Assembly: GCA_037951105.1 (NCBI GenBank) | Contig: JBAMJV010009042.1 | Span: forward strand, 1 to 64,000 | Reading direction: 5' to 3' | Length of the DNA: 64,000 nt | DNA from: Echinarachnius parma | Lineage: Eukaryota; Echinodermata; Echinoidea; Clypeasteroida; Echinarachniidae | In this document: piece after piece, positions 1 to 64,000 of the stretch | How the letters are laid out: each line of letters starts with the position of its first letter | Numbering within the stretch: position 1 is the first letter of the stretch | The notes under the pieces: generated by a model | What the model was told of the DNA's origin: nothing | What the model saw: only the letters and a program-made list of their open reading frames with translations | Database searches by the model: none | Translations under genes and position numbers: made by a program

Positions 1-860
1 TTGTATGTAAAATAGAGATATTATCAACAACTATTTAAAAACCTCTTTTGAATTTTTTAAAAAGAAGTTTATGCGCATTTTATGTATTTAAAAAAAAAGT
101 CAAGATATCGTCTGGCTAGACGATATATAAATAAAATATTTTGAAATTAAATTTTACAACTATGAGAGCATTTGAAAGGGAATTATTCTCATTTCACATG
201 TTTTATTCAATGAACTTTGAAATATAATTAAAACCAACCAATGGGGCATTTCGGTAAGTAGGCCTACCAATACTAAAGTGTACCTTTAAGTAAAATGAAT
301 TTATTGGATTTGTTGACATTTTGAAACAGGAACAATATCTAAAGAGTCTGCAGCGACCAATTTACATTTCCAAGTACAAACAAATCAATATACCGGTAAT
401 TCCACTAAACTTATGTTCATGTCCTAACTTTGTTGACTTTGTATGAAAGAACACCTACAGTTCCAGGTAAGTTTTGAGGATTTGGACAATGTTACTAAGT
501 CTCTTTATAAAATGTTTCAGTCTTTCATGTAGGAAATAAAGTCCCATTTTTAAAAAATATTGGCTGGAAATTAAAAGGTCGACAGTATCTTTATTCATAA
601 GGAAAACATTTGGCCCCCGTGAAATGAAATGTAGACTGAACAGGAGCAAGATGATTATTTCAAAAGTCGTCTGGATCATGGAAATGCCACCTGCATAATC
701 ATACAGTAATGACAGTAATGCATGACTGGGTAAGTTTGATAATGTATTAAATGCACATCATTCTCCAGCATAATAAATAGATGGGGGAGACATCATCAAT
801 AGAAATTGGGGTTTGTTATGTTTTCAATCCCCCAATTAGCATATCACTAGACAAGTTCGG
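1..860. other. Upstream non-coding DNA, nothing recognised
   Basis: A+T-rich sequence 5' of the CDC14 promoter. The open frames here are short, lack recognisable motifs and look like chance. I see no RNA gene, no clear inverted repeat and no exon of another gene. Confidence 0.5.
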
Positions 861-1548
861 TATCCAAGTTTCTCATTGGCTGCTTCGCTCGCATGTGAAC
901 GCTACGTCACTCACTATCCTCAATCTTCAAACATGGCTGCATAGTGGAACAGGTAGCACTCAAATTGGAAACACAAAATCGGAACATAAAAATGAATAAG
1001 TGCAACTTGTAAGACGTTTTTGTAACAGCCTCCTTGGACTCAGGTAGCTTAACATCTTAGCTGCCGACAGATTTTGATGTCACTGGACCAAATTTGTATC
1101 TTGCCATTGAAAATACGGAGCTTTTGGACGTTGGTGTTCGACGGAAATCACACAGAGTCATCGCAGGCACAACACACAGACAAGCTGCAGAGTGCAGGGA
1201 CCAAATCCGCATCATATGAATGAATCCATGTTTACTACACTGCAAGCCATTGAAATCACCGAATTGCGAAGCCAGCGGCAGCCGCTGTGTTCGTGTGTGA
1301 CTGTGACACCTGTGTGTGTTTGATTTGCGTGTGGCTTTTCTGTTTTTTAAAGTTTAAAAAGAGAAGATTCCAACAAATTGAAGGCTCTCCCGTGCCAAAT
1401 ACTAACTCTTTTTAGCTAGTTTTATATTTACGAAGGTCAATTTAACTGGCAAAATCACAAAGTACAATTACAAAGAAAAACAGAAAAGGGGAAAAGAGTG
1501 GCCGTCAAGCCATCCTAATTTAAAATTGGGACCGGGAAGATTACCATC
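860..1548 (+). promoter_or_regulatory. CDC14: Presumed promoter and 5' UTR of CDC14
   Basis: This stretch precedes the start codon and is less A+T-rich than its surroundings, with more CpG. It holds an inverted CCAAT box (ATTGG at 875-879), a CRE-like half site (ACGTCA near 904), and AAACATGGCTGC at 929-940, which resembles a YY1-type initiator. A short G+C-rich palindrome lies near 1272. No TATA box is obvious. The transcription start cannot be placed from sequence alone; the call rests on position and motif resemblance. Confidence 0.35.
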
Positions 1549-1597
1549 ATGATGTCCGAGGATAATGAACTGATGAGTGCATCAGAAATTATTAAAG
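1549..1597 (+). CDS. CDC14: CDC14 exon 1 (start codon)
   Basis: Codes for residues 1-16 ([16 protein letters not shown]) plus one base of codon 17. Two ATGs are adjacent (1549, 1552). The first has A at -3 and places every later catalytic residue at the human CDC14A number, so I chose it. The donor is AAAG|GTGAGA and the intron phase is 1. A second copy of the last 13 coding bases and the donor lies 36 bp downstream. Confidence 0.85.
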
Positions 1598-4500
1598 GTG
1601 AGACATGCAGAGAACATGTGGAAATTATTAAAGGTGAGACATGCAGAGGGAATGTGGAAATGTGTTTCACTGTAAAAATAAGTCATTAACATTAAAGATT
1701 AAAGTGTAACTGATTATTTAAAACTAAAGACAAGTAAAAGCCTCCACACAATTTGTCTTTGCAATTCGACAGGTCTTGGACTCGGGGATACAAAATAATG
1801 TTGTCATTAAAAAAAAAGAATTAGACTGGATATGTCCGTCAGTATGAAAATAATTTTGTTATTTAAAAAAATTACTTTGTTATGCCCCTTTCCTAACCAG
1901 GCGCTATGTGTCCCGAGCAACACCAATGGCAATGTTCATATTTATTTAGAGTTTCAGACCGATATATCTTGTTTTTGCAGGGCCAGGGCCTCTTTTATTT
2001 TTACATTTACTGCATGTTGTCTTATATTTTGCCGGCCCTTTCTAACGACAGATTCTTGGATTGACACATTTTGTGCGGGGCACTACCTACGTTAGATCGC
2101 AGACTTTTATCGCCAATCTACGCGGGTATTGCCCCGCACAAAATGTGAAGGGATTTATCGGTCTGATATTTAGTATGCACCTAGATTAGTTGATGTTCTT
2201 GTAGTGTCATACTAATTACTACAAGTATGTCAAAAACATGAAAATGGTAGATGAAAGAAATTATGAAAAAATGTTATGTCCAAAGGCAATGGTAAGCAAG
2301 AAGGTTCCCCCCAAAATGGGCTTAAAAATGAAAAACAATAACAATTGAAATCTGTCAAAGTTTGATATGTCATTTCCAGACAGGATCAATAAATGAATGA
2401 CGGTCTATTCATGACAATAACCATAACAATAAAAGGCTGCAACTTTGCAAACTAGCAATTTAGTTCTGAGTCGGAATGCAATATCGCATGTGAAGGAAAT
2501 GTACAAGTAAAAATGATCGATCTGATGACTCGTTGAATCAATCATTTTAGAACAAGGTATCAAGAATTGTGATTAACTATTTTATTATGAAAAGTAATCA
2601 TACATGTATGATGTAGAGTCAATCAAGGTAAATTTGAAATTTATCATAGGAATTGGGTCAGTTGTTTACCAGTTCATGTTCTAATGGAATTTGGAGTTGT
2701 AAATTGTGCATTGTAATGTTACATTTGATGGCATCTTGTACAATATAGTAGGATGCTGCTTGAAAAAGAACCAGGATTTTAGAAAAATGTAATACAAAAA
2801 TTGGGTTGCATGTCCCTCTAATCATGGAATTTGCCCTTTAGTTTGAATAATTATTTTCATCGTTCCTCAGGTCGCCTGTACTTTGCCACACTGAGAAGCA
2901 AACCAAGAAGCACAACAAACACGCACTACTTCTGTGTTGATGACGAGCTACAATATGAAAAGTAAGTACACTCTACTTCTAGCCTGTCTTAGTGGCCACC
3001 GGTCTATAGCATTAGCAGCAAACCTGCCTACTGTATAGCAGCCAAGCTGAAGGCCACACAAAGTGATCCCTGCAGAGAAAAACTGCATTTTCTACCAAAG
3101 CGTGCCCACGACTTGGCGGGCATGACTAAAAGAACTGATGCTCTATGCAATTTGTATGGAGCATCTGTAGTGAATGCCAGAAAAAATACTTAAATTGAAC
3201 CTTTCTTTATATGTCACCTGTCTACATTTGTAAGATCTCGAGGGGTAAGGTCAATTCGAGAAGTACTGTGAACTGCAAAGTAGGAACCTTTTTGCTTGAA
3301 TTTGAACATTGAACATTGATACCCACATGCACTTTCCCCTACATGTAGATAACACGGCTTAATGTTAGCCTAGCAAGTAGCAACTGAGGCAAGTCTCTTC
3401 ATTTTTACACAGTAACTCTGCGCAAAATGTGCACCCATAAATCATAATAAACATTTTTGCTAAATTCCGTGAGCTAATCATCTCTGATTCTCTAACTTTA
3501 CATACAATGTATTCTGAGTGAGAGCCACTAGATAGAGGGTGCATGCACAGTGCAGTGAGTGCACCTGTGCTACTTCATTATCCTAGAATTCTGCATGCAT
3601 TCTGTGCATGTTTGTAAACTTCTCCATGGCACATGTGTTATTATTTTGTTTTCAATTGGACAGGATGTTGCCAGTAGTTCTTCCTCTCCTGGGAGGGGAA
3701 GTCTCTCATTTCAGCTCACCTCTAGAGCTATCCAAGTGTGTGTTCCTCAACAATTACAATCTTGAAACAGTGTTTACATACACGTACATACATTGTAGGA
3801 ATGCTTTGTAAAGCGACTTTGCAATTCCACGATAACACCGGGACACTTCAGAACACATTTTCACTTTCCAAATGTAAATAACAAACTAAGTGTAAAGAAT
3901 GAGAACAATCTTTTATTGTATATCTTTGACTGTTATCACAAGCAACTTTGAAAAAAAAAATTAATACAAAATTTTCATTTATTAATGAGTTACGCATAAT
4001 TAATTACTACTGTAACACCGGGACGCTAAAAGGACATGCTTTTTTTAACACTTTACATACTGGCAAAACTCTGTGAAGTTAATGAACATTTTGAAACTTG
4101 GCTATATTTATTTGGTTTAGTAGAGACTCAATAATAATAATTAGGTGTTATTTGGAGAAAAAAATCTATCATGAAGATAATTATGAACTAGCATATAAAA
4201 AATTGTACCGTAACACCGTGACCGTAACACCGGGACCTCTGAAAGGGCATGTACAAAGTCTATGGAAAATTAGGTTGTCTTACTATACTGGCAAAACTCT
4301 GTGAAGTTAGTGAATATTCTGAAAAGTGGCTATATTGATTTGGTTTAGTAGAGACTAAATAATAATAATTGGGTGTTATTTGTAAAAAAAAACTATTATC
4401 AAGATAATTATGAACTAGAGTATACAAAATTATACCGTAACACCGGGACTGTAATGTACAAAGTCTATGGAAAATCAGGTTGTCTTACTTTACTGGCAAA

Positions 4501-7500
4501 ACTCTGTGAAGTTAGTGAACATTTTGAAAAGTGGCTATGTTGATTTGGTGTAGTAGAGACTCAATAATAATAATTGGGGGTTATTTGTAAAAAAAAACTA
4601 TTATCAAGATAATTATGAACTAGAGTATACAAAATTGCACTGTAACACCGGGACTGTAATGTACAAAGTCTATGGAAAATTGGGTTGTCTTAGTAAAAAC
4701 TCAAAACATTTTTACTTTAGGTAGTAGATCAAGCAACAATTTAGTATGTATACATCAAGCTACCACCCCAACATGACAGAAACTAGCTGGTCACTTTAGT
4801 ATGCAGTGATTCTCTATGCTCCCTGTACTATTGCAATGTAAGTCCCGGTGTTACAGTCCCGGTGTTACAGTAACCGTAACACCGGGACCACTATTCAACC
4901 ATTTTTAATTAATTAATGAAATGTCCAATCATCATTTTGATACTTGTTTATGGTAGATATGTGTGGTCAAGATTTGGGCAATTTAAGTTTTTTTGTTTGT
5001 GTTCGTAATTTTCTTACAATGCTAAAAATATCAGTTTTTACCGTAACACCGGGACAATATTCTTTATCATAAATGAATTGTTCATTGAAGCGTATCAAAA
5101 TGAAAAAAATGAACTTCAATGATTTTTTTTTATTACATTCAACCCTAAACCTCTGAGAAAATATAATAAGTTTTTACCTCCTGTCTTACTTGCTCTTGCT
5201 ACATTGATTTATTTTCAACACGTTTTCCAGACATTTGGATGAAAATTAATTATTCATATTTTATGCGCATATTTTAATATGTTCCTGATGTATATTTCTA
5301 TTTTAAAGGTCAGACTTTAAAAATTCAGTTCTTAAGCTTTATTTTGATACCAAAATTGAAACTATCTGACCATTTTGAAAATTTGGTGGTCATGTCCACT
5401 TTATCGTGGAATTGCATACCATCTATTAGGAAATGTGATTTTGGCCCTTGCTCATACATATTAAAAACACATCTTTTTCAGAGTTTCTTCTTCATGAGGG
5501 AGGGGAGGAAAGTCTCATTTCAGCTCACCTCTAGAGCTATCCAACTCCAAGGGTGTGTTTGTCAACCTCTGCAATGTAGAAACGATGTTTCCAAATAAAT
5601 GGGAATGCTTTGTAAAACGACTTTGCATTAACCACATTGTAGGAAACGTGATTCTGGCTCTCGTTCTTCTTTAATAAAATTAAAAACACATTTTTTTTAA
5701 GGGTTTATCCTTCCTCATATGGGAGATTCTCTCATTTCAGCTCACCTCTAGAGCTATCCAAGGGTGTGTTTGTCAACCTCTGCAATGTAGAAACGATGTT
5801 TCCAAATAAATGGGAATGCTTTGTAAAAACGACTTTGCAAACGTGGATTCCGGCTCTTGTTCTTTCATATTATAAAAATGCATCTTTTTCAGGGTTAATT
5901 CTTTCTCATACGCGAGGGGCAGTCTCTCATTTCAGCTCGCCCAGCTATCCAAGAGTGTCTTTGTCAAATAATGCAAATAAGGATTCATGCAAATAAAAAC
6001 GACTTTACATTAATGGTTTAACCATCTCTTAGGATATGTGATTCTGGCTTTTAATGTTCATCAATTCAATTTCAAAACAAACATTTTTCGGCGGTTAGCT
6101 TTGCATACCGTCTCTTAGGAAATCTGTACATTTCAAGCAGCTGCCCCTTTGTTCAGGGTTTCAAATCAAAACAGCAAGGCTAATCGAGTACATTTGTATG
6201 CATGCGTTTGTTCTAAAATGCAAAGATTAGCCGGAAATGCATTTGAAAAAATGCAGATTGTGGGCTTAAGTTAAATTTAAAAGGAGTTGATAAATGCACC
6301 CACGACTCAATTTTATTTTCCCCCTCCCTTCCTCTTTCTTTCCTTTTTAGTTTTTACCCACATCTTGGTTTAGTTTATTCCCCTGATCTACCTTTTAACT
6401 ACCTTTCTCACTTTTACTTTCGTGATTTCATCTTGCCATATTTGTATTCCCTCCACTCCTATTCAAGTTCAGATAAGTTATATTCAATGCAGGAATTAAT
6501 TTATAATTTTAGGGGGCTACTTTTTCAATCTAATGGATATCCAGATTTATTTCACATAATACTCTATGGTAATTTTAGGGGCTACCTACTGATTTTAGGG
6601 GGCAAAATCGCCCTCAGCCCCCTTATATTTCCTACCCTGGTTATATTGTATATTGTTTACAATCAATTATCATCATGCATGAGTGTGATTGATGTATGTA
6701 TTTTGTAGAACAAATAGTTTGGTTGATTTATGTTCAATCCAACGACAGCAACAGAATTGAATCATTGAACTTCAGTGCCCCTTTCATTGTCTGACACCCA
6801 AGGTGCACTGAGAAAGTGCTTTTCATAACAATGAACATCAAACTTGAATTAGAAAGTCCTGAGTAAAACATGTCTCTTCTTTTTTAAGGTATGCTCGATC
6901 TGCTTAGCAAATTTTGTGCTTGTGTCTAGAATCTGGTCTAGATGAGATTCACTAGTTGTAAGGAATTACATTTTTATGCCTCCGCCAACGAAGTGGCCGG
7001 AGGCATTATGTTTTCGGGTTGTCCGTCCGTACGTACGTCCGTCCGTCCGTCCGTACGTATGTCCCGTTTTCGTTCTCGCGATATCTCAAGAACCAGTTGA
7101 CGGATCAATTTCATATTTGGTATGAGTGTACATATTGGGGTGACAATGATCTTATTAGATTTTAGGGTTCATGAGGTTAAAGGTCAAGGTCACAGGACTC
7201 AATATGTACGCAAAAATGCCTCGTTCTCGCGATATCTCAAGAACTGGTTAACGGATCAAATTCAGACTTGGTATTAGTGTAGATAATGGGGTGGCAATGA
7301 TCTGATTAGATTTTGGGGTTCATGAGTTCAAAGGTCAAGGTCACAGGACTCAATGTATGTGCAAAAATGCCTCATTCTTGTGATATCTCAAGAACCGGTT
7401 GACGGATCAATTTCAAACATGGTATGAGTGTACATATCGGGGTGCCAATGATCTGATTAGATTTGGGGGGTCATGAGATCAAAGGTCAAGGTCACAGGAC

Positions 7501-10500
7501 TCGATGTATGTGCAAAAATGCCTCATTCTTGTGATATCTCAAGAACCGGTTGACGGATCAATTTCAAACATGGTATGAGTGTACATATCGGGGTGCCAAT
7601 GATCTGATTAGATGGGGGGGGGGGGGGGGGGGGCATGAGGTCAAAGGTCAAGGTTACAGGACTCAATATGTATGCGAATCATAAAGAGTTAACGTAGCCA
7701 TAAAATGTTGGGGTCATGAGGTTTCGGTCAAGGTCACGGGACTCATTATGCAAAAAAGCTTGTAATGCCAGAATCTCAAGAATTAAATGTCAGAGTTCAA
7801 TCAAACTTGGTACCTGAATGTTTTTTTAGGGAGCCATCAAAGATTGGGGTCATATGGCCAAGGTCACAGGAATCAAAATATATGAAATACATTTAAAAAA
7901 ATTAATTCAGTGCATGTTAATTTGGGCTTGATATTAAAAGCGCGTAATAGCGGAGGCATAATTTTCGATTGCGCGCAATCGAAGATCCATCTAGTTTCTC
8001 TCTGAGTTGAACAGAAATGTTAGTTGCCCAATCGGGCAACAAAACTCGACTATTTATTTATAAAGTTTTAATTGCCCCAAGCAATCGTGCAAGTGATAGT
8101 GTTGATTATGTAAGTCATGATGAGGTTTAGAATTTCAGTTATATGTTTTTCTTATTTGAAGGTTATATTTAATTTCCCCCAAAAATGTGTGATATTTGTT
8201 TGTCTCTTTGCTCTGTGTACTTTCTGAATTCATGGCACATACCAAGTGATATTATGTTGCTATTTATGAAGTTGTAGGTAATTTCATGAGTTGGTGTGTG
8301 AACTTGTTGTTGGCTTATTATATTTTAATAATTTCTTCTGTTTGCAGCAACTTTGTAATACAATAAAAAATAGTTCCGAGGCCATTTCTCTCTCCACTTT
8401 CACTTAAATATTAACATGAAATATTATTCTTGTTTAGGGTTGTTGACATTTTGCTTTGCTAGCTGTTTACTAGCAGTTAGTAGTCACTTACTTGTCAACA
8501 TGTTTGGCACATGTTATCATTTTGAACCATCATTTGATTTGTTTTAAATTTCTTGAGGCAACAGTGTAGTGTGTTTTGAGGACGCATTGTCAATTGATAT
8601 CTTGTCATGAGGCATGAGCATATTGACATGGGACATGTACATGCACAGCAACTTCTGCAAACATACATGTACAAGCATTTGGTCGGGTGAGAGTGAGAAG
8701 GGCGTTAAGTCAAATTTTGGGCTAAATGAGTTTTTCATACCATCTTTTAGGGATCGGCCTTTTATCCTATGTGATGCCAACTTTTTAGACAATAATTATT
8801 TATATTTGTGTACATTTATTGAAAATGATTGAAAACTTATTGAAAATGTAAGCAAGCTTCATTTGGTTAATCGTTATTATCTCAGAAGTATAAAAAATGA
8901 CTTTGCGCCCTTCTCTTTCTAAACGACGCTTCAGTTTCGCTTGATGAAATCTGATCGTCCGCTCCTGGCACTGTTTATCTGTGTGGGAGTGTTTGTTTGT
9001 CTCAAACACGGCAATAAAAATGGTAAATTTATGCTAGATAACAAACAAACTTCTGGGTATGAATGCTACCCTTTTCAATGCTAAAAAATTACCCTTTTTT
9101 TTGCCTTGTGGCCCAACTGGCAAGCAAAAGCAATATTTTCAATTTTCTAGTGGCCCGAAATATTAATCTTGTAGCCCCAAACAAGGAAAAACATTACAAA
9201 TTATGTTACATATGTATTTGTTTGCCCATTCGGGCCAGTGAAATATAGGATCAATGACATTTGGTGCCCTGATTGTGCCCGAAGCTAATTTTGAGTGGCC
9301 TCGGGGCCATGCCCCAGACTCAAGCGGACCTGTGATAATTTTAAGCTTTTGCTGTCATACCATCATATCTGGGCAATTCCATGAAAATGTCTACCAAAAC
9401 AAACAAAATTAAGTTTGCTGTTGAGTTTTTTTCTTATTATGGTTGATAATGCATGACTTGAACTTTCTAAAACCATATTTGCTTTTTTGATATTTTGCCA
9501 TTTTTGCCCAAAATCTGCATTTTTAGACTTATTAATTGGATTTAGACATATTTTTGAAAAATAAGGGTTATTTGAAATTGATTATATCTGTATTTATATC
9601 TAGATGCATATTCAAAAACTGAATGCAAATAATAGATACGGAGGGAAAATTCAAATAAATATAAAAAATTTTCGCCAAAACCTGTATTTCGTGCATTTAC
9701 TGGGGGTCAAAGTTCAACTCAATTTTTGTCCCGTCTGTCACGTTTTTTAACAATTAATTAATTCCTAGCAAATACCTGTGACTGGTTTTGGATCAAACTT
9801 TATATTTATTAACAAAGGCCTATTACCTTTACATTAACACTACATTTTTGTAAAAATATAAGTTATGAATATAAATATCAATGTTTTAATCTTGTCCCGT
9901 CTGTCACGTTTTGTCCCGTCTGTCACGTTTTTGTCCCGTCTGTCACGCTCCTTTTTACTACTAATTTGTTAATTCAACTAGGTTGTTGCTGTTTCATAAT
10001 GAGTTGGGCTAAATCTGTCACTTTAGAGGCTTATCACAATAGTTGGTGGAATTATCAACCTAAATAACCTGTAAAAACAACATTTTAGGTAATTGGTGGG
10101 GATTTTAAGGTTTTCTATTGTCCCATGCATTGGATATCGTGTTGTACTATGTAAAATTAGATTATTTCATAGCTTACCTACCTTAATCAATTTAAATTAA
10201 AAAAATAACACTGCTTTTATCGTTTATCAACTACTTTTTATCAATAAGGGTGTAATTTATTACAGAAAAACTCCTAAAAATGACTTAAATTGTATATTTT
10301 ACAGATTGTCCAATTCACCCATAGGAATTGTACATGTCCCGTCTGTCACGTTTTTCTTGTCCCGTCTGTCACGCTCATATTTTGGCTTTTTTCCTATTTA
10401 AGACAAACATGGGGGATTTCCCTATGTAGTGGCATACAACTGGCCTTAGGCAAGTAATAACCTACAGACATGAGCAGCCTTGTAAGATCATCCAGTTAGC

Positions 10501-13500
10501 AGGGATTTTAAATTAAGTGAGGTAGTGAAAAAAGCTTGGTAAAAGTGTGTCCCGTCTGTCACGCTGAGTTCAACGACCCACTGACATCTAGGTCAGAGGT
10601 CACACAAAATAAAACTCATATATTTTGAAAGTATGACTGCAATTTAATATCATAAGCATAAAAACTCCTGTTTAATGTTTAACCATTTGCCTACAAATCA
10701 ATCAAAACTGTGAAAAAGTCATGAGTGGATGTCCCGTCTGTCACACTGGAATTGCCCATCTGTGATGTTCTGTACTGTATTTCTACATTTGTTTAGATTT
10801 ATCATTGCCTTTTACAATATGTTTGTTTTTGGTCCTATGAATTGGCAAATCACGATTAGACTACACAAGTTGTTTTATGGTGTGGCTCTTTCAAACACTA
10901 ACCAATTATCCTAGTCCCTTGCAATCTTGACAGTACAATCAGTTAATTGGGAAGTGGGAAGTTCACAAACAAATATTTTGATTCTTTGTAGATGAGTGGC
11001 TCAAATTGCAAATAATCATAAAATCCAAATCTCTTGCAATCACCACAATGCTCTTTTTTTTTTTTAAACATACCAGCAGTAAAACAAATGGGAAGTTTAC
11101 CAGCATAAATATTTTGACTCTTGTTGGTAGATAAACGTATGCCAAATGACAGGAAGAAGAATTCTGTACTTTAAAGGAGACCGTGCAAAATGAATTTGCA
11201 TTAAAGGGTACCATCACCCCAAAATAATATTCTTATAAATGAAAGGTAACATCTTTAGTAGTCCATTCCATCAACAAGTTCACAAAAATATGTTTCCAGG
11301 AAGAAACAAAATATAATTGTAAAACGCATCAAAAAATGTTCATAATACACATAATTTTAATTTCCTAAATTGGATTCAATGACATTTAATGGTTTTCAAC
11401 TTGAGAATTCATTGATTTTCAAAATGGGTCATGTGAACAATAAGTTAACATTACTTTACAACTTGTGCATTTCACAAATTTGTATTCCTTTTTGTGTGTG
11501 TGTGTTTGTGTTCTAGATACTAGAGACGCTCGACCAAAGACATCAATATTCATTGACCCCCTTTTCCTTTTAAATGATGTACAATACGATTATCCTAGTT
11601 TTTGTTTTAAAGTACAAAAAGTAAAAAACAATGTACGCCAGTGATAAACAGGTCATGTACGTCAAATTATGCTAACTAGAGCTGTTCTTATGAAATATTG
11701 AATGTTCATCAAGCCTGTAAGGTAAGTTGCGAGTCGTGCGAGTCATGAATTCAACATTCTAAAACAACTTTTCCATTTCTCCTTCTTTTTGACTTCCTTT
11801 ATAGCTTCTACGCAGATTTCGGACCATTGAACTTGGCCCTGCTCTATCGTTACTGTTGTAAACTGAACAAGAAACTAAAGGTGAGAACTGAGAACTACAT
11901 GTAATTGAATCACATTTTTGTATCTCTTTTAAATTTTGTTGTTTGATATCATTTGACAATTTGTATATTTCATGCATACCACTTTGAATGGTAAATTCAT
12001 TTACAGTACTGATAAATTAAATTCTATTCCAATGAACTTAGGTTTCTGTGAAAGATTCTGACTAAAATGAGTTTCATAATATTAGTTCATATTGTGTAAA
12101 GCAAACTGGGGTGACTATGAGGCTTAGACACTGAGTGCGACTTTGGATGAATTATTTAGTTCATAATTGAAATAGTAGGTTTAAAATAGTCTTTGTATAC
12201 AAGTTGCCCCAAAATAACATAAAAAGGAAAAGTGAAAGAGCAGATATATATATTCAAAGTAATAAGCTGTTGTCCAAAGTTAACCCTGTTTACAGTATAA
12301 TAATTATACTACCATGTTATATATACCTAGTGATTTTTTAGTAGCCAAGGACATGCATACCTGAATATCTGATTTGTAATGAGCAATTCAACACATTTTT
12401 AGTGGGAGGTTTCAGGGCTATTTAAAAAAGGATTCGTTAAAAATGAAAGCTCAAATCCTGTTGTCCAAGTTGATTATGAACGTAATAACTTTCAAATTCA
12501 CACTTTGATGAACTCACCATTTTTTCCATAGGCTATTATTATAGGTGTTGAACATTTTCAGGCATACATAATACAGCACTGACTAGTTTGATTCTGTCTT
12601 TAGACACAAGAGTGCACATAGTGTTGCAACCCCAAAAATACCTTTTTTTCACGAGGGCGATTTTGAAAATTTTGAGGGAGGAAAACGCCCTCGTGAAATT
12701 ATTAACGAGGGCTATTTTGGGGCTCACAGAGGCTCTTTTTTTTTTTTTACATCGTTTACACTGCTCACGGGTCTAATAAATGATTATCAATATTCATCAT
12801 GTTGTGACCTATCCGATTATGCCATGTTTGGTAGGTTTCTGGCGCTTTCCGATCATGCAGAAAGATTTTTTTTTTTTTAATAATTTTTTCGCCCCCGTGC
12901 CGTGGCTCACGGGGGCGATTTCAAAGGTTTCGGGGGCGAATCGCCCATCGCCCCCGTGTATTTTTTTGCTTACAAAATGCTTGGTTACAACTTTTCTGTC
13001 CAGCAAATGACAGGAAGTGCGATGCATTGAATTTCTCATCTATTTTTCATTGTTGGCATTCTCCTATGTATTTATCCTATTGCCGATGTACATGTACAGT
13101 GGTGAAGTCGGGTTTGTGTGGGCATTTACTTTTATCTCCCAAAAGAGAAATATGGGTCACAAGCCAACAAAAATAGCCCTGATCAGAGTAAAAGTCAATG
13201 ATACATGTTACAAAATAAAAATAACAAAAAAAAGGAGATATGTATCTGCAGTTTGATGCAAATTTATGTATGAATTGAAAGAGCATACAGAGTGCTTGCA
13301 AGGGATGCCATTTATATGCGAGTATAGCACGGTTAAATTGCATTTTCATATTTGCAGATTGAGATTGATTGATTGCATGGCTTAGGAGAGCGATTATGAG
13401 GATCCATGCTTTGAACCTAAATAGATATTACATAGGGAAAAAAGTACAGCGTTTCAAACGTTCAGTCTATCAGCATGACAATTTTGCATTTTTGCTAGAA

Positions 13501-16500
13501 CTGTTATGTGTTATGGTATGGATTATTTGTAATGGTTTCCACTTTGTGTGCATTATAGTGGACTTCCTTATATATGGTTGTTTCCATAAATATTCCATAT
13601 TAAACAAATTAATGATGTTTATAAAATTTTACTTTTTTTTGTATTGACTTCCTCAATTATACATATTCATTGTCTGTTTTGTTTACAGTATTTATCAAAT
13701 TCAAGTCACCCTTCCCCTACTTTCCCATTAATAACAGTTTGTTGACAGTCTATTGTTAACTTGTTCATGATGTAATCTCAGTATCTGTGTTGACTCTTAA
13801 ATGTCTAATGTCTAATAATACAAACTTATCAGTGTATAAATAATACATGTACAATGAACCGCCACTTGTGGGTAAATAATGTGCAACAGGGAAAAAATTA
13901 ATATTTTTATTTCGGGGGCTCCCTTTCTAATTTTATGGAAGTTTTCGGGGGCTACTTTTATAATTTCTCTTTTTTCGAATTTCAGGGGCTACTATTTAGC
14001 TCTAATGCTGTAAGTAATCATCTGATTGGCATTCGATCACGATCCAAACAGAAAATAAATTTTAAAATTTTAACAAAATCAAAAATCTTTTGGGCATTTC
14101 GGGGGCGAATTCGCCCGCCGCCCCCGTGTATTTTATTCCCTGATGTGCAATGATGTACATTACATGTATGTATCCGGATTCAACAAATATTTACCAAGGA
14201 CAGTTTCATAATGGTATTTCCCCTTGTGCGGCATTCAATGATTCCTGGCCGCATGCCAAATTAGAATTAAATTGAAAGGAAATAATGTAGAATTAACACG
14301 CCTCTTTAAACTCTATTGAAACTGCAGTGTATTTGTTTAGTTTTGAATTAAGGTATTTTCTTTTATTCTTGTTTGCTTTAAAAAACAAACGAACATGATA
14401 AGCACTTTCAGAAAAAAAAAATGCTTGACAATGGTGCCCCGTAATGCAATGTTATTTATTTTCTTTATGTTCTTGATTCATAATGTATTTGTATTCATCT
14501 ATCCATGCATACATTGTAGCTGGCCATTTGGGGGGGGGGGGGGGGGGGGGTGAAAAGAAAGAAAAGAAAACTCTTTGCACAACTAAAATAATTATTGGCC
14601 CGTCCTAACATACATTTTAATTACAAGTAAAAATACTTTTCTTGACAAATTGATTGACCAAATTAAACTAAATTGTATTTTTGTTTGTTGTGCAGTCAAC
14701 CTCACTAGGTCGGAAGAAGATCGTCCACTACACATCATTTGACAGCAAGAAGAGAACAAATGCAGCGTTCCTGATCGGAGCCTATTCAGTAAGTCCTCTG
14801 ACCTCTTCCAAATTACGACTATCGAAGGAGTGATACATACCACCGAGCCACCAAAATCTTCATTATGGCATGTTATAACTTTCTATCCATCCTTGTGACT
14901 AGAGTTAAAATGTTGACAAAATAACTGAATTAAGCTTACAAGCTTGATACAAAAGTATATTGTAAAAGTCAAAATCTTGTCAATTACGGTAACTGTGTGT
15001 ATATATTGTAGTATACAATGCAACAACTGATCATTCTTGCTATTTATGTACAAAGCCGTTTCTGGTGCATTAAAATAGACTTGTCTCTGAGCCAAGAATG
15101 AATGTTTTGAAGCATATTTCTGGCTAATGCCTAATCTTTTCCCAGTGTAACAGGTATTAACCTAAAACAAGTTTCATAATGTGCTCTGATTCTGGGCTCT
15201 ACTCTACGTAAGAGACGAGTGTATTTAAATGCTCATAATGCACCTTAATACTGCAATCATCCTGGAGTCATGCAAAGCCGTCCCTAATAACTATTGTTTC
15301 TCCAGTTGCATTGTCAAAGTGAAGAGGCTATTCCAATCTCTACACTTGATCAAGTTTGATAATGAGGTGACCCATGTACACACAACGCTACTTAGCTTTG
15401 CAGCATTTAGTTCTCTCGCTCAAATATTGACATTACTACATATGAGGAAAACTACATTGTAAACACTCCACTTGAATGATTTTGATGAAGAAAAGGAGAT
15501 ATGACCCACCCTTTGCACTGTTTGATCAGTATACACAAATCAAATACTGAAATTATCACAGATTTTGCTTGAACAAGTTTGATTTAAAAAATGACCCAAC
15601 CTTTACATACAAGTAACCGTTAAACATCTCTGACTTTCATATTACAGTAATTATCCTTGATTTATTTTTAAAAATCAGTCTCTTGACAATATACTGTAGT
15701 ACATTTTTGACATAATAAGGCAAGCTAGTCTTTGTTCCAAGGAGTTTGTTAAAAAGGTACCCACCCTGTACAAACTATATCCATCTAATGTGTAATATCT
15801 CTTGACATTAGAAATCAAATGACTGGCATTATCATTGCTTTATCTGTATATGAAACACTTTCTTGACAAGCATAGTGCAGCTACATTTTGACGTCATTTC
15901 AACAAGCTTGTACAAAATAACCCAGTCTGTTTATACACTAGTTCATCTAATGTTTCAACTCTGTGCACGGTAGAAATAAAATTACTGCAATTATCCTGGG
16001 TAATATATATCTCTCTGAAAGACCCTCTACTGGCAATGATAGATTGTTGTTATGAAGGTTAGGCCATTAGGGTAAGGGTTTTGGAGTCCATTCATAAACG
16101 ACGAATGGCTTGATTCTGAGAACTGCACTGCTATAACCAGAGTGCCTTCAAGCTTGAAATGTCAAATGTGCGTCCTACAAAACTGAAGAGTATAATTATA
16201 TGCAACCTCTTTAACCCAAAACTCTTGATGAAAAAAAAAACTTTACTAGAATCTATAAATGAAAACACCAAAAACTGAGCTGACCTCTTTTGGAATTATA
16301 TGAAGGCTTAAAATTATAATTTGTTAAAATTGTTGTTTAGAAAAATAAAATAATTTCCATTAATGATTATTTCAATGTGATATTGAATACATGTATGTAT
16401 ACTACAGAATATCATTGAAATTATGTGTATCATAATTATATCTGGGGAACTTTTTTACACTGTTGCCTGTATTAACAACTATTTACATGCAGTTAAATGC

Positions 16501-19500
16501 ATTTTTAGATAATTTGCAGTTATTCTGTAAATAGGGCATACAAATGTATGTAATGCCCATATTATAGTAGAACCAATTAGAAAACTTACGACCATTTTCT
16601 GTCCATTACAGGTAATTTACTTGAGGCGGACCCCGGAGGAGGCATACAGGCCGCTGGTGGCTGGAACAAATCCACCTTACCTACCATTCAGGTAAGCAAT
16701 TGGTTTTTAAAGTATACATGTACAGTTGAACGTGTCGTTTGCATCATGGACGTTTCAAAGACATAGATCTACTAGTGATGTCTGTCTGTGGGTTTGATCC
16801 TTGCCTGATTATTAGACTCCGAGTACACCGAACAAGTGTATTTATAACCTGCATCATCATTGGACAAATTTAGTATTTTTCATTAATGTTGTTCTAAAAC
16901 TAAAGACTTGGATGTTAATTGAGGTCAACAATGATTGTTTAGGTTTTGAATTGAGATTAATAATTACTGGCAAGAGGGCTGTGTAACATCATATAGAATT
17001 ACATATCTACAATGATTGCCATATCTGTGATCATCGGCAGCAGGCGATTGGTTTCAACAAGGAAGTTATTAATTAAACGCGGACAGATGCGCTGTCCTAA
17101 AGAGTGAAACTCAAACAGTGTACAAACAGTGTATTTTCAGAGCCTAGTTAACTTTGATGTAAACAACAACCAGTTATTTTTAGCGAGGGCTTGAAATAAA
17201 TTTTAGAGTAGCATATAACTGTGCAGTCCTAAAGAGTTAAACTCAAACAGTATATTTGTGTATTTTCAGAACACACCGGTTGATTTTGATGTAAACAACA
17301 AGAAGTCATTTTTAGAGGGGGCTTGAAATAAATGTGAGAGTAGCGCACAAATGTGCTGTGCTTTCCTAAAGAGTGATACTCAAAAGAGTGTGAATGTGTA
17401 TTTTTAGAACACAACACCTCAGTAAACTTTGATGTAAACAACAACCAGTTATTTTTAGAAGGGGCTTAAATTAAACGCGAGAGTATGTGCACAAACATGC
17501 TATTTTCAGAACACCCTAGTGTATACATTGGTTGTCAAGAAATAGAGATTTTAGGACCTGCTACTAGAGCAACAACAAAAAAGGGGGATTTTTAAAAAAT
17601 CTTCGAATGGACAAATTTGGACAAATGATGACATAAACGGTACCCTGGGGTACCAGACGAAAATCCGCCATTTTGTTTAATTATTTATTTAATTTTTAGG
17701 GCTGTACTGTAGGTATAGCGTGCATACAATCGCGCGCTGCACTGCATGCACAACGCAATACGGTTGTACTTCGAGTGGACACAAGATGGCGCTACACAAC
17801 GCGGGATACCGGGGTACAACGGTACCCCGGGGTACTGCGTGTGTCATCAAATCATTACATTTTACTTGTTCATTATTCTTTTTAAATTGTTCAATATCTT
17901 TGTTTGATTTGCAAATAGATGTTATAACAGTTTTCGGATTGTTTGCAGCTCGAGTGCATGTTGAAAATAAAGAGAAGTGTTGAGAGAATTAGAACACAAA
18001 TGTACTGCACATCACTGACAGTATGAAAACTTCATTGTGTACTTTTATGAATGACCCATCGCTGTACTTCAAAACTTGTGGGGAAAAGTGATTAACCTGG
18101 AGTCCTGGACTTTTTTTAATTTTTTACTTAGGCCAGGAATTTGAGGGTGTTGACAAAAAATGCTTACATGTACAAGGGCTTTAGGAAAGTGTGTAACGAA
18201 GGCCATTCATTACCGCGCTCTCTGCGTAGTATACTTTGACATAATTAGATTTTCCTACGTGTGCTAATAATAGTACCAAGTGCAATATTGGTAAGCCGTA
18301 CCCGACTGTACTACATGTATGTAGTCTAATGACATGGGCCTGTACCTGTATGTATTCATGAACTGTTGCTAGTTGCTAGCTTGGTTTCATGCCAAGAAAA
18401 TTTTGGATGATAAATTGTTGGGTAAGTAAGGAACACAAAGTTTGTTCAGTCACTAACTCTCATTATTTGGGTAAGCATATTATGCTTATATTATGCTTAA
18501 CTATCCCTAGTTACCTCCGCCAACGAAGTTGGTTATGTTTTCGGTCCCGTTTGTACCGTTTGTTTGTTCGTCACCAGTCTCCTGCGCACAATTTCACAGA
18601 TATCTCAACCAATTTTTCATAGAAGCTTCATTTTCATCTATCTATAGAACCCATTAAATTTTCAAGGTCAAAAGTCAAAGGGCAAGGATTTTATAAAATT
18701 CTAGTGTTGGCAGGAGGTATGCACTCCCTGAGTGCACTGCGTCTATTATACATGTAGCAACACAAATTATATTTTGTTGCAAACTAAGCTCTATCATCTA
18801 AAAAAAGACTTGGAATTGAACTAAGCTTACAGTGTGTTTCTATGAATATGGGCCCTGGACTCCTATTCATGAAAGCTTGCTAGTTGCTAGCTTAGTTTTA
18901 CGCCAAGTCTAGAGTACTCTATTTGGGATGGTGAGTATAATGTATTCAATAAGAAATCTTTCAATTAGCTACATGTAACTATGGTTAGCTTTGATAGTAA
19001 TTAACAAAGGCTAGAACCAAGCTAACCCTCATTTGCAATTAAGACAAGTTTGTAAAGAACTTGTTGCATACTTACATGTAGTCCTACCGTTCAAAAGAGA
19101 CTGCATGAAACTAAACTGATGAGGGGTTTCATGAGTATGGACCATGGCGGCTTGTTTACTCCAGGTTGTACTTGTTTCGTAGTATTGACAACTGGATAAC
19201 AAGTTAACAACACTGATAATACCATGTTTGCTAGTCCATAGGTGAAATGGGTGGCAATTTGTTATTGGCAGTTATCTGCTTGTAGTGTTTTTGAGATGTT
19301 TTTATTTGAAATTCTGTACAATGGACGTGTTGGTGACTTCAAACGTTGTTGAATATAGTAACAACAACGGTGAAAAGAACTCATGAATGTGTTCTTTTGC
19401 AATTATAACGCAATAGTACATTTGGAATACAGTATGCAGTCATATATGTGTGTTTTTATGTTTTAATGTTAGTGTTTTTAATGTTTTCACTTAAAGTTTT

Positions 19501-22500
19501 GCAAAATTGACTTCCAGAACTGTATTTTAAAAAAAAAGAAAAAAAAAGAAGAGTTCGTTCTAGGAAAATGAAATTTAGTCATTTACCTAGTAAATTGAAT
19601 CAACTTTGTTTGCAGAAAGCTTGCTATTTTTAGCGGCTGAAATATTTTTGGATTAATTATTTAGGGTGACTTTCTAATTCCGAGGGCCAGACAGCACACA
19701 CAGCGCTTACCTTCTTGACAGGTGGTGCTACTAAGGCCATGAAAAATAAATGGTTGGATTGGCGTAATGCACGCCGACCCTAGAGGTTTTTTCAGATTTT
19801 TAAATATTTTTTTAAATAATAATAAAAAATAAATAAATAAATAAAAAATTGCAATAGAATTTGCAATTGCGATGTGTTATGTGTGTGTTTTTGTGTATTT
19901 GTGCGAAGAAAAAAAAAAGAAAAAAAAATCCCTATCGACCTACCCTCATTTTTTTTTGGGTCTAATGCTGTACTATTTTGGTTATTTCCCAAAACTGCCA
20001 CAAAGCGTAGGACGGTTATCAGTTAACAAATTGCCATTACCAATCAGCTGGTGTGTTGTTCATTGGTAATTTGTATATTGTACTATTGGAAGCAATTTAA
20101 ATTTGCACTGTACAATTAAATACAGTACATGTACATGTGATGACACACGCAGTACCCCGGGGTACCGTTGTACCCCGGTATCACGCATTGTGTAGCGCCA
20201 TCTTGTGTCCACCCGAAGTACAGCTATTGCGTAGTGCATACAGTGCAGCGCGCGCTTGTATGCACGCTATACCCAGGGTACAGCCCTAAAAAAATAAATA
20301 AAAAATAAACAAAATGGCGGATTTTCGTTTGGTACCCCAGGGTACCATTTATGTCATCTATATAATGAGAGCAATACTACACATGTTCACATGTACCAGT
20401 CATCAAACAGAGAGTCTGTTTTTGAGTTGGTGTGTGATTGACTTCAACAGTCACTATAAAGCAATAAACCTACCATTGCAGTAATAGAGCTAAATTGCGT
20501 TTATGTAGTACTGTAACTGCAATGTTTTTAAAACATGCTAAGAAAGCAATTGACTGACACAAGTCAACAAAAAACAGATTCTGTTTTTGAGTTGGTGTAT
20601 CAGTATGATTGACCGCAACGGTCACTAAGCAATGGACCTAAACATTGCAGTTACTTGGAATGCATTCAACAAAATGTGGTTATAAATTCATAATGTACTG
20701 TGCAATGGTGCACATGACTTTGTGATGTGTCTGACACACAGCGGCACATGACATGTATGCTACAAGTGCTCTCCTGCATGTTAATTAATTGACGTGATCA
20801 GTCAACGAACAGCGAATCTGTTGTTCAGTGGGTGTTTGATTGACTGCAACAGTAAGCACCGCTCACCCCCACTATTACAGTAATTGCTGATCGCTAGTAT
20901 CGGTATGCCGATTGATGGTGGGGGCGTGAACCTGGCGTTGTCAGAGCTATCGCTGATGAGCAGCGGTCCGGTCCGAGTCAATCACCGCTGACCGACGTTT
21001 GGGCTAAGTGACAGTCAAGGTTGTAAGCATGTTTACATAGCATGCAATGGGACTTGCTTCGTAAACACTTAGCATAATATTCAAATTGTGCATAGAAGAT
21101 GATTTTGAAGTTCATAGATCTACATGTACATGTATACCAATTAAATGTATGAGCAGTTGTCCGATTCAATCACCGATGACGGACGTTGGGAAAAGTGACA
21201 GTCAATGTTCTAAGCCATGCTGGGTTATCTGGGATCACTGTTTACATAGTATGCAATAATGAGACCTCCTTTGTACAGATATGATTTCATTCTAATGCAA
21301 GCATATATAGTATACAATTTGAAGTTGTGCATCTACATGTACAGTAGGTGTGAAAAGATGATCTTTATGTTATACCAAGTATGATGTATACCTATTATAT
21401 ACAGTAGATGAAGTGTTCAGCCATATTTTTCTTCATGATTTCATTCTAATGCTAGCATTACATTTATATTTGAAGTTCTGCAGAGGTGTGAATCTAGGCA
21501 ATCTCTACCATACACGTATTAGATTACCAATTTGTGAGCAACACGTTCAGTCACTCGATGATCTGATCGATGTTGGGAAAGTGATATTTTAAAGGGGACC
21601 ACTAGGTACCGTTTTGTGATATCAAATAGATACAACATTTCGCAAAGGGGTGTGTAATTCATAAACAAAGCAATTAATTACCACCACTTACGGAACCACT
21701 ATTATTTCCTGGTTCCTTACGGGCCAAACATTTGCGAGTGCGCCAATGCTATTCACGCGTACGTTTTTTAGACAATAGAATCCCGGACGATTCGTTCGCT
21801 CTGGACAAAGTAGTCTCGTACATGCAGACCCGTAAACGCGTGCTTTAGAATGTTGCGTTTTCCAATTATTTTTTTTCTTCTTCCTGGAAACATATTTTTG
21901 TGAATTTGTTGATGGAATGGACTACTAAAGATGTTACCTTTCATTTATAAGAATATTATTTTGGGGTGATGGTACCCTGTACCCTTTAAGATTGTACATG
22001 TAGGCATGCAGGGTTATTCGGGTTCAGGGTTTTCACAATTTATCAAAGCATGCAGTGGGACCGTGTTTGTATTATAATTTAATTTAATTCTTATGCTAGC
22101 ATAATATTTGAAGTTGTGCATCTTTGTGAGTAGGCAATCTTTACTTTATTAGTTTAACGATTCGTGAGCAACACCTTCGTCTTCAGTCGGTGGATGTTGA
22201 CCGATGCTGGGAAAGTGATATTCAAGGTTAAAATTTGTAGGCATGCAGGGTTATTTCGGATCAGCGTTTTCGTCATATAACTTAACTGCATTGGGACTTT
22301 GTTATTATGATTTATTCTTTATTATGCTAGCATAATATTTGAAGTTGTGCAAAGGTGTGAATAGGCAATCTCTACTTTGTTAGTTTACCGATTTGTGCGC
22401 AACACGTTCAGTCGGTCACATTGACCGATGTTGGGAAAGCGATATTCAAGGTTGTGTTGTAGGCATGCAGGGTTATTTGGGATCAGCATTTTCACCATAA

Positions 22501-25500
22501 TTTAGCTTGCAGTGGGACTTTATTTGTATTATGATTTAATTATTATGCTAGCATACTATTTGGAAGTTGTACATCTTTGTGAATAGGTGATCTTTTACTT
22601 TATTGCAAGTTTACCAATTTATGAACAAGCCTCATAATTCAATCAAGGTTTATCAATGTTTGAAAAATGAGGCCCCATTGTACAGTTCTATCATATGTAC
22701 TTTGTATCATGTGTGCATCGTACATGGATGTCAACAATCAGAGTGAATTGGATCTTACTCATATCATTCTTTCCTAGCGACATGCAATTTTGTCAATATT
22801 ATGGGTACTGTTTCACAAACATTTGCCATAATAGCATGTCATAAGCTACTGTTGCAAGCTTGTACTTGATTCTGGTTGCCTGAGAAAAGAACACACACAT
22901 GTGTATACTGTATATTTTGTCATTGATGGCAAGTTATGTGCAACAGGGTCCTTTAAATGGTTATTTGAGGCCATTTCCATTGACCATATTTCAATATGTA
23001 CTAAAGTTGTAAACATATACTATATTGCAATCTACTGACGTTCCAGGGTATGATTGGCTGAGAGAACAAGTGTGAGCTTCATAAAATAGTGATGACAAGA
23101 CGCAAGTTTTGTGCAACAGGGTCTTAATGTTTCAGTGAGGCCATTTCCGATTTTCCATGGACCATAATTCAATAATGTGCCTGCAGGATGAAGCCATGTT
23201 CAGGCCGGCAAGGACATTCGTTCCATATTGTCATTTTTATGAGTGATGAGAGAAAGGTCTGTCTGTTTGAATAAAACTGTTCAACACTGGTCTATGAAAT
23301 AACTCCTGGATCCAATGTAGGGTATGGAGATATATAGCAAAATCATAGACTTCAATGGGCTAGCTTCAGACTTCAGTGGGAAAAATACACTGGTGCTCAG
23401 GGCAAATTCAGCTTCGCCCCTGAAAGTCATAAAAGAGCCCCCTTAAATTTGCCTAGCAACGCAATAGAAATGTTACTATTTCAATGAAGGCAAGCTTGAA
23501 GAGAGCCCCGGAGAATACATTTCAATTTTTCCCAGGTTAGCTCAACTCTTTTCTTAGTGGGGTACTGTAGATGAAACGGTAAGCAATGATATAAAATGGA
23601 ACTGGAAAGAAAAGTAATAAAGAATTTTCTATAGTTCATGCTCATACATGTGCAATTCAACATTTTCGCAGAGAAAATTTGTCAGATTTGAATGAAGAGT
23701 TCGATTACAGTATCATGCGCATTCACTTTATCATAAATCAAAGGCACTCGGCTCAGCTGCCATTTATAATGCTTCCTATTTTTATAGTTCATGTTATGAC
23801 TAGCTGGTGGTAGGGTCATCAAAAGTTAATTTTATCATGGATAATTGAGCAGATTCTATCTGAGCCCCATGAACGATAAAAGCAGATGAGCATTTCATTA
23901 CAAATCAATGGCAATCACAGCCCCGTGAACTTTGCAGCTTATGTGAACTGTAGTGCTGTACTACTATGAACATTCAACTGGTTGGTATTTCATAAGCACC
24001 GTGATTTTAACGTCTTGGTGATTGTGATCTGAGGTTTTTGAAGAGTTGCATTCCATTAGTGTAATGGAAAACAAATCTGGTTCGCAGTTCAGGAGCTCTG
24101 TGTACTATGCTCCATCCATATCCTGTAAAAGTGTTGGACACGTATGTATACATTATTCTACTTAGACCCCAGCTGAAATATATATCGGGTTTGTTCCCCA
24201 ATCAGTAAAAAAAACCATGAACATCAATTCAACATTCATGATTAAAATGTAAGAAACAATAAAGGTGCACCTGTAAAGTGTCAGAAATTGCCCAAAATTA
24301 CATTTGAGACTTCAATCCTATACCAAAATCATTGTAAGATATGTCCGAATGATGTGTAAAAGTTTCATTGAAAAAGAACACTGCTTTCCTGGTTAAAAAA
24401 GCAAAAATTTGCATCAGCTTTTACAACGAATTACTGTATAACGTGTATGGGGTTTATGACCGTTCATTAACGCTCTTGAGCTGAATGATTATCAATGATA
24501 GATATCGTCATACTAAAGGGGCATTTAAAAAAACCATGAGCCAAACAAACAACACGGTAGAAGAGAATAGTGGAAGCTCCAAGTACTTTTCGTGGAGTTA
24601 GACACATTACTGGTTTCACTGTAAGAAACATTAAGAATGGTAGAACCATTTAAATGAAGTGTGAAAATAGATTACCCTTTGCGCTAGTTTAGACCAGAAT
24701 GTGACTCAAGTGGACACAATTTTACGAGGGCTTTTCCAACCATCCTGTCCAGACACTTCAGTGACAATGATTACTGCAAGATTAATAACAAAAAAGGGTA
24801 AAATACACAATGAATAACCGACAAATTTCCTATTCGTCAGATAGTCTCCTTCTCGTTCAACAAAGAGGAAGTGAAGAACAGGCGTTGGGATCGAACTTGC
24901 ATTAACCCGTCCCCTCCGAGTTTATGAAGTCCCCATAGACTTTGTACACAGCCCACTCGGTTCCCATGGTCAAGGGGTAAAGACTTGAGGAATGTGAATA
25001 TATATAGAGACAATCATCTTGTAAGAAGTGCGTAATGGTGATGTAATCTAGATCGGGCATTGATACAATCATTTTGTTTCTGATAAGTTGATAAAAATAG
25101 AGGGAGAAAAGATGATGCATCGGAAATGAAGTGAATGATCTCACTCTTTGTCATTTATTTTGTTTCAGATACGGAAAAGAAAATCACCCCTCAGAAATGA
25201 ATTTGAAATATTTCACCTCTTCATTTATTTTGTCAGAAAAGAAGTGAAGTTGTTCACTCCTCGTCTTTAATTATGTCGTGAATGCCATTTGAAAAGAAGA
25301 GATCATACCGCGGAAATGAATTGAGATTTTTTATTTTTCACTTCTGATTCGTTTTGTTGGTGGAAAAAGTACAATATCTCTTGCCCCCTCATCACGAGAA
25401 GATTATGCCTTGGAAATGGATTGAAATTTCTCACTCTTTTTCATTTCTTTTGTCTCCGTTCTTGGAAAAGAAGATGATAGCACCTGGGAAATGACCTGAA

Positions 25501-28500
25501 ATATCCTAACCCTTTGTCATCTTTCACATTGACTCCTCCATCATATTCATTTAGTGGCAATTTTTTTGTCAATATCCAGAGGCCGTGCACATCTCTCTCA
25601 TCTCTTCAGCCGTGAACTGAATCCTTCAACATTGACTCTATTGTTTTCATTTTGTTCCAATTTCCCAATCTCCAGAGGGTGGATTTTGTTTTCATCATTG
25701 CTGTACATTTCTTTTCTTTCTTATGTGAGGAACAACAGTAAGTTTAACACTCTCGGTGTTAAGACATGCGGAAGTCTTGTAGTTATTAAACAGGAAAGAA
25801 AATTATGGCTCAGAATTCAGACATGAACTGAAATATCTCACCTTTTGTCATATTTCACATTGACTTCAATGTCTTCATTTTGTTCCAATTTCCCAATCTC
25901 CCGAGGGTAGATGATTGTAATCATAGCAGTATTTTATGTGCACATCTCTCTTTCATTATAGTGACACAACAACCAGTTACATACTGTACTTCTCTAACAC
26001 TAAGTGTCAAGTAACGCAAATATCTTGTAGTTCATACCCATTTTTTCCCCGGTGGAAAGGAAATTTATGCCTCAGTAATGATCTGAAAAATCTCACCTTT
26101 TGTCATCTTTCACATTGACTCCACCATCTTCATCAAGACATAATTTTCTAATATATCCAGAGGGTGGATTTATTTTCGTCCACATTTGCAAGATATAAAA
26201 GAGCCTTAGAACTGTTTTGTGCAGTGCACTATTATCATTATTAATTACGAGGGCAGAATAGCCAGTTAATACATCTTTAGCTCTCTTAGCGTCGTCATCT
26301 GTCAACTGATGCAAAGGTTCTTATACCCACTTGTTCACACACGAACTGAAAATATCATTGATGTTTGCACACTTTGCCCACTAGGGTTAAATAGGAACAA
26401 ATATAAGAACAATGCATTCTTTTCATTATGATTATGAGGACATATCAAACAGTTACCTTGTTTCACTCTTTCCAAACTGTGCAATATACGCAACATTGGT
26501 CTTATTATATAGTTCCCATGCTCCCACTTGTTAGCACACCAGATGAAAATATCATTGAGGTTTGCAAACTTTCCCATCACATCAGATTTGAAAGAGTTAA
26601 ATGGGAGAAAAGAATGATTAGATCCCCTCTGGCTTTTCATTTTTCATATCTCTTTGAGCTCCCCCCTTCATAACACTCATCATCATGCGAGCCTCATCCC
26701 TCGATATCCCGCAAACTAATTGCAACCTGGATGGATGGAGTGCCCCGCGGAAAGATTGGCGAACGAACGAAACGAACGAGCGGAGCAGTCAGAAACTTGG
26801 GTCCGGATATATTGGAGGGGGTTTCAATTAGAGGCGATCTGATCTCGAATTTAGCATATCTATCCTCTTCTCTCGCTACATTTTGCTAGGGGTTCTGCTA
26901 TATTATATTACGTGATAGTGCTGCTGTAAAGTGTTTGTATTGTGGCGCCCTTATTATTTAGTGAAAAACGACACTTGAGCTCAGGGCAATTGTGCCCTAG
27001 AAATGCCAAAATGAGCCCTCTAAGATCATAACAAAGCCCCTAAAAACAGTTCAATGCAAAACAAATTTAAGAGTGTTTTTTTCATGCAGGCAAGCTTGAA
27101 AAGTACCCCCAAAAAAAAATTAGTTTGATTTTGTTATCCCCCCCCCCCCCCCCCCCCCCGATTTGCTATCTATCCAGGGCTGTCTCTCTCTACATTTTGC
27201 TAGGGTTCTGAATTTCACTGCTGTATATTACGTGATAGTGTTGTTGTATTGTAACGCAACTCTATTTACAGTTTATATCATAATATTAATCCATCCCAAA
27301 CTGCAGTTATGATGCTATTAATTAAAGCGACAATTGTTCTGTAAAATACTCATTTCAATGAAATTAAAATCCAGATACTATTAGGCTAGTATTATGAATG
27401 CTCTTTTTGGTCATTACTTCAACTCAGAAATATATGCAATACTTCCATGCTATAAAGTGGATGCCAAGTGACAAAGTGTATAGGGTCAGATACCTATTTG
27501 CGCAAAAATAAAATCCTAATTGAATATTTCTGATTAGGCTAATAGTCATAAAATGAAAACATATTTAGCCACTCTGATTAACAGAAATCAACAATATTTC
27601 CATGCATTATTCATGCAGATGTCGTTGCCCTGCTTGATTAAATATAGTTAGTCCATATATGAGTCATCTGATGAAGGGAATATGAATTGAGTAAACTGGG
27701 GCATGCGACTAATATCGGCGAGATGACGGACTGCCGCAATCTCACGTTTACATCAGCGTTAATAAAGCGCTGCACACTTATACGGGATACAAAATATAAT
27801 AAATAGATGGATGGAGGCATTATTGCATCGACAGACTACAATCTTACAGCTTTTATTTCTAGGTCATTTATGATAATTTCCCTGTAAAAGCATAGCTAGA
27901 GCTTGATTGACATTGAATTCTAATTTCAAGAATTGGGACACTCTTGTAATACAGATATGTGCCCCCATTTATTGACACTCGCCTAAGTACTGCAATTGAT
28001 TAATGTTGTCATCTTGGTGGTCTCTTGACACAATTTTGTAAGTACGTTGTAGCAAATATCAGGGGGTGCAAACTTGTAATGAAAATCACTGCATTGCTGG
28101 ATCTATACACATATTCTAATAGCAATATAAACAATATGTTGAGAGTTAAATCTAATTGCCTTTTAATTAATCAGTGTTGATTGTCCATATTGGACATACT
28201 GAACTTCAAAAGTCAAGACTCATAAAGGAGTGGTCACACTGAACCTGAATCCCCACGAATAGACCCACGAATGCAGTGCGAATTGGTACAAATCTATGGC
28301 AAGCCGTTTTAACATCTATTCCTATTTCTTGATATCAATAATTGAATTATTGATATCAGTTTATTTCTTGATATCAAGTATTACCAATACCGAAAAGTAT
28401 TTCTTGATATCAAGAATGCATTTCTTGATATCGAGAATGCATTTCTTGATATCAAGAATTCGATTTCTTGATATCAAGAATTGAATTCTTGATATCAAGA

Positions 28501-31500
28501 AATAGGAATAAATGTTAAAACGGCTTGCCATTGATTTGTACCAATTCGTACTGCATTCGTGGGTCTATTCGTGGGGATTCGTGTTCAGTGTGACCACTCC
28601 TTTAGCCTGCACTAGAGGGTGAAAAGAACTTTGCTTTAGATTAATAAATCTTAACCTTCTCCAAACCAAGTAGATACAAGTCCATTGATATCCTACGCTC
28701 GTAGTGAGCATACAGAATCAAGAGGAGCAATATGCGCTCCAGGCCATTTGAGTGGGGAACGTGTTGAGCCTGCGAACCCGTAACTTTTAGGCTGGAAATG
28801 AAAGGTGACCGGTCCGAGTGGAACTTAATTGAATTGACCATTAGAAGAATTTGCCCATTACATTTGCACCGTAGCAGCTTGTGTAAATTACTTACTTAAC
28901 CCGTTCAGGACGGACTGATTTTGCTACAACATGTATTCTCCGTAGACCAAAGGCCGAATATTTTCGGGACCAGTCCTGAACGGATTAATGTAAAGGTTAG
29001 TAAAGGATACTTAAGGTTATTAAATGACACTTGGGATTACTAAAGGTTCTTTAAGGTTACTAATATTCTTATTACTTGCTGAATAAAAATAAAGTGTGAC
29101 CAGGTCAATGGCAATTGAATTGACCCATAGAATGTGGTCATCATATCCGGTGTATATTATATTGACAACTTCTATATATAATTATTATAAAGTACATTAA
29201 ATTTGTACTCAAAGAGGATATCTTTTTACGTGGACATGAGATGGTATTTGACCTTTAAAATTACATTGATATGTCCAAGTCCAAGAACATAACAATTAAC
29301 AAATCCAGCCCACACTGAATGAAAATGGAAGCAAAGTTGTCAGTCCAAATAGCATTCAATTTAATTGGCCAGTAGAATGTAGCCCATCAGCATCTATATG
29401 AAGCTTTAGTCTGTAAATTTCTTTTCTTAAACGGGATGTTTCGTGGGATGTCGTGTTACACGTTACGTTAACAGTTGGCAGTAATTGACTCCTAGTTGCT
29501 AGATGACCTTTAGAAATGGTCAGCGGTAGGGGAAACTCACTAGTAGGAGCAGTCCTGATTGAGTGATAGAGTGATGACCAAGAGATTGACCAAGTCACAA
29601 ATACCCTTTTCACATACTATTACATGTAGCCCAGGGCTAGCCCGGGGCCAGTGAAATTGCACTTCGGGCCAGCAAAAATGTATAAAAGTCATATTTTGGG
29701 GGCCCGATCGGGCAAGCAGATTTTCAACTTGACCATTGACAAAATCAGAAAAAATATTGTTTTCCTTCCATGTCATGCTTCATCTATTCTCAAGGGTTTG
29801 ATCATGAAAGAGTGATATTTTGAAGAGTAAAAAGTGTACTCATGAAATCAAAATTTTGGGGCCAGTAAATTTTTCTTTCGGGCCACCAGAAAAGAGGGAG
29901 AGAATTATTTACTGGCCCGACCAGGTAGTCGTGTAGATTTTTTCTAGGACCTGGACAATGTTTTTTTATTGATTCGTATTCTAGAAGGGTTAAGAAACAA
30001 TTTCCAGCTTTGTTGCCACCTTGGCAACATTGGGCAACTTTTTTTATAAGCATTATAAAGTTAATTAAGCTAATTTGCATATTTGTGAAATAAGGTCAGG
30101 GTCATTTTCCTATCTCATTTTTACTTTCCCGGGTTCCCAATATACTGATTTGGGGGAATATGCAATTAGGTAAATACCTAATCTATGCAAATAATATGCA
30201 TTGCTATATGTTGCCATGATTACAACTAATCTTTGATATCTTGAATACATACTTAGAACATATCTGACAAATAATAATCGGGAATTATTGCTTATTAAGG
30301 GCTGTAGCCACTGAAAATCAATAATATTCATAAATATGCAAATTAGGGGCAGCCATCTTGAATTTCAGGGTGTTGCCCATATGGGCACTTACAAACGAGC
30401 ACTCAGAAATTGAAATCCTTGCCCCAAAATATGCTAGATACTTGTTTTTATCAATATTGCACTATTGCTAGATAGACAATGACCCCTGACCTTATTTTCA
30501 AAAAATATGCAAATTAGCTAATTAACGTTATAATGGTTATAAAAAAAAGTTGCCCAATGTTGCCAAGGTGGCAACAAAGCTGAAATTTTTTTCTTAACCC
30601 TTCTAGAATATGAATCAATAAAAAAAACGTTGCACTAAAGAACGTCTCCAGGTCTAATACACGAAGTATAGGACGTCTACCAGGACTAAGGCCACTAACA
30701 AAAATTTAAGTGTGGAGCCCTGCATGTAGCTCTTCTCTGTAATGTAGTCGGTCCTAATTGAGTGATGAGACAAAGAAATGTCCAAATCACAAATACCCTT
30801 TTCACTGCACATGTTAATTCTAATTTTGAATCGTTAGAAGTGATACATGATGTGGAAATTGTCTGATGCAAGCCTAAGTAGTTGCTAGGTGACCTTTACA
30901 AATGGACAGGGAAGGGGAACCTCGCCAGGAGCAGTCCTGATGAAGTGATGGAGTGATCAAAGAGATGACCAAGTCACAAATACCGTTTCCCTTTTCACAT
31001 ATTATCATTTTGTATGTATAGATCTAAATTTGAATCATTTCATTTTGTATGTATAGATCTAAATTTGAATCATTTCAGAAATGATGCATGATGCAAGCTT
31101 CTAGACGTTTACATCGCTTCAATCTTCATTATATTGTAAGGTCAAGATGAGCTATTTAACAGGCATTTTGCCTGTTTTAATTGTCATGGTGAATTGTCTG
31201 TAAGCAAACTCTACTGCTTTAAAGGGATCTAGTAACGTTGGCCGAATAATCAAAATGTGATTTGAATTCTAGTGGTTCCCTCATACCTCGTTGCATTTGT
31301 ATTAACAATAGAACCATGTGACTGACAGGTTTCGGTTTTTCGATTTCCCTTTTGTTAAAAAGATATTTACAATTGAAGTGCTCAGTTGATAAACTATCCA
31401 CTGGATAGTCGTAACCATGTATAAAGTCAGTGCAGAGCACCCATTTCAAAATGTTGATTCTAGTCTAAATATAGAGACATAAATGCACAGGTATAGGGAT

Positions 31501-34500
31501 TACCAGTATGATGATAATGTGAGAAAAGGATTGTATTATTTGTAGTCCCTGAGAAAAGTAAATTGACTTGTAAGATTACACAAAGTACAGGCAAACACTG
31601 GAATAAGTGTGCATGTAGAAGTCTTTTAAAGGTACTAAGTATTAGTAACATTGTCCAAATCCTTAAAATCCAATTGGAATTCTAGCGGTTCGCTCATAAT
31701 TTGTTTTATTTGTATTAACAATCAAAGCATGGGACAGGTTTAGGTTTTTCAAATTTCCATTTCGTTCAAAAGATATTTACGATTGAAGTGTTAGGATATT
31801 AAATTACCTACGGGACTTTTCCAGCCGTGTACAAAGTAAGTGCAATGAGTAAGAGAATATCACTTTGCATTTTCGCTCATTTCTCGCCAAAATAACATCC
31901 AATTAACTTGAAATTTTCACACATTACTTTCGGGACATATCAGATCACACATTATACACATTTTATTAACCACGCATCACTTTTTGCACTTGTCAACAAA
32001 GTTACTAGATCCCTTTAATACCAATCATTGGGTGGATTTGCGATTGAAAACAAATGGAGTTTTATTGTTCGGATTCCAATAGTTGCTTGGTGTGTTCCTC
32101 TGCTGCCATTGTTAATTGTTTTGCATGCTTGAACAGGTTCTGTGTGATGTTTGAATGTAGCACTGGCAGATATCGGAACACTATGTGAATACCTGTTAGA
32201 AATTTAACTTCTTTTCCCATTCTCTTTAGATACAAAGTATTGTCCATGCTGGCTATGTCTGTCAAACAAGTAAAACCAAGACATAACACTGGGAAGCCAT
32301 TTTTTTAAAAGGCAAAATCCTACATTCAGGCCCAGGTCATTGAGAAATTCAGGCCCCTTCTAATAAATTGGGCATTGGGACTCAGTTTGTAGGCCTTGAC
32401 TTATAGTTGAAGCTCACTGGCATCACGACTTGTAATAAAATCATTTTTTATAGCCCCAAACCAGAAGTGAGTGGCCCAAAAGAAATTAAAAATATACAAG
32501 TACATGAAATATCTTTTCCATTGATATGTTTCTGTCTCACATTTTCCCCTTTCCTCCCCTCATTGTATTGCTAAAGGCCCAGTCCCATACTGACGATTTT
32601 CACGGCGACTCGCAACGATTTACTAGAACGAATCGACTCGACTCGATTTAGCCATGGTTTTGGGCATGGGCTTTTGTAATACCTATTCATCAGGGGGATG
32701 AATGAATAGATCATCCCCCAGTTGAATGGGTATTAATGACAGATCTACGCCCATGGTTTTGGGGAAGAACCGATACGATGTAATACGATGCAACACGACC
32801 TAAGCGATTTTCTTGACGAACTTGGATCATTCTAAAAGCACTCTGATTGATTTTTGGATTTTAAGACCACCTGCAGAAAGTCATAATTTTCTAACAAACA
32901 CGACTGGGAGGAACGTACATCAGCAACAATTCACGAACAGGTGATTGAATCGGAAGTTCAGAACTGAATATCCAATGCCAATTTATAATGTTTCTCTGAA
33001 AAATCGATCGACTTGACATTTCTTAAAGAGTTCTATAGAATGTTATTAATCCATGACCTCTGGAATCTGGTTCTATGGAACATTCAAAATGTAGTAGTAC
33101 CGTTAATCCATTAGTAGTTAACCCATTGAAAACAATTTTATTTCTAGAGGTATAAAAGTCTTGAATATTTCTGTGACCAGTCTTGACTGGGTTTATTACT
33201 TATCTGAGTTGGCAGTTATGAGTCCTTTCATTCCCTCATTACTTGAAGAAAAAACCTGATCGTTCAGCGGTTCAGTCTCAATTGCAGCCCATAATCGTTA
33301 ACCTTTTGAATGAAAAGCATCGAATAATACAGCAGGCGAATGGAACTTAGAACATAATCAACCTGAATTGTGTACAGGGGTCTATAATGATGTTGTGCGC
33401 GAGTTTGTGTGTTGCTTGTCTTTATTTTGTCTTTTTTGAGTTGTAAGTTTTAAGATATGTACAATTTTGTATTAGTTCTTGTCTTTAGGTTAGTTTGTTC
33501 TTTATAGAAGAACTTTATCAAATACAAATAAAAATTTTTAAAATGAATTTGAACCTAATTTTAAAGGTTAGATTGTTTTTGTATACAGTGTAGAACTATA
33601 ACATTAACTATAGGGGAAACCTGAAGTTGGGCCTTTTTATTATTTATTTGTTACTTTGAACCTAAATTTGTGAAATGGTTTGGAAACCAGATTAGTTTTA
33701 GGTTTTGTTTGTCCCAATTCCTGGTGATTTGTTGGAACACGTGCACTCATTTATAGAACTCAGGAATAGGAAAACATAATACCGGTCTGCATTTGAAAGA
33801 TATTTGCTGAGCCAACTTTTTCTTCCTTCATTGATGATTTGCAACATTTCAGAAGTTGACTGGAATCTGACCTCATTTCATATTCTCTAGAAGTAGATTT
33901 TTTTTTTTTTTCGTTGGCTACTTTTGTATAGAAGTCCACTAGCTAAACAAAATTAGTGTGGAGCCCTGCATATTCATGTATTCTACTGGATATATCACAC
34001 AGTCCTCTCCTATACATGTAATGTGCAGTATTCTGAAAGTTCATTGGTTGTGTAAATTCAGGTAAGGGTTAGCACTAGCTGGCAGGCAGGCGGGTATAAT
34101 GCCAAGATGAACTCCTACGCAGTCCCCAACCAACCAACTGTTCCTATCCAGTCAATGCCCTCCTGACATTTAACAACATTTCTTCTCCCTAATACTTTGT
34201 ACTAGGTATTTTTTTTCCTGAACCATTTTTAATATTTCACCATTTCGATGCCCTGGTGAAGTGGTTGTGGAAGCGTGTGCGTGTTGCACATTGTACTCTT
34301 TCATTCTCCTTTCTATTTACCGACTCCAAAGCAGGTTTAATACTTAACCCATACTAGATTTTGAATTACCCTTAAAGTTATACAGGACCCTACCCGGTTC
34401 CTGTTCTATCTAGGCAAGGTGTTAAGAGTTAAGACCATCTTAGGCACATTCAGAACTTGTGGAAATTAGTTAGTTTAACTTTGGGCTTAGAGAGTAAATA

Positions 34501-37500
34501 GTGACTGTTTTTTCTTCTTCTGCATTTCAATGTGTCAAAATATTCGTTCACAACAATAATAATTCAGTCTTAATAATATTACAAGTATATATCTCTAGAT
34601 CTATATGACGGCTTTAAATTTCAATCATGCCTCAGATAGTGGCATTGAAGTGGCATTGTGAGGAATGACACCCACTCCGTGCATGCAGTGCAAAATTTCC
34701 ACAAATAATCGTAACAAAATATGGTTTATTGTTCTGATGGTGACTGATGACCCGTCTAGGAAATCAATCTGTCTTTGGCCATCCATGCAAGTCTCTGTTT
34801 GGAAACCATCGTAAAACGTAAACGTATACTACTGTTTTGCTAAAAACGAACTTCACCCGAAAGGTTGTCCCGGTAGTAATGTGAAGAGCTTGTTTGTGTA
34901 TTGTGCTATCGTAAACTCAACTCGCCAGTTTTCCCTCCTTGAAGAGAAATCCAGTATCAGCTGGTTTTATATTATGTCAAGACAAAAGAAACTGGATGGG
35001 TTATTGGGTTGCCTTTCTTTGTCAGTATGTAAAACGAGCACTACCTCTACTACTCTTGCTTCTGGCATTCTGCTCTTCAGCTCATGGAGGAAAATATTAC
35101 ATTTATTTAAAATCAGCTTTTTAAAGTCTCAATTGTTCTAAATTTCTAACAAACTTAAATGTATAATATCAATTTTTCAATTGCTCTAAACAAAAATTGC
35201 TAGGTGAGATAAGTTATTTTATGATTGAAAAAGAGCAAAGAAAATGGGATTCCAACAGGAATCCCATTTTTTGTTGGCCCTTTTTCAATCACATTATATA
35301 TTTCTGGTCAGTTTCTCTATATGTTTGAATAAGTTATTTTAGGCGGTTTTCTCAGTCAGACGACAGACAGTTAATTGAAAATGTCAACTCAACAACTTTT
35401 CTCCTTGAACAGATATCTCGGATACCAACTGTTTGTAATATAATCTGATCCACAATTTGCGCTAATGTTGAGTTACAACAGTTAGTGTCATCACCATGTC
35501 AGTTACTTGTGGGGGCTCGGGGAGATTAACCCCTTGAAATGCCAACAGAGCTCCTTAAAATCATAACAGATCCCCCTTAGATATAGATATAAAGATAATA
35601 TACATTTATTTCAATGCAAAACTAATTTTAGAGTGCTGTTAGCTTGAAAAGTAGTCTCCCCCCCCCCCCCCCCCCCCAAAAAAAAAAAAAAAAATCCCTG
35701 ATGTCTTTCTGTTTGAACATTTGAGGTCAGTGTTCTCAACAAGTGGTTTGAACTCCAAATCACCCTTGTGAATGTGACATACATGTTTACAAACATGTAC
35801 ATGTAATACTGTGTCTTGCAAGTTACATGAAGAAATGCCATGAAATGTATAATTCAATACAAGTAATATTTTGACCTTAAATGTACTTTTGAAAGGTTCA
35901 TTGAAGCATTTTGACTAGCCCCGACTCCCAAAAATATTGATTCATGAGAATGTTATAATTTATGTTTTTGTGGGGACAGTAAACATGTCAACTACCATAC
36001 ATGCAGAGAAATTGCTTTGCTAAGTCACTACATCTAAGTAAAGAATTTTCCGCCATTATTGTTTCTGAATTTGAAATTGTTATTGAATAGCATCAAATTT
36101 GTATTTACTTTACTTGAAATTTTGGTTGTTTTCTGTAAGTGCAGAGTATTAATAAACAAGCTATTTTCAGTGACGGGAAATTGCTAAATGCTATTTTAAT
36201 ACACAAACATTTTCAACCATAAATACATTACTTTTGAATGTGAAATCGTTTATTGACTAGCATCAAATGTTTATATACTTCACTTGAAAGTTTGTTATTT
36301 TCTGTTAGTGCAGCGTGTTTTGTAATTAATGGCATGCACTTGTAAACAAGTCAACTCCCAAGATGGGAAATTTGCGGTGAACGGAACGTGTGCAGCCCTC
36401 GTAATTTGTAATTTCATTAGTCTATTAAGTTTTCTTTAGATTTGCGCAATTCAAGGCCAGCCAGCTACTCGATTGAGAGAAGGGAACACTTGTACTCTCT
36501 GAAAAGAAACGGGGAACCAAGTCAACCAACGTAATTTTGCATTTGATAAGTTCCCTTGTTTTGCCAATGTTGGCGTACTGTGTGTATTGTACATTAATTC
36601 AAATGCCATTTCATAATGGGACACTAAAATGTTTAAAGAAATGCGTAGATGATAAACAGTTCCACAGCTCTCATAGCTTTTGCCAGCCTTTCCATAGATC
36701 TTAGTTGTTAAATTCGACTTTTGGGAATGATAATGATAATCTTGTATTTTAATGTCTTTGGTCTTTGCGTACATCGTACAGCGTAGAATCTTTTTGACTT
36801 GTATCATATTTGCATGTTATATACAGGGATGCATAATTTGGGCCATGTACACGTACATAGGACTTCACTACTAAACTGCTTTTCAAGAATCAATTAATTA
36901 CGTTTGTTGACCTTGTGTTCATTAATGATAATGTTGTAAGTCTTTGTATTTATTTTTTCACTAACAATAATGTTGAATTTTTTTTTCATACAGGGATACA
37001 TTGGATACACTGGACTTTACTTGCCCGACTGATAAACAAAAATTAACAGAAATTTGATTCTTAGTTTGGGGTCACTCAATTCTGATTTAGGGTCAGCAAA
37101 ATTGAATAAATCTCTATTTCACTTGCCCACCTGGGCCTCAATGAAAAAAGGTTTATTGCATAATGTTTTATTTCTTTGTATTTATTTCATTGCATACAGG
37201 GATGCATCGTTTGGGCCGTGCACGTACAACCTCACGCTACTAGACTGCTTGAAGGGGCTGGACAAGGCGGTCGCACACAATTTCCTTGACTTTGAGAACT
37301 TTGATGTGGAGGAGTACGAACACTACGAGGTAAGTTATCATTGTAATTGAAAATGAAAATGAGCAAAGAAAATAGAGCTTCCCCAGGATTTGAACCCGAG
37401 ACCTATGGCAGGGCTCGACACTAGCACTTGCCCGCTTGCCTGGGGCAAGTAAAACTTGGTGTTGGGAAAGTGAAATGTCATAAATTGTCTGGTTTGCTTG

Positions 37501-40500
37501 CCCGATCGGGCAACTAAATAATTGTTCAGCTATGAGAGAATAATTTCATTTCTTACATCTAGAGTAAACCTTCAAAATATATTGATTTTACTTGCCAGGA
37601 AGGAGGGCCAGTAGAGAAAAAAGTTAGTGTGGAGGCTTGCCTATGGATTGCTGGAAGGGTGCTCTTACTCGGTGCTTGAAATTAGCATAGGCCCACTGGT
37701 CCGGGGCCACTAAAAAATTGGCTCTGGGCCACCAAATTTAATTAATCCTAAATTCTACTGGCCCGATCGGGCAAGCACATGTCACAGAATTTGTTATGTT
37801 TTTCTTTGTTTGGGGCCAACAGATATAGGTTTCGTTCGGGCCACTAGAAGTTGACAAATCTTGTTTTTACTTGCCCGACTGGGCCACAAGGCAAAAATGT
37901 TAATTTCTAGCATTGTGGAAGAGTTACTGACTGAGCTAGAAAGCTCCTGTGAAGTTTGTTGAACCCTTTTCAATGCCCATGAGGCGTGATGGTCATAAAC
38001 TATAATAAACCTGATAGTTAGGCGGCTAAGGCTAATAATTGTGCACTTTTTGAAGAAAGCATGAAAGTCCTACCATATAATCTCCAGGATATGAGAATTA
38101 TTTTCCCCCGTGGAAGTTCGCTGAATTTGACCTCAAGTGACCTTTAGAGGTCATGACCTTTTCCTTCCCTTTTTCGCCATTTTGGGGGTTATTTTACTTG
38201 CTTCTCCTATATTTTGTTCTGAATATAATTATAGCAAGTATACTCGGATCCGTAGGGAGACAGTGGTCTTGTTAGATGTCGGGGTCATGAAGTCAAAGGT
38301 CATATAGCACATTATTTACATTAGTCGTGTAAATGGTCCTATTAATAATAATAATAATAATAATGCATTTATATAGCGCATTTTCCATATAGAATGTTCA
38401 AATGCGCTTAAATAATTACTTAAATTATTATTACCCATGGTCATCGGGTACATATCAAACCTACACAATGATATTGCGTACTTTCTCAACTCCCCGGGGA
38501 GCATACTAGCCAAGCTGCCACTGATGATGGCATGTATCATGCCTGGAGACCTTTATTAGCCCAATTTATTTTGTTTATTCATGTACTAAATGGTTTCTAT
38601 AGAAAATTTAGCGAGATTGCCACATTGGCTTTTTTTATAACCATTATTAAGATAATTAGCTAATTTGCATAACTCCGAAATAAATTAAGAGGTCAGTATC
38701 TATCTAGGAATAATAACGCCAGTAATTAAAACAGCTATTTTAAGGTATTTTGGGACAGGCAATCCAGTTCCAATGCTCATTTGCATGTGATATATGGGCA
38801 ACACCCAGAAATCATAGATGTATGCCCCTAACTTGCATATTCATGAATATTATTGATTTTCAGTGGTTATCGCATGTAATGAGCAAACATTACAAGTAAT
38901 TATTTTTCAATCATATTCTAATTATGTATTAAAGGTATTTCAACTTGGTTGCCACATTGGCAACCTCTGACATCCCATATAATTAGCATAATTAAGTAAT
39001 TAACCTAATTTGCATATTCTTAGAAATGTATAGTATATTGGAAACCCGGAAAGTAAAAATGACAAGTAAAACCACTTTTCCAAGGTTTAGGGGGCAACAA
39101 ATCCATTTATAATACCTATTTCCTCATATCACCATGGCAACCTCATTAAATCCAAGATGGCTGCTCCCAAAATTACAAATGTTATGATACACAAGTTGGT
39201 TATTCTGGTTATGTTTCATCGAGATGATGACTTTTTGACTTTCAAATTATTGGAATTGGCAACTAGAATACTGGAGGCACAATTAAGTTCGTTTCTTACA
39301 TTGAAACAGGGTATAATGAAATAAATGTGTTAATATTGGTAAATATAATTTTTCCTTTAAAAAGCGAAAGGCGGGCATCTTGGATTTACATGGGTTGCCA
39401 TGGTGATACGCCGATTTGAATATATCATAAATGGATTTGTTGCCCCCCGTGGAAAAAGTGGTGTTACTCGTCATTTTTACCTTCTGAATTTGCAATATAT
39501 ATACACACATTTTCATGATTTAGTAGAATATGCAAATTAGATAAAAAGCCTAATTTTGCTCTTTATATCCATTTTTAGAGATTGCGAAGGTGGCAACCAA
39601 GCTGAAATATCTTTAATACACATTTATAATATGATTTCGTGTTATTTCTGCTGATTATAGGCTGTAGCTACTGAAATTCAATAATATTATTAAATATGCA
39701 AATTAGGGACAGCCATCTTTGATTTCAGGGTGTTACCCATATAGCACATGCAGATGAGCATCGGAAATGGATTCCTTACACCCTAATAGCCTGAAATTAG
39801 TGTTTTTTATTACTATAGTATTATACTATTCATACTGTAGATATAAACTGACCTCTGAAATTATTTCATAATTATGCAATTATCTAATTATTTTATAATG
39901 CTTATAGATAAAATGCCCGAAGTTGCGAAGGTGGCAACTTCACTGATTGTGTTAGTTTTTTTAAAGGTGCCAAAAGGCTTAATGGCACTTTGAGGGCCTG
40001 TATTTTTAAAAACATACTGAACTGAAAACTTATTTTTGTATTTTCTTATAGCATCCACCTAGATTGATCTCCCATACCTTAACGAAAATATTTGGACTTC
40101 CCTTTATATAGGTCAGATAACCCTAAAGGGCCAATTGTTAACGGAAATTTGTCAACCAAAAATGGGTTAAATTATGTTCAGGTATAAAAAAACACTAACA
40201 GATTTTTTTGTTTTTTTATTTGTTGATAATTATGAACGAGTGTGAGTTAAACTTTCAGAAAATTAACGGCGCTTAATATGTAAAGTAATATTTTGACAGT
40301 ACAATGCCATCAAAATTGGTGTTTCGGACGTTACATCCTCCGTTAACAATTTAACCCCTCATTACCCCTACCAGTATCATAATTTATTGAAATGATATCA
40401 GTATGAAAATTGAACTAACAGTTTCCTCATCATGTTGCCTAAAAGGGAAATGCCTGATTTCTTAAGCCAGCGATTAACAAAAAAAAAAACATGAAATGCA

Positions 40501-43500
40501 CACATGCTCTCATTTTCCGTTAACAATTTTGTAACGTCCGAAACAATATTTCTTTAGAAATAATTTTTAAAAGGGGGATAACACAAACAATTATTTATCT
40601 CAGTTTTGAAGAGACTTGATGTACCTTCCCATCACAGAAAAAAAAAATGCAATAAACTTATTGTATTATGATTATATCTTTAAAGTTAACTTTCCGTTAA
40701 CATTTGTAACGTCCGAAACAAATGTAACGTCCGAAACCAAAAATGTAACTTATAAGCTCATAAGTCACAGGAAAGGGCACATTATATGAATCAATCATCA
40801 TAATATAAAATAGTATTCATTTTGAAACAAATTTACACATGAATTGGGTAATTAATTGGCAAAACTAATGTTTGAGATCAACCAATGTAAACAAATGTGT
40901 TTCGGACGTTACATGGGGTAATTGTTAACACAAAATTGATATTTTAGTGCATTTATTTTCAAAATGATAATATATGGTTATTATTATTCATTTAGATCAT
41001 GTAAATGAAACATAATCATCAAAATACATGATGCTTTAATAACATTTAGATGCTTAGTCTGCCCCAAATCCATATTTTCACCAATTTTTCATCGATTTTT
41101 CTCAGCTAATTTGTAACCACTAAAGATTTACAAGACACTTGATATAGTGAATGATGTGACTAATCTACTTGGAACAATAACCTTTCTTTTGTGGAACTGA
41201 TACACTACCTGCTGCAACAACTCCTGTATTTTGTTTACCATTTACAGAATATTTTGTATGGTATTGTGAGCTTGTTTCGGACGTTACAAAATGGTGTTAA
41301 CGCACATTTTGATTGCACAAAAAATTCAATTTGGAACATTAAAAAAAGTACTATCTACATTTTTCATGATCTATATGCTTCCTGCTCCAAGCAAAAGTGT
41401 TTTGAAAAATAAATTATCAGTTATTTGTCTCTGGGAAGGAACTTTTATTTATAAAATGTGAGGAATTGCTATTTTTGCCCCATAATTGTTCATGTTGTAA
41501 AGTACACACAGAACTACATGTATACTGATTTTGTTTTTTTGTATCACATCAAATGCATTGTTAGGTTGATTGCCTTTATAATGTTCTATAAGAAACAAAT
41601 GTTAAGTCTCTGTTTCATTATTCATTTAGTGGAAATATAGACATTTTCATTAACAGAGCCTTTTAGTGGTATACAAAAGTACAGTATATCTATGCTAAAT
41701 TTACTCAAAGTTGCAAAACATATTTTTTTCATATACTTAAACTTGATAAGAAGAAAATAATCTGCATTGATCCACATGTTTTACTGACACTAATTAAAAT
41801 GTTAATCATTTGTATTAAAAAAATCCACATGTTAAAACAAGTTAGTTTTGAAATACTATATGGCATATATATGCCATGTAAACTATAGGTACAGTACATG
41901 TACACCAAGATAATTCCTTATCTTATTATTAAGGCAATTTCCAGAACATTACTGGTTTATGATCAATTACATTTTTGCGCAAGTCAGCTATGTTTGAAAA
42001 ATGTAACCATATCTGCTGGAACAAATATATTTTCTTGACCATGACCTTATGTGGTACATACAAGTGTACTGTACATGTGCCATTATAACTTGAATTTGAG
42101 GTTTTGCTAATATCATATTGATCAGTAATGCATTTATGACAGTTATTCTAATTTTCGATAATAGTTTGATAATAGTTTGATAAAATTAGTTTGAGCTTCA
42201 TGTTTTATCAAAATAAGAAAATGGAAAATTCAAATCATATACAATGTATGTCATTGTACAATTTACATATACAATGTACTTTTATCTTTTGTAAAATGAT
42301 GAAGGAAACTCTGGAAAGTCACAACGATCATCCTTTGACTGTATATTAATAACAGTTTCTAATTGCATGTAATATTTGTACAAAATCTTGGATTTTGTCT
42401 ATCAATATGGACTTCATTCACTATCCCTTTCGTTGGGAGTTCAATTAATGCACATATTTATGGGTTTTGCTTGCAAAATCGTGCAAACAAAGCGAGTTAA
42501 GATATGTTTTGAAGTGATGTTAACACCATGTAACGTCCGAAACAAAATCGGGTATGTCATAACATAATGCAACTTTACTACAATAAATTACAGATCACAA
42601 TTCTCAAATTGTAGTTATTCTAGTACTAGGTACACAGTACTTCATAATTTCACTAAAACCCTTAAAATTGTCTCTACTTTGGAGATCTGAACATATAATT
42701 ATATATAAATCAAGTTTACATGTACTGTACTGTACTATAATGTCTATGGTTGATTGAAGACCCCTTTCTGTGCTATGAAGTTAATTTGACCATTTCAAAG
42801 AAGAATTTGGATAGATTTACATCTAAACATATATTTTCTGTATTTAAATATTCCAAAATAGCAAAGATTTAAACCACAACTGGTCATAGAAGTGTAAAAA
42901 AGGGTAAATGTTAACAATGTGTAACGTCCGAAACACATACAAGAATCAAATTGGAATTTTGTTTGCTAGTGTCTTGCTCCAATTTTATATCATGTAAATA
43001 TGTCCTATCATGTATTGTTTCCATACAATAAGTTTGAACCAACAACAGTAAAAAAAATTTGCATTACAAAAACTTCAAATTGCAAAATTCAAATTTTAAG
43101 GCTATTTTTCACTTTAAAATGACCTAAAAACTAAAAATTTAAGAAACAGAAGCCCCGAAAATGACACACATGATGTCAGAAGCCCACTTTAATTATTTGT
43201 ATTATTTGTAATGCCATTTGGAATAGTAGGATTTTAGTATGGCAATGTGAACATATATCATTTTTTTTTTTTAAATATAGGAAATCCTAAATGTCCATAG
43301 ATATTTCGCAGAATTGGGGATAGATTAAGCCCAGATATTTATATTTCACGAAAATATAAGTTGTGTCAATGTTAAAAAAACATGTTTGAAGTTAGTTCAC
43401 TTAATTTCAATTTTGACCATGTTGGTTGACACATTTGGCATCTTTAAAAAAACCAGTGCCTTATAGAAACCATTTAGAACATGAATTACCAAAAAAATGG

Positions 43501-46500
43501 ACCATCGTCTCCAAGCCTAGTACATGAAATTATATGAGATCATCAACATGACAAAAATACAAAAATGAGCGCAACTAGTATAAATATGAGGATGGAGGGG
43601 GGGGGGGTATTCCCACTTTTCTCCACCACACCCTCCCCCTCCCCCTTCTACCTATGTCTGCCATGAAATGTACGCAGTCATCATACGCTAATCTATTAAA
43701 CACATGTTGTTTAATGAGTGCACTTTCAACATAGAGTTAGAAAATTGAGGGCTTGGGAGGGGGTGTCCTGGGCCCCTTTTCTCCATTCCACACCCCCCCC
43801 CCCCCCTTCCGTTTACTCAACCCTCCGATGAAGTATACATCATAGTTCACTTGTATATCAATAACATTATACTATGCAAATATAACATAAGTGAAACTTT
43901 CAACATAGGAGAAATGAGGGGTGGGGTCGCACTCCCCCCCACCACCCTCCCATTTCCCCATTTTCCCCCCTAAAATAATCATCTATTAATTATAGTGGAC
44001 ATTTTGAGTCTCACGCGTGACCTTTTCCCCATAAACGTGTAAAGAAACTGTTATGTACCCCATGAAATGTTGTACAAATTCACTTTGCACCCCCTTTTTT
44101 CAAAAACCCTCTCCCGCCCCTCAACGTCATAATTAGCAAACTTCCACGGGGAAAATTAAATGTTATGATGATAAGAATGAACTGTGAAAATTTCATGCTT
44201 TCTTCATTTTGTGCACAATTGTTATGATTTCAAGCCCTTAGCTGCCTAACTATGACACAAACCTGAATGATAAGAAATCAACTTTGGGAAAAAATAGAGC
44301 TTCCCCGGGATTTGAACCTGAGACCTCCGGATTGCTAGAATGGTGTTTTACTGACTGAGCTAGAAAGCTCCTGTGACGGTTTGTACTTCCTTGAAGTTGA
44401 AACCCTTTTTAATGCCCGTGATGGTCATAAACTTTATAATAAACCTGACACAAACCCAGGCCTGCACAAACCCGAATGATAAGAAATCAACTTAAATGGA
44501 TATGTGTGAGGGATTTTTGTATAAATTAAATTCAAAGATAGAGGAAACTAACCAGAAATATATAATATAAATGAAACAAAAAATAGCAAAGTTATTATTG
44601 TCAAATTGTTGCAGTCTAGTTTAAATACAAGATGGTAGTCCGTACAATGATAGGGGGAAAAAATCCATATTTATGGTATGACCTATTTAAAACTAATCTT
44701 TATAATGCATTATCTTTAGGCTTGAGCATAATTCAACAGAAACCTATTTTCATCTTCCTGGAGAAAATATGTCAAATTTATGGGCATCCAAATTGATACG
44801 TCCTTAACCTATGCAAAAGGGAAAATATGTACAGCGCTCTGAACATGCATGGAAGTTACACGTGTGTGTAATACTGCAGCATAAATTATGCAGGACAAAC
44901 ATTCCTTGCCGACCGCAATTTCGGCCGCAGATTGATTCGACTTGAGCAAAATTAATTTCCAATTTGCAGTGGAAAGCTTTCCTTGCTTTATTTTTCCTCC
45001 CAATTTCCGAAGCCCATATATAGTCCTCGTTTGATACACCATTTGAATGGGTAATGAATTGGGGAAGGGGGGGGGGGGGGGGGGGTAGGGGGATTTTCAG
45101 ATGAATGGATGTATTACTGTATTACGTGACCTCCCCAGTGGAATAGGTAGTATCTGGGACGTTATTAGGCAAACTCAGAACAAAATTTAAGCAGTGAACA
45201 AAATCATAACATGGGAGCTAAGGGCAATTTAGCCCCCAAAATGCTAACAAAAAGGCCCATGAAAATCATGAAAGAGCACCTGCTTTTTACCACAGAGTTG
45301 GTTGTAAAATATATCTTTGGGGAAAGTTTAATGTAAGCAAGCTTGGAAAATGCCTTCCAAAATAAAAATGTTATTTTGTTTCCGGGGGATGGGGGAGGAT
45401 CGTCCTGTAAATAAATTTATCATGTGACCTCGGTAGTGGAATTGGTAATTAATGTATGTGGGACGATATTAGGCAAGCTCGGAATAGAATTGGAGAACTG
45501 CGCACATTATCCCAATTCATTTCAGTTTGCAGTTTTGATCCGTCATTGACAACAGGGCAATTCCACGGTAACGGAAGGACATTCAGACGCAATTTTTGAA
45601 ATTAAATCAAATAATTCCAGAATCCTGCTTATGATTCATCATTGTAAATTACATTTCTGAGACTCTTGGTGGGACACCTTTGATTTCCTATTTTTAAATT
45701 ATTTTTTTTTACATTACGTTTATTAGATATGGACACTAATAAGGCCGGTAACGGAAGGACGGCAAAATGGACATGGATTTTCAAGTCCTTTAGTTATGAT
45801 TCAATCTCTGTGAAGTTAAGAGGACTATCATGTTATATTGGCTCATAGTCCATTCCCTAATGTTCTAAGAGTATAACAACACTTATTTGAAACAAATATG
45901 TCTATTGGTATATTAATTACAAAAAGTTAATTGCTTCACTGTTCGGTAACGGAAGGACAGTAACGGAAGGACAGAGTTTTTTATTCATTGAAAATATACT
46001 TTAGGGCTCTCAAAAGACTGAATTTTTAATCTGAACACATAATGTGATATTCAATCATCCAATTTGGTACCTTAAAACAGAAAAATACTAGAAAGGAATG
46101 CCAAAAATACAGAAAATCTAGAAATAGGCACTGTGTAGTCCCATGTGTATACTAGGTTCATGTATGGTGTCTGTTTCTCCTATCAGGAGACGCCCAATAT
46201 TTTTTTGAATCATGTAAACTGAAAGATATTGTTATGTGATCATGATTTATGAAAAAATAATCCAGAAAAAATATACAAGATTAGAAATAATCCTCATTGG
46301 ATTTTTCCACTTTTGGCTCATTTGGCGTGGAATTGCCCAACAACAGAGTTGGCGGTACTGAAGGGGAGAAGAAAATTGTAAATGAGGAGAAAAATAAAGA
46401 TTGAGATTTGTGTTTATAATAGAAATTCAGATGAAAAATTTCAGATTACAAATTCTGAATAGGATTAGAGTAATGTATAAACTGCCCTAATGCCCTAGCT

Positions 46501-49500
46501 GCAATTTTAATCAGTTCTTCAAAATGGAGCAATATCATACATACGTGTAAGTTAATTGTTAATGAGGAGAAATAAAGATTAAGATTTGTGTTTGTAATAG
46601 AAATGCAGATGAAAAATTTGGATTACAAATTCTGAATGGAATTACAGTAAAGAATAAACTGTCCCAATGCAGTTTAGCCACAATTTTGATCATTTCTTCA
46701 AATGGGGCAAAAAACAAATTTTTGAAGGTGAATTATGCATGTTTAAAGGATGCAGAGGAGGAAACTCTGGGCTGACTTTTTTTGGTGGTAGAAATGCATT
46801 GTTTTTCAGGATGTTTGTCGAGCGTTCCGGTGAAATAGGTACGATGACGATCCTTTCGGTTTGGGATCAGTTTCAAGTTGTGACCATGTTATTGAGAAAC
46901 CCTGTTGCTATGTAACTGACTATTCATTTTCTTTTTGTTGTTCTGTATGTAATGTATACTAGGGCTCCACACGAACCTTTCTTGCTAGTATGCCCAGTAT
47001 GGTGTGTAAGATAATTTTTGCTTTCAATTTGTGATGGCCGAGACAAACATTTACTGACCCCAACATTTGCAAATCTAGTTACCCGATTGGGCCACTAACA
47101 TTTGACTTTCATGAAATGTTAATGAAAAAATATGAATTCTTATGCAGTGTTTGTCCTTTATCAAAATAAGTACGTTTACTACCCTAAAAACTCACCCAAA
47201 CTTGCAATTTTTTGCATGCAAATAGAATTTTGGTAACACCAATTTCCATTGTTTTAATTCAGTCATGCATGAATTACGTGCCATAAGTTGTACATCAAAT
47301 GGAAGAAGAGAAACAGAGCTTTTCATACATGTACATGTATATCTCATCAAAGAAATTATTCATTATGACAGAAAATTTCTGCCATGAAATCCAGTTTCTT
47401 TTTTTCTGGGACACACTGTAGAGGGTTTTGTCAAAGAGCAATAGCTCCTTGGTTTTATGGCCACCTGTCTATTGCAGCCAACCTACCTATAGATATTGGC
47501 AACCAAACATGTTCCCATGAAGAGAAAAACAATTTTATGGAACCTGTCTAATAAGGCCGAGTCGGTTCGGTCGATCACACCGGGTTCCGACCGTTTCAAT
47601 CGGTACCCGGTTTCGTTTTATCGGAAATGGTGCCCGAAAAAAAAAGTAATAAATAAAATGTTACAAAAGAAATTAAGATTATCACTTAATGTAGCGGAAT
47701 TCAAATAAAAACGGGGCAATCGATATCATTTACTTTAAAGAGTGGTTATTTTCGAGAAATTCTTGATTTGTTACTTTGTTTGACAGTCAGAAACAGTGCA
47801 ATTTTGCCGATGCTTGAACGATTGCGTGATTTTATTGCGTGAATTTATCGGGATACCGGTTCCCGACCGGTTATAGTTTATCGGTACCCGGTTTTGAAAA
47901 TATCCGACATGACTCAGCCTTACTGTCTAAAGACGTCACCTGTTTGGAGTGGCCACTTCATAGGTTTGACTATATAGTTTTCTTCCTCAAAAAAAAAAAT
48001 CAACATCAGGTAGCTTAGGTAGGTGCACGATACATTTGGAGATGACGTAAGTCCCAATCTGTGTTAATTGCCATGCAGAGGACGTGCCGAGGGGAATAGA
48101 GATATGTGCATTAAATTGATAACAAATTTCAGCCGTGGTCAATGAACTACTATGTAGTGCTTCTCAAGAAATAGTCTAGGTTCCTGGACTCTTTATACTC
48201 CATATATCGCACGACGCCTTGTGAATCTGAACACCCAGTGAATCTGTTGGGCCGCTAAAAAAGGTATATGGCCAAATCGATGATGTTGCGCAGAACTCTC
48301 GTTGGCGGCGCTATAGGGGGATAAACCATATAATCGTGTTAAAAACAGGGTATACAGGTTCAGGATCTGAACTACTCAAGAAGAGGAAAAGGGATCCTTT
48401 AGAAGGGGGAGAAAGGGAGAGATATGGGTGGTGGTGGTGGTGGGATAAAGCAATGCTAGAAATTAGCACTGGCCCGGGGCAACTGAATAAGCTTCTGGCC
48501 ATGTACTGCCATATTTTACTTGCCCAAACGGGCAATTAAAAATTAGCTTCAGGCCACCAAACTTGGATGAATGCAAAATTGTACTTGCCCAAACTGGCAA
48601 CCAAACATAGAAGCGCAAGAATTTTTGTCTTCACTTGGAGCTACCCCATTCAGATTTCGGACCACTACAATTTGGGGGGAGGCAAATCTTGATTTTACAT
48701 GTCTGTCTGGGCAGCAAGAGAAAAAGTCAACTACCGTATTTGTCGGTGTATTAACCGCTCCGGTGTATTAACCGCACCCCCTAAAAAAAATAAATAAAAT
48801 AAAAAGTGCATTTAATATGGTCGTGTATTAACCGCACCCCCTTTTTTTTTTTTTTTTTTTTGAAAAAAGGTGCGGGTAATACACCGACAAATACGGTACT
48901 TGCATTGGATACAGGGAGGGAGACAGAGCAATGTAAACTTGAATTCAACATTTGTATTTGTACAGCTTATTTTTGTAAAGCAATTATATCTGTGATAAAC
49001 ATGACAAGAATTATATCATGTTTGACGATTAATTGCCAATTTAAGTAAACATAGTAAATGTAGATGGAGAACTAAAAAGCTTTACAATTTTTCATTTAAA
49101 TGGCTCTCAAAGTGCCTTAATGGGTACAGCAGATACACCGCTATACTTGTCATTCACATTCTATGTGGCTGATGCTATGTATCCATTACAGTGAAGTTTC
49201 ACAGACAGGACGTATGACAATTGTTTGCGGAGCCATTGTGTGTTTTGACGTGGATCTGTTTGTCTTTGGGTTTTTGACACTCATTTTCTCAGCCGTCCAC
49301 CAGAAATAGCACGTTTCCCAGCCAGAGTAAACAGTATGCCAATTGACACAATTATTGTGACATTGAGCCTCCTTTCTGTAACTCTCGCTTATTCTTTCTC
49401 TTCTTTTTTTTCTCTCTCTCTGTTACCCTTTCTTACTTTTTCTTACTCTGTCATACTCCTTCTTTCTTTCTCTCTTTGTTAATCACCCATATATTGTACA

Positions 49501-52500
49501 CTTTAAAACAAAGCTGCCAACTAGTATGTTTTTATCATATTAAAGGTGCACCTGTAAAGTATCAGATATTGCCCAAAATGACATTTGAGACTTCAATCCT
49601 GTACCAAAATCATTGTAAGATATGTCCAAATGATGTGTGAAAGTTTCATTGAAAAAGAACACTGCTTTCCTGGTTTAAAAAGCAAAAATATGCGTCGGCT
49701 TTTACAACAAATTGCTGTATGACGTTTATGAGGTTTATGACCGTTCATTAACGCTCTTGAGCTGAATGATAGATATCGTCATACCAAAGTGGCATTTTAA
49801 AAAATCAACCCTATTTTATTCTTCTCTTACCATAAGCTAAACAACACGGTACAAGAGAAACAAGAGGCTCCAAGTAATTTTCATGGAGTTAGACACTTAA
49901 CAGGCATCCCTTTAAGGATGTTTTTCATCATGAATATAAAAAAGGAAACAATTTTTTTAATGAAAAATATACATTTAAATTTTGTGTAGCATACTAACTA
50001 ATGAGCACGATTTCCCGCCAGAGTAAACAGTATGCCAATTGACACAATTATTGTGACATTGAGCATTACTCTCTTCGCTCTGTCCCCCCTTTAACTAGCT
50101 TGCTCATGGGTCGGTCTTCTTTTTCTTTCTCTTATCCTCTCTTACTTTTTCTTTACTTTCTCTGTTACTCACATTACACATGTGTACATAATACATGTAC
50201 ACACAGCTGTATGTTTGTGCCATAGTATATTATTAATCATCTAAAATGAGGAAATGTTTTTTCAAGTGAAAACTATACGTTTTTCAACAATTTGATGTAG
50301 CATGTTTGTACTTTGATCAGCACAATTCCCAGCCAGTGTAAACAGTACGCCATTGGCACAATTATTGAGACATATTATGTATGTTATTAATCATCTAAAA
50401 TAAGAAAATGTTTTTTTCAAGTGAAAACTATACGTTTTTCAACAATTTCATTCAGCATGCTTGTACTTTGATCAGCACAATTCCCAGCCAGTGTAAACAG
50501 GATGCCTAATTGGCACAATTATTGAGTCATTGAGCATATTTTGCTCTCCGTCCCTTTCAACATTATACCAATTTGTACAATTATAGTGACATTGAACATA
50601 CTTCCCTTACATGTACTCTCTGTCAATCATATATACAAATAGGTAAGGTGAGCTGCCAGCTAGTATTAAAGGGACAGATCCTCTTTTACAAAACGTCTGA
50701 ACAGTTTCCAGTTGACGGATGGGGATGAATGTAACACACACAAAAAAAATCAGATCGAACAGCCCTATAATTTGGATTCTATGAATGAAAAACGAATGCG
50801 TCCCTCCATCAGACTATATATCGGTCAATAAAAGAGTTTAACTGATTTAGCATAATATTACAACTATATTGTACTTATTCTTGCAAAGGTATTGTGAAGC
50901 CGACATTTGTAAAGGTATGTCATGGGCAAAAATCTCAAAAATGAAGAATATGTAATTACATGTAGTCAGTAGCGAGGTTTGGTTATTTTACCTAGTGTGC
51001 GGTCATGCTATTCGTATGTGTGTGCGGGTCACGTAGCTAGCGCGAGTCACGTAGGGGTCACGCATAGCGTTGTGGTACTTCTTGGAATCCCTGTACGAAC
51101 TTCCTCGCTGGGTGAATATACGTATAATGCACAATTGTTTGTTGGACGACGGTTTATTAGTTTTAGGTCTATAACTCGACGAAAAAGAGATTTCAAGCCC
51201 TAATTTTTTCAGGCATGCTATTAAATGACATTTACTTTCATATAAGACAATAATCTCGCAACTTGTGAAATTTGGCTTGCAAAAGAGGATCTGTCCCTTT
51301 AACAGAAATGTGAGTTGCCCAATCGGGCAACCAAACTGGACTATGTATAACGTTTTACTTGTCAGCATCAACTATTACTTGCCCCAAGCAATCATGTTTT
51401 TTTTTACATATATTTTTCATCATACAAAATATGGTTTGATAAAGCATGCTTGGTACATGTAGTTTCCTTATGTACAAAATATGTTTGTATTGGTCTTCAC
51501 AATAACTTTTGATTACATAATGATAATGTTTAATTACATAAGTCATAAACTATTAATTGCACAATAATAATTGTTTGTACTTTTTTCTTTCTTTAATTTT
51601 TAACCATTTGCAGAGAGTCGAGAATGGAGATTTCAACTGGATCATTCCAAACAAATACCTGGCCTTCAGCGGTCCACATCCAAAGAGCAAAATTGAGAAC
51701 GGTAAGTAATGCACTCATAATTTCATAGTAATTATATAGTAACCATAACTGCCTACTTATATCTGGAAGCACAATTGTATTGTCTTTGTCCAGTTAAGAA
51801 GATACACCTTGTCCCGTCCGTTGGTGCCAATTGCAATCACTATGATTTTTGTTTTCCTTGATAAGTTCATATTTTCAATATCTCTTCTTACAGGTTATCC
51901 GCACCACACACCAGACTATCCCTTTATATGAAAACTTTATATTTTCTATACATCTCTTCTGTTATACAGGATATCTGCACCATGCGCCCTTAGCGTATAT
52001 CCAACTCTTCTGGAAACACACTATTATGGTCATCATCCAGTTTTGAACAAGAAAATACATGATGCCCAGTTGTGCAAAGCATTATGATCTCTTTTGAATG
52101 TGTTATAAATCTCTTGAAATTAAAACATTGTATTTTGTATCAACTCTTACAGGTTATCCGTACCACGCGCCCGAGGCGTATTTCCCCTACTTCCGTAAGC
52201 ACAACATTACGGCCATTGTCCGACTAAACAAGAAGATCTATGACGCGAGACGGTTCTCTGACGCCGGCTTCGACCACTATGACCTCTTCTTCATCGACGG
52301 GAGTACGCCCAATGACTCCATCCTCCAGAAGTTCCTCACGATATCGGAGAGCTCAGAGGGTGGCTTAGCAGTGCACTGTAAAGGTATAGAAAGCTTAGTC
52401 TTCTAAAATATCTAAAGAGTAGGGTTTTTGTCACCAAAGACTTGTAAGAAAAAACATGGGGGTTGTTTCACAAAGATCCTAAGTTGAACTTAACTCTAAA

Positions 52501-55500
52501 TTGGACGTAAAAAGTATGGAAAGCCATTTGTAGCCTTGGAATAAAATATATTCATATATGCAAAAATGCAAGTATTTTAGACTTATCATAAATTGTACAT
52601 CAAGAACATGAAATACCCTTGATAATAGGAAATATCAATGGTTTGAATCAACATTTTACAAAATTGTTTCAAAGAAACTAATGGCTTTCCATAATTTTTA
52701 AGTCCAACTTAGAGTTAAGTTCATCTTAGGATCTTTGTGAAACACCCCCCATGGTCGCAACAAGTCAATCAAATTTTGTAGTGCAATCTCTAAACTGTTA
52801 TGAAAAATACCATCCATGAAATCACTCTCGCTTCACTTTCAACAAAGCCATGGGTCTAGAGAGATTATACCAACAGTTCTCTCTAGGACTACCACAGTCC
52901 TTTTTAGGACTATCCTAGAAAGAATACCAACATTCCTTTTCAGGACTCACCAATCCTCTCCTCATACATGGTGCAACCGCAAATCACACATATTATCTAC
53001 ACCACCATGGAAGCCAATACTTACATGCAACATTTATTCCATTTCATTGTATATATATTTCAACGTTATTTAACCAATCTCCTGAACTTGTAAGATTGTT
53101 CGAGTTAGTTGATTTTATGAATTGTCTTCAAATCAAATATGTATTATAATTTTGTTTTCTGTCGCTTGATCAAGGATTTTTGCAACACAATTCATAAATA
53201 TGTAATTTTTTTCTTTTTCCAGCTGGTCTTGGTAGGACGGGTACGCTGATTGGGTGTTACATCATGAAGCACTTCCGATTCACAGCGGCAGAGGCCATTG
53301 CATGGATGCGGATATGTAGGCCTGGCTCTGTCATCGGGCCACAACAAAACTACATGGAAGAGTGAGTAATATTGTTATTGATGATGATGATGATGACGAT
53401 GACGATGACTTTTGCGACGACGCCCAGGGCTGGTGCAGGAGCTGGTGGTGGTATTGATGAGGATGATGGTGGTGATAATGGTGATGTTGATGGTAATGAT
53501 GATGACAAGAATGACGAGTAGGATGATAATGACAATAATGAGTGACTATGGTGGCGATGATGATGATGATTATATTGATGCTGATGTTGATGATTGTGAT
53601 AATGTTGAAGATGATGATCAATAACAATTGCTAGCAGACTGAGTTTTGTTCTCTACTTTTCTTCCTGTTCATTTGAATTCATCTTTGAATTAACTTGTAC
53701 ATCTTTGTGACTGTTGCAGAAAACAAGCGAGCATGTGGGTTCAGGGCGACATCTTCAGGAAGAAGGCGAGAGAAGGGCAGCTAGCGAACAAGTACAGCGT
53801 GTCCAGGCTAGTAGGCGGTGTGGACGACATCTCCATCAACGACAACGACGGCAGACGGTCGGCCCTCAACGAGAACGACGGGAGGCATTCATACGGGGTA
53901 AACAATTGTGTGAAGAAGGCGTGAATTTGTAGTGATGTGATGTTATCATGAATGACATGTAAGTTTTAATTTTAGGTCAAAATATCAAAGAGTAATATAC
54001 CAGAAAATTAAAAAATCTTAGCAATCATGATAGAACTCAATGAGTATGAAGTGAGGCAATCTTAGATGATGACAAAAAGTAGCCATAATATTGAATTTTA
54101 AAGTAATTTGGACAGATAAACCATGCCAGATACAGTTAAACCTACTCTAGTGACTCTCGTGACTCTAGAAACACAATCTGTATCCCTAGAAAGCAGTTTA
54201 CATGTAAATGAACCTGTCTATAAAGTCCACTTGCTTATAAAGACCACCCTTTTATGTCTTGGGTCCAGACTTCATGGGCAGGTTTGTCAGTCTTAACACT
54301 TGGTACAGCTGTAGAAGCATTATGTGTATTTTGTGTGCAACTTTGCATCATCTTTGCTGCATTATTAAAGACTTGGGAGAATGGCCTCCTTCATATATCC
54401 TATTCAAGGGCACTCATGCATGCTATTGTGCTATTGAAAGGCCATGGTGCGCTGGTCAGTTAGTATTGATTTGATATGGGTACTATTTACCTATTTTGCC
54501 ATATTGATTTTAACGGCCATTTGAAGTGAAGATTTTTCTTTCCACCAAGGCTATGCTGAGCTGGTAGAACTATGGTGTATATTGATTTTAAATGGATTTA
54601 AGCTGTATGAACCCAAGCAAACTGATTAGTGAGCCATTTCCTAATGATCCTTACTAAACCTTTATTAGGATATGAACTCAGCTGTGTAAAGCATACTACA
54701 GCCATACAGTAGGTAGACTTTGATACATTGACCAAAATAAGATGTTTATCTGAAAGGGATCTAGTAGCTATGTTGACATGTTCAAAAACTTACAACGGGT
54801 TGATAAAATGTGAATTTCTGTGATCTGATATGTCCACTGAGTAATGAGCAAAAATGCAAAATGATATAAGCTAACTTATTGCACTAACTACAAAAATTCA
54901 GTCATAAATATCTTTATAATGAAAGAGAACTTCAATACCAAAACTTATTCTATTCTTCTATTGGTAATGAAAATACAAGGTATGTGAGAACCGCTAGAGT
55001 TCTAACTATTATAGTTTTGTGGATTTTGACAATGTTACTAGATCCCTTTAATGAGGCTGTCATGTAACAGTTAAAATATTTTGGTTCATTTCTTAGTAAA
55101 AGTGTGTAAATTTTGTGGGACAATTATTTATTAATTTGTGCCAAATGTTGATCAGGTTTCTTGTTTGTTAATTTAATAATTATTTAAGCGCAGTAGGGTA
55201 TATATTTCTAGTAGCTGCGCTATATAAATGTTCATATCATTATTATTATTATTATTTTTTATTTTGTTTCCTTTTCCTGCAGCCAAGCGAGGCGTACAAG
55301 CTACGATCAACCCTTGGCGGTACGCAGGCCATGACGCAGGGCGACAAGCTAAGGCAGCTCAAAGTATCGAGGAAAGCCCGCTCGGCCACCACAGGAAGCG
55401 TCAAGTAAGGACAGCCTTTTGACCCCTGTCTAAAAAAAAAAAAAGAATTTAACAATGAAAGGGTAGGGGAGGAACTAAGGGAGTGAATTATTTCAATTGA

Positions 55501-56915
55501 AGAAGCTGTGCCCTCTGCTATTTGGTGAGAGCCCTGCTAGAAATTAACATTTTTGCCCAGTCTGGCAAGTAAAACAAGATTTGGCAACTTCTAGTGGCCA
55601 GAAACCTAAATCTGGTGGCCCCAAACAAAGAAAAACATAACAAATTGTGTTACATTTGCTTGCCAGATCGGGCCAGTATAATTTAGGATCAATAAAATTT
55701 GGTGGCCCGAAACTATTTTAGTGGCCCGGGGCAGCGGGCCTATGTTAATTTCGAGCAGTGCCTAACCATCAGGCGAGGTCAATGAGCTAGTTACAGTGTT
55801 GTCATGATAATAATACAATATTTTTAATGGTGATGATAGTGCTAATGAAATAATAATGATGATAATAGTGGTAATAGACAATGATTACATTAGTGATAAA
55901 CTGATAATTATAATTATAGTAATTATAACAAATTATAATACTACTACTACTAATAATAATATACAACATTTATATAGTGCTTAATACACTGTTTCTATGC
56001 GCTGAACGTTTCTAATAATCATAATCATAATCATAATCATAATAATAATACAAATGATAATCATTAATAAAAAGAACTCCTAATAATATCAATATAATAT
56101 TTTCCATCTTCATTTCATTTCATTTCATTTATTTTTATTTCAACCAAATATCAAAATATATACATTGTAAAATACAAGAAATATCAACAAATGGTTGAGG
56201 TGCCCCTTGAACGCAAAGCTTAAGAACATAATCAACTAATTAACTAAATACAATTTTTACAAATAATTACTAATTAAGCATAAGGCAAAATTTATAATCA
56301 AACAGTATTTTCTTCCTTCTTTATCTCTCCTCATCTTTTTCTTCATCCTTCTTTAGATTGTTAAAACCTGGGAAATTATTATTTTTGGGCCTTGGGGTAT
56401 TGGGAAAGAAATCGAAGTTGACGAGGTAATGACAAGAGATGTATGTCATAATGATTGTTAATGGGAAAGATAAAGGTTGCTCCCATTTGGTGAAAGTAAT
56501 TTAAATTTGCCTTTGATTATGATTTGATCATAGTTTTATTGTTAATTATCCTATGATTATATCAAGTAAACTTTTAGAATAATTATATTAGACTTGATTA
56601 GTATTTTACTATGTTTTGGTTATAAATATTTTTATGATTTGATTATACCTTGATTATACTGTTTACTTTTACTATATTTTGATTCTCATATTATAATTTT
56701 TATAATACTTTGAATTCTCGATCATACTGTTTGTATATCGATTGTACTTTAATTATTCTTTGAATTTTTATCATAATTTGACTGTATTTTTATTATACTT
56801 TCAGTTTGATTATAAAATTGATCACATTTTGCTAATTATTTGATTCTACTTTGCTATGTAGGTTGGACGAGGGGAAGATTCACACACGATCAAGTTCAAG
56901 CACACAGCCACTCAG
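1549..56915 (+). CDS. CDC14: CDC14 dual-specificity phosphatase, 12 exons placed, 3' end open
   Basis: CDC14 phosphatases remove phosphate from Ser-Pro CDK sites and act in mitotic exit, cytokinesis, ciliogenesis and DNA repair. Exons: 1549-1597, 2871-2961, 11805-11880, 14696-14788, 16612-16691, 37200-37329, 51614-51701, 52153-52383, 53223-53361, 53720-53897, 55283-55404, 56862-56915. They sum to 1331 nt, 443 codons plus 2 nt, with phases consistent throughout. Residues about 17-173 form the N-terminal DSPn domain; about 174-340 form the catalytic domain with the [11 protein letters not shown] signature (C278, R284) and the acid loop FIDGSTPND (D251). These numbers equal those of human CDC14A, which supports the ATG at 1549 over the one at 1552. 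The C-terminal tail is Ser/Thr-rich and incomplete. Family assignment is secure; the A/B distinction is vertebrate-specific and not applied. Confidence 0.97.
1585..1656 (+). repeat. 36-bp tandem duplication spanning exon 1 splice donor
   Basis: Unit 1 is 1585-1620 and unit 2 is 1621-1656, differing at three positions near the unit end. Each contains the last 13 coding bases of exon 1 (GAAATTATTAAAG) and the donor GTGAGAC. The second donor is at 1634. Use of it would add 36 nt, an in-frame 12-residue insertion ([12 protein letters not shown]) without a stop. Confidence 0.95.
1950..2168. mobile_element. Small inverted-repeat (MITE-like) element in intron 1
   Basis: Outer arms CAGACCGATA (near 1956) and TATCGGTCTG (near 2156) enclose a stronger inner hairpin: 2065-2081 and 2131-2147 are perfect 17-bp inverted copies, and the match continues imperfectly inward to about 2097/2116. 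No coding content. The nested inverted repeats suggest a small non-autonomous DNA transposon. Confidence 0.6.
2871..2961 (+). CDS. CDC14: CDC14 exon 2 (start of DSPn domain)
   Basis: Residues 17-46 plus two bases of N47. The translation begins [20 protein letters not shown] and continues [11 protein letters not shown], matching the CDC14 N-terminal signature RLYFATLR...NTHYF...DEL.YEN. Acceptor CCTCAG|G and donor AAA|GTAAGT are both good. Confidence 0.95.
3820..5417. mobile_element. Element A: inverted-repeat element carrying GTAACACCGGGAC motifs
   Basis: Perfect 15-bp terminal inverted repeats TGCAATTCCACGATA (3820-3834) and its complement (5403-5417). Flanks match adjacent positions of the tandem array, so the empty site can be inferred; a TGCA target duplication is possible. 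Inside are ten copies of CCGTAACACCGGGAC or close variants (near 3831, 4012, 4208, 4222, 4435, 4641, 4842 reverse, 4856 reverse, 4874, 5041). The region 4029-4690 is itself about 3.2 copies of a roughly 208-bp repeat sharing CTGGCAAAACTCTGTGAAG. No protein-coding content; probably non-autonomous. Confidence 0.8.
5403..6160 (+). repeat. Tandem array, period about 195-220 bp
   Basis: At least three copies are anchored on CAGCTCACCTCTAGAGC at 5521, 5738 and (diverged) 5933, each followed by GTGTGTTTGTCAACCTCTGC or a relative and AATGCTTTGTAAAACGACTT. A further copy lies at about 3640-3819 (anchor 3712), so element A has been inserted into the array. Open frames here are by-products of the repeat. 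Confidence 0.85.
6505..6625. repeat. Dispersed G-rich repeat, family shared with 12640-14135
   Basis: Contains TTTTAGGGGGCTAC, TTTTAGGGGCTACC and GGGGGCAAAATCGCCC followed by a C-rich end. The pairing of GGGGGC with GCCCCC and the repeated GGGGCTAC resemble 12640-12965 and 13905-14135. Confidence 0.5.
6975..7960. mobile_element. TATGCCTCCGC-ended element with internal 140-150 bp tandem units
   Basis: Perfect 11-bp terminal inverted repeats TATGCCTCCGC (6975-6985) and GCGGAGGCATA (7950-7960). The left end continues into a GTCCGTCCGTACG simple repeat. Between about 7060 and 7740 lie four to five units each containing GATATCTCAAGAAC, TTGACGGATCAATTTCA, GGTATGAGTGTACAT and AAAGGTCAAGGTCACAGGAC. 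A 20-base poly-G run sits at 7614-7633. The interior is non-coding. A shorter relative is at 18512-18745. Confidence 0.8.
8010..8085. repeat. Fragment of the GCCC...GGGC dispersed family
   Basis: AGAAATGTTAGTTGCCCAATCGGGCAAC followed by TTGCCCCAAGCAATC in shortened form; the same pair of blocks recurs at 51305-51395. Confidence 0.55.
9058..9335 (-). repeat. GCCC...GGGC dispersed repeat, copy 1
   Basis: Contains GCCTTGTGGCCCAACTGGCAA, GCCCCAAACAAGGAAAAACA, CATTCGGGCCAGTGAAATAT and GGCCTCGGGGCCATGCCCC. The same ordered blocks recur at about 29625, 32320, 37409, 37670, 46965, 48452 and 55530 in either orientation. Short complementary blocks such as GCCCGATCGGGC give internal hairpins. No coding content. 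Confidence 0.7.
9371..10757. mobile_element. Element B: inverted-repeat element carrying GTCCCGTCTGTCAC motifs
   Basis: Ends GGGCAATTCCA (9371-9381) and TGGAATTGCCC (10747-10757), an 11-bp inverted repeat, flanked by direct ATCT (9367-9370 and 10758-10761), consistent with a 4-bp target duplication. Eight copies of TGTCCCGTCTGTCACG lie in one orientation (start of GTCCC near 9728, 9894, 9913, 9933, 10336, 10359, 10549, 10731); the last runs into the right terminal repeat. No coding content. Confidence 0.82.
11201..11335. mobile_element. Partial TTAAAGGG-ended element (family T2)
   Basis: Begins TTAAAGGGTACCATCACC and continues through AAATGAAAGGTAACATC, the inverted right half of the element at 21587-21989. 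The other end was not found, so this is a truncated or solo-end copy. Confidence 0.65.
11805..11880 (+). CDS. CDC14: CDC14 exon 3 (DSPn domain)
   Basis: Completes N47 and codes for residues 48-72, [20 protein letters not shown] then NKKLK, a nearly invariant block in animal CDC14. Acceptor TTTATAG, donor AAG|GTGAGA, phase 0 at the 3' side. It is separated from exon 2 by an 8.8 kb repeat-filled intron. Confidence 0.96.
12640..12970. repeat. Paired G-rich repeats with GGGGGCG...CGCCCCC hairpins
   Basis: Two tandem-like relatives: ACGAGGGCGATTTTGAAAAT...AACGCCCTCGTG at 12652-12696, and CGCCCCCGTG...CACGGGGGCGAT followed by CGGGGGCGAATCGCCC and CGCCCCCGTG at 12890-12960. Translations across them are repeat-derived and not genes. 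Confidence 0.6.
13905..14135. repeat. G-rich dispersed repeat, further copy
   Basis: TTTCGGGGGCTCCC, TTTTCGGGGGCTAC and TTTCAGGGGCTACT lead to CGGGGGCGAATTCGCCC and GCCCCCGTGTATTTT, the same order of blocks as in the 6505 and 12890 copies. Confidence 0.6.
14696..14788 (+). CDS. CDC14: CDC14 exon 4 (DSPn domain)
   Basis: Thirty-one codons, residues 73-103: [20 protein letters not shown] then [11 protein letters not shown]. The blocks [10 protein letters not shown] and NAAFLIGAY are characteristic of CDC14. Acceptor TGTGCAG, donor TCA|GTAAGT, phase 0 on both sides. Confidence 0.96.
15200..16010 (+). repeat. Highly diverged tandem repeat, period about 180 bp
   Basis: Recurring but poorly matched blocks: CAATCATCCTGG / CAATTATCCTGG, TGACCCACCCTTTGCAC / TGACCCAACCTTTACA / TACCCACCCTGTACA, and AGTTCATCTAATG-like segments. 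No unit is clean enough to delimit precisely. Confidence 0.35.
16612..16691 (+). CDS. CDC14: CDC14 exon 5 (DSPn domain)
   Basis: Residues 104-129 plus two bases of R130: [20 protein letters not shown] then [14 protein letters not shown]...NPPYLPFRD is a CDC14 hallmark. Acceptor CATTACAG, donor CAG|GTAAGC. It is followed by the largest intron, about 20.5 kb. Confidence 0.96.
17095..17515 (+). repeat. Tandem repeat, period about 131-139 bp
   Basis: Units begin at CCTAAAGAGT near 17096, 17227 and 17366. Each contains GTGTATTTTCAGAACAC (or a variant), TTTGATGTAAACAACAA and GGGGCTTGAAATAAA. Three full units and a partial fourth. Confidence 0.8.
17629..20358. mobile_element. 2.7 kb segment bounded by 218-bp inverted repeats
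   Basis: Left arm about 17630-17850, right arm about 20139-20357, inverted copies of high identity. Both carry GGTACCCTGGGGTACC, a CGCCATTTTG/AAAATGGCG block, a TGCATAC-rich block and CCGGGGTAC repeats, with GATGACATAAA at the outer edges. The 2.3 kb between has no plausible protein; it includes two GCTAGTTGCTAGCTT segments and the 18512-18745 repeat. This is either one long-ended element or two copies of a small element in opposite orientation. Confidence 0.7.
18512..18745. repeat. Short relative of the 6975-7960 element
   Basis: Starts TACCTCCGCCAACGAAGTTGG, continues ATGTTTTCGG, GATATCTCAACCAA and AAGGTCAAAAGTCAAAGG, and ends with GGCAGGAGGTATGCACTCC. Order and end-blocks parallel the larger element but it has one unit only. 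Confidence 0.65.
20390..22680 (+). repeat. Long complex tandem array, interrupted by a TTAA element
   Basis: The first part (20395-20870) repeats CAGTCATCAAACAGAGA-like and GAGTTGGTGT(G)TGATTGACT blocks three times. The later part repeats a 190-230 bp unit with GATGTTGGGAAAGTGATATT, GGCATGCAGGGTTATT and ATGCTAGCATAATATTTGAAG at about 20990, 21180, 21570/21990, 22205 and 22430. One unit is split by element 21587-21989. Confidence 0.8.
21587..21989. mobile_element. TTAA-flanked element, family T2
   Basis: Left end TTTTAAAGGGGACCA, right end TGGTACCCTGTACCCTTTAA. The surrounding tandem units give the empty site (GTGATATT...), so a TTAA target is visible on both sides. About 400 bp, non-coding. 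Relatives are at 57631-58054 and 11201-11335. Confidence 0.8.
23390..23525 (+). repeat. Dispersed repeat GCTCAGGGCAA...GGCAAGCTTGAA, copy 1
   Basis: Ordered blocks GCTCAGGGCAAATT, GAAAGTCATAAAAGAGCCCC and AGGCAAGCTTGAA recur at 26975-27160, 35515-35694 and 45215-45400. Two of those copies end in a 20-base or longer poly-C run, as if the tract belonged to the family. Confidence 0.6.
24260..24640. mobile_element. Element of family T4 (near-duplicate of 49540-49915)
   Basis: Starts AAAGGTGCACCTGTAAAGTG and shares about 370 bp in the same order with 49540-49915, including GAGACTTCAATCCT, AAAATCATTGTAAGATATGT, GAACACTGCTTTCCTGGTT and CCGTTCATTAACGCTCTTGA. The right end is eroded here. Non-coding. 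Confidence 0.75.
25090..26330 (+). repeat. Irregular tandem repeat in intron 5
   Basis: Repeated GAAATGA(A)..TGAAATNTCNCAC and TTTTGTCATCTTTCACATTGACT blocks, at about 100-bp spacing to 25500 and about 250-300 bp spacing after it, with CCAGAGGGTGGATTTT recurring near 25672 and 26157. Copies are diverged. The open frames covering it show no known domain. Confidence 0.55.
26975..27160 (+). repeat. Dispersed repeat GCTCAGGGCAA family with poly-C
   Basis: GCTCAGGGCAATTGTGCCCT, AAATGAGCCCTCTAAGATCA, CAGGCAAGCTTGAAAAGTA, then a poly-C run at 27138-27159. Parallel to 23390, 35515 and 45215. Confidence 0.6.
28223..28604. mobile_element. Fold-back element with a GATATC palindrome array
   Basis: Arms of about 115 bp (28223-28338 and 28486-28604) are inverted copies with only a few mismatches, from TAAAGGAGTGGTCACACTG to TTCCTATTTCTTGATATC. 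The centre holds TTCTTGATATCAAGAA-type perfect 16-bp palindromes; GATATC occurs at 28331, 28352, 28370, 28406, 28427, 28448, 28470 and 28491, mostly 21-22 bp apart. The high arm identity suggests recent origin. Non-coding. Confidence 0.85.
29625..30725. repeat. GCCC...GGGC dispersed repeat split by a fold-back element
   Basis: Blocks AGCCCGGGGCCAGTGAAAT, GGGCCCGATCGGGCAAGCAG, TCGGGCCACCAGAAAAG and CTGGCCCGACC lie at 29630-29930. The end signature AGTGTGGAGCCCTGCATG appears at 30710. The fold-back element 29946-30655 lies between. Confidence 0.6.
29946..30655. mobile_element. Fold-back (near-palindromic) element, short copy
   Basis: Left arm 29946-30290 and right arm 30300-30655 are inverted copies: GGACCTGGAC versus GTCTCCAGGTCT, TTGTTGCCACCTTGGCAAC versus GTTGCCAAGGTGGCAAC, and ATTTGCAT/ATGCAAAT octamers. 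Ends and arms match the longer copies at 38539-43517 and 60212-61771. Non-coding. Confidence 0.85.
31218..32018. mobile_element. TTAA-flanked element, family T1
   Basis: Left end TTAAAGGGATCTAGTAAC (from 31219) and right end GTTACTAGATCCCTTTAA (32001-32018) are perfect 18-bp inverted repeats. The interior holds two tandem versions of one module; the second begins near 31626 (TTTAAAGGTACTAAGTATTA). A shorter relative is at 54752-55051. No protein-coding content. Confidence 0.85.
32653..32763. mobile_element. 87-bp hairpin insert between 12-bp direct repeats
   Basis: CATGGTTTTGGG occurs at 32653-32664 and 32752-32763. Between them, AATACCTATTCATCAGGGGG pairs with CCCCCAGTTGAATGGGTATT, forming a short hairpin. 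The surrounding CAGTCCCATACTGACGATTT segment reads through if the insert and one repeat are removed. Confidence 0.6.
33040..35510. other. Intron 5 stretch without recognised elements
   Basis: Apart from poly-T near 33899, an AGTGTGGAGCCCTGCAT repeat tail near 33956 and a short hairpin of ATGGGATTCC/GGAATCCCAT near 35244, I see no exon, RNA gene or clear element. The frames at 34881-35141 show no motif and are not supported as coding. Confidence 0.4.
35515..35694 (+). repeat. Dispersed repeat GGGGGCT...AGCTTGAAAAGT with poly-C/poly-A
   Basis: GGGGGCTCGGGGAGATTAACCCC, AAAATCATAACAGATCCCCC and AGCTTGAAAAGTAGTCTC, then 20 C (35658-35677) and 17 A. The Gly-rich and Phe-rich open frames on the minus strand here are translations of this tract. 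Confidence 0.6.
36827..36892 (+). pseudogene. Decayed copy of CDC14 exon 6 (5' part)
   Basis: ATACAG|GGATGCATAATTTGGGCCAT and CACTACTAAACTGCTT align with the real exon's GCATACAG|GGATGCATCGTTTGGGCCGT and CGCTACTAGACTGCTT about 370 bp downstream. In the inherited phase the third full codon is TAA, and there are small indels, so it cannot replace exon 6. A weaker trace, TACAGGGATACATTGG at 36990-37005, may be a second copy. Confidence 0.7.
37200..37329 (+). CDS. CDC14: CDC14 exon 6 (end of DSPn domain)
   Basis: Completes R130 and codes for residues 131-173: [20 protein letters not shown] then [20 protein letters not shown] and HYE. It matches the family block DASFG.CTYNLT..DCL...FDFE.FD..EYEHYE. 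Acceptor GCATACAG, donor GAG|GTAAGT, phase 0. A decayed copy of the first part lies about 370 bp upstream. Confidence 0.97.
37409..37639. mobile_element. GCCC...GGGC element inserted in tRNA-like repeat
   Basis: Begins CAGGGCTCGACACTAGCACTT and ends AGTTAGTGTGGAGGCTTG. CCTATGG at 37402-37408 and 37640-37646 gives an apparent 7-bp (perhaps 8-bp) target duplication. Internal GCCCGATCGGGC blocks as in other family members. This copy defines the family ends. Confidence 0.7.
37670..37923. mobile_element. Second GCCC...GGGC element in the same tRNA-like repeat
   Basis: Begins CGGTGCTTGAAATTAGCATAG and ends TTAATTTCTAGCATTG followed by TGGAAGAG. TTACT at 37665-37669 and 37924-37928 flank it. Joining the outer sequences restores the tRNA-like D arm. 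Confidence 0.65.
38340..38540. repeat. (AAT)n-linked ATTTATATAGCGC repeat
   Basis: A run of AAT triplets at 38340-38363 leads into GCATTTATATAGCGCATTTTCC. The same junction occurs inverted at 55185-55258 (GCGCTATATAAATGTTC then ATT repeats) and again at about 55945-56010. Probably a dispersed element with a microsatellite end. Confidence 0.6.
38539..43517. mobile_element. Fold-back element, copy split by element C
   Basis: Outer ends GCCTGGAGAC (38539) and GTCTCCAAGCC (to 43517). Left part 38539-39954 and right part 43454-43517 carry the family's arms, with GTTGCCA...TGGCAAC, ATTTGCAT/ATGCAAAT and CATTTAGAACATGAAT. Without the 3.5 kb inserted between them the element is about 1.48 kb, close to the 1.56 kb intact copy at 60212-61771. 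Confidence 0.8.
39955..43453. mobile_element. Element C: 3.5 kb element carrying GTAACGTCCGAAAC motifs
   Basis: Terminal inverted repeats of 20 bp with one mismatch: GTTTTTTTAAAGGTGCCAAA (39955-39974) and its complement at 43434-43453. A further inverted pair, GTCAACCAA...TGG near 40153 and CCA...TTGGTTGAC near 43419, lies inside. Eight copies of GTAACGTCCGAAAC: plus at 40531, 40706, 40724, 42530, 42921; minus at 40321, 40899, 41274. Most have GTTAAC within about 20 bp on the GTAAC side. The longest open frames are short and unrecognised. Confidence 0.75.
44297..44371 (-). repeat. tRNA-like sequence (Ala-AGC-like loop), SINE-type
   Basis: Seventy-five nt on the minus strand: acceptor GGAGCTT/AAGCTCT, A box TAGCTCAGTCAGTA, loop CTAGCAA (anticodon position AGC with U33), B box GGTTCAAATCC. 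The D stem is mutated (AAAC for GAGC) and the anticodon stem does not pair. Flanks (GATGGTCATAAACT, AATAAACCTGA) are shared with the copy at 37375-37947, so it belongs to a longer dispersed repeat. Confidence 0.65.
45215..45400 (+). repeat. Dispersed repeat GCTAAGGGCAA...GCAAGCTTGGAA
   Basis: GCTAAGGGCAATTTAGCCCC, AAAATCATGAAAGAGC and GTAAGCAAGCTTGGAAAATG match the order of blocks at 23390, 26975 and 35515. A poly-G run lies just upstream at 45067-45085. Confidence 0.55.
45555..46338. mobile_element. Element D: inverted-repeat element carrying GGTAACGGAAGGAC motifs
   Basis: Perfect 13-bp terminal inverted repeats GGGCAATTCCACG (45555-45567) and CGTGGAATTGCCC (46326-46338), flanked by AACA at 45551-45554 and 46339-46342. 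Four copies of CGGTAACGGAAGGAC or a close form (45566, 45746, 45944, 45959). At 784 bp it is the shortest and cleanest member of the A/B/D group. Non-coding. Confidence 0.85.
47552..47922. mobile_element. hAT-like small element with 8-bp target duplication
   Basis: Ends TAAGGCCGAGTC (47552) and GACTCAGCCTTA (to 47922), flanked by CTGTCTAA at 47544-47551 and 47923-47930. Inside, ACCGG(G)TTCC(C)GACCG and TCGGTACCCGGTTT each occur twice, once near each end, as direct repeats. An 8-bp duplication is typical of the hAT superfamily; no transposase is present. Confidence 0.75.
48452..48725 (+). repeat. GCCC...GGGC dispersed repeat
   Basis: AATGCTAGAAATTAGCACTGG, CCCGGGGCAACTGAATA, CTTGCCCAAACGGGCAATTA and TTCAGGCCACCAAACTTGG in family order, with the TGTCTGTCTGGGCAGCAAG end. 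Confidence 0.65.
48732..48898. mobile_element. Hairpin MITE with TACCGTATTTGTCGGTG ends
   Basis: 48732-48753 and 48877-48898 are perfect 22-bp inverted repeats (TACCGTATTTGTCGG...). Inside, GTATTAACCGC(A)CC occurs three times before a poly-T run. Total 167 bp, non-coding. Confidence 0.8.
49300..50530 (+). repeat. Repeated AGCCAGTGTAAACAG segments in intron 6
   Basis: CCCAGCCAG(A/T)GTAAACAG...GACACAATTATTGTGACATTGAGC or variants occur near 49317, 50013, 50330 and 50483. The last two are part of an approximately 155-bp tandem unit with AAGTGAAAACTATACGTTTTT. A TTAA element (49540-49915) separates the first two. Confidence 0.7.
49540..49915. mobile_element. TTAA-flanked element, family T4
   Basis: TTAAAGGTGCACCTGTAAAGT at the left and ACAGGCATCCCTTTAA at the right form imperfect inverted ends with TTAA at both edges. 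About 376 bp; near-duplicate of 24260-24640. Confidence 0.75.
50666..51302. mobile_element. TTAA-flanked element, family T3
   Basis: Perfect 22-bp inverted ends, 50666-50687 and 51281-51302, starting TTAAAGGGACAGATCC. TTAA lies at both edges. About 637 bp. The 122-codon minus-strand frame that crosses its right end is not recognisable as a protein and extends beyond the element. Confidence 0.85.
51614..51701 (+). CDS. CDC14: CDC14 exon 7 (start of catalytic domain)
   Basis: Residues 174-202 plus one base of G203: [20 protein letters not shown] then [37 protein letters not shown] is diagnostic of CDC14. Acceptor TTTGCAG, donor AACG|GTAAGT, phase 1. From here on the introns become short (0.36-1.5 kb). 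Confidence 0.97.
51894..51930 (+). pseudogene. Decayed copy of CDC14 exon 8 start (first)
   Basis: TCTTACAG|GTTATCCGCACCACAC matches the real acceptor and exon start (TCTTACAG|GTTATCCGTACCACGC at 52153). Similarity fades after about 35 bases and the frame is lost. Confidence 0.7.
51970..52070 (+). pseudogene. Decayed copy of CDC14 exon 8 (second, about 100 bp)
   Basis: TATACAG|GATATCTGCACCATGCGCCC through CATGATGCC aligns with the first 95 bases of exon 8. The inherited frame reads [20 protein letters not shown] then VIIQF and stops at TGA; the real exon has [20 protein letters not shown]. There is also a two-base indel. It cannot encode the rest of the exon. Confidence 0.85.
52153..52383 (+). 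CDS. CDC14: CDC14 exon 8 (acid loop and catalytic cysteine)
   Basis: The largest exon: completes G203 and codes to K279 plus one base. It contains [20 protein letters not shown], the [22 protein letters not shown] block with general acid D251, and VHCK with nucleophile C278 (codon 52377-52379). The active-site signature [11 protein letters not shown] is split by the following phase-1 intron. Acceptor TCTTACAG, donor AAAG|GTATAG (weaker than the others). Two degenerate copies of the 5' part lie in intron 7. Confidence 0.97.
52455..52752. mobile_element. Hairpin MITE, GTTTCACAAAGATC family
   Basis: CATGGGGGTTGTTTCACAAA...CCTAAGTTGAACTTAACTC at the left pairs with its near-complement ending CCCCCCATG at the right. 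Inner CAAATGG/CCATTTG blocks pair as well. About 298 bp within intron 8. A second family copy is at 57589-58297. Confidence 0.8.
53223..53361 (+). CDS. CDC14: CDC14 exon 9 (P-loop arginine)
   Basis: Completes A280 and continues [19 protein letters not shown], supplying R284 of the phosphate-binding loop, then [20 protein letters not shown] and QQNYMEE. ICRPGS.IGPQQ is a conserved CDC14 block. Acceptor TTTTTCCAG, donor GAAGA|GTGAGT. A trinucleotide repeat begins a few bases into the next intron. Confidence 0.97.
53368..53625 (+). repeat. Degenerate GAT/GAC trinucleotide microsatellite
   Basis: GATGAT and GACGAT runs at 53380-53412 and again 53455-53625, just downstream of the exon 9 donor. 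His- or Asp-rich open frames on both strands come from the repeat and are not genes. Confidence 0.9.
53720..53897 (+). CDS. CDC14: CDC14 exon 10 (end of catalytic domain, linker)
   Basis: Completes E326 and codes to G385. [15 protein letters not shown] matches the conserved end of the catalytic domain ([12 protein letters not shown]). The rest, from [10 protein letters not shown] to a run rich in Asn, Asp, Gly and Arg, is a low-conservation linker. Acceptor GTTGCAG, donor GGG|GTAAAC, phase 0. If intron 10 were retained the frame would add eight residues and stop at 53922-53924. Confidence 0.93.
54752..55051. mobile_element. Short family T1 element
   Basis: Left AAAGGGATCTAGTAGC and right GTTACTAGATCCCTTTAA correspond to the ends of 31218-32018. 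About 300 bp with one internal module. The left TTAA is eroded (TGAA). Confidence 0.75.
55185..55258. repeat. (ATT)n-linked GCGCTATATAAAT repeat, inverted copy
   Basis: GCTGCGCTATATAAATGTTCAT followed by ATT triplets, ending close to the exon 11 acceptor. Inverted relative of 38340-38540. Confidence 0.6.
55283..55404 (+). CDS. CDC14: CDC14 exon 11 (basic C-terminal tail)
   Basis: Residues 386-425 plus two bases of K426. The phase-0 frame gives [13 protein letters not shown] then [20 protein letters not shown] and SATTGSV. TQGDKLR.LK is the conserved motif after the linker in animal CDC14, so this frame is chosen over the longer open frame in this stretch. Acceptor TTCCTGCAG, donor CAA|GTAAGG. 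Confidence 0.9.
55530..55770 (-). repeat. GCCC...GGGC dispersed repeat
   Basis: CTAGAAATTAACATTTTTGCC, TGGCCAGAAACC, GGTGGCCCCAAACAAAG, GCCAGATCGGGCCAG and GTGGCCCGGGGCAGCGGGCC occur in the family order, oriented like the 9058 copy. Confidence 0.65.
55800..56830. repeat. A+T-rich simple repeats in intron 11
   Basis: Runs of AAT, ACT, AATCAT, ATTTC and TTGATTATA-like repeats, including a third ACATTTATATAGTGC junction near 55965. Nothing coding is seen before exon 12. Confidence 0.6.
56862..56915 (+). CDS. CDC14: CDC14 exon 12 (Ser-rich tail)
   Basis: In the phase left by exon 11 it reads [18 protein letters not shown] plus two bases. The ending resembles the ...SQPFR... stretch that follows the same motif in human CDC14A. 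Acceptor CTATGTAG|G, donor CTCAG|GTGAGA. If the donor is not used the frame reads one Arg codon and stops at TGA 56917-56919, so this could also be a terminal exon. The tail is poorly conserved, so support comes mainly from phase and splice sites. Confidence 0.65.
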
Positions 56916-56978
56916 GTGAGAAAACTTTAATTAACTCCTCCAATGCCAAAACTGGAGAGGATCATCGAGTAATAGCAC

Positions 56979-57150
56979 ACCTGGGGGTGTTGCATAAAGA
57001 GTTGCGATTAATCGCAAAGCTGCGTTTGATCGCAAGTCAGAAAACATGCGCACTTGAGCCAATCAGAATTGCCCATTTAGCCACATTTTCGGACTTTGTG
57101 ATTAAACGCAACTTTGTGATATAGCAACTCTTTATGCAACACCCCCCTGG
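56979..57150. mobile_element. Hairpin MITE, GTTGCATAAAGAGTTGC family
   Basis: Left CCTGGGGGTGTTGCATAAAG and right CTTTATGCAACACCCCCCTGG are inverted copies. GCGATTAATCGC-type blocks inside also pair. About 172 bp, 60 bp past exon 12, abutting the next hairpin. Confidence 0.85.
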
Positions 57151-57330
57151 GCCCCGTTGCAGAAAGAGATACAATCGATTGTAAGTTACAATTAATTGTA
57201 AGTTACATTTAATTGTAAGTCAGATCATGTGTTCTAAATTATGCGCGATTCTGGTTGAAACATGCAAAGTCTCTGACTTACAATCAATTGTAACTTACAG
57301 TCAATTCTATCTCTTTCTGCAACATGACCC
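57149..57330. mobile_element. Hairpin MITE, GTTGCAGAAAGAGAT family
   Basis: GGGCCCCGTTGCAGAAAGAG at the left pairs with CTCTTTCTGCAACATGACCC at the right. Inside, ATTGTAAGTTACAATTAAT repeats pair with their inverses. About 182 bp. Confidence 0.85.
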
Positions 57331-57588
57331 TGATGTGGTAACAGGAGCAAGAGTGTTTCAGATTTATTCACTACTTTTTTAGATGTTTTTTTATTGCCCT
57401 TCATTCCAAAACTTTTGAAATGTTTTTGTTATACATTATTCATAACTTTTACATGTTTTAATAGAGCTTTATTCTAAAAAATGTTAACATGTTTTTGTTG
57501 TACTTTATTCAGGATGTTCAACCCGTTTATTTTAATTAAAGACTGTATGATTTGTATGTAACATGTATTCTTGATAGATCCTATTTCA

Positions 57589-58297
57589 GGGGAGTGTTTC
57601 ACAAAGATCCCAAGTCGAACTAAGTTGGACTTAAAGGGCACCACCAGGCAAAGAACAACTCATAATTATAAGTTTTGGTACCGTTTTGTGATATCAAATA
57701 GATACCCAACATTTTGCAAAGGGTTGTGTAATTCATAAACAATGCAATTAATTACCACCACTTATGGAACCACTATTATTTCCTGGTTCCGTACGCGCCA
57801 AACATTTGCGAGTGCGCCAATTCTATTCACGCGTACGTTTGGAGACAATAGAATCGCGGACGATTTGTTTCGCTCTGGACAAAGGTAGTCTTCGTACATG
57901 CAGACCCATATACACATGTTGTAATATGGTGATGCGTTTTCCAATTATAATTTTTTTCTGTAAACATATTTGTCTGAACTTGTTGATGGAATGGACTACT
58001 AAAGATGTTACCTTTCATTTATAAGAATATTATTTTTGGGTGGTGGTACCCTTTAAAAATTATGGAAAGCCATTTGTTTCTTTGTTTAATTGTTAAGCAA
58101 GTTCTTTAACAGGCCTAAAATCTTGATAAAATCATTAACATCTTCTTTTATGAAAGCGACTTCAAGTTATTGATGTAAAATTTTGCTGAAATTGTCAAAT
58201 ATTTGCATTTTGGACTAATGATTATTTCTAATTTTGAAGCTACAAATGGCTCTCCATAATTTTAAAGTTCAACTTAGGATCTTTATGAAACAACCCA
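57589..58297. mobile_element. Hairpin MITE (GTTTCACAAAGATC family) split by a TTAA element
   Basis: Left GGGGAGTGTTTCACAAAGAT...TTGGACTT and right AAAATTATGGAAAGCCATTTG...GATCTTTATGAAACAACCC match the copy at 52455-52752. Removing the T2 insert restores the GGACTTAAAAATTATGG junction. Confidence 0.8.
57631..58054. mobile_element. TTAA-flanked element, family T2, nested
   Basis: TTAAAGGGCACCACCA at the left and TGGTGGTACCCTTTAA at the right, inserted at a TTAA in the hairpin element. Its interior matches 21587-21989 (GTACCGTTTTGTGATATCAA, AATTAATTACCACCACTTA, AAAGATGTTACCTTTCATTT). Confidence 0.85.
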
Positions 58298-59109
58298 TGA
58301 CCAGTTGCAGCAATGTCCTTACAATACATTTACTTCACAACTTGTTGATGTTATTTAGTCATATTTTATTTACTAAATCACTCATCAAATATTCTTTGGT
58401 AATAGAACGTGCTTTCATCTGTAAGTGTTTTGAGGTTACAGCGTTAGTTTCTGTGATTCACCATAACTTATGAGTTATAGAAATATTTATGTTCTACTTC
58501 ATGTAGTAAAAATATGTAATCATTTATACACAGAATTGAACTTTAGTTTTGCCCACCAAGCCATGATAGACTCATAGTTTACACTCACTCAATAGTATCT
58601 TAGGATGATATCTTTTGTTTAGTAGAAATGTTCATTATATATCAATTTCCACCATAAATTCTAATAATAGTCGTAATTGTGATCACATATGATTTGGGTA
58701 ATAATACAACTGAGTTGAATAAATTAGACAGCTAAAACAGCAACAAATTATTCGTTCCCGCACTTCATTACAGTCTACATGGATAAATTCACTGTAAATT
58801 ATATTTCTCCCTCCCTTTTTGTCCTCCACCTATGCCCACTTTGTACCTACCCCTTTTAAATATTGCTATGAGCTATTTCAAACTCACTTGACATTGTGTT
58901 TTCTATTTGTTTTTCTACACCTATAAACACACACATATATGTTTTTAAATGAAATAAAACCACAGCCCACAAGCTCTCCGCACATTTCTAAGGTATTGTA
59001 TATCATGTATACATACATGATCATGATGAATGCAAGCAAAATATACAAAAGCTTGAACATACTACCAAATTTGTTGTTGAGATTACTAACATGTGCTTTA
59101 TATTTGTGA

Positions 59110-59650
59110 TCATATAGTATACAATCACCCCAGATGATAACCCCAGTAAATGTCTCTAATAACATACCCTGAAATAACCGTGAATGGGCAGCTATATAAC
59201 TTATTTAACAAAACCTTGTATATTATAAGGGTGGCTATTTACTTGTTGTATTGAGAGAAAACTTTTACATCATAGCATATATGTATACAATACCCTAGTA
59301 TACCCCAGTCGATAACCCCAGTACATATATCTTAACATTCCCTGAAATGACCCTGAATGGGCAGCTATATAACATTTTAACATATTAAAAAACATTGTAT
59401 ATTATAAGGGCATATTTGTACTTGTTGTATTGAGAGAACACTTATGATTGCTCCTTGATCCTTCATCATATCATACATTTATACAATACCCTTGTATCCC
59501 CCTGTTGATAACCTCCGTAAATATCTCTTATATATACCCTGAAATAACCTTTAACGGGCAGCTATTAACTCATTTAAAAAAAAAAGAACATTGTATTACC
59601 GGCAGTGGTTTACCCACTATGTTATCACGAGAACACCTGTTTGAAAACAT
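59110..59650 (+). repeat. Tandem repeat, period about 173-187 bp
   Basis: Three units anchored on CCCTGAAATAACC or CCCTGAAATGACC (59168, 59341, 59528), each with GGGCAGCTAT and, in the first two, TTGTATATTATAAGGG and CTTGTTGTATTGAGAGAA. Confidence 0.8.
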
Positions 59651-60211
59651 TCCTTGACCCTGTAATCAATGTTTCAACTATTGACAGCAACTTTTGTTTT
59701 ACCCGTAGCCTACGAGACATTCCCATAAATATATAAAGCTGAATAAGCAAAATTAACATAGCTATTAAAAGCAAAAGCTAACTGTTGTGTATTGTATACT
59801 AGTAGATAATACAAAGCGTATGTGCAGATTTATACTAGTGATAGTTTACAACATTACAAGTTGCAGTAAAAAATAATAACAAAAGTAGCCTAAATATTAT
59901 TTGTATAGATAGAAGATAGATGTAATAAACTCTAGATTAGTTTATTAATTGAATATAGTTTTGGAATTTTGACTGCTTTTTAAATTCTTACCAGATATTG
60001 TTTTCATCTGAATAGTTTACGTTATAGGTTGCAGACTTGCAGTAAACATAACAGTAATTTTAGCAGTTTTAGTTTGATAGGTAGACGATAGTTGTAGTAA
60101 CTAAATTTAGTTTAGTTTATAGTAGCAGAGATTTGAGTTACAACACTTTCTTCAATGCTGTGCTTTCCAATCGAATATAGTTTTTAAATTTAGATATATC
60201 TTCCTTATCAA

Positions 60212-61771
60212 TAGTCCAGTAGACGGTTCTATACGTCGTGTATTAGACCTGGAGACATTCATAAGTATAATATTTTTTTTGCTATTCATGTTCTAAATGG
60301 TTTATAGAGAAAATTCAGCTTTGTTGCCACCTCGGCAACATTGAGCAATTTCTTATATAAGCATTATAAAGATAATGAGCTAATTTGCATATTTCTGAAA
60401 TAAGGTCAGAGGTCATTTGCTATCTAGGAATAGAGCACACATAATGAAAACTATTATTTAAAGGTGTTTTGGGGTAAGGAATCCATTTCCGATGCTTATT
60501 TGCATGTGCCATATGGGCAACACCCTGAAATCCAATATGGCTGCCCCTAATTTGCATATTTATGAATATGATTGGTTTTTGGTGGCTGAGGCCATTAATA
60601 AACAAACAGTACAGGATATTATTTTTCAATCATGTTCTATATATGTATTAAAGATATGTCAGCTTTGTTGCCACCTTGACAACAATCAGCAATGCATATA
60701 ATTTGCATAATTAGGTTTTTCACCTAATTTGCATATTCCCATAAATCAAGTAAAATCGTATATATTGTGAACCCGAAAACTAAAAATTACGAGTAATACC
60801 ACTTTTCCAAGGTTTTGCGGGGCAACAAATCCATTTATGATACTTAATTTGACATATCTCCATGGCAACCCATATAAATCCAAGATGGCCGATCCCAAAA
60901 TTAGTCGAGCTAGGATACATATATTCCTTCTTTTGGTTATAAAAGCTCGGGATGATCTTCTTCTTTTTTTTTCAATCATTGGAATAGGCAACTAGAATAC
61001 TGGACTCACAATTCAATTTGGTTTTAACAGTAAAAAATAATACATTTATGAAATAATTGCGATCAAACAGACTAATAACATTCTCTCCTTACAAAAGCCA
61101 AAGGCGGCCATCTTGGATTTATGTGGGTTGCCATGGTTTTGTGTTGAATTAAGTATCAGAAATGGATTTGTTGCCCCAAAAAACCTTGGAAAAGAGGTAT
61201 TACTCGTAATTTCTAGTTTTCGAGTTCACAATATATACGATTTTACTTGATTTCTGGGAATATGCAAATTAGGTGAAAAACATAATTATGCTAATTATAT
61301 GCATTGCTGATTGTTGCCAAGGTGGCAACAAAGCTTAAATATCTTTAATACATATGTAGAACATGATTGAAACATAAAATCCTGTACTTTTTGCTCATGA
61401 ATGGATTAAACTACCAAAAACCAATAATATTCATAAATATGCAAATTAGGGGCAGCCATCTTGGTTTTTAGGGTGTTGTCCATATGGCAAATGCAAATGA
61501 GCACCGGAAATGAATTCATTACCCCAAAACACCTTTAAATAATAGTTTTCATTATGTTTGCACTATTCCTAGATAGCAAATGACCTCTGTCCTTATTTCA
61601 GCAATATGCAAATTAGCTCATTATCTTTATAATGCTTATGAAAAAAATTGTTCAATGTTGCCGAGATGGCAACAAAGCTGAATTTTCTCTATAAACCATT
61701 TAGAACATGAATAGCAAATAAAACAGTGTACTTATGAACATTTCTAGGCCCTAGAGATAACTACTGGACTA
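60212..61771. mobile_element. 1.56 kb fold-back element (near-palindrome)
   Basis: Ends TAGTCCAGTAG (60212-60222) and CTACTGGACTA (61761-61771). Arms of roughly 740 bp run inward to a centre near 61000. Examples: CTTTGTTGCCACCTCGGCAAC versus GTTGCCGAGATGGCAACAAAG, and TTGCGGGGCAACAAATCC versus GGATTTGTTGCCCC. At least nine ATGCAAAT octamers in the two orientations. Non-coding. Longest and most intact of three copies. Confidence 0.88.
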
Positions 61772-62090
61772 AATACTTGGAATTTGGAAAATGCAACTTT
61801 ATAACTTTCAAACATAATTGAAATTATCCAAAACAAACTTAATAAATCTATCTAACTTATTGTAACAAACTGAAGCAAAGAGCAACATTTTAAATTGCCT
61901 GAAATATGACAATTGATATTTTTTAGCAAACATATTTATGGCTAAACAAAACAAATTCATGTTGAAATAATTCATGTAATAGAACAGTACCCCCTACTAA
62001 CTTGTTTTGCATAAAGCTATTAAATCTATAATGAAATATATGTGTATTATATCTATGGTTCAAATTGTGAATAATCCTATGTGTATATCT

Positions 62091-62248
62091 GGGCCCTGCT
62101 TCATAAAACGTTTCCAATTGTTGTAAGTGTCCAATTATTGTAACTACCATGGCACCAGCTGCAATGCTCAATGCTGATTGGCTTTTGACCTACTAGTTAC
62201 AATAATTGGACACTTACAAGAATTGCAAAAGTTTTATGAAACTGGGCC
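62091..62248. mobile_element. Hairpin MITE, CTTCATAAAAC family
   Basis: GGGCCCTGCTTCATAAAAC at the left and GTTTTATGAAACTGGGCCC at the right. AAGTGTCCAATTATTGTAAC and its inverse pair inside. About 158 bp. Confidence 0.85.
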
Positions 62249-62528
62249 CTGGAGGGATATTTTAATTAATTAACTACTGGGTTGTGATGGTAGGAGCAAT
62301 GCTATCTATGATAATTTCATTTCCACTGTCTAGCAACATCTAATTTTTTTAGTAATGAATATATATGACTAATAAAGAAAGAAGTAAATTTAAACATACG
62401 GGAAACTAACCCTTGTTTCTGCGATGGGTGGTTACATTCTACTTTATAATGTCTTTTTAATGATACACCTACCACTATACATATGGAACCCTCACCCTCG
62501 AAAGAATGTATTTTACGTTATTCTACAA

Positions 62529-62630
62529 ACTCTAACCCCACCCCCCCCCCCCCCCCCCCTAATTCACTTTCATCATGCAATACTCAATAATACTCATATA
62601 TACTTTGAACCCCCCCCCCCCCCCTCCCAA
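62529..62630. repeat. Poly-C tracts
   Basis: C runs at about 62539-62559 and 62611-62625 in a C+T-rich stretch. The Pro-rich frames crossing them are not considered genes. Confidence 0.8.
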
Positions 62631-62738
62631 TTCAACTTCCCTTTTTTATTATTATACCCTTATCACTTCATTTACTTTCAACCCCTCCCGCTACCTCCTA
62701 TATACAATGACTGATGATGTTGGTTGGCATGACAACAG

Positions 62739-62759
62739 GACCAAAGCGAGTAGTAAAAA
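62739..62759 (+). CDS. CDC14: Possible CDC14 exon 13 (micro-exon)
   Basis: Following exon 12 in phase, GACAACAG|G...AAAAA|GTAAGA would encode RTKASSK plus two bases, a basic Ser-containing peptide plausible for the CDC14 tail. The acceptor lacks a good polypyrimidine tract and the exon would be only 21 nt. No alternative downstream exon was recognised to 64000. This is a weak call based only on phase and splice signals. Confidence 0.25.
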
Positions 62760-62769
62760 GTAAGATGAA

Positions 62770-64000
62770 ATGCATCTATTTATATATCGCAACTCACTGG
62801 CTTGTTTTGTGTGTCTTATTATTAAATATTAACTGCATTTGTGCATTCACTGTTTGTAGCACATAATGTATCTGCCTGTCCTCCATGCATGAGTGGGTTG
62901 AAGTGGTGTTGTAAGTAAAGGGAGTTGCTTCCCCAAGGTAAATCTGGACTGGAGTACAATGGGGATCACTGCCGTACAGATGGGGTGCTTGAGGGGACTG
63001 TAGCCCTCATCCCCCACCCCCTTCCACAACAAACAAATAAGAATACTACAAATTAATACAAAAATATAATTATTCAAAAAATTATTATATCTTTTTTTTT
63101 AATTTTTTTTTTTAAAGATAACAAATAAATAATTGAAATAAAATGAACGCAATTCCAAAATGGTATAGTGACCACAAAGTATTCATATACTTTTCATGAA
63201 GCGACAATTTTTTTAGTTATGTGCTTACATGTGTTCATTTGCCTGACAATGCTTTTTCAATACAAAAAAGTCCCCAAAAAGTCTCTACTACACCATCCAA
63301 CCCCCACTGATTGGTTGTTTCACTCACTTGTTTGACACTTCCGAAGGTTTTTGGGTCATTACGCCACTGGGAAGAATTAGCATTACTTTGCGCTGCATGT
63401 ATCACTGTTTCCGTATCACTGATATGTGTATGTTTACTATTCACACAATCACAATCCACTGTTTGTGTCACCGATTTATTTTTCTGCCTTTCCCCTTCTC
63501 CCCCCTCCTCTCCTTTATCGCCTCTCTTTTTGCGCATTACTTTGATGGAATATACTTAATGCTTGCATTTGCATGACAATTTATGGCAAGCCGTTAGAAA
63601 TTGGATGAAACATTTGCACTCATCTTCATATCACTGGATTTTTTTCTTGCATATATTTTACTTTCACTGTCACTTTATGTTGCATATTTGTTTACATCCC
63701 TGTGACTGTCTTAACTCTTTGCATAAGTGTGTGTGTGTATTGCTCATATTTGGAAGTTTGCAAGTTGGCTAAACTAATCTGAATCACATCACTCGCTTTA
63801 AATCACTGGCTCCTGTATTAACTCTGTGCAAGTGTTGCATGTGGGGGTATGGTTGCATATTAGTTCAGGCCTTCATCTTTCAATGCCAAGGTTTGATTCC
63901 AAATGGGCACTCCTTAACACTTTGTATGCCAGGGATTTTACAGCTCTATGGTATTTGTGTGTATTGTGTGGTGCAAATATGCGACCTTGGCACCCAAGGA
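62770..64000. other. 3' end of window, nothing recognised
   Basis: No CDC14-like exon, RNA gene or element with clear ends was found. The overlapping open frames at 63235-63576 lie on opposite strands and different phases over a C+T-rich tract and show no motif. If CDC14 continues, its last exon lies beyond the window or is too short to recognise. Confidence 0.4.

Follow-up and report, generated by a model that had tools for sequence, protein, structure and literature searches.

Families of non-autonomous DNA transposons in Echinarachnius parma that share ends and motif addresses and differ in a private iterated motif

The 64-kb window (the whole 64,000-nucleotide stretch analysed) contains three non-autonomous DNA transposons, here called A, B and D, whose ends read (GG)GCAATTCCA. 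Together with about 2,500 similar ends in the genome they probably form one lineage, with ends GGGCAATTCCA and 4-bp target duplications, whose families place many copies of a short motif at the same addresses and write that motif in letters private to each family. As judged from sequence, the private motif is a predicted docking site for a family-specific, element-encoded protein, and its copies would have been re-tuned site by site. The rough probability given to this reading, taking lineage, plan and docking site together, is 0.7.

Elements A, B and D in the window

The coordinates of the elements and of their motif copies are collected in Table 1. The sequence GCAATTCCA occurs seven times in the window against 0.91 expected, and six of these pair up as the ends of A, B and D, which bears out the shared terminal core that an earlier note on this DNA had read there. 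The GGG found at the ends of B and D is absent from those of A. The 4-bp duplications claimed in that note for B (ATCT) and D (AACA) are present. Element A is flanked by TTTGCA and TGCATA; copies of a host repeat nearby, around 5617 and 6101, suggest TTTGCATACC as its empty site, with a possible but ambiguous TGCA duplication.

Table 1. Elements, motif copies and arms in the window (a minus sign after a motif start marks the reverse orientation)
Feature	Coordinates	Strand	Details
Element A, non-autonomous	3819..5417	+	motif GTAACACCGGGAC; ends GCAATTCCA(CGATAA)
A motif copies, n=10	3832..5055	+	3832, 4012, 4210, 4224, 4437, 4642, 4842(-), 4856(-), 4876, 5043
205-bp tandem units in A, multiplying some motif copies	4249..4692	+	
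A right arm, motif-free	5056..5417	+	362 bp
Element B	9371..10757	-	motif GTGACAGACGGGAC; ends GGGCAATTCCA; TSD ATCT; left (motif) end 10757
B motif copies, 8 exact	9728..10744	-	9728, 9894, 9913, 9933, 10336, 10359, 10549, 10731
B right arm, motif-free	9371..9727	-	357 bp
Element C	39955..43460	+	motif GTAACGTCCGAAAC; right end ..CTTTAAAAAAACCAGTGCC
C motif copies, 8 exact	40321..42934	+	40321-, 40531, 40706, 40724, 40899-, 41274-, 42530, 42921
Element D, short form D1	45555..46338	+	motif GTAACGGAAGGAC; ends GGGCAATTCCACG; TSD AACA
D motif copies, 4 exact	45568..45972	+	45568, 45748, 45946, 45960
D right arm, motif-free	45973..46338	+	366 bp

A recount returned the motif numbers first given for A, B, C and D (10, 8, 8 and 4); the set in A consists of eight exact copies and two with one mismatch (3832 and 4210). 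Within the window each of the four motifs is confined to its own element, even at two mismatches, and in 40 dinucleotide shuffles no 13-mer ever occurred more than three times. Duplication of a longer tandem unit, which the earlier note had counted against its reading, explains part of the copies in A and B and only that part. Four copies in A (4012, 4224, 4437 and 4642) are spaced 205-213 bp apart within a tandem array, best preserved at 4249-4692, so that part of the count in A is ordinary duplication, and three copies in B form a 20-bp tandem. A tandem origin was rejected for the spacing of the first two intervals of A, B and D, since within each element these intervals are not homologous to each other.

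Genome-wide ends and target duplications

The end followed by GTRAC has 2,491 matches in the 1.2-Gb genome, against four for the backwards control, and the sample described below comprises about 70 of the places listed among these matches. Ends of the type found in families E and K have 1,422 matches, against none in the control. An exact 4-bp target duplication flanks 27 of 29 copies that have both ends, a count made up of 21 of 23 in a first batch (L010 and L028 being the exceptions) plus B, D, L080, L081, L082 and L083, and leaving out A, which is ambiguous, and one L078 pair of two-mismatch ends. These duplications are AT-rich (A/T fraction 0.87, n=27), with AWWT in eight of the 27 and TTAA in two, and the shared terminal inverted repeat is 11-13 bp long. 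Terminal inverted repeats with a target duplication of fixed length place the elements among the class II DNA transposons; a DDE transposase supplied by an autonomous partner would mobilise them.

No transposase, binding protein or autonomous copy was recognised among the sampled elements. Four longer complete elements (L026, L035b, L034 and L020) have no open frame above 105 aa, and the longest in L083 is 115 aa. The 4,120-bp L026 and the 5,856-bp L083, considered as autonomous candidates, turned out to be 1.8-kb E elements of the usual kind, lengthened by inserts nested within them. In L021 an E left block is followed by no right end within 9.7 kb and by an E-type right end 15.4 kb off (contig C32); a second long pair of E/K-type ends, 5.5 kb, lies in C275. 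L077/L078 carries one motif at its H-type end and lacks a right end. On viral contigs the pattern has eight matches, fewer than chance alone would give by rough reckoning.

Private motifs on a common plan

Eleven motifs were found on elements with GGGCAATTCCA-kind ends, some from one copy only (families A, I, J and M have one copy each), and the motif of C is a twelfth, on elements with other ends. Within a family all copies use the same motif, decay aside; between families it differs at every site compared. The form GTRAC...RRAC, put forward for the four window motifs, fits those four; the full set of twelve calls for the looser GTNAC...RNNAC, whose two halves start 8-9 bp apart, and in motif G the halves GTAAC and GTTAC abut. 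Random mixing of motifs between families, which would have told against family-private sites, was not seen: a second family's motif occurs in none of 40 sampled left ends. Same-end copies without iterated motifs, likewise held to be adverse, do exist, since seven of the 40 left ends (L040, L042, L050, L059, L061, L064 and L071) have one motif or none, as does another same-end copy, L024. Some of these are clearly deleted (L040, which read on as L079 is a deleted E-type copy, and L064), and only some are so explained. The right ends carry no full private motif, and those of A, D, F, G and H share a GGACAT-type word there, so the terminal site is not symmetrical.

Counted from the left end, motif copies stand at about 13, 192, 390 and 404 bp, and counted from the right end at about 360, 525 and 545 bp; families share these addresses even where the DNA in between has diverged beyond alignment (family pairs align at z of 3 or more in two of 36 comparisons for the first interval and six of 36 for the second). 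In the sample the first copy starts 8-24 bp from the left tip, adjoining the terminal repeat. Across nine families 47 of 54 slots are filled; 5,000 null runs filled 5.2 on average and 15 at most. The slots for this test were picked after the data had been seen, and K, M and C were left out. Slots stand empty in J (L2-L4), I (R1) and F (R2 and R3). All eight B copies lie within 8 bp of A addresses (gap-shuffle P 0.00035; 0.028 at 3 bp tolerance and 0.00135 at 12 bp); the A-D and B-D tests (P 0.031-0.097 and 0.033-0.084) are weak because D has only five gaps. The step from L1 to L2 has a standard deviation of 3.6 bp and the next step 3.2 bp (10 families, J and C excluded). Single steps between clusters fall at 164-226 bp in 43 of 58 cases (mean 192 bp), and the periodicity in A-D is best at 202 bp, with none of 1,000 random placements as strong; by its length this spacing hints at a link with nucleosomes.

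The earlier note's proposal of one class of recognition site that diversified between families is thus well supported, by one dominant private motif in each family with GGGCAATTCCA-kind ends sampled genome-wide, by the common addresses, and by the pair of families described next.

A motif switch between close relatives

Families E and K apparently represent one motif switch caught between close relatives. Their left backgrounds are 93.6% identical, and at all six compared sites three bases are changed, two in the core and one just before the motif, while site-specific flanks persist at each. No conversion tract longer than the motif is visible, since the flanks are kept to within a base or two. 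Another ten E-type right ends were compared; nine of them have an R1 motif, and in all nine it matches the subfamily of the arm (eight K, one E). The right arms of E and K differ by about 15%, so the switch is not very recent there.

Element C and its family

The ends of C differ from those of A, B and D, as had been noted at the outset; C ends in GGCWCTGG. Its pair of sequences has 66 copies genome-wide, against none in the control. GTTAAC is present in each of the seven motif clusters, starting 10-25 nt from a motif start. A start for C at 40128 (GGGCCAATTGTTAACGG), which would make it a member of the GGGCAATTCCA group, was rejected on the left-edge positions in other copies: among the 40 of 253 candidates that were scored, 38 of the 39 others listed start exactly at 39955 (query base 6) and one at query base 5, at 100% identity, and in all eight other copies examined GGCTCTG or AGCTCTG precedes GTTTTTTTAAAGG. 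The window copy, whose left edge is at 39955, lacks this word. The C family is young, and C probably sits inserted in an element of another type that iterates an octamer.

Proposed mechanism and alternatives

A DNA-binding protein supplied by the autonomous partner of each family would bind the private motif; candidates are the DNA-binding domain of a transposase or an accessory protein such as TnpA of En/Spm. A domain in two parts may recognise the halves GTNAC and RNNAC. The copy at the tip would set the place of the cutting complex; those inside the element, spaced by roughly one nucleosome repeat, could load the protein on linkers or bring the ends together in a loop. After a shift in the specificity of the protein, every slot would be re-tuned by point mutation under selection, leaving families that are deaf to one another's protein yet have the same ends and geometry. 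A more specific form of this reading, in which rigid slots one nucleosome repeat apart are counted from both ends and the docking word is rewritten in each slot whenever the protein changes specificity, is offered tentatively, at somewhat less than an even chance.

The private motifs might instead dock an element protein that relieves host silencing, not a transposition complex, with motif density marking self and motifs co-evolving with the protein. Arabidopsis VANC proteins are described as binding short, dense motifs that are confined to single VANDAL families and co-evolve with the protein (PMC5735166, in the passages drawn on here). Internal copies extend far from the ends, and the CpGs of the motifs persist, whereas CpG observed/expected in the rest of A-D is 0.23-0.42 (0.57 for the window). 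A density signal, however, needs neither fixed addresses nor a copy near the tip, and here addresses are fixed from the ends and, in nine of nine families, a first copy begins within 12-24 bp of the left tip. Motif copies stand in both orientations in A, C, E and I, and the non-homology of the first two intervals in A, B and D also speaks against it. This alternative is judged unlikely.

A host transcription or chromatin factor could also read the sites, which the elements would keep for expression or nuclear positioning. The spacing near a nucleosome repeat would suit such a factor, and another element type in the window iterates the octamer ATGCAAAT, a known host-factor motif, at 166-177 bp steps. 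One factor would favour one motif, however, whereas there are twelve, eleven of them on similar ends and plan; this privacy of letters argues for an element-encoded protein. A host factor is an improbable reader of these sites, and its binding would presumably suffer from the change of three positions at each of six sites between E and K.

Even more doubtful is an array inherited without selection, its copies made uniform, as satellites are, by gene conversion or tandem duplication, and its motifs drifting in concert. The tandem units of A and B are of the kind that this predicts, and A/E, A/D, D/E and F/H align collinearly. In older D1 copies the motif has decayed almost as much as the rest, its mismatches (38 of 623) lying only slightly below background (366 of 4,398). 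Yet the consensus motifs of D1 and D2 are identical at 52 of 52 positions while the other columns agree at 291 of 360, a difference of 19%; interval standard deviations are 3-4 bp against 11-19 bp in a simple indel simulation with assumed rates; and the E/K sites keep their own flanks almost up to the motif. Chance with founder effects in a handful of elements, for which only the presence of four elements in the window speaks, is refuted by the control counts for the ends and the C pair and by shuffles that were never so repetitive.

If the tentative reading of rigid slots with a rewritten docking word is true, a single genome maintains a dozen families that have ends and geometry in common and yet are mutually orthogonal. 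It has long been asked how the specificity of a transposase or accessory protein can shift, given that all copies of its site have to shift with it, and here one genome holds eleven outcomes on a common scaffold, with E and K close enough for the steps to be counted. Such families would give aligned natural data on protein-site co-evolution, would make it possible to test whether transposon architecture incorporates nucleosome-scale spacing, and would supply candidate orthogonal transposon systems. No description of such a system was found among the matches listed from the open-access literature (Repbase and most subscription journals lying outside this scope), and no transposon paper was among the matches listed for the motif strings in open-access text.

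Comparison with known systems

Sola2 transposons end in 5'-GRG. The 12-13-bp terminal inverted repeats and AT-rich 4-bp duplications described for Sola2 (AWWT in Dictyostelium fasciculatum; PMC3627910) have close counterparts here; the passages of that paper drawn on say nothing of iterated private motifs. Kolobok/KolobokP, according to the part consulted of PMC9587614, resembles the present elements in its purine-purine 5' ends and in having a 4-bp duplication, but Kolobok duplicates TTAA and 25 of the 27 duplications here are other sequences, so this lineage does not belong to a TTAA-only group.

The VANDAL elements and their VANC proteins are closer in the motifs themselves. VANC21 and VANC6 have different motifs, and the private motifs of VANDAL families are short and dense in non-coding parts, as they are here (PMC5735166, same passages); co-evolution with the protein is a feature of VANC. 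A MULE transposase and a VANC protein also mark VANDAL elements, and among the sampled elements here no coding copy was recognised. As described there, the VANDAL motifs spread by tandem repeats in one orientation, whereas those studied here are fixed from the ends, with the first copy adjoining the terminal repeat and, in A, B and D, intervals that are not homologous to each other.

The CACTA elements (En/Spm, Tam1 and soybean Tgm) share conserved termini and iterated, family-specific subterminal motifs with the present families. According to the sections used of PMC2613891, these motifs, 12 bp in En-1 and 17-20 bp in Tgm1, are bound by TNPA/TNP1 and vary by family even within soybean (Tgm1 against Tgmt*); binding by an element protein is a CACTA feature that is predicted here. 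CACTA/EnSpm elements have CACTA/CACTG termini and a 3-bp duplication, in contrast to the GGGCAATTCCA ends and 4-bp duplications of the A, B, D type, and those compared here come from plants. The motifs of Tgmt* crowd into the outermost 159 and 732 bp (same source), whereas here they follow one another at conserved addresses in steps of about 190 bp, and this animal genome presents eleven motifs on one plan, with one close pair of families that differs en bloc.

Family-private motifs on shared ends

An earlier note had proposed that elements A, B and D, non-autonomous DNA transposons in the window, share their termini and are each filled with a private iterated motif. This description is borne out, with GCAATTCCA ends, and the motif counts also agree: ten copies in A (eight exact and two with one mismatch), eight in B, eight in C (an element with other ends) and four in D. 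All four motifs are confined to their own element, with no outside copy in the 64 kb at two mismatches allowed, and in 40 dinucleotide shuffles of the window the multiplicity of any 13-mer was at most three. The 4-bp duplications flanking B (ATCT) and D (AACA) are present. The shared terminal core is found in A, which lacks the GGG. Based on neighbouring host-repeat copies, the empty site of A is possibly, though uncertainly, TTTGCATACC, with a duplication of TGCA. The sequence flanking A is a degenerate tandem array, and A is inserted in one of its units.

Features in the window and elsewhere, and the private motif of each family
Feature	Position	Motif or repeat	Remark
A	3819..5417	GTAACACCGGGAC	one copy of element
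B	9371..10757, - strand	GTGACAGACGGGAC	
C	39955..43460	terminal repeat GGCWCTGGTTTTTTTAAAGRTGCC	
D	45555..46338	GTAACGGAAGGAC	short form, D1
E		GTAACAGCGTGAC	
F		GTAACTCGCGTTAC	
G		GTTAGTAACGTTAC	halves GTAAC and GTTAC abut
H		GTAACTGACGTTAC	
I		GTTACGTATGGGAC	one copy of element
J		GTTACGGGTGTTAC	one copy of element
K		GTAACGCCGTGAC	
M		GTCACGGACATTAC	one copy of element
Array flanking A	about 3700-6100	CAGCTCACCTCTAGAGCTATCCAA...	~200-bp units
Repeat	6976-7990	GGTCAAGGTCAC / AAAGGTCA	~150-bp units
Tandem array	28323-28501	TTTCTTGATATCAAGAA	period about 21 bp
Octamer element	30005-30572; 38566-39938, resuming about 43462-43497 after C; 60272-61723	CTAATTTGCATA (octamer ATGCAAAT on other strand)	steps 166-177 bp
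Tandem array	locus L080, about 3971-5358, reversed orientation		period about 196 bp, at least 8 units

A search of the genome (1.2 Gb, 14,790 contigs) for the end followed by GTRAC within 6 bp gave 1,232 + 1,259 matches, against 3 + 1 for a backwards-pattern control. Sampling from the 100 places listed among these matches gave 28 stretches (L009-L036; 20 at 10 kb, 8 at 3 kb) and, at 0.65 kb each, 40 left ends. Later reads added a single 5.9-kb stretch and six of 6-7 kb, five of which extend left ends already sampled and the sixth of which is new, together with ten 0.42-kb right ends and eight 40-bp edges of C. Exact 4-bp duplications flank 21 of the 23 first-batch elements with both ends in view (the exceptions being L010 and L028) and 27 of 29 overall, when B, D, L080, L081, L082 and L083 are added and A is left out; they are 87% A/T and follow no fixed word. 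No coding copy was recognised among the sampled stretches and longer elements read.

Elements with this kind of end carry eleven motifs (see table), and the terminal letters are slightly different in families I, J and M. The proposed form GTRAC...RRAC fits the four motifs of the window; across all twelve, the common form is the wider GTNAC...RNNAC, its half starts 8-9 bp apart. The first motif copy adjoins the left terminal repeat; at the right ends of A, D, F, G and H, a common GGACAT-type word stands in place of the motif. Random mixing of motifs between families had been named as evidence against the proposal, and a second family's motif was found in none of the 40 left ends (0/40). Same-ended copies that do not iterate a motif had been named as well, and here the outcome is divided: in 30 of the 40 left ends a single family's motif is present three or more times within 630 bp, in keeping with the proposal, but eight have one or two copies and two have none (overlapping reverse G hits left out). 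The sole cross-match among 26 tabulated elements is one A copy that lies one mismatch from both the A and E motifs.

Conserved motif addresses

A and D both place the starts of their motif copies at 13, 193, 391 and 405 from the left end, and B at 13, 195, 385 and 408; the motif-free stretch after the last copy is 362 bp in A, 357 in B and 366 in D. When A and B are matched from both ends, each of the 8 B copies lies no more than 8 bp from an A address, a match equalled in 0.035% of 20,000 trials in which the order of B gaps was shuffled (2.8% at a tolerance of 3 bp, 0.135% at 12 bp). The same test is weak for A-D (3-10%) and B-D (3-8%), D having just five gaps to shuffle.

No alignment is seen among A, B and D for the interval separating the first two copies (z 0.6, -0.6, -0.3), or for the right arms, where z never exceeds 1.8. 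The second interval can be aligned between elements (A-D z 5.2; A-B and B-D z 2.2). Within A, B or D the first and second intervals have no homology to each other, and so the spacing reflects no recognisable tandem repeat. Tandem duplication of a longer unit, the remaining explanation that the earlier note had set against its own, thus fails for the first two intervals of all three elements; it does apply to the 205-bp units of A, which are a later exception.

Seven slots, L1-L4 and R1-R3 counted from the left and right ends, were defined after the data had been seen; leaving L1 aside, 47 of the 54 slots available in nine families are filled (random placement: mean 5.2, maximum 15 in 5,000 trials). 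Slots L2-L4 are empty in J, R1 in I, and R2 and R3 in F; the R3 copy of D, which carries two mismatches, is left out of the count. D, F and G have short forms (710-797 bp) whose middle cluster doubles as left address and, roughly, as R1. In ten families, leaving out J and C, L1 and L2 lie on average 177.6 bp apart, with an sd of 3.6, and the step after L2 measures 202.1 bp (sd 3.2); simulated indels at the A/E divergence, with assumed rates, give an sd of 11-13 bp. Collinear alignment is seen for A/E, A/D, D/E and F/H, the remaining pairs giving short pieces or none, and z 3 is reached by the first interval in two and the second in six of 36 family pairs.

Pooled across the twelve motifs, single steps of 164-226 bp make up 43 of the 58 inter-cluster steps (mean 191.7, sd 15.5). 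For A-D together, phase analysis has its maximum at 202 bp, a strength reached by 0/1,000 random sets; B and C alone give 201 bp (2/1,000) and C alone 184 bp (39/1,000). This step length is close to the nucleosome repeat length, and, judging solely by spacing, the motif step is perhaps linked to nucleosomes. The tandem array at L080 lies beside an M-family element.

Motifs constant within families and switched between them

The consensus sequences of two D subfamilies, D1 and D2, are identical at 52/52 positions of their four shared motif copies and at 291/360 in the remainder (32 copies compared; L049 was placed in neither). In D2, a young subfamily, mismatches number 2 among 988 motif positions and 75 among the 7,084 outside the motif. 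D1 shows a weak contrast, with differences at 38/623 motif and 366/4,398 remaining positions.

A and E are homologous, with background identity of 65.6% on the left and 61.5% on the right. Their motifs differ at seven aligned sites, with 77/91 motif columns identical, and of the two positions that differ, the A copy at 4210 matches E at one. Between E and K, 376 background columns on the left show 93.6% identity, and at six sites, four paired by alignment and two (1256/1468, 1276/1488) by flanks, they differ in the preceding base and in two core bases (AG to GC). The preceding base is a purine in 7/7 E copies and a pyrimidine in 6/6 K copies. The core change is also present at the shortened first site of K, and one K copy has an additional change. 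Because the flanks at each K site are those of its E counterpart, the change did not spread by conversion over a tract exceeding the motif in length. Among ten further E-type right ends, picked for absence of an E left end nearby, eight have the K motif (right arm 97-99% like K, 84-85% like E), one has the E motif (arm 96% like E) and one has none.

Several interiors contain other repeats. The repeat with ~150-bp units also occurs in the interiors of L018, L029 and L082 and at L079, and the E and K interiors (about 708-1144) contain similar GGTCAAAGGTCA or GACCTTTGACC copies, as if captured. L077 and L078 each open with an H-type end, made up of the terminal repeat and a single H motif; the next ~1.5 kb is common to both loci (81-97% identity in longer pieces), and neither a further motif nor a right end was found.

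Element C and the octamer element

C, correctly described as having different ends but an iterated motif, forms a young family of its own. A genome search for its motif pair gave 66 matches (control 0). Of 253 candidates 40 were scored, and the other 39 places listed all match the leftmost 173 bp of C at 100% identity. Left edges from eight copies, combined with the right edge in the window, give the terminal repeat; at its left end the window copy is missing the first 7 bp. Each of the 7 motif clusters contains GTTAAC, starting 10-25 nt from a motif start, and clusters are ~190 bp or double that apart, except for one gap of 1,256 bp. Since the C motif is of the same class and the ends are different, the motif class crosses different ends.

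C appears to be inserted in an octamer-bearing element of inverted-repeat type. The steps of this octamer element are nucleosome-scale as well and its motif is host-factor-like; the copy at 60272-61723 has mirror-image order in both halves.

Possible mechanism and relation to known systems

We infer from sequence that a component shared by every family would read the ends, and a family-private component the motif at its terminal and internal slots. Such constancy of spacing suggests a single complex that brings several bound sites together, perhaps on nucleosome-covered DNA. By analogy, the putative motif-binding protein might act in accessory binding of the En/Spm type or in anti-silencing of the VANC type. 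Of these two working models we favour the first, on account of the motif copy at the terminus and the constancy of the addresses.

Conserved addresses, a nucleosome-scale step, this number of families on one scaffold and an en-bloc switch were not found described in the open-access literature searched (Repbase and most subscription journals lie outside it). The idea of a family-private motif is already known from two systems. Soybean CACTA elements have conserved ends and subterminal motifs that differ between subfamilies, differences thought to track the binding protein (PMC2613891); VANDAL elements have dense private motifs co-evolving with VANC (PMC5735166). As a class for the A/B/D-type elements, Kolobok and CACTA both fail on the tested features. 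The best provisional fit, by duplication and repeat length, is Sola2 (PMC3627910).
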